In this document: positions 1 through 64,000 of the stretch, piece after piece | Numbering within the stretch: the first letter of the stretch is position 1 | How the letters are laid out: each line of letters starts with the position of its first letter | NCBI RefSeq assembly: GCF_000003815.2 | Contig: NC_049992.1 | Coordinates: 10,342,755-10,406,754 of the forward strand | DNA from: Branchiostoma floridae | Taxonomy: Eukaryota; Chordata; Leptocardii; Amphioxiformes; Branchiostomatidae | Direction of reading: 5' to 3' | DNA: 64,000 nt | Notes under the pieces: model-generated | What the model saw: the letters and a program-made list of their open reading frames with translations, nothing else | The model's database searches: none | Told to the model about the DNA's origin: nothing | Made by a program: the position numbers and the translations under genes

Positions 1-319
1 CGATCGATTTTCGCCAAATATGACGGGGGTATAAGGACGGAATGCCATGGTCCACTGTTCATTGTTCTTGTCGAAAAGAGCGGGCAATTCACGGGTACAA
101 GGAATCTGTAGATACTGTACATAGCACCAGGCATTTCTGTCACGACCAGTGGAAGACTAGCTCTTCAGTGAGCTCCCAATTTATATAGTTTGTTGTATGA
201 TGATGTTGTATCAATATACACTATCATTGTAAACTTACAACTTTTTACAAACTTTTCACTGCGCAGTTGACAACGTCACTCGGTGAAGTCACTATGTATA
301 ATTCGGCTTATGTTTACCT

Positions 320-568
320 TAGATTTTAAACTGCCAAACCCGGATATATCCGGCACACATATACATGTCCAGTGTGCCGCACCCGGATATATCCGGGATA
401 GCGTATTCCCCCGAAGTAGCAACTTTGCGGGCATGTAGCGCACGAACCCCGGAAGTTAGGGACTTAGGCCTTGTTCGGGGGGTTCTTTTTGGAGGTCAGC
501 AGCCAACCCTGGCACTGATAGTGCTGAATTTTATAGTGCTGAAACTCTGGCAGTTTAAGGGTTAACTG
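320..568. mobile_element. Possible piggyBac-like MITE
   Basis: The left end reads TTAGATTTTAAACTGCCAAA. The right end, read on the other strand, is TTAACCCTTAAACTGCCAGA. The two ends share TTAAACTGCCA as a short terminal inverted repeat beside TTAA or TTAG. Inside are two copies of CCGGATATATCCGG with inverted flanks (GGCACAC and GTGTGCC). TTAA target sites are typical of the piggyBac superfamily; the assignment is inference from ends only. There is no coding content beyond a chance 66-codon ORF. Confidence 0.4.
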
Positions 569-1498
569 AAATGTTGAATTCATTCATTCATGATGATGAT
601 TATAAAATAGGTCATTTGCACATGGCACTTCATATACGAGGAGAGGATTATGTACATGCGTGATGCTTCCTTCAAAGCTAGTTATGTCACTTGATGGACT
701 GAGGACGTAGTTTTTCGATTATAACGTTTATCACCCTTTTATATCACGGGAGTTCAAAATAAACGTAACCCTGGTGTAAATCTGCTAGACAAAACATGGT
801 CTTATATCGGAGTCTGATGGTTATCTGTATCTGTATCTACTATAGTATATAGCCGGTATGACCACCTTTCGGCGTAACACACCAGCTTCGCAGGCACGCG
901 GCGCGGCAGCAGCTGGTTATATTACACTGAACGACCCGTCACACCTAACTTTTGCACATTTATCTGCAAGCGTTCTTTAAAACTATCCAGAGATGCGCCT
1001 GTTGTGATTGGTGATAGCAAATTCCACTCTACGATAGTTTTGGAAAAGTACGAAGTTTTGAACGCATCAATCTTAGGTTGGTAATTCTGGTACTTGAAGG
1101 CATGAAGATACTAGTACCTTGCGTGGCCATGGGGATGTATGTCGCAGTGACCCAACCCGGCTATCTAGCGATGGTTTCCGGTTGGCCTAAGGCCAGAGAT
1201 TCTTCATATCATATATATAGATAATGACGCATTGAATTTGGCCCCCATCCCAAGAGGCACGTAAATATTCCGCTGCGAACAAACGATGAGTAACGACACG
1301 CGGCTGTGTCTTGTCATCCACGGAACAAGCGAGTAATCACCGTGACCGATGACAAATTATTTTACCCATCTTTTTTTTCGCGCTATCTCATTATTTTTGC
1401 ACTCTGCATAGGATGTCATCAATAAAACGTACTTGCTGTGGCCTTTAATACAGGTATTTTCAGGATTCCAGGTCTTGGACCATTGTTGCAGGTACCTG

Positions 1499-1927
1499 CT
1501 GTGATGTTAGAAACCATAAACGTTATCCTTAAACGAAATTACAGTGGGACTATGTTATTTGTTCAAGAGCAAGGTTCAATCTTTCCATTGGTCGATCTAC
1601 TGCTAGTGCTAGATTGCTTTAAATGAAGCTACATGGATTTTCTATACACGACGTTTCAGCAGCTATCGCTCTGTTATGTACAATGTACATGTATTCTGAG
1701 TTCATGATTATCTCGTGGCAAACTTGGTATTTCAGTTAAGTGTTTTGTAAATTGCTGATAGGTCGTGTATAGAAAATCCATGTAGCTTAATTAAAAACAG
1801 TCTAGCACTAGCAGTATAGATCGACCAATGGAAAGATTAAATCTTTCTCTTGAACAAATCACGTAGTCCCACTGTGATTTCGTTTAAGTATAACATTTAT
1901 GGACATGGTCTCTAATAACATCACAAC
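1499..1927. repeat. Large inverted repeat (about 165-bp arms, about 80-bp loop)
   Basis: The segment at about 1499-1668 reappears in reverse complement at about 1748-1927, with scattered mismatches and small indels. Matching landmarks are TGTGATGTTA, ACAGTGGGACTA, TTTGTTCAAGAG, CTTTCCATTGGTCGATCTA, CTGCTAGTGCTAGA and CTACATGGATTTTCTATACA. The arms would fold into a long hairpin. It is probably a foldback MITE or an inverted duplication. The 62-codon ORF over the left arm is not a gene. Confidence 0.85.
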
Positions 1928-4900
1928 AATTGTTTGTAGCTGACACGCATAAGATCCGTTCAGTATAATTATGCATAACCAGCTGCAGAACATCTTATCT
2001 TCTTTCACTCTGTGTTTGTTTGTATATTGTATATTCCAAGGTCAAAGAAGATCTGAAAGAACAAATATGAAGAATCTATTTTTCGGTATACCATATTCTG
2101 TGTGTTCAGTCATGTTCAACCTTCCTGGCCACTTAGATTCCACAATGAAGGCAACTTCCTTTGTATTTGGCCAAACTTTTTTTATTCGCACCCTTGCATC
2201 AGTTTAAGAGTTCCCATAGGATGCCAGCCATATAATCAAATCAACATGACCTAAGTTTATACATGGGAAAGACGCTGTGTGGGAGGTGGGTCTCGTATCC
2301 TTCGATCCAGTAGGAGGTAATATAAATTTCTCATTTTGTCGAGAAATGGGGCCAGATCGATACAAATGCGCGTGGGCTGTAATCCATTAAGGCTATGTGG
2401 CACAATGTCGGAATTATCGTGTCTCAAGCTTGTAATCCGTCGTGAACATCTATAGAAGTAGCTCAGAATCATTGCGCGCTTATGAATTGATTAGGCTCAG
2501 GTGAACTTAGAAACTTTGGTATGTAACACCTAGCCTTATCCTAACGCGAATCAAACTCGAGTTTAGAGTGTGTGGTAACAGTGAAGTCGTCAATTGATGC
2601 GTCCTTTTTAAGGCCCGGTAGGACGAGATCTTGGCCGCTGTCGCTCATTCTTGCACGCTGGTAGTAAACGTTGCACACATTCTTTTATAGGACTTTCAAA
2701 AGACCTATAGCGATTGTGAACGTGTTCTTTCATATCATTTACGACATTTTCAATGTTAGCGTTACGCTACGCAGGTCCATAGGTCGTTATTACCATTTAT
2801 CATCGTATTGTCACTCATTGAAGGGACATCCAAATGTCATAAAGCTTGACACCAACATCAGCAACAAAATACCTAACTCCAAGTATGCCATTTTTTGTTC
2901 AAGACGTTTTCTCGTGTATAACGTAAACCGTTCGGGAGCAAATGCCTAACTACGTAAACCGATAACACTATACAGTTAGCATACAAGCACGGCTCTGCAA
3001 AATCAGAGTCGTCTGAGCACTGCAAATAAATGCAGTGACATTGAAGGGCGCAGATACGGCTCCCAAAGCCACGGCGCTTTCACCTCAGCAAACCGCATAC
3101 ATATATTTGCCTTACTCTTTATCAGCCGTCGTCGCTGCAGTCGTTCGGGCTGATAAATCTGTTTGTCATCTCGGCGCCGCAGAGCCGTCAATCTAGGCAC
3201 AAAGCTGCGGGCTCTAAAAGCCATTGACAACGGACTATCGATACGTGCTTCTATTTATATATTCGACTCGTTCAACCATGTCATGTAGTGTAATATTTTT
3301 GTGATAAGGTATAAGGCCTTTCAGGAAAGATGTCGTGACAGTGCGATTAGCTAAAACTTTCAGAGAGAGGGAAAGAAAAACAAATCACGTATACACATGG
3401 TCAAAGATTTGGGCACAGTCTATCTTGACTTGACTTGTAAATTGAAAATATGTTGCTGAGTTTGTGTATTGTTCAAGGGGTTGTTGAAAATTTTACTCAC
3501 TTATATAGGTCAGGTTAGGATAATTCTGGGACATTCAAAACATGTCCCAACCCTGCCTCCTACAAAATATGCTTTTTGCAGAAACGAAAAATGAATTAAA
3601 GTTTATTCCAATGAATATGCATCAGGTATGGTTTTGAATTATTTGGGTCCGTTTTGTGTTTTTGCTGTATTTTACATTGAACTTTTTGTTCCATAAAACT
3701 GCCCGGAGGTCCCTTTGTGGAAATGACGTTAGCCTTAGCTGAGTTCTGGTGCTCCAAAAAGCGACAGACAAAACACAGAGGACATTCATTTTCCGGACTG
3801 CTGCAAGGCTTTGGGCAGGCGCATAGCAGGTTGTACATGTACTCACATCATTATAGAAACGCATGGTACCGCGTTCTTTTAAATTCCTAAACGAGTCCTC
3901 AATTAGTGGACCAACGACTTACAACGAAAGACTGAAAACCCGGGTAGCCGTATTTCGCGTTAGCGTGCAAATGGAGTTTTAAATCACGGGCTGATCGGCC
4001 GGGATTCAGATTCCATCCGAAAGCGGGATTGCGAGCACGCCACATGCAACATGACAACTGGCGGCAGCCTCCCGCACAGGGTTATGCGCCGCTGTGAGTT
4101 TTCATGTCCGTGAAAATGTCACATCTGCGCCGCCACCATCGACATGAACCATGCATCAGTGCCAATATTCATCTCAATAAAGATGTGGGAAATTACCCCT
4201 GAACATCTTACAAGCCTGCTTGCTTACATGTAACCCCATCCACGTTTTAAAAGTAGAGTTTAATCATTGCAGACAAGGGCTTAGCAAACACGCGGGGCCT
4301 CCTACATGATGACTGACCCGTCAGTATAGGTCACGTGACTCAACGGCCACCTGACATCAGTAATGGATCAAATGATGCTGGGAGACGTCCAGTCAAGTTT
4401 GACCCATAACTTGAGTCACGTGCGTGTAACGTCACCAGCTCTTCATAAATTAGAATTTATCAGGAAGCAGCATTTTGAAGTGATCTACTGTAGCTTCATG
4501 TTGTAGGTCCCAATATTTGTTGAAACTTATAATTAGAAATGAAACGTAGATTAATATATAAATATCAAGTGCATTCGACAACGTTACCATAGTAAAAACA
4601 CATGGGCGCCTCTGTTCCAGATTTTATTGGTCTGTTCTCTACAGTGATTGGTTGTTAGTTCTCGACCCATACATCAACTGCAAACGAGGCTAACCAACCA
4701 GTCATTCGCTTACAGTACTATATTTTGCTTGGAAATGTAGACCATGTCTATCCTAATAGCAGCAGTATAAAAGTTATCTACGCTAGGTTGTGAAATTGTA
4801 ATAGTTAAGTACGTCACACACTGGTATTCGATGCTTTGAAACACACGATTCGTGTTTAGGTCATGCATAGCAGCTAGCAACTTCATTTCTCGGCTTTCAG

Positions 4901-7129
4901 ATTAGTCACGCAAGGTGAAACGAAGCCATTGGGGGCGGACAACAAATATTATGGGTGCCATGGGTTCGTCACTGTGGAAATGTAACTATGGAAATGTATT
5001 GTAAATCAAAAATTACCATGTCTTTTTGACACCGTACAAATGTATATTGCTATCATGATGATTGTTGTCAAATTTTCTAAACAAGATAACAAGACTTCCA
5101 TTCTGCCTGTACAACCCTCTATAGACCATCCTTCAGGAGTACGAATTTCTAGGAAGTAAAGGGACGAGCCATTTCACATCGTGTGAAGTGGTGTAACGAG
5201 CATGGTATGGTGGTATTTCGTCCACTGAGACTAGAGAAGACAAACATTTATGTCTTTACAAATTTGCAGTTTTTATAAGACGATTTCGTATGTATTAAAG
5301 AAAATAATTTCGACGTCACTACCTTTAGTTCTACCGTCCGAATAATCTGTCCCCTGATTCTCCATCATGATATATTTGTGACTTGTGAGTAATTCCACCT
5401 GATCATTTGTCATATTTCTCTCAGGACACGAGGGATTGTACGATATTTCACCGGGACCATTGGCGTACGGAAGGGGAAGGTTTTCCTACATTTCCTGTGG
5501 TAGAGCTCAAGGGGTCGGCAATGTTAATGCGTGTTTAGTTGTGTAATTTATATTCCTCACCAGGCAGCCTAAACGACTCTCGATAGTTTAGTGCCCCTCG
5601 TAAGGACGTAGAAATACACTAACAAGGGCATGGCAATTAGATTATGAAGAGTCCTTGCCGGAAGGAATGAATACAAATGTGTTATTTACACATTTACGAA
5701 TCGATTTAGAATGTTTTTTTCTGAATCTGGATGAAATTTGACCTTCCGTAAGGTCAGCGGTGCCCACCTTTAGGCCGGTGATTGCAAAAACAGTGATGTT
5801 ATTCTGAACAATGAAATCAGATGGGCACATCGCTCTTCATTAAATGACGTCATGCCGTATGTACTAGTAGAGGAGGACATGATTACAAGATAACATGTAT
5901 TTCATTGGTAAAACTTCAAGCTGACAAGAAGGACTTTCGCGAACTAAGCAAATTTCGGTCCAAACATTGTAGTAAAAGTCAAGAATTCATTTCAGCCATC
6001 AGACAGTATTACAAAATATATAATGTATATTTGAAATGAAGTTATTACGAATATGACTTCTTTATGTTCTCCCTGCGTGTATCATGTTCCATACCTAAAT
6101 TTATTTGCTAGTCAACATTTGCTAGTCATGAATCTGTAATTATGAATATATACCAATTGCTGGAGAGTTAGAAAATTGTTTTACTGATAATGGTATACAA
6201 AAAAATGTACTGGATTGAGCATCACTTTGAAAAACTCGAGAATAATAGTTTTGCTTTGGTTAGACCCTCTGTATGTTAAAATAAAGCTTCTATATTGGAT
6301 CAATATCGTACAATCCCTTCGTGACACACTATTGACTAGATATAACCTGATATTGGTTCACTCTGTTGTATAGTTCTATTGAATACCACATACAAATGGC
6401 AGGAGTTTGCTTCATAGATACATGTGTGTAGAAGATCAAAGCTCTGTTATAAGTCTTTGCTGAGAGATTCTCTCCATATCTATTCACAGATCTACAAATA
6501 AATAGATGAGACACGCCATGACTATATGTCCAAAAAAATAAGCATCTAGAGTTTAATCTCTACAAAAATAGTTCTACTTCTCAAAATTGGTTTTGGAGAA
6601 TTCTTCCAGGAATTGCCGTGTTTTATCTGTTCGTGTGGCACCCATCTAGTGTGTTTTACAGCACTATCATTGCAGTGGGTTTGTATATGTCTATTCCAAG
6701 ACATTACCGGGGACATGTTTGAGCATTTCTAACTTGATGTTTAAGACCTTTCTTACATTAAAATCTACATCATGCAGCTGTAGCAATTTCGAAAGATTTT
6801 GGGGTCATAATGAAATAGACAGTAATTGTATGAATTTTAGTTGTTAATGTTAACTCCTTCAATTCATAAGACTTTAAGGTGAAATGTCGTTTGTCTTTTT
6901 GAATTTTTAATTCTACAGCAGAGGAAGATGTTATGGTACAGGTCCAAAACGTTCATTTATGGTGCATCGATGAAATATTGCAAAATGTTCGAATATTTTA
7001 CAAGAAATGCTCGAAACACTCCCTAATAGTGTCTTGGAAAGGATTATACCTGAACTCTTTGCTTGGAAAATTATCACCTCGTTATATCGCAGGGCCTCCT
7101 ATCATCGCACCGGAAGCTGTGTGCTGACG

Positions 7130-10100
7130 TCACCGGAAGTCTGACGAGGTGACTGCGCTAGTAAATCTGACCCAGATTGTGTCGTCTGCATCTCTAACTG
7201 CTGAGACAGTCGGCGGCTCGTCGGGCTGCCGTCCGGCCTCACGAGTCGTGGGGGTCGTCGTTAACACAGGGGAGATTGTGGCTGAAACAAAAGACAACAA
7301 AAACATATCATCACGTCCTCGTAAATATATCATGATCACATGTAGGTAACGAATTGTGTTTATAACGTTGACGACATACTGGTATTCTGTCAGTCGTGTC
7401 AGATCGTTGTCGGCAACACAGGAGCCTGAGATTGTGGCTGAAACAAAAGGACAACAGAATTTACAGAAACATGTCATCACGTCCTTATACTTATATAATC
7501 TATATCACATGTAGGTAACGAATTGTGTATATAACGTTGCCGACAAACTGGTATTCTGTGCGTGTCTGCGTAGTTTTATAGGTCTGTGGATCTGTAAAGG
7601 AGTTTGGGACTGACATAAACTTAAACATGATTGCAAAGCATTCATTTTGTTCAGTATCACTGGCCTGCAGAAGAAATTGAAAACGGGGTATGCCTTTAAG
7701 ATGATAACATCCATGTAATGCTTGCCTGGGCAATTTGATGTAACATTTTGATGCGCAGGGAAGGTTTGTTGGCAGCTCTTCGTGAATCAATGGAGCAATT
7801 TTGTCAAAACAAATCGGCAAGTCGGACGGTACGGAAAGGATGGACTTGAAAGAAATCTAATCAGACAGGAAGGATAGGCGTGGACTAATTTTTTGAAAAG
7901 TCATTTCAGGAAGAGGTTAGAGACGCTGGTTACATTTTCTGTCCACTTCCGAACGTTTTTAAATTGATTTTTGATGCCAGCTTGCTATGGGGGCAGTTTC
8001 ATGGAAAATTTATTACATGTAAGTCCCGTCGTGTAATCAGCTCTCTTATGTGACGCTAATGGGGAAGATTGACGTCACGAACAATTCCACTCGCGCCCTA
8101 TCTCTGGAGCTCTGAGCTCGCACTTCGGCTTAATGGCGTCGGAATGCTCGCTGTGCATACAAGACCGGGACGAGGGGAGACCGAACGTGAAATTAGTATT
8201 CTGTCGAGGCTTGAGAACTAAGTCAGACGTAGGTTTGCGTTTGACTGTTTTTGGCGTATCCTATGTGACCTGTGAGTTGGGTCGGCGCATGAAAACGGTT
8301 GGAGGAGGTCTATTCCTGGCCGGATTTAGCCAGGATTACCGGTAGACAGAACGTTGACGTCGGTGAAAACATGTCTGTGCATCGACAGACTCCCGACTTT
8401 GCAAATTGTAATCCAGGAATCCATCACAATGGGGGAAAGATAGCATCTTGTTTGACTGCTCCCAACTGTTCTTTCATGCGAATAGTTTGTTCAGAACTAA
8501 TCCAATGTCAGCGCGACCATCTGTAACGTACCCAACCGGAGTACTCTATCATTAATTAGCGGTGAATTAAAGGTCACTAGGCATACAGAGGACATTTATT
8601 TCGCTGGCATGTGCAATCAGTACATGTATCTTATATTTAGAAGACAACTACATAGATCATTTTCCCTGTTACATAATTCTGCTCCGCGATATGTGCTTAT
8701 TCTAGAGTCAATCAACTAACGCATGGTCTTTCTGATGTCAATTCTGTACGTTTGGGAACGTATCTGCTCATCACGAATTAATTTTTCTCGACTGTAGCTA
8801 GAGGTCGGAGAAAATTGGCCGCTGTGGGACCAAGCTGAGCATTGGGGTTATGTATATAGAACGTCAGTAAAGGGTGGATCATTCCACTAGAGTCTTGCGC
8901 AAAAGTACAAGATTCAATGAGAGAGACGGTGCGTTCCAATCATTGAACATGCCATTAAATTGTGTTATTCTTCTTTTCTTGGAGTGTTTGAAATCACTTG
9001 CGTTGCTTACATATATAACCATACATTCGTGCCAAATCCATCACTCTGCTGCACGGATGCCCTTTCGCAGCATTTCCATTTCACTTGATGTGTTTTAAAA
9101 TTGCAATGATGAGAAGCGCCACACTTTATCTCTCCCTTTGACATTGCAATGACAGAATAGTTTGTTTTCATTAACCTATGAGTCACCACGACGGAATTCC
9201 TGCGGGCCTACTGTTCCGCTTTCCGGGTGAATTATGGTGTATGGCTTCTTTGAATTTCAACACGAGTGGGCATATATTTCCGCCATCCTATTCAGAATAT
9301 TTCACGTCATCTTTCCTTTTCAATCACCTTTCTTAGACGAACATAGTAAATCAAGGCTTTATCTACGTACACACGTACACACGCAAGGGTGCACGTATTT
9401 CAGGGGCTTGAAGAGAATCAAAAACACGCCAAGGATGGGTACAGATTAGTCTAGAAGCACGGACATCGACTGAGTGGACATCGACTGAAGAAAACTCACC
9501 ATGCCACGTGCTTTTGCATCAAGGCTGACCGGAAGTTCCGTTACAAATGTCTTGACAACTCCCTCTCCCTTTAACGCAAAAGACAGAATGTTTGTGACAA
9601 TACTGGGCCCGGGGAAAATTTGTTTTATCACATTATACTACCTAGGTTTAGCCAATACTCTAGAAAACTACATTTCTATCTAACACCAATGTATGAAATG
9701 GATGGGGGCAGTGAGTACTTTTGGGCATCATATGAGCTTATTTGTAGTAAGCTGTACGTCCTAATATTTTGATTCTCTTTCATGAATAACGTACCTGGTA
9801 AACTGCTGTTGATCATGTTGTACTTGTGGTAGACGTACACAGCGCCGATGATGTTTCCTACCACGATGATGACGATCAGAACTATGGTAAGAGTGCAGCC
9901 GTCACAATATCTGCGTTCCTTGGATCGCGTTTCAGCACCACGGCTACCCACAGTTACTACAGACTCTTTACTTTCAGTACCGGATGTCTTTTGTGTTTGC
10001 GTGTCATCCTTGTTGTTCTCCTCGCTGTCAAAAACAACCAAATGCGGCTGGTCGTACCGTTGCTGTACCAACGCGTAAGGTACCTCGAATGTGAAGACGA

Positions 10101-10569
10101 TAGGTTTTTGTGGTTCTTGCGTACTTCCTAATTTCGTGCAAGCTTCACTCTCACAGCTCTCCACGCCTGAGTCGTTGGCTCTCTGAGGTTTGATGATCGG
10201 TGGATGCGGTTCCGGAGGCATTAGGTACTGTAGATTCTGCGTCTCTGGGATGTGTACGACCGCAGTCGTGGCCTGTTTGGCCGAGGAGATCTCGTAGGCC
10301 GTCGGCACTCGCGCTCGGGAAGACTTGAGGGAGCTGTCGCTGATATCTAGTTCTGTTGGCCGCCTTGGCTGTGTTTTCAGTCCGCTTAGTGGCTCGGTCT
10401 GGTGATCAGTACCATTCTGTGTCACAAACCCGGGGAGACAGACGTCCCCTGGCGTCAACACACCAGGGTCCAGGTTGGGAGATCCTTCTGCAGGTGAAAT
10501 TTCCAGGTTGTCCATCTTGACTTTGCCCCTCCCCTTCTTTTCTGGCATCTCTTTCGTCGTTTCCCGCAT
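7130..10569 (-). CDS. Protein A: two-exon single-pass membrane protein
   Basis: Exon 1 is 10569-9795: ATG with A at -3, ending CCAG|GTACGT after a phase-1 base. The proposed exon 2 is 7281-7130: acceptor TTTTGTTTCAG|CC, also phase 1, stop TGA. The joined product is 308 aa. Residues 1-226 are hydrophilic and rich in S, T, P and E. Residues about 227-247 form one membrane helix preceded by C-x-G-C. The last ~60 residues contain a TTTPTT tract. There is no signal peptide, and the basic run just before the helix (RSKERR) suggests type II topology with the short C-terminus outside. The membrane segment matches protein B (C-x-G-C, V-G-N-x2-G, then V/I-Y), and the intron position is the same, so A and B are paralogs flanking the CTHRC1-like gene. 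Function is unknown. The exon link rests on phase and splice signals, not on transcripts. Confidence 0.65.
7264..7570 (-). repeat. Tandem duplication across the exon 2 acceptor of gene A
   Basis: About 130 bp beginning GAGATTGTGGCTGAAACAAAA at 7272 recur beginning at 7428, with shared stretches CATCACGTCCT, CACATGTAGGTAACGAATTG and CTGGTATTCTGT. Both copies carry the pyrimidine tract and TTTCAG acceptor on the minus strand (exon starts at 7281 and 7437), exactly 156 nt (52 codons) apart. The minus-strand frame stays open from the upstream acceptor through to the stop at 7130. Confidence 0.85.
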
Positions 10570-11836
10570 ACTTGTACGCTGTCCAAGGTACGTACCGGTG
10601 GCGAATAGCTGCTTCCTACGCTTGTCCTTGCTTGTGCCCCGTTCGTACTAGTCTGGCTGATACAATGACAGATCGAACAGAATGCCGGTACCCTGTATCA
10701 TATACAACGGCTATGTACAAGGGAAGTGATGAAACATCGGTACATCTGGCGGTAAGGGTGGGGGGGCAGCTTTCTCCCAAGAGGCACGACTGAAATGTTC
10801 CCTGGCGAGGGAAGGACCACGTAATGAGATTGCGGGTGTTCGATCTCACTGTGCCCCCTCTCCCTGCAGTGCCTCTTCCACTGTGTGATCTTCCGGTGCC
10901 CGATGAATCGGAAGCCTACTCACGTGCTCGGATGCAAAGGACGCTGGAGCCGGAAAGTGGAATGGGGCGATGATAGGGCATGTTCTCAGTCAGAAGGAGC
11001 CGAATTACTGCCAATGTGATACTTGCTTGTATATGTATATATATAGATGTAGATAGTACTGACTATAGGTGGGGATTGCGGTAATTTATGTTGCTTCGCA
11101 ACAAAGAACTAGCAAGGGATTAGTGAACTAAATCAAAACTCTACGTACAGATAATGAGTCTGCCCTGACTTCTATGAATAATCAGTTTCGCATTATCAAT
11201 TATGACAAACCAATTTGACGCTGCCATGATTTCTAAATATACGTATACTTCAGATATGTTAATGAACTACACCGTAGTCACCTTGTATGCACCAAGAATT
11301 CTGACAGGTGAATCGACGGAAAGATTATTTCAGATTAATTCCGTGCCATGTCTTGTTACAAAGGAATTCTATTTTCTAATATCATGTTACATAAATGGAA
11401 CGGAATGGAAAAAATAAGATATTCAAATAGACTGATCTATTTGGAAATGTTGAATATGATTAACGTTGCGATCCTCTAGACATAACGTCACAAATCAAAC
11501 AATCAAGTACAGACACAATCAATACTAGTCATGCAATGTGAAACCTTAATTGCAATATCTCTTCATTTCCCAACAGTAGCCTAGGTACCTTTTAGCTTTC
11601 AAACTTTTGAATGAATCATAGGTCTGACTTATAAGCACATTAAAAGTGTAACATAACAAAACACTTTCTCTTGTCTAAAGGACTTCATTGCATCATGGGT
11701 GTAGCATGAGCATGCTTGCTTGATCATTTGATACAATCATGAAACAGTATTGTAGACTTGACCCCCCCCCCCTCTTCGTAGATATCACAGCAATTGTAGT
11801 TTCTGGATCTCCGAATCTTTGCATAGCTACAATATA

Positions 11837-11890
<54 letters not shown>

Positions 11891-13226
11891 AATGTAGAAG
11901 CATCACCAGAATAAATCCAAATTATCTACTCCTATCATTTATCATTGTGTGATTGATGGTTGTTTATAATCCATTTAAGTGGATTCGTGATAAAACAAAT
12001 GCCTGCAATGAATTTTTGCCAGTAATTGTGACCGTTTGGTGACCACCACAAAAATCCTTCTTACCGATATCATTTTTGTGAGACTGAAAAAAACGTCAAC
12101 GACTTTCTATTTGGCACTGCAAATGAAGCAGTATGAAAGCAATGTTGTGACAAGCATTCCCACCCACTTCTAGCGGAATACAGAGACCAGAAAACGCGGC
12201 CCATTTACACTTTCAACTAGCGATCAATCACTGGCGGCCGGCAGAGACAAGGCAAGGTGACTTCGACTGTTCCAATGTCAGATAAGCCTGCACGCTGAGA
12301 TTCCTACCCCGCATGCGTCATAACGAATGACCTTTGACCCATACAACGATACTGTCGTCTGTCATTCTGCAAACTGGTGAAAATGTCACGTTTTCTCACA
12401 GCTAAGAAGGTGATGCCCTCTAAAATCTATCCGAAGACAGTGATCGCTTAGAATTCTCACTGCAGCTTTGCAGACCAGATATCAGTTAAGTCGATGATAC
12501 TAACAATATCACGGCAAACTTATCAACCTGTCTTTGGATTATGGTCGATCAGAATGTTACTGGCTGTTGTCAAAGAACGACATCGAAAGGACATCTGAAC
12601 TGAAGTGATAGGCAGCCTGCTTGAAAAGGGCTGAGCAGCAGTCTTTCCACGCATCGTTTTGTCGTCACATAATCTACCAATGACGTAGATGGAGAAGGCC
12701 ACGAAGTGTAAGTTCTATGGATGACGTCCGCTCCGTTTCAATCTGAAACGTTTTAACGCCAGGGTCCCTACAAGTAGGACCATCGGACCTAAGATATACT
12801 CTTGCTTGTTGTCCACATACGAAGTGTTTAGCTAATTTTCATTTCTTACCAGATAAGGTTTTATAAATCATCTCAAAGGCTGTACTAAAAGCAGGACGAC
12901 AACCGTTGGGACGGCACAGATCTTGATTACATGAGTTGTGAAAGGTGACGTGGTAGTTATGACAGTCAAACTTCGCTCAAGCTTAACATGGCATAGTAGT
13001 AAGTAATCATAACGTAAATGTCAAGATTTACATGTTAGAACGCACCTGTCAGCATATTGACGACATTAGATAACAGGAGGTACATAGCATAGCGGTGAAT
13101 ACAAAGGTCTTTCGGTACGGTATTGGTGTTGGAAGGATAACTGCATTCAGAACCAAGCATATGATAGCATCTAATTTTTCGTTCAAAAATCAGTTGAATA
13201 GGCATTGTAGGTTCAATTCACTGGTT
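10570..13226. other. Upstream of gene A; no gene seen
   Basis: This holds the presumed 5' flank of gene A, an (AT)n tract at about 11839-11886 and a poly-C run at about 11763. ORFs are short and lack coding character. I see no gene. Confidence 0.55.
11839..11886. repeat. (AT)n microsatellite
   Basis: An uninterrupted TA dinucleotide run of roughly 45 bp. It produces a spurious tyrosine/isoleucine ORF on the minus strand. Confidence 0.95.
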
Positions 13227-13482
13227 AAGGTGGTATATCACTGCACTTGAGCCATCGGTGCGGCACTGCAGGGTTCTAAAGACTACCCAACGAAATTCAG
13301 AGATAAAAAAAGGAATTTCTTACGTTTTGTGTATTCTGTTGTCTTCTAAGTCATACTTTTACGTTTTACGCGATATCTGAATTATAAAAAAAAAAAAATC
13401 GGCGAAAATAACACAGCAGTGCCTGAGTAAACGAACCTCGCAGTGCCCCACCGGTACCCCAAGTGCAGCGAGATATCACCTT
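13227..13482. mobile_element. MITE family 1, copy 1 (Harbinger-like)
   Basis: A non-coding element with imperfect ~50-bp terminal inverted repeats, starting AGGTGGTATATCACTGCACT and ending GCAGCGAGATATCACCT, flanked by TTA on both sides. It matches the element at 26195-26443 along its whole length, including internal stretches such as TTCAGAGATAAA and TTTCTTACGTTTTG. A 3-bp TWA target duplication is typical of PIF/Harbinger. It lies 28 bp past the stop of the CTHRC1-like gene, so it is probably in that 3' UTR. Confidence 0.8.
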
Positions 13483-13510
13483 TACGTACTGAAAATCAGT
13501 GACGGGAAAT

Positions 13511-14851
<1,341 letters not shown>

Positions 14852-15268
14852 ACCGCTGTTAAATGCTGGCGCGGTAGTCTTGCGGATTCCATGTCATGTT
14901 ATCTGTTGCCAACTGTAAGCTCAGGTCTAATTATACCCTTGTTCGTCATACGACACCAGCACTATTTGTACATGTACGCTATGAAGCATACTCTCGGCAC
15001 TTGTTAAACCGCACTCCGACCAAAGGCAAATCTGCAGTACTAGTTTTCACCGTTATGGGGAGATTTTACAAAGTGACCGACGAAGCTGAATAAATCTGAT
15101 TCAATCCAACTGACTGATATTCAATCTGAAAACTCAAAGTCTCTAAAAGAAAAATGAAGCTGAATATTCTATTTTCCTTTGCGATATTTAATGATACATG
15201 AAGTCATTGACACTTTGGGAACGCTTGATAGCTGTGTGTTATATTTATTATATGAATGATGACATTTA

Positions 15269-15301
<33 letters not shown>

Positions 15302-15720
15302 TATATGTATCTTGCGGTATACGTAAGACATAAGATATAAGTCTGCTCTAGTCGAAGTAACACACTGACGATTGCATAGAAATGGCAGCTACAATAAATG
15401 AAATCATGGTAATTTTTCTCATGTGCCCTCTTGATACATACAACACACAACTCTGGATTCCTCCCTTGATAACTTTGGATTCCTTCTGTGAAGTTAAATT
15501 CTTGTATACAAAATGTATAAGAAACCTTTCATGCAGTCATTGACATAGTAATGTATTTATACAATGTCTATGGATCTACTGGCATGCAATAGGTCTGTAG
15601 ATTATTTGATTTATAGACAAATTTATTTCATTTGACTGATATATCTATATTTATTCATAAATCGACAGAGAGCGTCTTTATTGACATGCGTTTAATATAG
15701 TCAGTTATGAATTGGGTGTC
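14852..15720. other. Intergenic between CTHRC1-like gene and gene B
   Basis: This contains the promoter side of the CTHRC1-like gene, an interrupted (TA)n tract at about 15270-15307, and a minus-strand AATAAA (TTTATT at 15677-15682) about 40 nt past the stop of gene B. No other coding region is seen. Confidence 0.6.
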
Positions 15721-18295
15721 CTATTGTAGAGCATTTTTCTTCCTGAATTGGAATTTTGACCCTTTTAGTGAAGTCTTACGTTTGATCTTAAATGGTAGCC
15801 TCTTGGCATCTCCCACTGTCTCTATATTTTTCCTCTTTGCTTCCGAAAATGGTGTCAGCTGTATTTCAGTGTCGTTTTTCATCGGCATTCTTCGGATACG
15901 ATGTGGTCTGTCGTCCTCTTCTCGAAGAGGTGATGGCGTCATCTTCGGCTTGTCAACTTCCTGCGTTAAGCCCTCTAAGACGGAGCGACGACGCTGATTG
16001 GCTGGTGGCGCCACGCTTGGCGGTAGAGACGCTGGAAAACAGAGTCAGACATATTATGAAAATCAATGAGACCATCGTACCCTCATTCAGCCAACAGATC
16101 GATACTGATGTCCTTGGAATGGGTTCGTGGTTTGAGACTGGACTGTGACATCGTCTCAAGGGGAGATGAAAACTTAATTACAATGTCCTTGAATCGGAAA
16201 GATTACTTGAGACTTGAAGTGCGACAATGTCTCCAGGGAGAATGGAACTCACGGTACCCAATGCTACTATCTCGAGCAATCCTTTTTTTTAAATTTCACG
16301 TTCTTCTTTTTTGATTTGTAGAAAATGATGCAACAGTATGAGAAGAGTTACTTATAACTGGAGTAGGTTTGTCATCATTGTATTACATACGTTGTGCCAT
16401 TCACAATATAAGGAGCACGATAAGGGTTTAATAAAGCTAAAGGGACCAGACCCCAGGTCTGTCTACCTCAGTAGAGACAAGCAGAGAGTGTCCGTCTCAT
16501 CATTTACTTCCCTACAATAAATAAGAACCCAAATAAGAAAAAAATAATGCAATACAAGTATTGATGCTTGTTAAACTACGAGTACATTACCTGTTACCAG
16601 TAGTCTTATTTCCCTTTCTAAGTGCCATGTGATCTGAGTCATAAAGATTCTACAAAGTTTATATCAATCATTAATTTATTTCATTATAAATTATGTATCC
16701 TAGCAATCTAGTTTATGGTGTCGGTAATGGCGATCAGGTCCTTTGTTGGTGTCCTTGGTGCTGAACTTGCTATCCATACGGCGAATGGAAAAAATGGATG
16801 GCCGAAAGGATGATGACCTCTAAGGATCCTTTGTTGCGTTAGATGGTTGTAAATCAACAAAAAGCACTCTAATTTCCTATGAATAAAGCATGAAAAATAA
16901 ATAGCTTCTGTTAACGATCGATCGCTTTGGTAGAAATTAGGAAAACAACGGCATGCAAATTTGATTTTGTTTCTCAAAATATCACCTCACATGTCGTAAC
17001 TAATCTTTTAACTTTTGAACATCAACGCTATTCTGTCATCCCATTTGTTTGAAGCAGATGTTTCTACTTGAATTCACCATGCTCTTTGATACTAAAATAA
17101 CAATTTTTTTCTAAGATACTTCATTGCAATCTTATTTTTCTTCACTGACGTCATTATGAATAATTATAATATACCTTAATCTCAAGCATTTTTGTGCAAT
17201 ACCGATTGATATCCATCCTTGGTCAAAGTGAATCTTTTAAATCACGGCTTGCCACTTTTAGTAGTCTTTGGGGGTAACATTAAATGTGACGTCATAGTTC
17301 CAATTTGTCATCATTAACCGTTCCTCCTGTCGCTGCCGGAAAATTGATTTCTCAAAATCAAATTTGCTGGTGAGCGAACAACGTAGGTATGTCTCACAGT
17401 GGAGATTTGTACATACACTATTCAGTTACATACTATGGTGATAATGTTTTATATCTGTGAGGGTGAAAGAGAGAAACAGGAAAAGAGGAAGTTTTTGTTT
17501 CTCTACCATTTTACAGAATAGAGCACGATACTATAGAATCCCATGTAGTGGTGTTCGCTAATTATTCCACATAAGGGCATGCTGCTATAACGTGAAGCCC
17601 TGGGGACTGGAATAAATGTAATAGTGAAATCCACTATTTTTGCATAACGCGGAACACCGTGCAATTGTGGATGTAGACAGGGCGTTGGCATGTACGCCTT
17701 TCAATGTTAGATAGAATATACACATATGTGCGTGTATTACGCAAATGTGTTGATGTTTCAATCAAAATCAAAATGACACATATATGTATATAAGACTCAC
17801 TCACAGTGCCAGGAAAGAACAAACGCATGCATAACACATAGTTCCTAATTATCTTTTCACATCTGATCTTCGTTACAACTGTAGAATGTATGTTACCGTT
17901 GGATATTATGAATAGATTTCCAATATCTATTTATATCTAATTATATGACAAATAAACAGCGATATTATAGTACCTTTGATTTGAGAAGTCTTGACGGGGG
18001 AACCCTTCACTGCGTAGAATCTCTGGTAGATGAGAAGAAGCCCGAAGGCGTTTCCGACCAGAATCCCTAGAACGATGACAGTCAGGACCGGACAGCCTCC
18101 ACAGCATGCCGAGGACTTCCCACCGGAGACTCCCACAGATTCTTCGGGCCCATCGACGGTGTCCACCTGAATGCTGTCGGCTCGTCTCCCCTTCGGTTCT
18201 CCGACCTCTTCTTCCTGCACAGGCTGCACTGGAGGATCTTTGATGTCGTCTGCGGCTGAATCTGAAGGCTTCTCTGTCGTGTCTTCATCCGCCAT
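15721..18295 (-). CDS. Protein B: two-exon single-pass membrane protein, basic C-terminus
   Basis: Exon 1 is 18295-17974: start context CCAAGATGGCGG, donor AAAG|GTACTA, phase 1. Exon 2 is 16031-15721: acceptor CTGTTTTCCAG|CG, phase 1, stop TAG. The joined product is 210 aa. Residues 1-60 are acidic. A cysteine cluster (CCGGC) leads into a membrane helix at about residues 70-90. The remaining 120 residues are strongly basic, with RRR, KRK and KIKRK runs. The helix resembles protein A (C-x-G-C, V-G-N-x2-G, then Y) and the intron sits at the equivalent place. Topology is unclear: the basic C-terminus argues for a cytosolic tail by the positive-inside rule, but no signal peptide precedes the helix. 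There is a poly(A) signal about 40 nt past the stop. Function is unknown. Confidence 0.72.
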
Positions 18296-18300
18296 CTTGG
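18290..18300 (-). promoter_or_regulatory. YY1-like motif over the start codon of gene B
   Basis: The minus-strand sequence CAAGATGGCGG overlaps the ATG of gene B. AAGATGGCGGC is the known YY1 consensus, often found just downstream of transcription starts with the ATG embedded. A very short 5' UTR would follow. Seen by motif only. Confidence 0.4.
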
Positions 18301-19412
18301 ATTTCAGTGACCCAACCCATCACTCCAAATATCGATTTTGTTATGCTCCGCACCATCACCGGCGGTCTTGCATAGATAACATCAACAGGATGGATGGATG
18401 GAAGTGATACGATCAGTTAGAAGGGTCAGGGGTTCGCGTGGTCAATGGGCTAAATTATATTGTATGTATTGTGAGTCTATTGTCCTTGCCCAGAAAAATT
18501 ACTTTGATTCAGATTTAATCATTGTTACACTCCATCTATTAACAAACATAAATGGTCTTTTATGCGTTTATCTTTGTCATACATTCAGTTTAACAATATT
18601 CAAATACAATTAAATCACTAAAACGATAATTAGATAAAAAACTGAGAAATCATTTCCGGACATTTGGAGTGACATCCATCACTCACCTTTAGCGTCACTA
18701 GTATGAACCGGCGGTACAATGCAATACAAGTACATCTAACTAGAAAAACCGATTGAACATGTCAAAGTCACCTCCAAAGTCAGAAAGGTCGCATGCAAGT
18801 AACTCATAAGGATCGTATGCAAATTTAAATATTCAGTACTTGTACTGAATTGTTCTGCCAGTTCATTCTTGTGATTCTTCGTCAAAAGAAGCTCTTTGAA
18901 CAGAACAAAGATATTGACCATGCTATGTCATTACAAAGAGTTTATTTGTCTATTTCTCTCTTTCGGAAGCCAAACATATATACATACAGTGCTATCAGTA
19001 TTCAGTATGAAAAAAAAAATCATGCCTGCATCTGCTTCGAAAAATTGATATCAAAGTATTATCATACTATTTGACATTCTATGCTTTACAAAGTCCTAAA
19101 TAAACGCCATACTTTAGGAGAAACGTCTTCGTTGTTCATTCATTGTATGCTCTTGAGTATTACACCCTAAAATCTAAAAAAAAGATTGCACCTTGACTGC
19201 GGTAACCTACAGTTATTCTACTTGAAGTCATCTAAATCTGCATCATATGCACACTGTTTGAAGTGCAGTTCTCATACACACCATTGCATTATCAAAATTG
19301 GCACCGATAGATGCAAATGACAGCCTATGCGAGTGAAAAATAGAGACTACGCAATTTGCACAAGATATCTTTCGAAATGCTACTAAGAGTAAGACTACCG
19401 GACAGTCCATTA
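18296..19412. other. Intergenic between genes B and C
   Basis: AT-rich sequence with several weak plus-strand ORFs of 60-80 codons, none with domain or splice support. It contains the 5' flank of gene B and the 3' flank of gene C. No gene is seen. Confidence 0.55.
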
Positions 19413-20612
19413 TTATGTCGTAAGAACTGGCGGTGGTACCGTTGTTGTGACGGGTACCGCTGGAGTAGATCGTGTCGTCTGACCAACCGTGGTAGGTACC
19501 ATTGTCGCGGCTGTTGACGGTACATCGGTAGGTCCCTCAGCTGTGGTTTGCGTCGTCTGTGGTACTTCTGTTGTCGGGGCGGCCGTGGTGACTGATGCAG
19601 TGGTCGCCACGGCACCGACTGTGGTACCGGCGGCGGTGGAAGCTGCCAATTCTGTTGTCAGCGTGGGTGAAGTTGTCGGTTGTTCTGGAGTTGTGGTGTT
19701 CGGTTGTAATGTGCTTGCCTCTTCGGTTGTAGCGACCTCGGTGGTGGTGCCTTCTGCCGTGGTCTGTTGCATGTCTGTTGTTACTGGTACGGCAACCATG
19801 GCTGTGGATGGTCGCGTCGTGGTCACCGTGGTTGTAGCTGCCGGGTACGTGGTTGTTAGGATGGGCGGTGTCGTGGGTGGGGTGGTTGTAGGTCTTGGCG
19901 TTGTCTCTGTGGCGTTGTTTGGAAGAGGTGAGATTGTTGTTTCGCTGGTGACGTTGGCGGCTGCAACTGATGAGACGGCGGTTGTTGTGCATCCTGCAGA
20001 GAAAAACATGGATTCTTAATCTGATATTGCTGTGACTGTTCAAATGGTCATTAAGAAACTACCGGAAATACTGTAATGTTAATGGTGCCCATGTCTTCTT
20101 AAAGTCTGTTAGAATTCTTTGAGCACCAAGGCCAGAAACAAAGAGATAGTAGAGTGTTTTGTGTGGCCAAGTAAGAAATAAAGCTGCACTAAAAAAAACA
20201 TTAGTAACAGCATTTCATAATTCTATGATTTCCAATGTCATTAAACAATGAACCGAATGTTTGTCATTCTCATTCTATAATTAACTTCCAAAGTTATATG
20301 AGCACAACGACAAAGCAAACGACAAAGAGTTGCAGTCTTTTATTCTGAGTAAAGCTGAGTTAATAAGCTATAGAAAGAAGTACCTTCAGTGCAATTTGTT
20401 GATGTGGCCGCGGCCGCTGCACCACTTGTACTGTTAAGGCCGAACCATACCCCTAACACGATGGCGGCAACACACAGGATGATCAGGACGGTGACGAGGC
20501 TGATCCACAGGCATCTCCGGCGGCCGTGCCTTACCGGCACCTCCTCAGGCACGGGCCCGGGACCCCCGCTGGTAGCTCCCTCCACGTCATAACTCCCATG
20601 GGAGCGAGGCAT
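19413..20612 (-). CDS. Protein C: type II membrane protein with mucin-like ectodomain
   Basis: The first coding exon is 20653-20384 (acceptor TTTCTTGTCCAG|AT, donor TGAAG|GTACTT, phase 1). The second is 19993-19413 (acceptor TTTTTCTCTGCAG|GA, stop TAA). With the ATG at 20612 (MPRSHG) the product is 269 aa. Residues 1-33 are cytosolic and end in RHGRRR. Residues 35-58 form a membrane helix. The rest is extracellular and dominated by threonine, with serine, proline and alanine, plus N-glycosylation sequons NST, NCT, NVT and NAT near its start. This is a membrane-tethered mucin-like stalk; no globular domain is visible. Codons upstream of the ATG are also open, so an upstream coding exon is possible (see 23549). 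The open frames on the opposite strand and in the third frame over the repeat-like exon are shadows. Confidence 0.7.
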
Positions 20613-20653
20613 CAACTCTATGTAACTCAGCTTGCCGGTGGTTCCTGACGTAT

Positions 20654-23548
20654 CTGGACAAGAAATCCGCCCTTCCCGTGGCTGTTTGTCTACAGACCAT
20701 GTAGATGAAGAAACAAATAAGGATAACATTTCAAGGAAAGGTCAAAGGAAGTTGTAATCAGAAATCTTAAACTAAGCTGTCGTTTCAAATGTGACCACAT
20801 TATGAAAAAGTTTAGTTTCCATACAATACTCCTCAATCCAGGAAGAAGTTTCAGCTATGTCTTTATTCCCATTCTATATCATATGTATGGCTCTGTTTAC
20901 CAAAGTTTCATGTGAAATTTTAACTAGTTATTGTACTGAACTCTGAGATGTAAATAATTTTACTGTTTTTTTAGCAATGTTTGGTAAAAGGAAAGAGTGA
21001 CATCTGGCGACATAGCTATGACTTACATCGGATAGGATTCATGGCAACATGGGGTGTGCTCACGATTACATGAGGTGTACTTTTTATACTAGGTCAAACA
21101 GAGGATCTGCATTTAAAAACTTAGCCTGGAGTCCAGCCGTGTTCACTTTGGTCCGCTCCTGAAGCGCGTGTAGAGACCTTCGTGAGCGGACCAAAGCAAA
21201 GGCAAACGTAACAAGCCTGGACTCAAGGCTATAAAAAAACTGATAGATTTCAAATAGATGAGCGAGGTATATTATGATTTTTCTAACCTGACGTCAAGAC
21301 TAATGGTAGTTTGTATAGCGACAGCGGTCACAGCGGGTTGCTTTGTTTTTGTACACGTTAGACCCAAGGATAACGTCCTTGGTTAGACTACGTAAAACAT
21401 GTGTTGCCAAAACAGCAGCTGTCAGTTCAAAACATACCCTTTACAAGTTTACACTGACTTGTTGACAGACCAACGTAAATGCTTTGTCTCTAATATAGCG
21501 GCATGTAAAATCAAATATGACAGCGCATTTTAAAGCATGAGACATTAGAGGCAAAGTTCTTCCACAAAGCAAAGATTTTTCCATGAGCTCTCCAAATTTG
21601 AACAGCATCCAAAAGCAACATAAGGGCACTAGGGCACTGCAAAAGTCAACTGTGGGAGTTTTTGCAGATGACGAAGGGTCGTGAATCGTGATACGCCTTC
21701 AGATGTTACTTGGCGCACTTCTGGTTTCGACATTCGACACCAGTTCCGAGATGGTGGGTTGGTGAGAAAAATGACGGCAAACTCAGAATCACGTGATTAG
21801 GGATGTAGGTCGAGGGTTGGGGAGGGCACTAGGGGTGATATGGTCTTCTAAAATTGTTGCCCGCATTGGAATACCAACGGGAAACATGGAGTAAATGACT
21901 GTTAGAGAAAGGCCCGAAAAATAAGTTCATCAGTTGGGTAGAATACAGATTATATGCTTTTACACAACCTACGCAAGCAAAGAGAGTATAAATTGGTTTT
22001 GAAAAAAAAAAAAAAAACTCATTTATGTCATGTGCACGATTCTATTCATTTCAATGCATGCCCATATCACAATAACAAAGTCTAGTCTTTTGAAACATTT
22101 GCATCACTAGGTGCAGATAGCATCGCCTGGCGAATTGTTAGAATCGTCCGCAGCCAAGCGAACATGAAGGTTACCGTACCAAAATAAACCATGCTTGTGA
22201 CTGCCTGCAGTCACTGGAACTCTTAGACAAACATACATCAAGGTATAAAAAGTCTTATGCGTGGAAAATGATGTGCCCTAGTTAGCAGTACAGTAAAACT
22301 ATAACATTGATACAACACGCAGTATTGGGAAAGACAGCAGGAGAGGGAATGTAATGTACGCTGTTTTGGAGTGCTGGGTCTGATCAACGTAAGAGCGACT
22401 ACTTCCTAAACATTGACACCGAAATGCACAGGTCGATGTTTGTGTTGGCTGACTGCGAGGGATTTACGTCCAAGATGAACATGGTATAGTCCCTCATTCC
22501 CCATAATCTTTAACAAAATACAACGGAAATGCCGTCAGCGAAAGCTAAACATGCGTTCCATCTATTCCACATTTCCGACACGTTCTCTGGTACTTTGGAC
22601 ACGCATTGTCAAAAGTACTTTGAACACACATCTTGAACAGTCCCTTTAGCTTTCCTACTTTTCCAGCATTCCCTCTTTAAAGTGATTCATCTTTGTCACA
22701 TTTTGAACACCGTCCAGGACTTTGTCTGCGGATTTGGCTGGTACCGAGAGGCGAGGGACGTATAGGTCAAACGTTTGTAAATCGTAAATACTTGAACTTG
22801 GCACATAGAAGAATGCCTCCGGTTGCCATTGTAATATACATGTACGGTCCAGCACATGATCACAGCAGATTTGTAGCCACTTTCGATCTTTTCTTTTTAA
22901 ACCATAATTTGGTGTCAGTCGAAGTATATATATAGTCCGGTTGTCAGTTCCCTCCCCAACTGTCATTGTGCGGTTGAGATGGACATTACTGACAATGTTT
23001 AGAAATAAATTAAAAAAAAAATAGTATCTTTCATTTTTGGGTCACCGCTGCTACGAGTTTATGATCAGTTCCTTACCTTCCTCTAAAGTTTAGCAATGTT
23101 TAATTCTTGTGAAAAAATGTGTACCAGAGATGGGCATAACTTGGCATTCACGACTGTCATACAATGTCAATATTTACAGTAAATGTATAGTCGACTATAA
23201 TAGTGTTACAATCTATGCAGACCACGTCCTGGATAATTTCTTTGCCCTCAATTAAAAACCCCAACCCGTAAAACAAGGCGTGGCCGCACACAACGGAGCT
23301 CGCTCAAAAACATAAAAAACATGAAACAAACACATAACGTTACAACAGTATGGCTACCTCTCTCACGAATATACTTTGATTAAAAGATGTTGTGAACTTA
23401 AACTTCATTTCCTGATTCAAACGTTTAAGATAATGTTTGCTAGTTTGTCCAACAGCGAAAACAGCTTCTGAATCAGCCAATACTATAGATCCTTCAGCTT
23501 ATCCATTACATGTCAAGGCTCTCTCATATCTAAGACGTAAAGTCTTAC
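20654..23548. other. Presumed 5' intron/flank of gene C
   Basis: No coding exon is recognised. It contains the hairpin MITE at 21122-21231 and a poly-A run near 22004. Short minus-strand ORFs (for example near 22655-22966) lack splice and domain support. Confidence 0.5.
21122..21231. mobile_element. Hairpin MITE, TAGCCT ends
   Basis: An imperfect palindrome. The left arm starts TAGCCTGGAGTCCAG and reaches TTTGGTCCGCTC; the right arm carries GAGCGGACCAAA and ends CCTGGACTCAAGGCTA. The TAGCCT end and palindromic build are shared with the elements at 52610-52752 and 61867-61960. Confidence 0.7.
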
Positions 23549-23743
23549 CTATAGCGTCCTCCTCAAGGGTTCCGTTGGCGAGACGTTCTCCCGTCGTTAC
23601 TGTTCTCGTCAAGATCGACTCATGTTAGGCTGAGTTCCAAGTATGCCTCGCAGCCCGGTGTCGACTTGGTGGCGAAAATGAAATTCCTCTTGTTCATATC
23701 ACCGGCCAGGGTCATGCTGAACGCACCCGTCAATGTTCTTCCG
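23549..23743 (-). other. Putative 5' exon of gene C (probably UTR)
   Basis: A strong donor, GCTATAG|GTAAGA, ends this segment at 23549. A pyrimidine tract (CCACCCTCTTCTCCCCC) precedes a weak GGAAG acceptor near 23744. The frame entering the donor (LANGTLEEDAI, phase 1) would join in phase to the exon starting at 20653, but a TAA at 23625-23627 closes it upstream and it contains no ATG. Most likely a non-coding leader exon. A 33-codon ORF starting at the ATG inside it would be an upstream ORF. Confidence 0.35.
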
Positions 23744-24880
23744 GGGGAGAAGAGGGTGGATTAGACAGGATGGCTACAGGGGAACATGTTGGTCCGAACA
23801 CTCGTATCCTATACCATTGGTACAAAATAATTTGTAGTTCGCAGCTATCAATGATTTTGTGCAGTTGGAAAAAAAGAAAGTGATAAAAATTCTTCTTTTT
23901 TCGGAACAAGTTGCACAAGATCGTAGCGAGAACAAGCAGACGCAGAAACGAGGAGAAATCAGAAATATAGCAACAAAAACCTATAAAACTAAAGTCTAGA
24001 TCTACGTAACGTCTCCAGAAGCTGACGCTACCTTCCTGCAACCTTCAGCGTGACCTTGACCGGTGCACGGTGAGGTTCCCAGTGATCCAATGAGATCTAA
24101 GACTCTCACCGCGGGCGTTTCTCCCACATATCTATGATATGAGAAACGGCGGGCTTTTTGTTTACAAGACAAACTTCTCAGGCCGACGAGGAATGGCGCC
24201 CCAGCTCCGCACGCACGGGCCGGCCCACTGCCAGCGTCTGCTGAGGGTGTGTCTCTGGGAGACTTTGCACGTCTTGGGGCGTCAGGTCATGATGCGAGAG
24301 CAAACAGAACTCTAAATCGAAGAACTTCCTTTTATAGATATCGAGAAACGGGGTCTGATTCAGAAAGAAAGTAGGGTGAGGTTAAGAGATGGTGACGTGA
24401 AGTGTGTGGAAATGATGAAGGGAGTTTAGGAGCTTTAGGGTTTTCGATCTACATTCGTTCTTAATCTTCTGCTTAGGTTTGATGCGTCATGAAAATCTTG
24501 AACGAATCACTCTAAGAACATATTAGATTGTTATTAACACACGTTACCGCAACTATGGCAGTGCTGATCAGGCTGACTTAAATCATACACGCTTTGTTAG
24601 ATCAAATCAAAATCCTCCGATTCTCAGTCGTGTTTGTGTCCGACAAGGTTATTCGTAAACCGTTTCCATGACATGTGTATTCGCACGTTATTCTGTTGGC
24701 TTGAGTTGCTCAAGGTGTATGCCAAATAATGTTCCTGCACACGCAACCTTGTGTGTGTAATATATAGTAAGTCCCAAGGTAGGTTTAATCAAGAAGCTTT
24801 AAACACAGTGTTTGAAGCTCCTTGGTTTAATCATACAGAGAATGTGCGAAATAATCCCTCACAGCTTGGACGATAGATTG

Positions 24881-24992
24881 TTTGATCTTGAGCAAAGGTT
24901 AGGACGTGCGAAGAGGGGAGGGGGGCATTGGTAAAGTTTGATCTTGAGCAAAGGTTAGAACGTGCCAAGAGGGGAGGGGGGCATTGGTAAAG
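24881..24992. repeat. Two-copy 56-bp tandem repeat
   Basis: The unit starts TTTGATCTTGAGCAAAGGTT and ends GGGGGGCATTGGTAAAG. It is present twice back to back (24881-24936 and 24937-24992) with two substitutions, indicating a recent local duplication. Confidence 0.95.
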
Positions 24993-26194
24993 TATATACA
25001 GGCCTTAATACATTTAACCTTCGGGCAAACTACAGTGCATGAAATTTTAACAAATGTCTGGACATAGCAAAATGTACTGGAAGACAGTAACAGAACAGGT
25101 TTATGAAATAATGATGAACTTAAAAAAGGGATGAATTTTTCAGAGCTTGGGATTTCATTTCGATAGATAGTGAGACAGAATAAAGGCTTTAGAATGCATA
25201 CGAATAACACATGTGACGATAATGTGTTAGTTTCTGTTAGGAAAGCAATAACGAGGGAAGCAAATATGCTGTTACTGGATGTATGCCAGAATGTGACATT
25301 CCATAGCGTTGAAACTGAGAAATTTACGAATGTTGCCTCTTATAAGTAGGTTGGATGGAATGTATAGAGTCACAACGCTACTATATGATTCAAGGCTGCT
25401 ATATTTCTGGTCCAACGAAGTAACGTTATAGGCCTCAGAACTTACAATAGGCACTTGCAATATATCAGAGGTGTTACCAGTTTAAGTTATGTACATCTGT
25501 TCCTTCGGTTTCAGTTTTCTTAGAGTGTTTTTTGTCTTATCATGCCGGACAAAAGGGACAACCACCAGGGTTTGGGTAACGTAGAGTCGTCTATAGTAGA
25601 CGTGGTACGTCGAACAGCTCCAACACAAGTTCCGTGAAAAATAGCGACCCCTAGCGGAACATACCCGAAATGATACAGTTCAAGTTTGTGGAGCTTCCCC
25701 TTTGATTCAACAGAATCACTTCCAATGCAATCTCCAATAGTATCAGCAGTCAGAAATCGAGTGTATGTGATTCCTCCAACCCCCCAGATCCCCCAAACCA
25801 CCTGCAAGGCCTGAGGCGGGCCTTTATTGTAAGGCTATGTAAAGGCATCGTAAATAAAATCTACTCTTTTCAGCTGCATTCCTAGATAGTCTCCTGAAAA
25901 GCATGCTGAAATGGGTGCTAAAGCCCTACCGTAAATTTCCACGGTCCTCTAATGGAATTATTAACACCAGCGTTTTATCACTGACAATAACACCATTTAT
26001 TGTTTTTCTCATCTTTGCGTCCAGGTTTTGATTGTACCGTATAATGAATGGTCAAGCGTTGACAACACATAACAAAGTCAGAGTTTAATTATCTAGTAAG
26101 CCATGGATAGTCGCATGACTAAACTACATCGTGAAGATGGTAGAATTTCCTAATAAGACCTAACACTCAAAGACTAAGAAGTATTCTAAACCCT

Positions 26195-26443
26195 TAAGGT
26201 GGTATCTCACTGCACTTGGGGCACCAGTGCGGCACTGCGGGGTTCGAAAGATTACCAATCTAACTTCAGAGATAAAGAACGAATTTTCTTACGTTTTGAG
26301 TATTTTTTTGTCTTCTTACGTTTACGTATTACCCAACATCTAAATCAATCATAAAAAAATGACGAAAATAGTACAATAGTGCCGCAGGGAACGAACCCCG
26401 CATTGCCGCACCGGTGCCCCAAGTGCAGTGAGATACAACCTAA
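26195..26443. mobile_element. MITE family 1, copy 2 (Harbinger-like)
   Basis: Terminal inverted repeats of about 50 bp: AGGTGGTATCTCACTGCACT at the left, GTGCAGTGAGATACAACCT at the right. The interior matches the copy at 13227-13482. The arms include GGGGTTCGAA, which resembles a pol III B box by chance; the palindromic structure argues for a DNA transposon. Confidence 0.85.
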
Positions 26444-27568
26444 GCAAGAAAGTTTGCCATTCTGATTCCTTATTCGGTCTACCCTTATCCCTGGGTCGTA
26501 ATTGATTGGTTAGGGACTTAAGGTGCACAAAACATGGACGGGTTGAAGTATGGAAAGGAGAGAAGGGACGGTGACATACTTAAGGAGGCGACTTAGAGTC
26601 TGCAACACAAAGAAAAGGAAGGGTGATTTATACTGGCTCCTTATTATGGACCAATCCCATCTCTAGACGATTCCTGGCATCAGTGTGTATCGATCTGTGT
26701 GTTCAGCAATTCTCTGGACACGTAAAATGGCCAAACATTTATTACAACAAGAATTCCCCAGTCAGCGTGGGCCACACATGAAAGGGGAATACAAAGATAT
26801 CGTCCAACAGAGTCGAACATAAACCTTGACCCTGAAATATCTGATTGACATGGCAAGTGAGAGGGGTACTGATTCTGATCTGGAAAATGAGAAAGCTGAA
26901 CAGTAACAAAAGTAACTGGACAGCAGGGTCTAGTTCTGTTGGCTTCAGGCCCGTAAAGTTTACAAGGCACATGCATACGAAATGTTCCTGACACCACAAT
27001 GGGAACACACCCTGATACATATCTCACACAGTATCATACATTGGCGACAATATCTGAATATATACAAGAAGGACGTGTTTGTTGAAGTTACATTTCGTTA
27101 TAAAGCTATTTTTGTCTTTTTGATAGACGTCTTCACAACATTGGCTACATGATTTGTCCTTGATATGGTAATAGCCTTTGTTGTGACATGTAGCCATTTA
27201 GGTTTTATACCCTTAACATATATAAGTCACGTACAAATACAACATTAACTTCTAATGGAAAAGTTTTCATTCCTATCTGTTGCAGACATCAGGGAATGGT
27301 AATAGTCATCACAGCCAGTACTACAGATACACTACAGACCAGTGGAGACAAGGTTGCAGGTTATTGATCACATCAAAGTAGAACCGATGATTACTTTGAC
27401 ACTGAGTTCACCTCTGCAGAGCTGAGCAGTCTTTGATCAGATATGAAACGGGGAATACATCGCACTGCATTGCACCAAAAGGTCACCAACCATTCCAAAA
27501 CATTCCAGGCTGTCCTATATACATCGTAAAAATGCACTTACTGCCACGGAAAGTGAAAAAAAGGGAAC

Positions 27569-29569
27569 TCAAATAACAATAGTATCATCGTAAAGAACCT
27601 GGTCGATGAGAAGCGAGTATCGCCTCGTCTGAAAGATCGTCAACAGTGTTACAAAGACCATAATGGCGAGGAAAACTGTGGCAGTGACTGCAAAGATATG
27701 GATAGCATACAGTGGTTGGTAAAACAAATCGGCCTCCTTCTCAGTTTGTACGTTGATACAGAATGTTCCAGCCGGAGGAGCACCGTCTTTAATCTTTTGA
27801 GTGCTGCTTCCAACATCGACAGATACACATGTGTTGTACACACGGCCGGGCTTCAATCCGTCAAAGGTATACACGTCAACGTCATCTCCGAGTTGCACAG
27901 CACGGAGCAGTACTTCATCAGACACTTTCACCGTGTAATTGGCCTGTCTGGAGATGTTTCGAATACCCCATTTAACTGTTATGGATGTTTTGGTGGCATT
28001 GAGACCTGACACGTCAATGTTTGACAGTTCGCAGAAGCGGCCGTAGTAAAGAATGGGGCATTTACAGAAGAACCCGGTAGCTCTTTGTATGCAGACGCCG
28101 TCTTGTTGACAGATGCTTGCATCACAAAATGTTTCTTCCGTGCTAAGCTGTCCCTTTGCGCTTGGTACCGAGGGAACATGAGGGCGAACCTTTCCAAAGA
28201 CTTCGTTAAACGAACTGCCTTTGATTGCATGAGTCACCGGGAGGACACTCTGTGGGATTTTGGAGCCAGACTTTCCAAATGAATCATTCCTGGTCGCTAA
28301 TGGGACTGCAACAGTGCTATGCTGTGTGTGGTTTTTCATGTTCACATCGTGTGGATGTGTTTTTGAATCACCAGAAGAATATGCACTTTCTATTGCCAAA
28401 GAGCTCTTTGGCAAATCAGAGCCTCCAAAGTCATCTTTAGAGCCAGTCATAAGGTTGTTGAACTGTCGTCCTTTGACGTTGAATGTATCGCTATTGGGCC
28501 TTTTGTACTTGCTCCCACGTCCTGTTGATCCATATTTCTTATGCTTCAGAGGCAGATTTCCTCTCCTGTATGTTTTCCTGGTGATAGTGGTTAATCGTGC
28601 TTGTCGGCTTCTAATCGGTTTATTCACAGTACCATTGAATGTTGAGGCGCTGTCACGCTCCTTCGGCTTCACGATCGATAGCGAACTCCCTCGGGATGTG
28701 AAGGGCATTAAGGGTAGACCATCGCCACCGGTGATGCTATCTCTGGTTTTCATCATGTTTCTTCCACGACCATTAGACTTGGATAATTCATATTGCACAG
28801 CTTTTTGAGCCACACCGTCTCTCTCTGTTGTCGCGTTGGCAAGCGATGATGGTACGATGTCGGGCATCTTGCCTCCTGTTTGCTGCAAATGATTCACAGT
28901 TTCCTTTGCGTTGGTATCTTGATTAGCCGCAGTGGAATTGATCAGCGTTTTCAGAGAGTCATATTTTGGCTTCTTTCCAAGTGAAGATTTTATCTTCTCT
29001 GTCATATCACTTGTCTTATTCTGATTCACAATTGTTAAAGATTTATTCAACCCAAGTTTCTCAAGCTTTGGTGATAGTTTATCATGCAGTATCGAGATCA
29101 TATCGGATGCAGGGGCATCCTTATCCAGCAGGTCTGAATGATGTTCGCGAGTCGAGTCGTTTCTTGTGCCAGTGAATGAAGTTGCGGTAGCTTCCCCATC
29201 ATGTCTTGAGTTACCTACAGAACCGACAGATGTGTTTTGCCTAAGTTTCTCGTTGACGAATGTTGAACCAGATGAAGAATTGCTTCTCTTTGTTGTCGAC
29301 TGTGCCAAGAGAGTAGATTCCGCATCATCCAAAAAATCGTTATCGTCTTTGGGCAATTTCAGGAAGAAAACTGTCGACTTCATCTTTGTTTCTTTTCGAC
29401 TGTCATCAATTTTGTCACGACTAGCCGGATATCCAAAGTCGGCGTTGTCTGCATCCGTGCTCTTATCTATGGCCGGCGCTGTCAATCCGCGTCCGTCATC
29501 CAATTGTTCTTCATTGTCCTTTAGGATGAGCCTGTCAGACTGTCTCTCCAACCACTTCATTACATCTTT
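27569..29569 (-). CDS. P1: EGF-FN3-like type I membrane protein (N-terminus in gap)
   Basis: Open from the gap edge to TAA at 27569; at least 663 aa from the first visible Met, and open upstream of it (KDV before MKWL). Residues about 1-470 are a hydrophilic, Lys/Ser/Thr/Asn-rich stalk with many N-glycosylation sequons. About 478-511 form a six-cysteine EGF module ending YYGRFCE. About 512-605 form an FN3-like module (VKW strand, FDGLKPGRVYNTCV). A membrane helix lies at about 617-640 and a ~22-residue tail contains YSLL and YDD. It has no introns. Paralogous to P2, P3 and P4. The segment at the gap (KDVMKWLERQ) resembles the end of an LRR C-cap, so LRRs could lie in the gap, as in vasorin; that is inference. 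Confidence 0.82.
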   Translation of the reverse strand, partial: KDVMKWLERQSDRLILKDNEEQLDDGRGLTAPAIDKSTDADNADFGYPASRDKIDDSRKETKMKSTVFFLKLPKDDNDFLDDAESTLLAQSTTKRSNSSSGSTFVNEKLRQNTSVGSVGNSRHDGEATATSFTGTRNDSTREHHSDLLDKDAPASDMISILHDKLSPKLEKLGLNKSLTIVNQNKTSDMTEKIKSSLGKKPKYDSLKTLINSTAANQDTNAKETVNHLQQTGGKMPDIVPSSLANATTERDGVAQKAVQYELSKSNGRGRNMMKTRDSITGGDGLPLMPFTSRGSSLSIVKPKERDSASTFNGTVNKPIRSRQARLTTITRKTYRRGNLPLKHKKYGSTGRGSKYKRPNSDTFNVKGRQFNNLMTGSKDDFGGSDLPKSSLAIESAYSSGDSKTHPHDVNMKNHTQHSTVAVPLATRNDSFGKSGSKIPQSVLPVTHAIKGSSFNEVFGKVRPHVPSVPSAKGQLSTEETFCDASICQQDGVCIQRATGFFCKCPILYYGRFCELSNIDVSGLNATKTSITVKWGIRNISRQANYTVKVSDEVLLRAVQLGDDVDVYTFDGLKPGRVYNTCVSVDVGSSTQKIKDGAPPAGTFCINVQTEKEADLFYQPLYAIHIFAVTATVFLAIMVFVTLLTIFQTRRYSLLIDQVLYDDTIVI

Positions 29570-29994
29570 NNNNNNNNNNNNNNNNNNNNNNNNNNNNNNN
29601 NNNNNNNNNNNNNNNNNNNNNNNNNNNNNNNNNNNNNNNNNNNNNNNNNNNNNNNNNNNNNNNNNNNNNNNNNNNNNNNNNNNNNNNNNNNNNNNNNNNN
29701 NNNNNNNNNNNNNNNNNNNNNNNNNNNNNNNNNNNNNNNNNNNNNNNNNNNNNNNNNNNNNNNNNNNNNNNNNNNNNNNNNNNNNNNNNNNNNNNNNNNN
29801 NNNNNNNNNNNNNNNNNNNNNNNNNNNNNNNNNNNNNNNNNNNNNNNNNNNNNNNNNNNNNNNNNNNNNNNNNNNNNNNNNNNNNNNNNNNNNNNNNNNN
29901 NNNNNNNNNNNNNNNNNNNNNNNNNNNNNNNNNNNNNNNNNNNNNNNNNNNNNNNNNNNNNNNNNNNNNNNNNNNNNNNNNNNNNNNNNNNNNN
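29570..29994. other. Assembly gap (425 N)
   Basis: A run of 425 Ns that removes the 5' end of P1, including its start codon and signal peptide. ORFs crossing it are artefacts. Confidence 0.97.
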
Positions 29995-32900
29995 GTATAA
30001 AAGCTACTATAATTGAAATGGTGACTTTTCACAGTACGGTCAGTTTGGGAAATGTTCAGTCTTCTTCATCGACTAGGTCCTTTGTTAGACTCGATGATGA
30101 AATAATCAAAGCGAAAATTGATTTTTTTATGCACTGAAAGACCAAAATATCACCACATACATCTAAATTCTGCAGTCTTGAAATACACATAGACTGACGT
30201 GTTTGTTTGGACAAGATCAACTGTCTGCAAATCATTGGCCACGTCAATGTTCGGAATCCAACTGTAATCAAAATACACAGTTTGCACTGCTCGAAACATC
30301 TAATGATGTTTACAATCCATCAGAAATTCGAAACGAGAGTCTTTCATAATGGGTAAATGATGTCGCGATTCTGAGTTATGGTTCATAAGCTACTTCTTCT
30401 GCAGACGCCACAATGATAGGCTCAATTTCCCATATTCATAAAGGATATGCCGTGGAAGGTCCAGATGGTCTCCCTAATAGAGTTCTGTGATGGCGAACTG
30501 TTCTCTGACAAGTTGGGTGTTGCACAAAACAAACGTCTTCAACGCAATGGACAACGCCGCACGGTGGACCAGATGCCGTTTTACCGACGACGCTCTTGGA
30601 AACGTCCTGTGGGGGAAAGTTGATTCTTTAAGAAGACAATGGATGCAATAAATGGTTCTAGCAAAGAAACGTTCAGGAAAGCATTCATAGATACTATTAT
30701 ACTTTGGGGCCCAAGAGAGAATCTGGCCCTGTAGCATGTACAGACAAGAAACAGGCCCAATGGGAACGATGAATACGCTGATGGAGAGTCCCAATTAAAT
30801 GCTGAGTTGTTCGAAGTTACGACGAAGATAAAAGATGGCAACGGAGGATCATGGATCACACTCGGTGCCTCAGTATTAAGTTTTACGTATTATTAGACAT
30901 GCAAAGTATCAGATCGATAGAATGTGATCTATTTTTGATACGTGAGTTATAATGATTTTTGCAGTGGTTGCACGATGAGATTCGAGATAAGTACATAGAT
31001 ACATGTATGTAACCCATTTGGCAAATAATCGTTCCATACATTATTCCAATCATAGAGAGTAATGTGATTTAATGAGATACACATGGACAATCTTGGAATA
31101 GATTGAGTCTAGTCAAGACTTCTTTCTTCTCCTTTCATTTCCAAAACTCTTTGTTTTGAACATTTGACACAGTCTGTTTTCAAGTGATTCCGTACATCGA
31201 AAACCACATAGTACTGCCAGCTACAATAAATATCATAAATCCCAACGCTATCCTTCAATCTTTGGCAGCGGTACAAGCACATTCGTATTTCCTACACTAT
31301 GGCAAGTCTATAACAGTTTTCTTGCTTACACTACAACACAGCCAGACATAAGATACCAAACTGTATTACAAGACGTAGACCAAATACCAACCAGTGGACA
31401 AGTGCATCAATCATCAGACCAGGATGCGTACAGAACAGATGCAGACCTGATACGCCGAGAGGGAAACAGACGTGCAGGATAATGAAAGATGCCAGCTTGA
31501 CGGCAGCTTGCTGGAAGGTAAAAGATGTAGAGGCACAGTCCAGGTGATTTTTAAAAGTTATTCTCAGATAAAGCACTATACATTGAGAGTAACGTTGTAC
31601 ATCTTCAGCGTTACATGTATACCACTGTTACAGTCGGCGCAAGCTTGGCACACAGCCAGCTTTGGATCCTGTAGAACATCAGCAAAAAACTCCCCTCGTC
31701 TTTATCCGAACCGTTACCATGACTTTTTCGGAAAAATACGGTTCTCTTCGATCGAGGTTTCTTGATGACAAATCACAGCAGAGCTGCATTACAATTGCTC
31801 TTTTGGCCTTCTACATGGCAGTACGTCTTGTTTAGAGACTGTTCTGCCCTGTCAGATAATTGAACACGCCAAACATAGTCAATACCTGCATCCGATGGGA
31901 CTTCTCCGGCGCACAGCATAGCAATATTCCGTACGTAACGAGCCCGCTCATGAATTCTAGCGAGCTTTAATGAATAATTGATAGTCTGCTTGGGTCTAAG
32001 ATTTCAGTATGGAGAATAACTGGTCTTACAGCCGTTTTATGCGAGGACCATCTCGTAAAAGTGTTGTTTTTCTAACGATGGTCTTTTAAACATTTACAAG
32101 CTACTTAATGGAGAATTTGCCGGTTGGTATCGTACGCCTTTCAGTAAAAACAAGTAATGATGTATTAGATAATCACAATCAGGCTGTGCAGTTGCTCGGG
32201 TTATTGTTAAAGACGGGTTAGCAAAATGATTTTTCATGATATGAAATTTAATAAACCCAGCGGAAATTGTCGCCTTCTAGTAAATGCAATTACCTCTGAT
32301 GTTTCCATTGTCCTTTGAAACTACACAGAACTTATCTATAGAATAAACCGGAGCGACTATGATCGAAGATGTCAAACCTACTTGCTTTCATTAAACTCCA
32401 GTACTAACGGTTTGGTAATGTGCAAAGATTATCATAAATGCGTTACCCTTTAAGGCCTTCTAAACCCTCTACATCAAGGACTGATCTGACATTTTTCAAA
32501 TATACACGTATATATAGTAGATAGAGATAATTCCATTACGTACATATACCGGTAAATATGTTTCTTTCTGTAGGATTGGTAACGACTTATGTTGAACCTA
32601 CCTCTGCCCTCGTAGAAAACAAAAGAGCCTTACCGATATATCCGAGCAGAGTGCTGTACATCCAGTCAGTGTAGCTGTGACGTTAGCTCACCTCCTATCA
32701 CTGCTGCCCGGCCGTCACTATCGCCCGGGTTATCTGAGAAAGGCGCTTGCATACGATGAAAGAGCGATGCGGAAAACGCAGTGACAGCGTTTCATGTGCA
32801 CGGAGACTGTCCCCTCCGCGGCTCTCCCCACGTAATCATTTCAACCATCTCCCGGCAACCTCATCGAAAGGCAAGTATCCCTGGAGTCTCCCTGCTGCAG

Positions 32901-35900
32901 TTTCCGCTGAAATTTATTGCCCTCCAAAGGGTTGATTGACGACCCATCTTATGTTTAAAGCTCGGAACTTTCTACTTCCATTGTACCAAGGTCACCTTGC
33001 GGAAGACTGGTTGTAAATCTTAAGAACATGAAAGAGCTGAAACTTTGAGATGTGTACTTTAATGCAAAAATGAATGCCTCAATTGCTAGAAAATTACACA
33101 AGTAAATACATGTTAGTTCACCATCTTGTCTATTGTTTCTGGTTGATCACACGCAAGGGGTTGTTAGTATTGATCGGTTTGCATTACAAAGTGATCAGGT
33201 CTGATTGACAAGCCGTCCGTAGTGAAGTAACCCCGTTTCCGTAATACAAGACGTTCCGTCATGTAACTTGGTACTTTTATCATTGAAGATGAACGGTAAG
33301 TGTTACTAGTGCTATGCATACTAAATTGAGCGATCGTGCCATCTGGCACTCTCCCTTCTGCCCATTGCAATGTTTCAGGGAGTTTGAATACGTCGTTATA
33401 GTTTGGAATCTACTTCAGGGGATGTGAGTTACGGACGGAATGGGTGTGTTTGCGTATTGATTCCAGGCAGAACAAATGGAAGATCCCCCTAGCAAATGTG
33501 CCGCAATTTCCGGACAGGTTTGTAATCAATTCTAGGTTTGGAAAAAGCCACCTCTTAATATACTGTTGAGTCAGCCATGGGCAATACCTGCAAATGCCTC
33601 TGTTTTACTGAAGTCAGGCACTGTCCAATAATGGTAAAACTGTAATAGTTTTATGACTCATTTCCGGCAAATATTGGTGGTTGGGCCGTAAGGCAAAGAT
33701 GTATAATACAGCAATCAATTACTGAGATATTGCAAAAAAGCATGAGAAAATAAATGTTTTATAAACATAATCACTTGATTGAGAGAAAGGTGAGGTCGGA
33801 AGCACCCTCATTCTGAAAGCAGTCCTGTCGCCATTTTCTCCATTGTGTTTAGGGAGTATTTCCCGCATTCAGTGAGACTGCGTCAAGATATCTTTCCTTG
33901 GCATCTTTTGGACATGCAACAGTTGGAATAATTCATTGATCAATCCTGTATGGTATCGATTATCTATACCTATCTGGGAAAATGATCCAGAAGGCCTTGG
34001 GTTCTGATTGGTATCTCCCTCCACTGTTCGGTAGATGCTTGTCAAACCATTGGGATGCATCGGTGTCGCAAACTTGACTTCTTATTATAAAATCAATTGT
34101 CTCTATACTGCAACATGCTGACCGGACTCAACAGCGTTAGGCTAATATATAAACGTGCAGACGTCGATGAAGGTTAGACATCCAGGTAATAAGATATGCC
34201 AAAAAGTAGTTACTCGAGAAACTGGATAAGATTTTGGAAACGGTCAGACGTGTTAACTAGCAACTAGTTTTCGTCAGTGACACTGAAGTGATCTGGAAGA
34301 AACAGGTCTTTTATACCCTAAGTATGAATGAAGACAATTTTAGATGTCCAATAGGAAACATGTGAGACAAATTCAGGCTGAAGACAATTTGGATTCCAAT
34401 AGAAAACAAGGCTAAGACACAGTTGATGCAAATGAGTTAATTAGCGTACATTTTTGGGGCTTCCCTGTCGTAATGAAATCCTCTCGTGAAACCTCAGACA
34501 CACGTTTATTCCAATAGATCAAGAGTAGATATCAGCGCAAACGGCGTCCCAAATGAAACGTCCATTCCACCAGAAGTGGATCATATGTTCGAGTATCCAT
34601 TATGGGACTATTATGTTGCGTGGGCCTCGTAGTTCTTGTTGCTTCAGGCCTCTACAGGGCATCGTTAGATGGGAAGTTGCGCCGTCTGGGATTCGCCTGA
34701 GGCGGTCAGCGTCAGCAGCGATCCAAATGAGCGATGAACCGGAACCCACGTTCTTTTTTCTTCGAGCCACCGTTCTTACCGCTTGGGTGATTGCATTGGG
34801 GGTTGTCTGATGGAGATTTTTCCCGCATCCTCGTCTTGCATGTTCGCGGGCTTAAAAGAGCAACTTGGCGTTTAGCTTTATGGTGAACCAGGGCGACCGA
34901 AATGACCGAAATGTATTCTCTTGTTTGGAAACGTACGTAAAATGCACAAGATAGCTGCCACAGAGGCACTTAACGTCTTTCTTTTCTCCGTTGAGTTAAA
35001 AATGAGTACTTAGCTTCAGGATGTCTTCCGTATAATGAGCCATAAAACCGGAGGCCCTTTGTCTGAGGAGAGGCACACATCAAGCAAGTTAAAAATCCGA
35101 ACACATTTGTCGAAGAGGCTAGGGATCCATTCCGGTGCGAGTTGATCAAAACAGTTCCATTTCGCACAGCTTGTACTTACTGTACAATACTGGTGTTTTA
35201 AGGCCTAGATATTTATTGTTTATTGTGAACTGACTTGGTGTACTGATTATACCAAACAAACAAACAAAAAACAAGCTAACAAGCAAAGAGAGTGAACGCC
35301 CATAACTTCGACTGATGATAACTCCCTGGTAGGCAAATGTAATATCACAGTTCTTCACCTTGACAGCATACAAATGAATGCCGGTGTGGTATTCATTACC
35401 TTGTATAATTAATGATGTGCACTTTGCAAAATGTAAATCCTTTGCTCAGTAGTCTGTCGTTTACCTTCCCTTGGAGACTAAATCGCAATAGCAATGACAT
35501 TTCCAAATCTCTAAATTAACTGTGCCAATATGTCATGTAATAAAACAACTAGACATAGCTTTGCACTAGCGAAAATTGATTCTTCTTGCGTCAATTCAAT
35601 GAAACAGTCACATTTCTAATTTTTTGTCGGTAAAATGTATAGTTTGTAGTTAGCACTTAGCAAGTTGTTTTCAAAAGGCGAATGTCTTGATTTGGTACTA
35701 TGACACTAAAAACCGTGACAGATTCTTGAAAAGCTCTCACTCCGCCCTATCACCCCGCTACCCAGCCAGCAAAAAGGACAGACTATTGACTACTGGCAGT
35801 GCACAGAGTTCGACTTTTATCGGCAGCGTACCTAAATCTCAGCACTGTGTTCGACCTTCGAGACCACAATGCGTTATTGACTGTGTAGACAGCTTTTATC

Positions 35901-38832
35901 AGGAGCCCCGGTAATGTGGCGTACCGCAAGGCAACGGAAGCATCTTCAGCCATAGCCGCAGCTTAACAGAGATCGTTGCTCTGTAGACATTCTGGACCAA
36001 ATGGTCCAGACTTATGCATCATGATCTTCTAAGTCTCACTCATCCTACTGATGAGTATATCTTCTTGGCACTTAGAAGTGTAGACAGTTTGGATCGCAGA
36101 CAGCTGGAGATATACTTATCCAGGCAGCTTCTCAAGAATCTTCATGACTCCATAAAATAAGTTAGAGGACCGGTATGGAGAAAGTCAGTTTGTTAGAGAT
36201 GATGGTGTGTAACATCAACTCTGAGACTCATGATTCCACCGGATGCCATAATAACGCCACATGAGACAAATTCAAAGTGATTTAAAGAGATGTACCAATG
36301 TAATCCTGAGATACACACACTTCAGATGTCTATTAGTAAGTGTACAAGACCAAGGAGGTGATTTTTTAACCTCCTTGACAAGACAATATTGAGAAGGCCT
36401 CTAATCCGTGTTTTTTTTTATGTGGCACTATTATGGCACATGGTGGAATTATGAGAGTTGATGTTAGATCCAGTCCGTACTCTGTATGGGCTACTGTCAT
36501 TGACGGACAGTCGATCTCGACTAGTTGATGGATCTAGCCATGGTATCTTGTATGTTGGCAACGCTGTAGCTTCAGTTACCGCCACAGTGTATTGTATTCT
36601 AAACACAAATAAGTCGTAGCTGCACAGAAAGTGATTCAATGTTTCAGTCATAATGTTATTCAGGCAAATTCTCTTGATATCAACTTGTAGGGGCCATATA
36701 TCGACATCATTTTTTCCCACCTTGAAGGTAAAGTCATTTTCTGGTACATTTGACATTGTAAATCTCGTGCATTTCATCAGGATATCTTATCGCGCTTCCA
36801 CTTTGGGTTCATGGCAGTTGTCCAAAGCCATGTAAATGAGAATGTGTACTGGAACCCGAGGATGTATATTCCTGTCGTGTCTTGCATATTGTATGCATGT
36901 TTGATTACGTTTCATGGATGAAGGCCAACGTGTACTCCGGTATTTTTTTATCCTCGATTTTAACATCTCCTCAAATCTTTACTTTACTTTATTTGACTTT
37001 ATTCACATCCACATTAATCATATTTTATACAAGTATTCCTTCGTAAGAGTTTTACTTGCATTGTGATGTTTTCTGCATGGCTCATTCCTTTAGATATAGT
37101 GTTAACACTTGCCTTCATATCAATCACTGCCCGATACAGTCATCAATTGCTCCCCTCATTTTCACTCTATTTCACGGATTGGAGCTTTACATGCCGTGCT
37201 ACATACAACAGCTGTCTCGAATATAAGTTGGTAAGCTAATGCAGCAAATCAACCTCTACGGCCATGAAAGCCGGTAAATCAAAAGATGGCGTGTCTGATA
37301 TTGAATAGCATATACATTCTATAGATCTATACGTACGCGCCCAGTGTTCTTTGTCAGGTCGTGTTCGTACATATTATTCTATCGGCATGCTTTAAATTTG
37401 TAATGATTCCAATTAACTGTAGTACCGGACAAGGTGACCCTGTGACGTAGCTGCTCGAACGACCAATGGCAGCTCTCATTTTTCACCTAACGTGACGTTA
37501 TACATATCAATAATTCATGTTCTTTACTTTCTTGATTAACTGGAAATCCTCTCCAGTGAATAACACTGACATAGCACCTTCCTCAAGAGCGTCAATCGTA
37601 ATGACATAGTGCTATAATTTACGATATTGTGCTGACAGAATGTCATAGTAGAGTTCTCATTTCTTTCCTAAGTTAACAGTGTAAAACATTACTACCAATC
37701 AAAATGTAAAAGTTTGGCATTTTACTAGGAATGCACGACACATATAAATGGAAGACAAATTCACTATAAGTGATGTCAAAAGTAAACGACGTTTCGACAA
37801 AGATGAGTGTAGACATGGCATTTAGTAGCGTGGTAAATCTTAATTTGCCTGTACATCATCCGTCATTCAAATGTTTCTTTTGCCGTGAGCACGTTTATCA
37901 AGTCTTTGACTTTAAGCAGTGCTCAACAGCAGGATCAGGCGTTATTTTCTAAAAGGCCACATTATCATGATTACAAAATGAACCAAATTACAAAATTTCA
38001 TCATTAATTTTTGCCCAGGCTGAATATGGATGAAAAAGTATTCACATACACACTACAACAATGTTTTTTTAAGATCGGCATTATAGATTTCTGAAAATCC
38101 TCTCATTTTTATGAGGGTACTTTTTAAGATATTGCACCTGACTATGATTCTGGAGGGTAATGCAAATGCTTTTTTGTCAAAATTGAATTACAAGATGCCA
38201 ATATTTCTTTTTTAAAATTAGATCGAGCAAAACTATCCGCAGGACCAGAACCCTTGGTTCAGCTATTGAGTGCATATTTACGACTTGTGTCACATGAGAT
38301 TGAACACATTTCATTAGATACCATATAGCATATACATCGATGTATATTCCGTTATATCTTTTCGCTTAATCCATTACACCAGTCATAAATTTTATCGAGT
38401 GGTTGACGTTTATTACTGTCTGGTCAATGGCTACAATATATTAATGTGCAACCCAATAGTTCACCTACCAATGTCATATGCTGATGCGCTGGTTCTTCAT
38501 TTTTAAAAAATGTGGCCGTGGAAGATAAAAAGTAAACTGCAGAGTTCAGAATGTACGAAAAGACTGAAACGTCATCTCTTCCTTAATCTTTCATGTTTTC
38601 TGTTATTTCTTCAACAAATAGCCAAAGCAGAATATACAACATTACAAGAAGACGCATATCTGCACTTGATTACAAGCTGACAAATCTGCCAAATAGTGAA
38701 ATATAGAGAAAATTTATTTGCAAATTCATGCCCGTATGCTAATTGCAAGTACATAGTACAAGCAAGATAGAAAATAGGCATGTAGCAATGAACTGTGATA
38801 CAATACTATTATACAAATAGACTACTCGAATA
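29995..38832. other. Long intergenic/intronic stretch; no gene recognised
   Basis: Between P1 and P2 (divergent), so it should contain both promoters and the 5' leader exons. A GC-richer island at about 32690-32930 is a candidate promoter or leader exon for P2, without decisive signals. A repeat-like segment near 34167 shares a 17-bp match with 50979-50995. ORFs are all short and featureless. Confidence 0.45.
34167..34183 (+). repeat. Dispersed-repeat end sequence
   Basis: ATGAAGGTTAGACATCC occurs here and, in reverse complement, at 50979-50995 next to a perfect-looking hairpin. The flanking sequence (to about 34560) has the feel of a dispersed repeat, but its limits cannot be set from one copy. 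Confidence 0.4.
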
Positions 38833-39195
38833 CTAGTGTTGACGATATCTAGGTAGGTTGGGTTTGACTTCTTTTTTGGAAGCAGAGGAAGGTAGAAGAA
38901 AGCAGAGGAAGAGTCCCACTTTTTCTACAAATTGCGGGTTTTGTGATTTTAAGAGGAAAGTGGCTTTTTCTTCGTCCGTAAATGTGGGAAATTTGGGGAA
39001 TATAATTGTGATTTCTTTAAACAATGTGATTATTTCGGTGCGGTTAAATGAACACTTGGAAATAAACTGTGTTTCGTCCTCCACTGCTTTAGATGTAGAG
39101 TATTTACAAATTATTTCACACACTGGTAATCTGGTAACAGTATGCCCCAGACACTGCTCTCCCCGTATCATCGCAGCAGGATGCAGCTCACGCAT
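38833..39195 (-). mobile_element. Non-LTR retrotransposon (LINE) ORF2 C-terminal relic
   Basis: The minus-strand ORF of 120 codons reads RLPVCEIICKYSTSKAVEDE, then THF-like 'TQFISKC', then TDEEKATFLL. This matches the conserved tail of many LINE reverse-transcriptase proteins (C-x2-C, a VEDE-H-F motif, later a DEEK-x-x-FLL stretch). Upstream RT motifs are missing, consistent with a 5'-truncated insertion. It lies about 100 bp upstream of the P2 leader acceptor, hence probably in the P2 5' intron, in antisense orientation. Confidence 0.65.
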
Positions 39196-39383
39196 CGCAT
39201 CTGATTTATTAGTGTTAATCAGAGCAGCCAGTAGCTATTAATGATTTAATCTGTTCTAATGCACATTTATTCTTCCGATCCTGCACTGGTTTTCATTACA
39301 GCCACCTCGGAGTCACCACCGGAGGCTGTGGTGGGGCGGATCTCCTGAACTGCACTTTTGTACCACATACTGGATCAGCCATC

Positions 39384-40928
39384 ATGCAATTGTCTGCGTG
39401 TGCAAGGTCGGTCTTCGTTCTTATTTCATGGACAGGCTTGGGGCAAATGTTTACAGCATCTGCAGCGCCCATAGGGGTGTCATGGAGTACATACGGTATA
39501 CAGACGTCTGAAAGTCAAACATCCCCAACGGAGGCGGCCATGCGGGGTGAAGGAAACATCGCTTCTCCCTGGAAATCCACCACCACAGATGCACCTACCA
39601 ATGGACTTGTTACTACCACTGCTGCAACAACCCAAGGGAATCTACGGGAAAGTCATTCAGACACGGTACGGGCGGCAATGGGAGAAGATGCATCGATAGA
39701 ACCAACAGAATTGCATCACGATGTGAACAAGGAAGGCAGTCCTGTTGAAGATGATATTCTACCAACTGATGCTTGGACGAAGGTCGCTGTCAAAAGCAAG
39801 GAAGAAGACTTTGTTGGTTCGTCAATCAAGGTGAAGTCTATCTCTGATACTGAAGACTCTGGTCTTTCTCTGGTACGTGGAGGCGACATGATGAATGTGC
39901 CAACTCCCAAAAGGTCGTGGAGCAACAATGTCACAAGCCCCCGCTTAATGAAAATTGGCAGCTCTGTTCAGGAGGCGGCAGGGAGCTTAGAGTTAGATAC
40001 TACTAATGGACCTAAATTGATTCCAAAATTACTCATCATGTGGAGCACTTTGCAACCCTCTGTCGATACGAATTTTACCGTGGATAGCGCCAACACACAC
40101 GAATCGAAGCAATCTGCAAAGGCGATTAACGATTCGTCAAATGTTCCTCGTCACGCCGAGATAAAATCACCAGCTACTGGGGAATATACCCAAGAATATT
40201 TCAGTTTAGAGTCGTCGTTGTCTGAAAAAGCAGCAAGGTCGAACAGCAGCGCTGCCGTCGTTGACATTGAAGAGAAGAGTAGATTGCCGGACTTCATTAA
40301 CGTAACCGCGCAAGTGAGCCTTCCGCAAATGTCAGGACTTTCATCTGGCGCAGGGAAGAATGATTACAGCACTTACACAAGCCATGGGTCAATGTGTAAA
40401 TTTTCCAATTCTACTACATGTCAGAACAACGGCACGTGTACTACCGAGAACGGCGGGTTCGCATGCACATGCACAGCGTTCTACAGGGGGCGCTTTTGTG
40501 AGGAGTCCAAACTGAAACTGACTGTCGGTGAAGCAATAGGCAAGTCGGCAACAGTTCACTGGTCGATGGAAGGCGTCAATGGCACCGTCATAACGTCGTT
40601 GTATCTCTCTAATGGCTATAGGTGGGACCACGTCAGCACCAGTCGTGACCACAGCAGCTTTTCATTCGATGACTTGAGCCCTCACCAACATTACAACGTA
40701 TGTTTGGTAGCTGTCATGCACACTGAAGTAGCGATTATGAGAGGGATGGTCTGCGTAGATCTTCAACCAAGTTGTAAAGAGAGAAGCTTGCATGATACCG
40801 TTCTGTGGATTATACACGCTCTGTCCATTTGCATCACTTTCTCGTTATTCTTGATCGTAATGTGGGGGCTTACTGTGGCTTGTAACACAAACGAAATCCA
40901 ACACTCTGTACTTGTGGAAGATTACTAG
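39384..40928 (+). CDS. P2: EGF-FN3-like type I membrane protein
   Basis: One coding exon, 514 aa. A signal peptide (about 1-28, FVLISW core, cleavage near TASAAP) is followed by a 300-residue Ser/Thr/Asn-rich stalk with many sequons. Then come a six-cysteine EGF module at about 338-373 (CQNNGTC, FYRGRFCE), an FN3-like module at about 374-460 (VHW, FDDLSPHQHYNVCL, with a partner Cys in GMVCVD), a membrane helix at about 472-498 and a short tail ending VLVEDY. An excellent splice acceptor, TTTTCATTACAG, lies at 39301, 82 nt before the ATG, so the gene has a spliced 5' leader. The membrane-tail region (IVMWG..ACN.N) is closest to P3. Probably a cell-surface adhesion or receptor protein; ligand unknown. 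No homolog search was possible. Confidence 0.88.
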   Translation: MQLSACARSVFVLISWTGLGQMFTASAAPIGVSWSTYGIQTSESQTSPTEAAMRGEGNIASPWKSTTTDAPTNGLVTTTAATTQGNLRESHSDTVRAAMGEDASIEPTELHHDVNKEGSPVEDDILPTDAWTKVAVKSKEEDFVGSSIKVKSISDTEDSGLSLVRGGDMMNVPTPKRSWSNNVTSPRLMKIGSSVQEAAGSLELDTTNGPKLIPKLLIMWSTLQPSVDTNFTVDSANTHESKQSAKAINDSSNVPRHAEIKSPATGEYTQEYFSLESSLSEKAARSNSSAAVVDIEEKSRLPDFINVTAQVSLPQMSGLSSGAGKNDYSTYTSHGSMCKFSNSTTCQNNGTCTTENGGFACTCTAFYRGRFCEESKLKLTVGEAIGKSATVHWSMEGVNGTVITSLYLSNGYRWDHVSTSRDHSSFSFDDLSPHQHYNVCLVAVMHTEVAIMRGMVCVDLQPSCKERSLHDTVLWIIHALSICITFSLFLIVMWGLTVACNTNEIQHSVLVEDY

Positions 40929-43481
40929 CTCTGATTCTGTAAGATACTGATTAGTATGTAATCCGGGGAAGGTGAATGAATCCTACCCGGATATTAGGTA
41001 CGACCGCTGATATTGTTATATGTTGTCTAATACCAAATCCACTTGCAAAATATTGTGCAGAAAAACTCTGACTTATAATTCGAGGTATTGTTTGTACATC
41101 ATCATTATCATTGTTACGTACTTAGTACATAAGAAATTCGCTGGTTTCTTTCATGTGGTTGCAATTTTCACCGATCCGATAGATGGGGCTTGCGCAAACT
41201 TTAGTATTTGATTACCGTCATACCTAGACAATTTTTCCACAACGCGTGAGCCCACAACGCGTGAGCCCTTATGTTGTACACGATATCTGGTAAGATAGTT
41301 CAATTGCCAACCATTCTTTGTTCAGGTTATGTTTTGTGTGGATTCAATTATGAGCATGTGAATGTTGACATAAAAGCGACGTCACTCTTTGTAGATTTTG
41401 TCTACGCGAAGAGATATACGTAGGTGTTTAGTCAGTTAGTTATACTTTAGGTATGATCAGCAAATCTAATAAAACACATGAATCCAATATTTCTATATTT
41501 CATTTTTGTATACATCTTATCTAGGTACGAATGCATGTTATCTCCATAAAAGGAACATTAAGTTTACTGTCATCTTGTGCGAGCCAAACCTCATACCTTC
41601 CCCTTTGAAACTGCAATTTCCCTAAACAATTGTGTGATGAACTGCTGGCAATCTGGAAATATATTTTGATTTACAGCGCAAAGAGATAACGAGTTGCCAT
41701 GAATCTGGTTAACCTCAGAAATACCTTTACATCAACAGGATTACTTTAAATTGTAACGTAAACGCTGGAAGTAATCAACACGTAATTGGAACGGCTGCAC
41801 TTTTACAGCGTCTCTAGTCCATTGCAAAACCCCGCGCACTTAACTAGTATCCATCCGTACAACGGAATCCCGGCAGGACCTGATTTACGATCACTGAGAA
41901 AGCTTGCCATTTCTTAAGGCGGCTCCCGGGATGCCTTGTGTCCATTAAGTCTGCTTCCAGCTCGCAGACAGTGCGATCATCTCCTAAGGTCACACAAAAA
42001 CTTGAGATAATGATAATACCTACCTTTCAGCATACAGTATGGAAGGTTATTTCTGCTCTTCAGCGTGTTTCCCCTTTTGTCTTGTCTTAATCTTCCCGTT
42101 TGTTTGAACATTACGGTTCATCTTGCCCTATCGATACTTGTGTAAATCTTACAAAGTACTTCTCTCTGGCAATGGATCCAGGGTGGATCCACAACAAAAG
42201 ATTATCTATGGAACAATTTGCTTTGGTGGATTGCAGCGAACACTGTTGCGATCTGTAAAACGTATCAACTGACGTGAGAAAAAACAAAACATCGAAGAGA
42301 CGGACCTAAATGGCTTACTGTAATCAAGGGTATTGGAACCACCTTCTGCATATACTAGTACCCTAGGGTTGATATAATTAGCATAACAGAATGTTAACAC
42401 CCAAAGGTAAAAAAGGTCCTTGACCTCAGCACCAATGACTGACGATCTGCCCCTACAGTATGCCTGTCACGTAGGAGATGGATCAGCCAATTCTTTAGTC
42501 CGTACCCCTGAGAGCCGTTAAAATGCCCAGGTTGCTCCCTGCTGAACTGTAAGCAAAATCCCCGGATGATATTCACCAGGTTAACGTACCATGAGTCATG
42601 TCACTTCACGAAGCCACTTACTGAATACATACAACACTGTTGGTATCACGGTACAGAGCTGGCTCAGTACGTGGCCTGCCGGCAATTTACAGACACAATT
42701 CTAAGAGTATTTTATGGAACAATGCATCATATCAGGTACATTAAGACCAATTGACAGGTCCCTAATGAGATCAACCATGTATGGATAAAGGAAATGCAGT
42801 TCAATGTGGTATATTGCAATTGTATTGCAATTGTATTCGTATATTACATGTAAGATACGTATCCCACAACATGCTGTGCCTTACATTTTGTAAAGTGCCC
42901 CATGTAGGTAGCAACGTCAATCTCAACTGGTTGAAATCCAACATTTGCTCTACAGCACATCACTTATGACTTAGAGTTTACAATAGTCAAGACAGGTACT
43001 GATATGTAACAGAGATATCTCGGATATACTATCCTTTCGCAAACAGTAAGCTTTTTTTAATCTTTCAAAAACCGCACGATGTACTGCATAACTGACGTTG
43101 TGGCATTGGATGCCTGAGGTATCTTCAATGTTGGATGGATATTGCACTGTCCTGGGTATCATTCTTCATTCGCGACAGACATGATCTTATCTTATGTGTT
43201 AAATCATAATTATACATCTTACATCATATTCTAACTACGAAATCAAGGGTGACACAAGTCCAATTTTGGTCGCTGCATGGTCACTCAAAGATCGCAGTCT
43301 CGTGGAGAGAGCGCCATTCGAAGACCACCAAACCCAGGACCCGTCCAGTCGTCTACAGAATCCAAAATCTTACCCGCTGCGTCTTGGTATGCTGAGCATG
43401 ATTCAGACTAAATAGGACAATTTCAGAGTCTGCTGCCAGCATTATTGTTAGATACGCAGAGATCTGGAACTCTGGAATGGA
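40929..43481. other. Between convergent P2 and P3; no gene seen
   Basis: This holds the 3' regions of P2 (plus) and P3 (minus). There is a two-copy 15-bp tandem repeat (CACAACGCGTGAGCC) at about 41241-41270. Short ORFs lack support. Confidence 0.55.
41468..41473 (+). terminator. Candidate poly(A) signal of P2
   Basis: AATAAA about 540 nt after the P2 stop, the first canonical hexamer I found downstream on this strand. Confidence 0.4.
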
Positions 43482-44636
43482 TCAATATCCATTTTGAGGG
43501 AAGTCCGATTCCTCTACCAGTAAAGTGTAGTCATTAGAGTAGCATGCGGTCCCAACTCCCCACATGACGATAATAAATAGGAAGGCTGTTATAACGATAG
43601 CCAGTCGGTTGATCAGTGGCCATCCGTAGACATGGTCATCTTTTCCTTCCGTCTTAAACTGTCCACAGCAAGGAGTGCAGTCTTTATTCCTCTGCACCCA
43701 CCTTTCAGATAGTACGCAAGCGCTGTACGTCTCCCCGGAGAAAAGTCCCTGGAAGACGTATTCGCCGGATTTCTTGGTGAGACTGACTTCTGTGCTGAAT
43801 TTCTCGGCGTAAACGTAGACGTAGAACGGTTCTGGAAAAGGCTGTGATATGTTGAAGTCACGCCAGTCAATAGTGGCTAAGCTGGTGGTCACGTTCTTGA
43901 TTAGGACCACAATGCCGGCTAGATCGACGTCACTTCCGTTATAGACATCGTTGGAGCGGAAACAGCCAATTTCAAAGTCATACTCACAAATAATCCTTTG
44001 TGACTGTGTCTGTGGTACCAAAATGTAGTCATGGCCTTCCGCGGGCGTGGGTTCCACCGTTGTTAAACTTTCATCTCCAAGGCTATAATTTAGCCCTGGC
44101 ATACTTGTAGACTTTTTATCAATAAAAGTTCTGGTCATGTCTCTCCACGTTGCATTTGGTCCTTCGTTCTTTTCGAGTTTTTGGTAGGTAATATTGGATA
44201 TTTTTGTCTGGTTAACTTCGCCTCTACGATTTTCTAAATTTGTAAAGAACTGTCCCATTCTTTGGACCTCTCCACCCCCTAGTTTACCTTTAGTAAAGTA
44301 ATTTCCTTTTCGACTAGAATTCCACGATGTTTCATTTAGATCAACGTTATGTTGTACACTATTGTTGAGAGACGCCGAAATGTCTAATTCTTTCATATTT
44401 GTGTCATTGGCTGTTAGGTTCCTACTGTCCTTAGGAACGGCATGTTGACTGGTGTTTGGCGTTTGCATTGTCGATATGTTAGAGGCAGTCATATTAGGGG
44501 CAGTTGTGCTTTGAAGTTGCAAACTGGTGTTTGTTGTGGTACCACTAGGAGGACGTTGGGCAGTAGTCATCGTGACACTTGGAGATTCCACCAGTGATAG
44601 CAGCAAAAGAAGCGAAAGAGTGTGTTGTCTTGCCAT
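43482..44636 (-). CDS. P3: FN3-like type I membrane protein with degenerate EGF
   Basis: One coding exon, 384 aa, ATG at 44636. A signal peptide (LSLLLLLSLV core) is followed by a Thr/Asn-rich stalk (to about 215) with dense sequons. At about 216-234, where the paralogs have an EGF module, only C-EYDFEIG-C remains. The FN3-like module (IDW, FQGLFSGETYSACV) spans about 235-325 with extra cysteines (CTPCC). A membrane helix at about 342-364 ends IVMWGVGTAC, very like P2, and the tail contains YTLLVEE. Acceptor TTTTCTATCTGCAG lies 15 nt before the ATG (exon start 44651), so a spliced leader is expected (see 45269-45328). Function is unknown. Confidence 0.86.
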   Translation of the reverse strand: MARQHTLSLLLLLSLVESPSVTMTTAQRPPSGTTTNTSLQLQSTTAPNMTASNISTMQTPNTSQHAVPKDSRNLTANDTNMKELDISASLNNSVQHNVDLNETSWNSSRKGNYFTKGKLGGGEVQRMGQFFTNLENRRGEVNQTKISNITYQKLEKNEGPNATWRDMTRTFIDKKSTSMPGLNYSLGDESLTTVEPTPAEGHDYILVPQTQSQRIICEYDFEIGCFRSNDVYNGSDVDLAGIVVLIKNVTTSLATIDWRDFNISQPFPEPFYVYVYAEKFSTEVSLTKKSGEYVFQGLFSGETYSACVLSERWVQRNKDCTPCCGQFKTEGKDDHVYGWPLINRLAIVITAFLFIIVMWGVGTACYSNDYTLLVEESDFPQNGY

Positions 44637-44763
44637 GTTAGCCAGTGGTCACTGCAGATAGAAAATAAGCGAGTTGTGTTCATTAGACAAACGCAGGAAA
44701 TGCTTTCATAGCCATACTACGACATTCACGGTTTTAAAAACATGTTTTTTAAACTTCCTTGCA

Positions 44764-44932
44764 TGCACATATGCATACATATACACATAGATATGCACAT
44801 TTACATACACATGTATATACAAATACACATGTGCGTACACATACACACACACATACACAAATATAAATATAAATACGAAGCTGCATATACATAGATTAAC
44901 ATACATTTACACAGATAAATACACATTTACAT
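44764..44932. repeat. Imperfect CA/TA-rich simple repeat
   Basis: Low-complexity ACATA/ACACA-type sequence in the presumed 5' intron of P3. The Tyr/Val-rich ORF on the minus strand comes from it. Confidence 0.85.
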
Positions 44933-45268
44933 ACGTTCAGAAATGCTTAATAAATACATGTGGAACAGAGCAGTACTACGAAACCATAGTACAGACAATA
45001 CAACAGTGGAGGAGGAAAAGTATTGTACAGATGAGAGAAATAATGATTTGTGACGACTGAAGCAAATAGTATTGTATTTCTTTTGTCATATCTATAATAG
45101 TGTGTAATCAGATAGATAAAATCTTGTTCCTTTGCGCATTGATCAAGCACGTGTTTCAGAATGTGTGCATATGTTTACTGCAATTACGCTTGACGGAAAT
45201 TAGCTTCAAGAGGTAACGTTATACGCAGTTTTACAAATGTGTACATACATACAGTATTCATCACTCAC

Positions 45269-45328
45269 CGTGTACTGTAGAATTGATACTGCACGGGGGA
45301 CGAGTCCTGTCGTGGTCTAATTCTCCGG
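45269..45328 (-). other. Putative 5' UTR exon of P3
   Basis: A 60-nt segment bounded by acceptor ATATCTTTTTCCTCAG and donor CACG|GTGAGT on the minus strand, upstream of the P3 acceptor at 44651. A further strong minus-strand donor, CCTTCAG|GTAAGG, ends at 48834 and could close the first leader exon. Together they suggest a leader of two exons and a 5' region of about 4 kb. Splice signals only. Confidence 0.5.
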
Positions 45329-48300
45329 CTGAGGAAAAAGATATAACGATTAAGCCCTTTCATTTTTCTATCAGTTGATAAGCTTATAAATGAATAGATA
45401 CTCTAAATAGGAACCCCACCTAACACAGATTATACGTGTCAGTCTGCCCTATCCTTGTCAGGGTAGCTGGACGATAATGGCCCTAGAAAAGGGGGCCTCA
45501 ATGGTCAAACTGGCTCTCTAGGGCGAGTGTACTTCTAGTATAACCCACATGCAAGTACAGTTATTTCTGGAACGCCAGCGTGTAATATAGTTCAGGATAA
45601 ATTGAGACATTCTTATCTGATGATATCAACAGATGAGAATGCAATAATCAGAACTTAATTGCAGACGTCGGAAGAGGTAATGAATTATATAACTAGAATT
45701 TTAGATCAATTTACATGGAATTTCTATAACAGTGTTGAATTTTGAACATTTCGTTGCCCCATACTGCTTGATGCAAACTAAACCTAAGCATTAACGACTT
45801 AGCTCGCGGTTTATTGAGCTGTCCTGTGGATTTTCCTTCTATAGGCTGATTAGTGTGTTCATAAAGCCACCATTATACATTTTGCAAGGTGTAGTACTTT
45901 CAGTCCATACAGGCGTCTGTTATAATCAAAGTGCTTCCAGAATCGATCTTACCTCAATACTTTTAATACGTGTAACACGTAGGATGTTAGTCATTGGGAT
46001 ATTGATTTAGCAAATAATCTATGCAGTATTTGTCATATTAATTGTATAGATTTCTCCACAATATGCTTCTCATTTCTTCGTATCTTCTCCCTTTTAGCTG
46101 TATATCATGAAATTTAGCCGTCTTTCTTTAAATTTTATCTCATTTTTTATCCCTACACATAAACTCCATCGACAATTACCCCCCTCCCCCTAGTATCAAT
46201 TTCTCATCTGTCTCAGATCGTTTCACTTGAGTATAAAAAGGTTGTAAGGAACATCTGCTTGTAAATCGATAACACTCTAACGGCTTGTTTATAACATTAG
46301 CACTCCTCGGGCGGCATGTTGGTTCGAAAGCAATTTCCGATGACCCAAATTTCCTCAATGTAACCTAGTAGAAAGCTACAACTTAGCTTGATGTGCTGTT
46401 TTTCGTTATATTGATGGACACGCATTTAGAATTGACATCATTTAGAATATAATTGATTTCGGAAGTAGGCATAGTTTAAGATGTAGGCAATCAGTTATCA
46501 GCTGTGCTATGGTCTTTAGATTTGCTGTATTAGAAAGAAATTGTCCTAGTCCGAGAAAATAGTCAGAAAATTATGACTGTCAAGAACCATATTCATACAG
46601 CACCATAGTTCTGCTTCTTTATGATACCATGATACTAAAACTATACTTTTACAATTTACGGCTACTATTAGACACCACATTAACTTTTGCATGAATAGAA
46701 CCAGAACATGCTTACTATTGATCTTTGAAAATCTATGTAGATTTCCGCTCAACCTGCATGAATATTCACATCCACCTTTTTCTATGGATGCGCACACCCA
46801 TTTGTCAGCAAAGATGTTTATTATCGTTTCCAATTATGTAGTGTTCATTAGAAACGCCTCCAGCATTTTGTAGTTCCTTGATTGACGTCATATGCATACC
46901 GATGGGAGATTCTCTACAAATTCGAATTTCTTAAACTTAATGTTATTGTCAGAACAAAATTCAATAGTTTGAGGCATACGATGTCTCTAGCTTTATATGA
47001 TTTTCTTTTTAATCTTTTTTCAACAACCTAAACAAAGGACTTGTTGACTGGTTTATAACTTGTTCATAAAGGCAAGGAAAATATACTTTCAATTATTTTT
47101 CTAGACATTTGCGCACACATTAGACCTTTAGCGTTGGTCTTTATTGCCTGTTGTTAAAAGAATTACCCGTTATCCTCACATTTAAGTTCTATCGTACCAC
47201 AATTGGTTTCCTGAGTAATCATGCTGATATGGAGAAGAAAACACCCGTTAACAGGCCTCTCCTTCAGACGATAGCGACCCCTCTGAGACGCACAAGATTT
47301 AAATGGATCGTTCAGTGCGAGAGGCAATCTCAGCGGACGCGCCTTGGAAGGTGCTAAATCACACACACTGTGCAATTGTGCTGCTGCCTGCTGCTCGGAT
47401 ATTCTCCAATCAAACATGCAAGGACATCGCTCTCAAGAGACTGTAAAAAAGGATGCAGTTCTGAATGGATGGAAACCTGCTTTTTCTCTAGCCTGGAAAG
47501 TAGGCGTTACGTTTTGCCTAGTTTCTGGGCTCTGTACGTGTTGCTTAAATATCAAATTAAATATCAGTTTTCTGACTGCTATCAGTATTCTGACAGACGA
47601 CCATCCCTTGGTATAAGGCAATCCTGGAAGCCTGCTATGGAGGCTACTTCTTTCACTCTCGGTATCGCTCAGAACTTTGCTTTTTACGCTCCTGGCTTAT
47701 CCAAAAGCCCGCACTCTATTCTAATCTTTTAATGTTGCTCGACAAAGCCCCTTTGCGACGTTGTAGCGTTGGCACATGCCCTTGATGGTTACGTATGATA
47801 TTAATCTTGTAGCCAGAACTCATGCAAGCTGATGAAATATCAAAACAGTGCCATGTATCACCTTGGGTCGACCTTGGTGATTCATATGCCCTGCGGCGAT
47901 GTGCTGTCATATTCTTATTGGTCTGTGAGTTTACGATAGCGAGATGACAGTGATATTCCTTTCACTGCTTGATGTTTTGTGTCCTGAATGAAAATCAAAC
48001 ACTGTTTGTGTGTGTTAACCATGACAAATATTATTTCTACGCTGCACTGAGATACCTTCGCAAAGCACATAAGAAGATTAAGTCTCTCTTATCGTTTAAG
48101 ACTGCAAGATAAGACGTAATTTCGAGTCATTTTTACCATAACTGGACGCTTAAAAAAAGGCATTCAAGTCACGATTTTTTTTGGATATCGCGTTCTCAGT
48201 GTCGAGTATGTTTAAAGAGCATCAAAGACGAGTCTGTATGTATGCCTGGGGTGAAATTAGCAGTACATGTAATCTTGTCTTGTCATTCATAACAAGCTCT

Positions 48301-50926
48301 GTTGATATGGACCCAATAACGATCAATGAATATCGCCATAGAACTATTTTAGTGGCAACTTTAACAAGAGTGTCGATGATGCTATGGATACAGGATTCAT
48401 ACAGAGATGCACCAAGATGTTATAAAGATGTTGAACTCACCGCCCTCTAAATGTTGTCAGTTGAATCACCACGGGAAAGCACACCCACTCCAACCCTTTC
48501 ACTCGCCTTGTTCGCTATCTACGGACCCCCTATCGCCTTACAGGCCCCAGGAATATCTATCTCTTCTTAAAACCATATTTACATAATACCAGTTCACCCA
48601 AAGAGGCAAAAATCAATAAATGTGTTTCTAAAAGGCTGTACCTGTCGCTTGCAACACGCGAAATTTCCAGCCTACTAAACAAGGAAAAATGTTGATGTTT
48701 GTTAAACAATGGGGCCAAATGAGGGACGTTGCATCAAAGAAAACATGATGACTGTGAGATGATATGGCATACCGTTATATCAAGTATCTATAGCCCAGTG
48801 ATACAGCCTTAGAAAAAACATAATGAACCTTACCTGAAGGATTATCCGTGGTCTCGGCGGACGTTATTTGGAAACAAACACCGCTTACTGATCTTAACGT
48901 GACCCGGATCACGCTAGGCCCTACCGCTGTCTTATCGTAAAATCGAAGACGGAATCCCGAGCGGTGACTGATGGATAACGTCTATCGGGTCCGACTTCGG
49001 GTATTGAAATGATCTTAGCATGGTCAGGGCAGGCTGCAATCATTATGCACCCGTCATTCAATGCCATGTAGCCTATCTGCATCACCGAGAGTCATCATAA
49101 ATCAATGCACACATACGTGAGGCGAAATATCTTGAAGAAAATCAATTCATTCATTAGATTCGTTTCACCTACACCAGCTCCAAAAAGAACGTTATTGGAT
49201 GTTCTAACATTGCTGAATGCGTCGCAAGGTTATGACAAATGTCTTTGACACTAAAAGGGAAATTCCAATAGAATTCCGAATGTTCTTTAAGCGTTAGAAG
49301 ACGTCTTGAAACTGTTAGTTATTTTTTGTGTGTTCAGTGCAAAACTCGTGATAAAATAGAACATTGCAAAAAGGGCGCGTTCTTTACATCCACATAATTT
49401 TGAAGCCTGTTATTCACTATGTATCATGCCGAGCACATCACAAAGAGCGCGCACTATCTCACTTCTACATGTATGTCTGCACATGGCATGGAAATTTGTC
49501 GCCTCATGTTTCTATAACATTTTCTCAATGTACCGTGACAGGAGATCATATGTTCTGCATCGCGTATGTACGATTGTGAATTCATCACCCAGACGGGTCT
49601 CATTCAGGGGTTCGTTCACCGGAACAAAGCCGCGGCAATCTGGTAGTGGGTGACGTCATTGCCTTAACGCGATTGGTGGTTGGCCTTGGTATCATCTGAC
49701 GTTCAGCTTGACATTTGACCCGGGCTCTCATCTTCTGGTAAAACAGAGCCGACCGTGTCATCCGTCATGGCACGGCGTATAGGCGGAACCGTCAGGATTT
49801 CTTACGGACACGGGCCTACCGTGATTGATTGGAACTGCATTACTGCCCCTAACGATGTAACGCAGGGCCTTAAACTTTATAGGATTGAGTTCTTGTCTGT
49901 TGTGACTGCAAAAGTAGCTTGGCAGTACGTGTAAATTTCCATGCATTGACTTTCTGTATTATGCATTATTTAGTAAGCACTGTGGCAACGCTCTGAAATA
50001 ATTGATGTCCCAGTGAGGTTCTCATTATGTATTTACAATAGATATTACGCAATATAAGAATACTGCTAATGCACAACGTAGCTTTCGCCAACATGATATA
50101 AAACAGTGGCATTGTCAAAACAGGGTATACGAGGTCACAATTAAAGTTCTTCATACACAGCCATGAAATTTATTAAGAGCCAATGTTTTGATGACCATCT
50201 GTCATCGTCGTCAGGGCTATACTGACTGATATACAGTGAACTGAAGTTAGGTGTTACAGGTTCACAGTGCACTGGAACTGGGTGATGCAGTCCCAAACCT
50301 AAAGTATTGTTATATCAGTAAATATTCTCAGTTAACAATGGTTAAACGATGCACTGAATAACTTCAAGTATTTTATAATTCACCAGGGTGTACGAGGGTA
50401 GACAGGAGTATGAAAAGTAGGTATTTGATATTTTGAAGAACAAAATCTATTTATGTCTGCGAGAGGCGACAGATATATGTTTTACCCGTTACTGATAGAC
50501 ATGCTGCATTGCATGTTTAGAATGGAAAACTACTGTCTTAATAAGATCTGAAATGTCAAAAGAATCGTAGCCTATCAAAGCAGACGATTAGCCTCTGCAG
50601 ACGACCAGGCGACTGGATGATTCGGACGATTAACGTTATCGATTTTGTGCGTCATTTCTACGCTAATATGTGCGCGCAAGTAATTCAGGAATTCCTACTT
50701 AGTATTAATAATTCGATATTCATAAATCGTTATTGACTAGGCGGTTACCTTTTTGTTAAAGTTGAAAAAGAAAGATAAATGGACCACGCATCGACAACGT
50801 ATTACATGGTGGCCAAAATGTGATTTCAAGGGAAGGACGAGAGAAAACAATACGTGGAGAATTCAAATAGAATTCAATCTCTACAACTGGATAAAAAACG
50901 GAGATTTACTTCCGGACGTTTCGATT

Positions 50927-50985
50927 GACATCCTTCACTCTTCTTCAGTGTCTTCTAGTAACGCTGAAGAAGAGTGATGGATGTC
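50927..50985. repeat. Near-perfect hairpin with 22-bp arms
   Basis: Left arm GACATCCTTCACTCTTCTTCAG at 50927-50948; the right arm at 50964-50985 is its reverse complement with one mismatch; the loop is 15 nt. A 17-bp sequence continuing from the right arm recurs in reverse at 34167-34183, so this is likely the end of a dispersed element. Confidence 0.85.
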
Positions 50986-51222
50986 TAACCTTCATTAATG
51001 TAATACATGGAGAAATGATTGGGATGTCCCGGATGGGATGGAATGAGACGGTGGGCACCATAGACCTCCTGCAACGTATGATCAACTGCTCACTGAGTCA
51101 CGTGTTCTATCTGCATGATGTGACGTCACGGCAGCAGTGGATTGTTCATTCCTTGTTAAAGACTGGTGCTGTTCAGTCGAAAATTTGGGTGAGTCCAATT
51201 TTGGTGTTTGATATTACAGTTT

Positions 51223-51325
51223 AGCCTGGTTAAATCTCGCTTTATAGCAGCCCGCCAAACATCCGCCGGCCCCCTAGTGGGGCCAGTTACAGCCCTGGAC
51301 AGCTGAGTTTGTGTTACACAGACTA
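51223..51325. mobile_element. Small TE relic, TAGCCTG family
   Basis: Starts TAGCCTGGTTAAATCTCGC and ends GTTTGTGTTACACAGACT. The same two ends frame the segment at 63155-63259. No coding content. Confidence 0.5.
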
Positions 51326-52609
51326 ATTACAGTTAAACTAGTTCAAGAATGACTGCTACCAACACAGATGAACTTTCATATCATAATGGTGTAATTGTTG
51401 GTATGATTGAACCCTTTTAGTCGCGACCGGTTGAATATTTCAGACTCAGTTCTTCCATTAGTCCATCCAAATTCAGTGTGCGGCCATCATCCTAGTACGA
51501 ATAAGAAAATAAAAAACCGTAAGCTTTAGTCATCTGTAAATAACACAACTACTGTAGAACATATTTGTCAGAAACTTGCACTAAAAACTAATATAGCAAT
51601 TAATTCCGATATATCAGTTAGTTTTTAATTAGGACATGTTGATTTAATTACATAAATGACATCACCTGGGACCCCCAAACCTAATGCGAGTATGCGAATA
51701 AAAACTAGTTTGGCAAAAAAAGTTGCGTTCATTATGAAACCTAGTATTTGGTCAGGAAGATTGAACACGAAGAGTATGGTATACCGAACAATATATTCTT
51801 CATTTTCATTCTTTCACATCTTCTTCTATGACCCTGGAAATGACTGTGGCATTCTCCGACATCCGTATACATATCAAATTCCGATATTGTTTTTGTCATC
51901 TTCGACATATATTTTTTTCAGTTTTCAGCTGCTTTTGTACGATTCATGCATGGTTGATTTTTTTATTTTGAAACGGCCGAAAATTGATGCGCGCGTGGAT
52001 GTCATCCACACACTCATGTCAGCATGGCCAGACTCTGCATTGTACTTGCTGTGCACCGTTACCTTCAACCCTTTTATGATGAAACGCAATTGAATTCACG
52101 CGAATATATCGCTGAACTGGTATTGATATTGGATTTTCATGCATGCCTGTACTTTATATATATATATACATGGAAAGATGTTTATTTGTCACAATAAACA
52201 GATCTAACAAACTAACCTTAGTGTTCTTTGGGCAATCCCTCGCAGTGAACGTAATGTCACTTTTAAAAGACGTGACTTTATCCAACTGAAGATAATTAAA
52301 CTGGTTGAGATCATCATCATCCCAATACAATAAATAAAAAAAAGGCAGTGACCTGAGACAAAGTCAGTTGATAAACCTATGAAATAAGATAGCATTGCGT
52401 GAAATAAAATGTATTTAAAAGGGGCATTTGAATAAGCAGTAGGCCTTATAACAGACGCTTGGTGTACTAGAGGTTTGGCCTGGGGTATTGTCAAATAAAG
52501 TCACCAAATACGCCCAAAGGAATTCATTTCATACGATAGAGTCAACTTGCATTGGGCCATAGATATTATTCATAGACATCTTACTGTTAATCTAAAAGCA
52601 AACATATCC

Positions 52610-52752
52610 TAGTGTGAGTACCATCATTCATGGTGACCACTGGTTCAATTCTTTCGCTTGCTAACCACGTAGTCTGGACCTGGGTGTATACCCGTGGTTA
52701 GCAAGCGAAAGGATTGAGACAGTGGTCACTACGGAGGATGGTACTCAGGCTA
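52610..52752. mobile_element. Hairpin MITE, TAGCCT family
   Basis: About 60-bp inverted arms around a ~22-bp loop. The left arm ends TTTCGCTTGCTAACCACG and the right starts CGTGGTTAGCAAGCGAAA. Outer ends are TAGTGTGAGTACCATC and GATGGTACTCAGGCTA. Confidence 0.8.
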
Positions 52753-53871
52753 AACCTATCAACGCAGCATTTAAAGGGTCAACCATTATCCTACACAGGC
52801 CGTTTTATTTGGTCACGAGAGGGGGAAACGGTACCGTTTTCGAAAAGTATTGCTCCCCTCTGTATGAGTAAAGGCAGATCTCCAGTGACTGTTATGTTGG
52901 ACACTGATTGGTCCTTTTGGATACTGCCTTGCCTGATCTACTTGGGGGTTATCTTGCTACTAATATTCTTACTGTCTGCTTTAGATGCCGGTTTGAGTTG
53001 TTCCGAAGTATACATAGCGACATCTATCAATTTAAGGAAGAACTTCATTCACAGGTAAACACACTATCAGATTTGTAGGCAATGGGTAAGCTCTCAGGAC
53101 TGGGATGTTTATTATGTTAATCAGTACATGGATTAGAGTAACCTGTAAAGCCGTTGGCCCCGAAACGATAGTTTTGCTAACGAAATGCAGTTGTTAATCC
53201 CTTTAATAGGATTGCGTTTGACTGTCTCCCTGAATTTTTATGGTCCATGCATAATAGATAGACTAAACCTCCTAGCAGTGGTAATAGGAGTAAGAAATCC
53301 ACACAGGAGATTAGAAATAACTCATATACAGTAAGAAATAACTCATATACAAAGACCACTACAAGTAACATGTATTAGTTGCCACTATAACCCCTGCTAC
53401 AAACATAGGCATTTAATTCTTCTATTGTTGCCACCAACGTTATCAATACTGTCATTTGTTGTTGATGGAACTTTGGACATTATATTGGCAATGTATGGTA
53501 TTAAGGAGCAAAAGGATGATGTAGCACTTGAGCAATATGGAGTGCCATGTCTGCAGTAAAATAGTAGAAAAAAAAACCACACAATATGAATTGTAAAATA
53601 AAACTTATATGAAACAAATATGGAAGGATTTTGCTCTTTTGTCACATCTATGCAAACCGTAAAATATATGATATTGCTGAAAAATAAAAATAAAAGTTAC
53701 CTTCAATAAAATGTTTAGATCGAAGATGATTGTCATGATGCTTCTCCTATTCATAACCTGACACACTATAGACAACAACATGTATTATAACCTGGCTTAA
53801 TCTGACACCATAGGCATCAAATATCTTAAACTATAGCTCTACCGTAATAGGAAATACAAATTCAATGAAAA

Positions 53872-55230
53872 TCACCACTGCCTACAATATCTGGATGCCG
53901 CGTAGACTGTCAGAAATACTAAAAGTAGCAGAATCCATATGGCAGAGTCAGAAATGATGGCGAGTCTCTTCTCCTTCTCCACCCAGGGTTCGCTGATGGA
54001 GAAGTCCTTGCAGTTGTCGAAGTTCACGGGCGCTCGCACCATCCCGTCAGCGATGGGGGACACGCATGCGCGGTAGTTCACATCCGGGTGCAACCCTTCC
54101 AGCGTGAAGTTTCTGGTAAAAGCGTCGAGCTGAACAGAGTATTTAAACTCGTAGTCTAAACCCTGCATGTAGCAATCTAGCTGAAATCCTGAAATCGGAT
54201 AGCGTATGTCGATTTCCCACCATATTCGCACCGACGCGAACACGGGCTCGTTCACGGAGAAGTTGACGATCATGCCGCCCACAAATTCCTGGCAACGGTC
54301 TCCTGCAAACGTCGGTAAGCACGCGCACCTGGGCTGCCCCTTGATTACTGTACAGATGCCGTTATTCTCGCAGTAGTCGTCGGGACATTGGAAGTCCTTG
54401 GTTTGCAACCGGGGGCTTTTTGTCGCCTTTATCGGAATCTCCGTTCCGGGAGTCTCATCTACAGCAGTGACAACAGCCACGTCAGAAGAATCATGCAACC
54501 CTTTCTCGTAGTACCCAGACCCCAAAATGTCCCCTCTTCTCACCACACGGCGAGGTGGGACCTTCGCAAAGTCGTGCCCATTACTCCGACCTCTGGTTCG
54601 TCTTTTGCTTGTTGCCGTCGTCTTCAGTCTTATTCCTCCACGAACGCCATTCCCGTCGCTATGTCGGAACTCATCGTAAGATTTCGACCTTTCCCACTCA
54701 CTAATACCGGATCTAGGCACAGTCACGTGATGCCGTCTGCCTGGTGTCATCTGTGTAGGTCCGGTTGTAGAAGTGAAAACACCGTGAGAGTGTCGTAACC
54801 GAGTATTACTCTTTTTCCTAACATTGGGCGGGTCGAATCTCCCTGTCAAAGGTGGCCGAGGAATATGTGAACTTGGGTGTTCAATCTCCACGTTATAATC
54901 CCCACTTGACGTGTCTTCAGAGGTTTGATGTTTGGCATCTATTGCTTTTGAAGAATCTGTCACGTTCTCTTTGTCTGTCCCGTTCCCAAGTGGTTTGTCG
55001 GTTGGCTCGAAGTATATATCTTCAGAGTAGCCGGATAGTCGAGTGGGCATCAACTCCTTTGTTGAAACCGTTCTGTGCCTAGCTTCCATCCACACACCCC
55101 GGGGTACAAAGATCCCTGAGTCCCCAGTAGGCATTGGAGAGGTCCGTATGGGGAAACACGTCGCCTTGTCCGGTAGAAGGTGAACAAGGTACATGGTACA
55201 GACTGCCACCCATCCTGAATCAAGCTGCAT
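53872..55230 (-). CDS. P4: EGF-FN3-like type I membrane protein
   Basis: One coding exon, 452 aa, ATG at 55230. It has an N-terminal hydrophobic segment (VAVCTMYLVHLL) acting as signal peptide, then a basic, Arg/Ser/Thr-rich stalk to about 279. A six-cysteine EGF module follows at about 280-314 (CENNGIC, FAGDRCQ). The FN3-like module spans about 315-414 (IWW, FTLEGLHPDVNYRACV, partner Cys in FDNC), the membrane helix about 426-446, and the tail is only a few residues (YCRQW). A possible leader acceptor (GTCTGCTCTACAG) lies 22 nt before the ATG. The stalk differs from the other paralogs in being arginine- rather than lysine/asparagine-rich. Another strong donor (ATGG|GTAAGT) ends near 57427 and could close an upstream leader exon. 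Confidence 0.86.
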   Translation of the reverse strand: MQLDSGWVAVCTMYLVHLLPDKATCFPIRTSPMPTGDSGIFVPRGVWMEARHRTVSTKELMPTRLSGYSEDIYFEPTDKPLGNGTDKENVTDSSKAIDAKHQTSEDTSSGDYNVEIEHPSSHIPRPPLTGRFDPPNVRKKSNTRLRHSHGVFTSTTGPTQMTPGRRHHVTVPRSGISEWERSKSYDEFRHSDGNGVRGGIRLKTTATSKRRTRGRSNGHDFAKVPPRRVVRRGDILGSGYYEKGLHDSSDVAVVTAVDETPGTEIPIKATKSPRLQTKDFQCPDDYCENNGICTVIKGQPRCACLPTFAGDRCQEFVGGMIVNFSVNEPVFASVRIWWEIDIRYPISGFQLDCYMQGLDYEFKYSVQLDAFTRNFTLEGLHPDVNYRACVSPIADGMVRAPVNFDNCKDFSISEPWVEKEKRLAIISDSAIWILLLLVFLTVYAASRYCRQW

Positions 55231-56703
55231 GCTTGCTCGGTCAGACCGGTCCTCTGTAGAGCAGACCCCTCAAACGATCTCTAACGATGGCGAAGTTGAT
55301 TCATGCCGTTGTAGACCAGAGCAAGGTCATCTGTCATCCTGAATGCCGATCGTCAACACTGGAAAGGCATACAACAGCACATTACAGCTCAAAGAGCCAA
55401 GTTCCGCATCTCCTTTGGGATGGGGATCTATACTGTAACATCACACAAACACACACACTAAAAACGCCAGAGAGACCATCACGTGTACCTTCACCGTACA
55501 TGGAAATGTCCCAACATGGATGAAGTACCCCCAGGTGACAGCTTCAGGCGGTTCCACGAATAGACAATGCCCCACAACCAAGCCCTTTAATTTCCTCCCA
55601 AATTAAATGAATCCATTCCCCTGAATCGGTCTCAGACGGGCCTCCGCACGCCATGCCTCACGCGTGGGTGTACAGTCGCCGATTTCCCAAATGGACCATA
55701 CATCAAAGGACTGGTTGTGTAATAGTTACGCACTTTCTTGACTCGACCATAATGTTGTCTTTGAACCAATTCGGGTCTCCTTCAAAGATCAACACGGAAT
55801 ACATTGTCTTCCTCAGCTGACGTTTAAAATTATGAAGCATTTACTGTCTTACAGAAAATTTAAGGTAACGTAACAACAACGAATTAGCTCATCTCGTGAA
55901 CGGTTGCTTCTAAGTACTACCTGCTTTGGTAATCGTCAATCCCTCGAAATTTCACTCAAAGTGTAACGTTGACTCATTTTCTGCCATTTCCCTATGCAAT
56001 AATTGATATTACCGGTACCACTTCAACAACATGCAATATCTTACTGTTCACATATACGAGTTCAGTGGAAACACGTCATATATATATATACATGAAGACC
56101 ATGTGTGAATTCAAATTTTGTCGCATTTTCTCCCCAAACTTGCAGACAATAAATTTTCCACACAATTTTTGATGGCCTCAGCATGTTCATTTTAGAATGC
56201 ACTGTTAGGAAGAGAAAGCAATCAGTTGATGACATGAGGTCGATAAATGCACATGATGGCAATATACGACGCAGAACGTGAACAGGGGATATAGTGTTAA
56301 AGCTCTGTGACTTGATTGAAGGATATAATGCATAGGTTTTGTTAACTATTACATGTGCTCATGAATGCACGTTTGGAAATTTGGAAACCCGATACCCATA
56401 AGTTAAACATGCTCTTTTGTATAACCGGTTAACTGGCCAGGCCACAAAAAAGATAGAAATGAAAGAAAACTTTTTAAGATATGTCCAGGCGTACGATCTT
56501 GTATCATCTTTTGTCATTAGTAACAGTTTGGAGAGTGTGGCCAGTTTAACGTTGAGTCTATATATCACCAAGATTTACACAACCTAAATTCAATCTTTGG
56601 CCTCCCTGAGTGATAATACATACCATTGCACCACAGATTCGAAATGGAGGTTGCGGCCAATGGCGCCGACTGTGGCAATGAAAAAAAAAGCCTTTCACCC
56701 AAA

Positions 56704-57088
56704 CTTTGACTGAGCAGAAATGTTCGCGGTGGATTAATGTTCGCGGTTTTCGCGGCGGCCGCTTCACCGCGAATTTAAAACCACCGCGAATATTTTTCCA
56801 TAATTGTAAGAGATTAGTAGTCTCTACCAGACTCCGAATCGCTGGAAAATCGTAGAAATGGAACAAATAGAGAGGATCGCGTGCTGTTCCCTGGCCGGTT
56901 ATATTCCTCTGGCCGGCTTACTCCTCTGATTTGTTACATTTCTACGATTTTTCCAGCGATCCGGAGTCTGGTAGAGACTAAGAGATTACAGTGCATGGTG
57001 CTACCGCGAAATTAAATCCAACGCGAAAAGTCCATTTTCCCGCTACCGCGAAATTAAAGCCCCGCGAACTTAAATGCATTTACAGTAT
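56704..57088. mobile_element. Repeat with CGCGAA/TTCGCGG motifs (outer element)
   Basis: Multiple short motifs (TTCGCGGTGG, ACCGCGAATTTAAA, CCGCGAAATTAAA, CCCGCGAACTTAAA) in opposite orientation on the two sides, interrupted by another element. It ends GCATTTACAGTATA on the right. It resembles a type of non-autonomous DNA element known from many invertebrates; class not determined. Confidence 0.6.
56817..56978. mobile_element. Nested MITE with 10-bp target duplication (Mutator-like)
   Basis: About 48-bp terminal inverted repeats (GTCTCTACCAGACTCC at the left end, GGAGTCTGGTAGAGAC at the right end), flanked on both sides by TAAGAGATTA (56807-56816 and 56979-56988). A 9-10-bp duplication is typical of Mutator-like elements. 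It has split the outer CGCGAA repeat. Confidence 0.85.
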
Positions 57089-59923
57089 ACCAACAGGCTC
57101 GTCGTGGGGTTAAACGAACAAAGTGCCAAAAAAGTCCATAGAGAGCCTGCTATGGAGGCTAACATCTATATACGTTTCATGTTGAGCAAATTATGATCAA
57201 TTGGTAGATAAGACGCCAGCGCAGGATGCCTGTTACTCTGGTAGCAGAAGTCCCTTTAGTATCAGTACATTTGGACACGAGGTAAAAGAGACAAGAACTT
57301 ATTCAGTAAAATGTAGACAGGTTATTATAATCCCATACAGCTGACCATATTCATAACGAATTATAACGACTGTCGCAGACAAAGGAATCCATACGAGTTT
57401 GTATCTATAGATAACATAGCACTTACCCATGCAAATGGTCTCTGCGGTTTGGGAAAAAGATAGAAGTTCCATTTGATGATTATGCCTTCGCTGGTAGCAT
57501 CAAATGTACATCTTCCTAATTAAGGACGAGGCATCTTGTAATGAAGAGTCCAGAAGCTTTTCCGAATCCGAGAATTCACCATTGGTTCCGCCTCATGACA
57601 TGGTCTGCTTATCCACAGAATGGCTGGAATGGATCGTCTGCCCATCCACCAGTTCAATCATTGATTCACCCACACACTAGAAATGAGCCCTAAAGCAATA
57701 TTTCTACTCCGCTGACATGCTTAACCAATATTGCAGGGCCCCCAATATTATTATGTCCAATTGCGTATAAAGCAATAGTGGCCCTGATTTGCATTTTCAA
57801 TCCCGATATTGCGCAAACGCTGACCATGCCATGTCTATACTATAAGCATTGATCTGAGCAATACATTACATTACATCACCTCAACTTGGATATAGGGATA
57901 AAGATGGGATAGTACCTATCCATGTCTAGCATTCATGTTTACAGCCAAAGGCGTAGCTATTATTTACGATGAAATGGAATGTTGTGATGATATTGTAAGT
58001 CTTATCTATCAACAATATTAAGTTAATCATTTTCATCACTTAAAGTAGTGATGGCGTTCAGTGCAATCGTTGATTATGGTATAACGTTATGCATTTATGC
58101 TCCACTCGACTTAATGTTAGTTCAGCATAATGGAAAGGTATTGGTATGTGACTACATTGAAAAGAATGCATTTTGGAGGCTGAAGAATCATATTTAAAGC
58201 ACACTTCTGAATGAAAGAGTGGGACTGTCGATATTGGACATTTGTGACCTTAAGACACCCTAGGCTGTCCGCCATGAGCAGACCTTTATTTATTGGATGA
58301 GCGGTGTCGCTATGTAATCTAGTTAAAAGCCTGATACCACCCGGGACAATCATGGCAGGCATGACAATGAGAGGCTCTGGCCTGTGTTCCGTGGACACCA
58401 AGGCACCCACGGGAACTATTTACTGGGCCACGAGGACAAGTATCGACAAGTAGCTTTGTCTGTGTTGGATATGAGTTGCATCATTCCGAGAGACTGTCTG
58501 TTGTAATCTCCAAGCAGATTCACCGGTGGCAAAAGACAACAGTATCCAACGTGCTACAGGTGGTCAGTTGGACGCTGTTTTTTTGCCCTTTTAATACTGC
58601 CATCTTATGCCACCGCGGCAAATCTTCTTGAAGATTATTCTCCACAAGGACGGCATCTTGTATAACATTCTTGGTCTCAAACACCTAGTGGTCAGGAAGA
58701 AAAGATTTAATGCTCCTTGGTTTGGGCCATAATGGAATTTCCAAGAGGAAACCTTGGTCAGCCTATAGCTATGGGTACGTTCGAAGAAAGGCAACACAAT
58801 TACTATAGTATATTGCTGAGGGATGAGTTGGGGTAATGACTTGGCATACATCCTGCATTTGGCAGTCTCAATCTACAGGACTTCAAAGACTGATGGAAAT
58901 AGCGGTAGTAGATACTGGAGAAATAGACTCAATAATACGCAGCTTACCACATTCGAGTCACAGAATCCTAAGATTGCGTGTTGTAACTCTAGCCTGTTCT
59001 GGTGTGCTCTTTAGTCTATTTGCTCAATCAAATTCTGCTGTTTCCAGCAACCTGTAAAGACTGCCATTTTTAACGTGTAGACGTGTCAGGCTCTCTTCTG
59101 TCTTTCTGATACACTTAATGTTGGTAAAACTTTATTTGTTATTCGTTACATAAAGAACTTAAAGAAATGTATGTGAGCATTCATATCAGAATAATATAAA
59201 GTTAGAAGTCTACCTATTTTACTATCTATAACATCCTATAATTACAGTGATGGTTCTAGGCTTCTAGCACAACTACAAAAGATAGAAGTTATATCACAAT
59301 AACAAGTTAGAGTGATGGAAACAAAATGTGTACCTTCTACATCTATCATTTAACACATTTAACACATATAATTCCCGCTAGCATTATTGTTGTCATCATT
59401 ATTGTTGTAACCCCTTACCTCACACTGTGAGTCTATTTCTGGAATCGAACAAGTACACAGCTAACTGATATGCTGATTTCAAACCAGTAGATAACAGGTA
59501 ACAAAGAACTTTGCTGCTAAAGCCTTTTGTTTGTGGATTGCTCAAACAAGTAAGCAAGAAAGAACCTAAAAATTTAACCTGCATTCATGGCACAAGAGCT
59601 CAATTTACCAACTACTAGTAATTTAGATGAGAATATGTGTATTTTGATGAGATGACCTACCTACTGTGTTGAAAACTGACATTTACATGCCAGATGTGAA
59701 AATAATGTCAAGTAAAATGACATCTACTTAATACGTAAAAAAAACAAATAGAAATTGTAACCAGATATATACCACTACTTCAACTACACAGGAATCTAAG
59801 TACACGTATAACAACGAGATATACTTGAATTAGCATTGTATTGAAATATCAAAACTTCCCACAAAACAACCAAACCAAACTATACTGTATGTTCTATAGG
59901 AGCGCAATGAAGTCCTTAGTCTG

Positions 59924-60013
59924 TTAATATTTATCCCCAGTGTGAGTCCTCCTGTGAGTCTTCAGCTGAGCCTTCTGACTGAACTGCTTATAACACATCT
60001 CACACTTGTACTA
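59924..60013 (-). pseudogene. Stranded last zinc finger (unit 12)
   Basis: After the TAG at 60011-60013 the same frame continues with a complete C2H2 finger (YKCEMCYKQFSQKAQLKTH, then RRTH) and reaches TAA at 59924. The stop sits between P and Y of the KPYKC linker: CCG-TAG-TAC. A 3-nt duplication of GTA in CCGTAC would produce it exactly. Confidence 0.8.
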
Positions 60014-61016
60014 CGGTTTTTCTCTTGAATGGGTTCTCTTGTGTGCATTCAAAACAGCTCGATAACTGAATTGCTTGCTGCATTCCTCACATTTATAAGG
60101 TTTCTCGCCTGTGTGAGTCCTCATGTGAATCTTCAGATTACTTCTCTGGCTAAACTGCTTACCGCACTTCTCACATCTGTATGGTTTCTCACCCGTATGG
60201 GTTCGAATGTGTTTCTTCAGATTATGTGATTCGCTAAATTGTCTACCGCATTCTTTGCATCTGTAGGGTTTGTCCCCCGTATGTGTTCGCATGTGAGCCT
60301 TCAGCATACTCTGCTGACTGAACTGTTTAGAACACACCTCACACTTGTAGGGTTTTTCTCCTGAATGAGTTCGTTTGTGTATCTTCAGACAATTTAGCTG
60401 ACGAAATTGCCTGCTGCATTCCTCACATTTGTAGGGTTTCTCATCTGTGTGAGTCCTTTTGTGAGAAATAAGCCACAGACGACGTCGCAAAATGCAGGGG
60501 ACACTCTTCACAACTGTACGGTTTCTCTCCAGTATGAGTTCTCATGTGTCGCTTCAGCGAACCCAGTTGCCTGAACTGTCTGCTGCACCGCTCACACATG
60601 TAAGGTTTCTCACCAGTGTGAGTACGTACATGGTCCCTCAGGTCACCCTGATCACTGAACCGCTTGCTGCATTCCTCACACTTGTAAGGTTTCTCACCCG
60701 TGTGCGTCCGCATGTGAGTTTTTAAATGGTACAGCCTACTGAACTGCTTGCTGCATCTCCCACACACAAAGGGCTTTTCCCCTGTGTGAGTTTTCTTGTG
60801 TCTACTCAGAGTACTTGGATGACTGAACAGCTTGCTACACTCCTCACACTTGTAGGGTTTCTCACCTGTGTGAGTAACCTTGTGATTCTTCAGATTGCTC
60901 AGCTCAGTGAACCGTTTGCTGCACTCCTCACACTGGAAGGGTTTGTTGGCAATCACACGCAAGTCTTCCTGTGATTTAACCTCAGCATCGTTGGATCCCA
61001 TGTCATTTGTTGCCAT
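60011..61016 (-). CDS. C2H2 zinc-finger array protein, frameshifted in finger 6
   Basis: The ATG at 61016 has a good context (ACTATGG), 27 nt inside an exon starting at 61043 (acceptor TTCATTACAG). About 24 residues precede fingers 1-5, joined by TGEKPY/F linkers. Finger 6 starts C-E-E-C-P-L-H-F, then shifts frame: the first frame ends at a TGA near 60441 and the HKRTH of the same finger and fingers 7-11 continue in another frame to TAG at 60011. Removing one base between about 60472 and 60490 restores C-x2-C-x12-H-x3-H spacing, so this is a single 1-nt insertion. Such arrays bind DNA in the nucleus; no KRAB, BTB or SCAN domain is visible in this exon. As it stands the product has five intact fingers; an assembly error is possible. 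Confidence 0.8.
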
Positions 61017-61866
61017 AGTAACCACAGCTTGGGCCACGCACTTCTGTAATGAACAGAGGAACCATGGTTACCACGGTATAAATTAGGGTATAATTTACTG
61101 CACTGATTGTTGATCAACAACAGAGACTAGACACACACATCAACTCCCTGCTATCCATTTCTGATTGACATCAGATACTAAACGAATACCGATAGTGTTT
61201 GGAACTGAGGTGGACGAATGGGCTTAGTTTATGATGTCTCATTAGCCGTGTATGTGCGTGGATTCCAACAGGTGTGCTTTGATCGCCGTATCACACATTG
61301 GGTACATGAAAGGCTTTTGTCATGGTCAAGATTGACCGACATCAAAAGGGAGAAATAATGCTGTCAATATTAGTCGGTCTATGTTTTTCTTACTGTACAA
61401 GATCAAGTTTTTGGCCCAACAGAACTCAGTGACAGCCGTGTGTCTATGTAAATTCATAATTATGCTTTAATAGTACACAAGTTGTTAGATAAACAGACAG
61501 AAATTGAGTACATGTATATTCTGTTCTAACCAAAAGTGAGCTGCATCATTGTTTGCTGTGTTTATGTTACCAGCGTTTAACTGGTCACATGTATTACATG
61601 TATTTGATTTTTGAACGACAACGGCAGGAACCTTATGAAGACCCCATCCCCCCATTTAAAATGATCAAGGGTTGAAGGAACTTCCTTGCATTTGGTGGAA
61701 ACATTTTTCTTTCATGGAAAACGGCTTTGCTTTTGGCAGTAACATCCCAATCCTGTTCAGAAATGACAGGAAGTGCAGGAATTCTTGAATCGGTGTGTTT
61801 AAATTCAACGAACAGACTCATGCCATGGGCTGGTCGAGCGGACAGTGGTTCAAGCCAATGCTAGGG

Positions 61867-61960
61867 TAGCCTGAATACCACACCCCAGCCCAATTTCAAA
61901 AATATCTATCCTGCACGATAGATATGTCTGAGATCGGGCTGGGGTGTGGTATCCAGGCTA
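61867..61960. mobile_element. Hairpin MITE, TAGCCT family
   Basis: Inverted arms TAGCCTGAATACCACACCCC at the left and GGGGTGTGGTATCCAGGCTA at the right, with ATAGATAT near the centre. Flanks ATGCTAGGG and ATGCTGGTG may be a decayed 8-9-bp target duplication. Confidence 0.8.
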
Positions 61961-63154
61961 ATGCTGGTGCAGTTTTATCCATTTTGTATTCTCCTTAGTC
62001 TGGAAAACGGGACTACTTTGGGCACCATTTCAGGACATCGTCCTGAAGGTTACATCTTACAGAATTACGATGTTATTCGCAGGATTGTACTAGTACAGCT
62101 GTGTACAGATGCTTGACTTTTCACAGTGTTATAAGGTACAGTCGATGCCATAATTGGTGGAAGTACCAAGGAGCTTTTGTATAAAAGCACCTTGGAAGAA
62201 CAAAGAACGGCACATAGTTGACTACGCGCCGAAGATATTACTTTACTAAGCCAGTCTAATTTGACAAATAATTCTATACTACAAACTATGGACTACAATC
62301 CAATCTCTAAGCTTTGTACCCACCTGCAAGCTAACCAACGAGGAAGCAGAAGAACGCGCGCAGGATCGACAAACAGGAGGGGTTGAAACAGAAGTAATTT
62401 ACTAAACGTCAACTGCCTCGTGGTGGAAAAAAAGGCTTCCTTTGTGTTGCAAATTCCAGACAGCCATAAAACGTGTTTGTTTGAACAAAAGCGCACAGCT
62501 AGCTGACCCCTACTCTCCAAGCAGAGGTTAATATATAATTATCTGACGTTTTATTTGGCGTTTAAGTCGGGCGTTCTTTTTTGTTTGGAAAAGACGGCTG
62601 TCTTTGCGCTACAATTACAAACAGCTACCCTAGGCAAGGGCTTTGTTGCATGAAATAAAAATGTACCCCCCAACTGACATTGTTGCGTCACAAAGGCGGG
62701 AAAACAGGCAGTTTCAAAAATATTTATGGGGTTCCATGTCTACGTGTTTTTTTTCAACCTTTCATGGCCGACAGTCTAGCACAGTTTCAAACTTTGAAAC
62801 CTTCTATGAAAAGTACGTTATGCATGTGGTATTTTTGCCTCTAATGAACTTTCCTACCAGAATAATACAATGATAATCTTAGCTTTTGGCATATTTGACA
62901 GAAGGCAACAGACATTCTGGCCATGCAGCTAAATCCTCTGGTGCATTATTCAGCCCACTAATATTTGCCTTTTTTCTGCTGTAGAGACGACTAGACAACC
63001 ATTTGTTACCCTGGGGGATTCCTTGTCTTTTTGACTAATGCAAATTGAAGTAATCGTTTATTCCGAACATAAACAACTTCTGAGCATTCATTATAGAATA
63101 ACATATTTCACTAAATACATGAAATGCAAAATGAAGTAAAAAACTTAATTATAC

Positions 63155-63259
63155 TAGCCTGATTTATTCGCGCTTCTCAGGCCCGTCGTACATTGCCGCG
63201 CCTATCCGCGGGGAGGAGGCTACAAGCTCCGGATAGCGGAGTTTGCGTTACACAGACTT
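63155..63259. mobile_element. Small TE relic, TAGCCTG family
   Basis: Starts TAGCCTGATTTATTCGCGC and ends GTTTGCGTTACACAGACT, matching the ends of 51223-51325; the interiors differ. Confidence 0.45.
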
Positions 63260-63330
63260 GCCAGGTGGAAAACCACATGTCAACATGACAGATTATTAGT
63301 AACAAAACACGTTTTTTTGCTTTATCATTA

Positions 63331-64000
63331 TACATGTATAATTCCCACTAGTAATATTGTTGTCAGCTTTATCACTGTCAGCCTAAAACTGGGAGCCTAT
63401 ACCCGGAATAGAATCAGATACATTTAATACAATGGTTATCTGAGATACTTGTTTCAGATCGGTAGATGACATGTATCAGCAAACTATGTCACTAAACATT
63501 TCTATTTGTGGAATTTTCTGAAAAATAAACATTAATTGTTTCTAAATACTATAATAACGTGATAAAATTTAAAAAGTGTAAGAAAGAACCTTGAAGTGAA
63601 AACTTGTCTTAACATATGTACAAATGTATAAACACCAATCCAGTACCTATTGTGTTGAAAACTACCACTTAAACCATTACTACAAATACATGTACACATG
63701 TAAATCTAGATCTAACTAACAACAATATGTAACTGACTAATCTTTGTTTTAGAATATCAGGTTTTCAAAACTCCCACAAGATGACTCTCTATGAGAGTGT
63801 GATGCACTTGAGGCTCTGTGAGTCCTCAGGCGAGTCTTCAGATTACCTCTCTGGCTAAACTGCCTGCTGCATTTCTCACACCTGTACTATGGCTTCTTCA
63901 TCCTCAGAATACATAGTTGACTAAATTATCTACTGCATACCTCACATCTGTAGGGTTTGTCAACCGGCTGTATGTGTTTGCATGTGAGTCTTCAGCTGAG
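63331..64000 (-). pseudogene. Decayed partial copy of the zinc-finger gene (runs off window)
   Basis: Minus-strand remnants of fingers: KPYRCEVCSR, then TAA, FSQ; a shortened linker KKP, TAG, YRCEKCSRQFSQRGNLKT with the first zinc His replaced by Arg, then LRTH. There are in-frame stops and a lost linker segment. Sequence past the fingers (63331-63780) is similar to 59350-59900: both contain AATTCCC-CTAG, GGAAT-GAA, GTAGAT and AAGAAAGAACC in the same order. It is therefore a segmental duplicate of the gene at 60 kb, not processed RNA. The rest lies beyond the right edge. Confidence 0.8.

Follow-up and report, generated by a model that had tools for sequence, protein, structure and literature searches.

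Four clustered FN3 membrane proteins of amphioxus: a small LRR-less family of three and a fourth resembling FNDC10

Whether the membrane-near half of an LRR receptor can have a function of its own is the question raised by four long frames (P1-P4) that ORF translation found within 28 kb of the amphioxus window, the whole 64-kb stretch of DNA analysed. Guidance of axons and synapses is a task of single-pass LRR receptors, whose membrane-near EGF and FN3 parts are often regarded as spacers. A cluster retaining only that half, for which vasorin (VASN) with its domain order of LRR-EGF-FN3-TM offers the obvious comparison, would be a natural experiment on the half's own function. The features are as follows:

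27569..29557, minus strand: P1, type I membrane protein of at least 662 aa
28031..28126, minus strand: P1 EGF domain, six cysteines (PF00008 17.6 bits, under the cut-off of 21.5)
27743..28024, minus strand: P1 FN3 domain, cysteines on strands F and G (fn3 25.5 bits; structure model)
27620..27718, minus strand: P1 transmembrane stretch, limits approximate (hydrophobicity; structure model)
39384..40928, plus strand: P2, 514 aa, with N-terminal extension, EGF, FN3, TM and short tail
40395..40499, plus strand: P2 EGF domain, six cysteines (PF00008 18.7 bits, below cut-off)
40506..40793, plus strand: P2 FN3 domain (fn3 18.9 bits, below cut-off)
40794..40889, plus strand: P2 transmembrane stretch, limits approximate (hydrophobicity)
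43482..44636, minus strand: P3, 384 aa, with N-terminal extension (13 sequons), no EGF, FN3, TM and short tail
43641..43922, minus strand: P3 FN3 domain (Fn3_ELFN 18.9 bits, below the cut-off of 27)
43536..43625, minus strand: P3 transmembrane stretch, limits approximate (hydrophobicity)
53872..55230, minus strand: P4, 452 aa, with N-terminal extension, EGF, FN3, TM and very short tail
54292..54387, minus strand: P4 EGF domain, six cysteines (PF00008 18.5 bits, below cut-off)
53998..54291, minus strand: P4 FN3 domain (Fndc10 31.5 bits, cut-off 27)
53884..53970, minus strand: P4 transmembrane stretch, limits approximate (hydrophobicity)

P2-P4 are open single frames, each of which may be a single coding exon as the original prediction had it, and the frame of P1 extends into 425 N (29570-29994), with its start in the gap and the N-terminus lost to the assembly. 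The strand order from P1 to P4 is -,+,-,- and the cluster is therefore not a simple head-to-tail array. The original prediction of four long frames ending in a transmembrane stretch and a short tail agrees with the translations, in which the strongest hydrophobic stretch is C-terminal in all four proteins, and each of the four FN3 C-terminal signatures it had quoted was recovered; the N-terminus of P2 is moderately hydrophobic. The domain order it described as shared holds for the FN3 and the single TM helix that follows it in P1-P4 (in P2 and P3 by Pfam scores under the cut-off and by alignment) and for the EGF of P1, P2 and P4 (six cysteines each, with Pfam EGF scores below cut-off), and breaks down at P3, which has two cysteines, not six, and no EGF model listed at E<=10. 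The search for a 5' UTR intron beside each start, like those of ELFN genes, was abandoned because chance alone makes acceptor-like sites common: of 499 random stretches of 100 bases, 117 contained them too.

The FN3 homology of the window proteins is real. When the FN3-TM parts were scanned alone, P1 reached 25.5 bits with fn3 against a cut-off of 25 (whole P1 scored 22.3, under the cut-off), while P2 with fn3 and P3 with Fn3_ELFN each scored 18.9 bits, below the respective cut-offs. Modelled with AlphaFold2, the P1 module shows seven strands followed by a helix and resembles FN3 structures (TM-score by target 0.77 with 1fna), with cysteines 106 and 129 sitting on strands F and G; the cysteines of these two strands align in all eight modules compared (P1-P4 and four LRR genes). 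Sequence searches of the PDB matched EGF and FN3 domains from many different families, by which kinship is not decided.

Leave-one-out profiles of the EGF/FN3/TM part scored P1, P2, P3 and P4 at 73.9, 76.1, 39.9 and 30.1 bits, and the best of 2000 shuffles reached 16.0, 11.8, 6.6 and 6.3 bits, respectively, bearing out the claim that the FN3-like parts align above background (30-76 bits against 16 or less). Among 1643 window frames of at least 25 aa, none besides P1-P4 matched the family profile below E 2. In a tree of the eight modules P1-P3 group together (96/98, starred) and P4 falls outside the group, and the P1 genome search recovered P2 at 61.6 bits and P3 at 31.1 bits, with P4 absent among its 130 matches. 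At the level of sequence, P1-P3 constitute one small family. The best partner of P4 among the other seven modules is the LRR gene L042 (42 bits; P2, 39 bits), P1 scores lower against P4 (30 bits) than against each of the four LRR genes (39-43 bits), and, using FN3 alone, the LRR gene L043 scored above the held-out window protein in four of four leave-one-out tests. Since P4 lies outside P1-P3, is nearer to L042 and alone passes the FNDC10 cut-off (see below), the four proteins do in part group with different outside families, and the possible single family that had been proposed is borne out for P1-P3 only.

Outside the cluster, the best open-frame matches to P1 that run from EGF into FN3 are LRR genes, L046 (=L018) at 26.5 bits and L042 (=L020) at 24.8 bits, and its FN3-TM matches L045 (22.1 bits) and L043 (18.7 bits) are both LRR genes as well. 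Three others, L015-L017, outscore these (28.4, 27.6 and 27.0 bits) but span only positions 2-68, 5-41 and 5-68 of the query. The matches listed in the P2 search include none of the four LRR genes, and EGF arrays score above P3 and P4. LRR genes that have an FN3-TM end of this kind occur on four chromosome-sized contigs (C7, C10, C12 and C16), and L042 (C16:7224000-7232000) is one open frame of 1046 residues with a linker before the EGF, in the order LRR-linker-EGF-FN3-TM. Vasorin and L042 share with P1-P4 the FN3 followed by one transmembrane helix, and with P1, P2 and P4 the EGF ahead of it and a linker preceding that EGF, whereas P1-P4 have a long N-terminal extension in place of the LRR domain and a very short tail, and P3 lacks the EGF. 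No LRR family was listed for P1-P4 at E<=10 in the protein profile scan and no match to an LRR profile was significant in the six frames of the window (the highest-scoring one, at 279-455(-) and well away from P1-P4, gave 11.3 bits, E 0.024). With LRRs found in neither the proteins nor the window, identification of P1-P4 as vasorin proper was rejected.

At the level of the FN3 domain, an F-strand motif, [YFH]xxC[VILA], picked after viewing the sequences, is present in 4/4 window proteins, 4/4 LRR-linked FN3s and 1/20 ordinary FN3s. The profile of the P1-P4 FN3s scored LRR-linked FN3s at 19.3-39.2 bits and ordinary ones at no more than 17.4, while the reverse profile, built from LRR-linked FN3s, fails to separate P1-P4 (P4 33.2, P1 32.9, P2 26.2 and P3 19.8 bits) from ordinary FN3s (up to 33.2, 31.0 and 30.6 bits). 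In the FN3 tree, P1-P4 and the four LRR-linked FN3s, whose genes were selected because the P1 search found them, split from 20 ordinary FN3s, hand-spread from 150 listed and all of them matching the Pfam model strongly, with support of 93/87, not starred, and very long branches; within the split, the LRR genes lie scattered among the window proteins. Of the P1-search loci that were read (L018, L020-L022, L029, L032, L038 and L042-L047), the trees leave out L021, L022, L029, L032, L038, L044 and L047, which have EGF repeats, LRR-EGF lacking a clear FN3, or LRR-Ig but no FN3. The P1 search, the motif, the tree and the absence of LRRs thus speak for the LRR-less offshoot of vasorin-type receptors that the original prediction had proposed, and the reverse profile and the P2 search speak against it. 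Kinship of the P1-P4 FN3s with the LRR-linked ones is supported but not proved, and an LRR-less offshoot of LRR receptors is the likeliest reading, in which P1-P4 would be LRR-less membrane glycoproteins made from the membrane-near half (EGF-FN3-TM) of vasorin-type receptors. Taken together with the mechanism set out further below, its probability is put just short of even.

A history of two lineages, differing from this reading on P4 only, would make P1-P3 one LRR-less family and P4 the amphioxus counterpart of FNDC10 with a separate past, and is a real possibility, if one below an even chance. FNDC10, a little-studied vertebrate orphan, consists of FN3 and TM without LRRs, as does the corresponding part of P4, which differs in its EGF and long N-terminal extension. 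The Fndc10 model (PF17742, cut-off 27) scores 31.5 bits on the FN3-TM part of P4 and 28.7 bits on the whole protein; P4 is the only one of its three genome matches above the cut-off (30.6 bits; the others, 17.1 and 15.0), and among the eight modules the model is listed at E<=10 for P4 alone and not for P1-P3, whose starred group also excludes P4. The match exceeds the cut-off by 4.5 bits and extends over positions 77-144 of the 157 in the model, which weakens the case for separate descent, as do the location of all four genes inside 28 kb, the P4-P2 score of 39 bits, not far below the 42 bits of P4 with its best partner, and the low cost of joining P1-P4 in one clade (0.8 log units, p-AU 0.245). 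P4 may place FNDC10 within a receptor family. It is improbable that P4 is an EGF-bearing link from FNDC10 to vasorin-type LRR receptors, with FNDC10 and P1-P4 all LRR-less derivatives acting as ligands or decoys for the parent receptors.

It is somewhat unlikely that the EGF-FN3-TM order came from ordinary shuffling of the plentiful exons for EGF and FN3, without any particular link to LRR receptors. The F- and G-strand cysteines common to all eight modules, the motif's occurrence in just one of 20 ordinary FN3s and the higher scores of LRR-linked FN3s with the P1-P4 profile are at odds with such an origin, despite the abundance of fn3 in the genome (1249 candidates; 150 scored, 150/150 matched), the restriction of most P1 and P2 genome-search rows to the EGF part, the failure of the LRR-linked profile to tell P1-P4 from ordinary FN3s and the unstarred split. 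The trees are compatible with either direction of change, window proteins and LRR genes being mixed in the FN3 tree, and an older FN3-TM or EGF-FN3-TM protein could have gained LRRs to give vasorin-type receptors, with P1-P4 retaining the old form; LRR genes on four contigs against LRR-less ones found in one cluster hint otherwise, and this order of events is quite doubtful. The N-terminal parts, which the original prediction termed stalks, are membrane-distal extensions placed where vasorin bears its LRRs, and they are long, hydrophilic and cysteine-poor. They carry 10, 5, 13 and 2 sequons in P1, P2, P3 and P4, and with S+T of 20-25% and an EGF missing from P3 they would suit a mucin-like surface coat, in which the glycosylated extension holds the function and EGF-FN3 is a mere base. 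Such a coat is nonetheless unlikely: proline makes up just 5-8%, no tandem repeats were found in the four extensions, and it is the module that aligns across P1-P4. When the extensions were compared by blastp in a database of the four sequences, no match fell below E 3, and their description as unalignable therefore holds.

If P1-P4 do derive from the membrane-near half of vasorin-type receptors, P1, P2 and P3 would be strongly diverged, locally duplicated copies of one LRR-less gene, P3 having lost its EGF after duplication, and P4, with the same architecture, may be a separate branch closer to FNDC10. The LRRs would have been lost rather than never present, and the extension with its N-glycosylation sequons would occupy their site, determining reach and being free to diverge. 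A tail of fewer than 20 residues has no space for a signalling domain, which points to action in trans or as decoys, and the role proposed here, by analogy, is that of short-tailed ligands or decoys for LRR receptors. The EGF of P1, P2 and P4 would dock onto other receptors at their LRR domain, in the way that the Islr2 LRR domain binds the Vasna EGF (PMC4618557); the same study describes no overt axon phenotype on loss of zebrafish vasorin, which counts against the proposed role. A small family of three and a fourth protein resembling FNDC10 would be a modest addition to the known EGF-FN3 membrane proteins, as the domains and their order were already known and the support consists of sequence evidence.

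The tails themselves show weak likeness, with alignment scores reached by 122 (P1-P3), 316 (P2-P3) and 1011 (P1-P2) of 5000 shuffles, and the idea that P1 and P3 share a YxxL-type motif in the tail was dropped because shuffles match the tail scores too often. Among known proteins, ELFN1 and ELFN2 (PF22986) have a membrane-near FN3 as does P3, whose Fn3_ELFN match is weak and under the cut-off and which has no LRRs, as against the six LRRs of ELFN proteins, whose genes carry the coding sequence in the 3' exon (PMC2235866). Among the titles and abstracts returned by a literature search covering few subscription journals, none described an LRR-less EGF-FN3 family from amphioxus. LRRN4CL, a vertebrate relative of LRRN4 without LRRs, offers a precedent in which an LRR-less FN3-TM protein exists alongside an LRR family.

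The four long open frames of the original prediction are all present in the window:

27569-29557, minus strand: P1, FN3 membrane protein with EGF
39384-40928, plus strand: P2, FN3 membrane protein with EGF
43482-44636, minus strand: P3, FN3 membrane protein without an EGF match
53872-55230, minus strand: P4, FN3 membrane protein with EGF

The genes are spaced by approximately 9.8, 2.6, and 9.2 kb, with P2 on the opposite strand to the others. P2, P3, and P4 possess an ATG start and a moderately hydrophobic N-terminus, while the P1 frame continues into a 425-N gap that hides its start. The prediction that all are EGF-FN3 membrane proteins is partly confirmed: all four end in an FN3, a transmembrane (TM) stretch, and a tail of <20 residues, and a six-cysteine EGF precedes the FN3 in P1, P2, and P4, but the equivalent position in P3 has two cysteines and no EGF match. 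An AlphaFold2 model of the membrane-near EGF/FN3/TM module of P1 (built from four sequences; mean pLDDT, 71.9) predicts FN3-fold strands and a long helix, and Foldseek with this model returned fibronectin and engineered FN3 domains. Strand F and strand G cysteines occupy common columns in all eight aligned modules (P1-P4 and four LRR genes, see below) and are predicted to lie on strands 102–110 and 127–133 of the P1 model.

Lying ahead of the EGF, the region originally termed a stalk is the part most distant from the membrane. The readable extensions of P1, P2, P3, and P4 (471, 333, 212, and 276 residues) contain 20–25% serine and threonine, 0, 1, 0, and 2 cysteines, and 10, 5, 13, and 2 sequons, respectively; no tandem arrays were found in them.

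Genome-wide searches covered 513 Mb in 431 contigs, with the window on contig 14. With P1 (208 candidates, of which 150 were scored, giving 130 matches at E ≤ 1), the top matches were P2 (61.6 bits) and P3 (31.1 bits), followed by three loci (L015–L017; 28.4, 27.6, and 27.0 bits) covering the EGF alone or slightly beyond, and by the LRR genes L046 (also L018; 26.5 bits) and L042 (also L020; 24.8 bits), matched as an open frame through the EGF into the FN3. L022 (24.4 bits) is an LRR-EGF frame with no clear FN3, most remaining matches were limited to the EGF, and P4 was not among the 130 matches from the 150 scored candidates. The P2 search recovered P1 (61.7 bits), P3 (27.7 bits), and P4 (23.8 bits). 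Many EGF arrays were interspersed, and the matches listed include none of the four LRR genes. These genes are:

L042, contig 16 (7224000-7232000), frame at 2064-5201 of this locus, plus strand: one 1046-residue frame with LRRs, Thr/Ser-rich linker, EGF, FN3, TM, and tail
L046: LRR exon and EGF-FN3-TM exon
L043 and L045: LRRs ahead of FN3-TM

With this domain order and 23 matches to an LRR profile (built from 26 pattern-derived units of the four LRR genes), L042 is a good candidate for a vasorin-like gene of B. floridae. The same profile found nothing over the inclusion threshold in window frames of at least 25 amino acids (the top score, 11.3 bits with E = 0.024, lies at 279-455, distant from the P1-P4 genes); two of the genes from which it was built, a control that is positive by design, scored 243.6 and 138.9 bits.

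In leave-one-out tests, module profiles, which take in the EGF and TM parts besides the FN3, recovered P1, P2, P3, and P4 at 73.9, 76.1, 39.9, and 30.1 bits (best of 2000 shuffles: 16.0, 11.8, 6.6, and 6.3 bits). FN3-only scores (32.7, 14.8, 23.7, and 14.8 bits) all exceeded 1000 shuffles (10.2, 6.0, 7.7, and 7.9 bits). The same tests gave 37.6, 32.0, 36.8, and 27.7 bits for the FN3 of L043, an LRR-Ig-FN3 gene, and 15.6, 14.5, 16.6, and 17.2 bits for the top scorer among 20 ordinary FN3s, level with P2 and above P4, so that the FN3 by itself does not close P1-P4 as a family. In the eight-row module tree, P1-P3 group (96/98) and P4 is placed with the LRR genes. Holding P1-P4 as one group in that tree gave a p-AU of 0.245, and as a single clade in a 28-row FN3 tree it cost 7.6 log units (p-AU, 0.259). 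P1-P3 are a supported group, which P4 may or may not join. The model of FNDC10, a vertebrate orphan (PF17742), had three matches in the genome, P4 alone over the cut-off, and among the eight modules scanned was listed at E ≤ 10 for P4 only. FNDC10 seems little studied: a literature search matched 20 papers that name it, and the 15 of these that were listed all lack it in title and abstract.

The proposal of an LRR-less offshoot is partly supported. The FN3 tree separates P1-P4 and the four LRR-linked FN3s from the 20 ordinary FN3s (93/87, not starred), but an LRR-linked FN3 profile gave no separation (P4, 33.2; P1, 32.9; P2, 26.2; P3, 19.8; ordinary FN3s, up to 33.2 bits). An F-strand motif, picked after the fact, occurs in one of the 20 ordinary FN3s. 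Because branches are long and the LRR genes were selected through P1, the trees count as support, not proof. The best reading is that P1-P4 are an LRR-less offshoot of an LRR-linked EGF-FN3 class.

In zebrafish, the LRR domain of Islr2 binds the EGF of the vasorin Vasna; a permissive signal that depends on contact was proposed in that study, in which vasorin loss produced no overt axon phenotype (PMC4618557). P1, P2, and P4 retain an EGF of that kind on an FN3 base, and they are nearly tailless. Tentatively, and with the odds against this particular step, P1, P2, and P4 might act at the cell surface as ligands of LRR receptors or as decoys for them; the EGF-less P3 would then have lost this contact or would use its FN3.

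Elsewhere in the window, minus-strand frames at 9676-10647, 17927-18319, and 20340-20741 each have one hydrophobic stretch by eye and look like membrane proteins, with no Pfam match over the cut-off. Near the last lies a mucin-like, Thr/Pro-rich frame (19413-20015, minus strand), also without a Pfam match. A CA/TG dinucleotide repeat (13511-14035) lies beside a 100-base N gap (13729-13828). Tandem C2H2 zinc fingers occupy overlapping minus-strand frames (60011-60541 and 60441-61067) that are offset in phase, as an intron or a frame break would cause.
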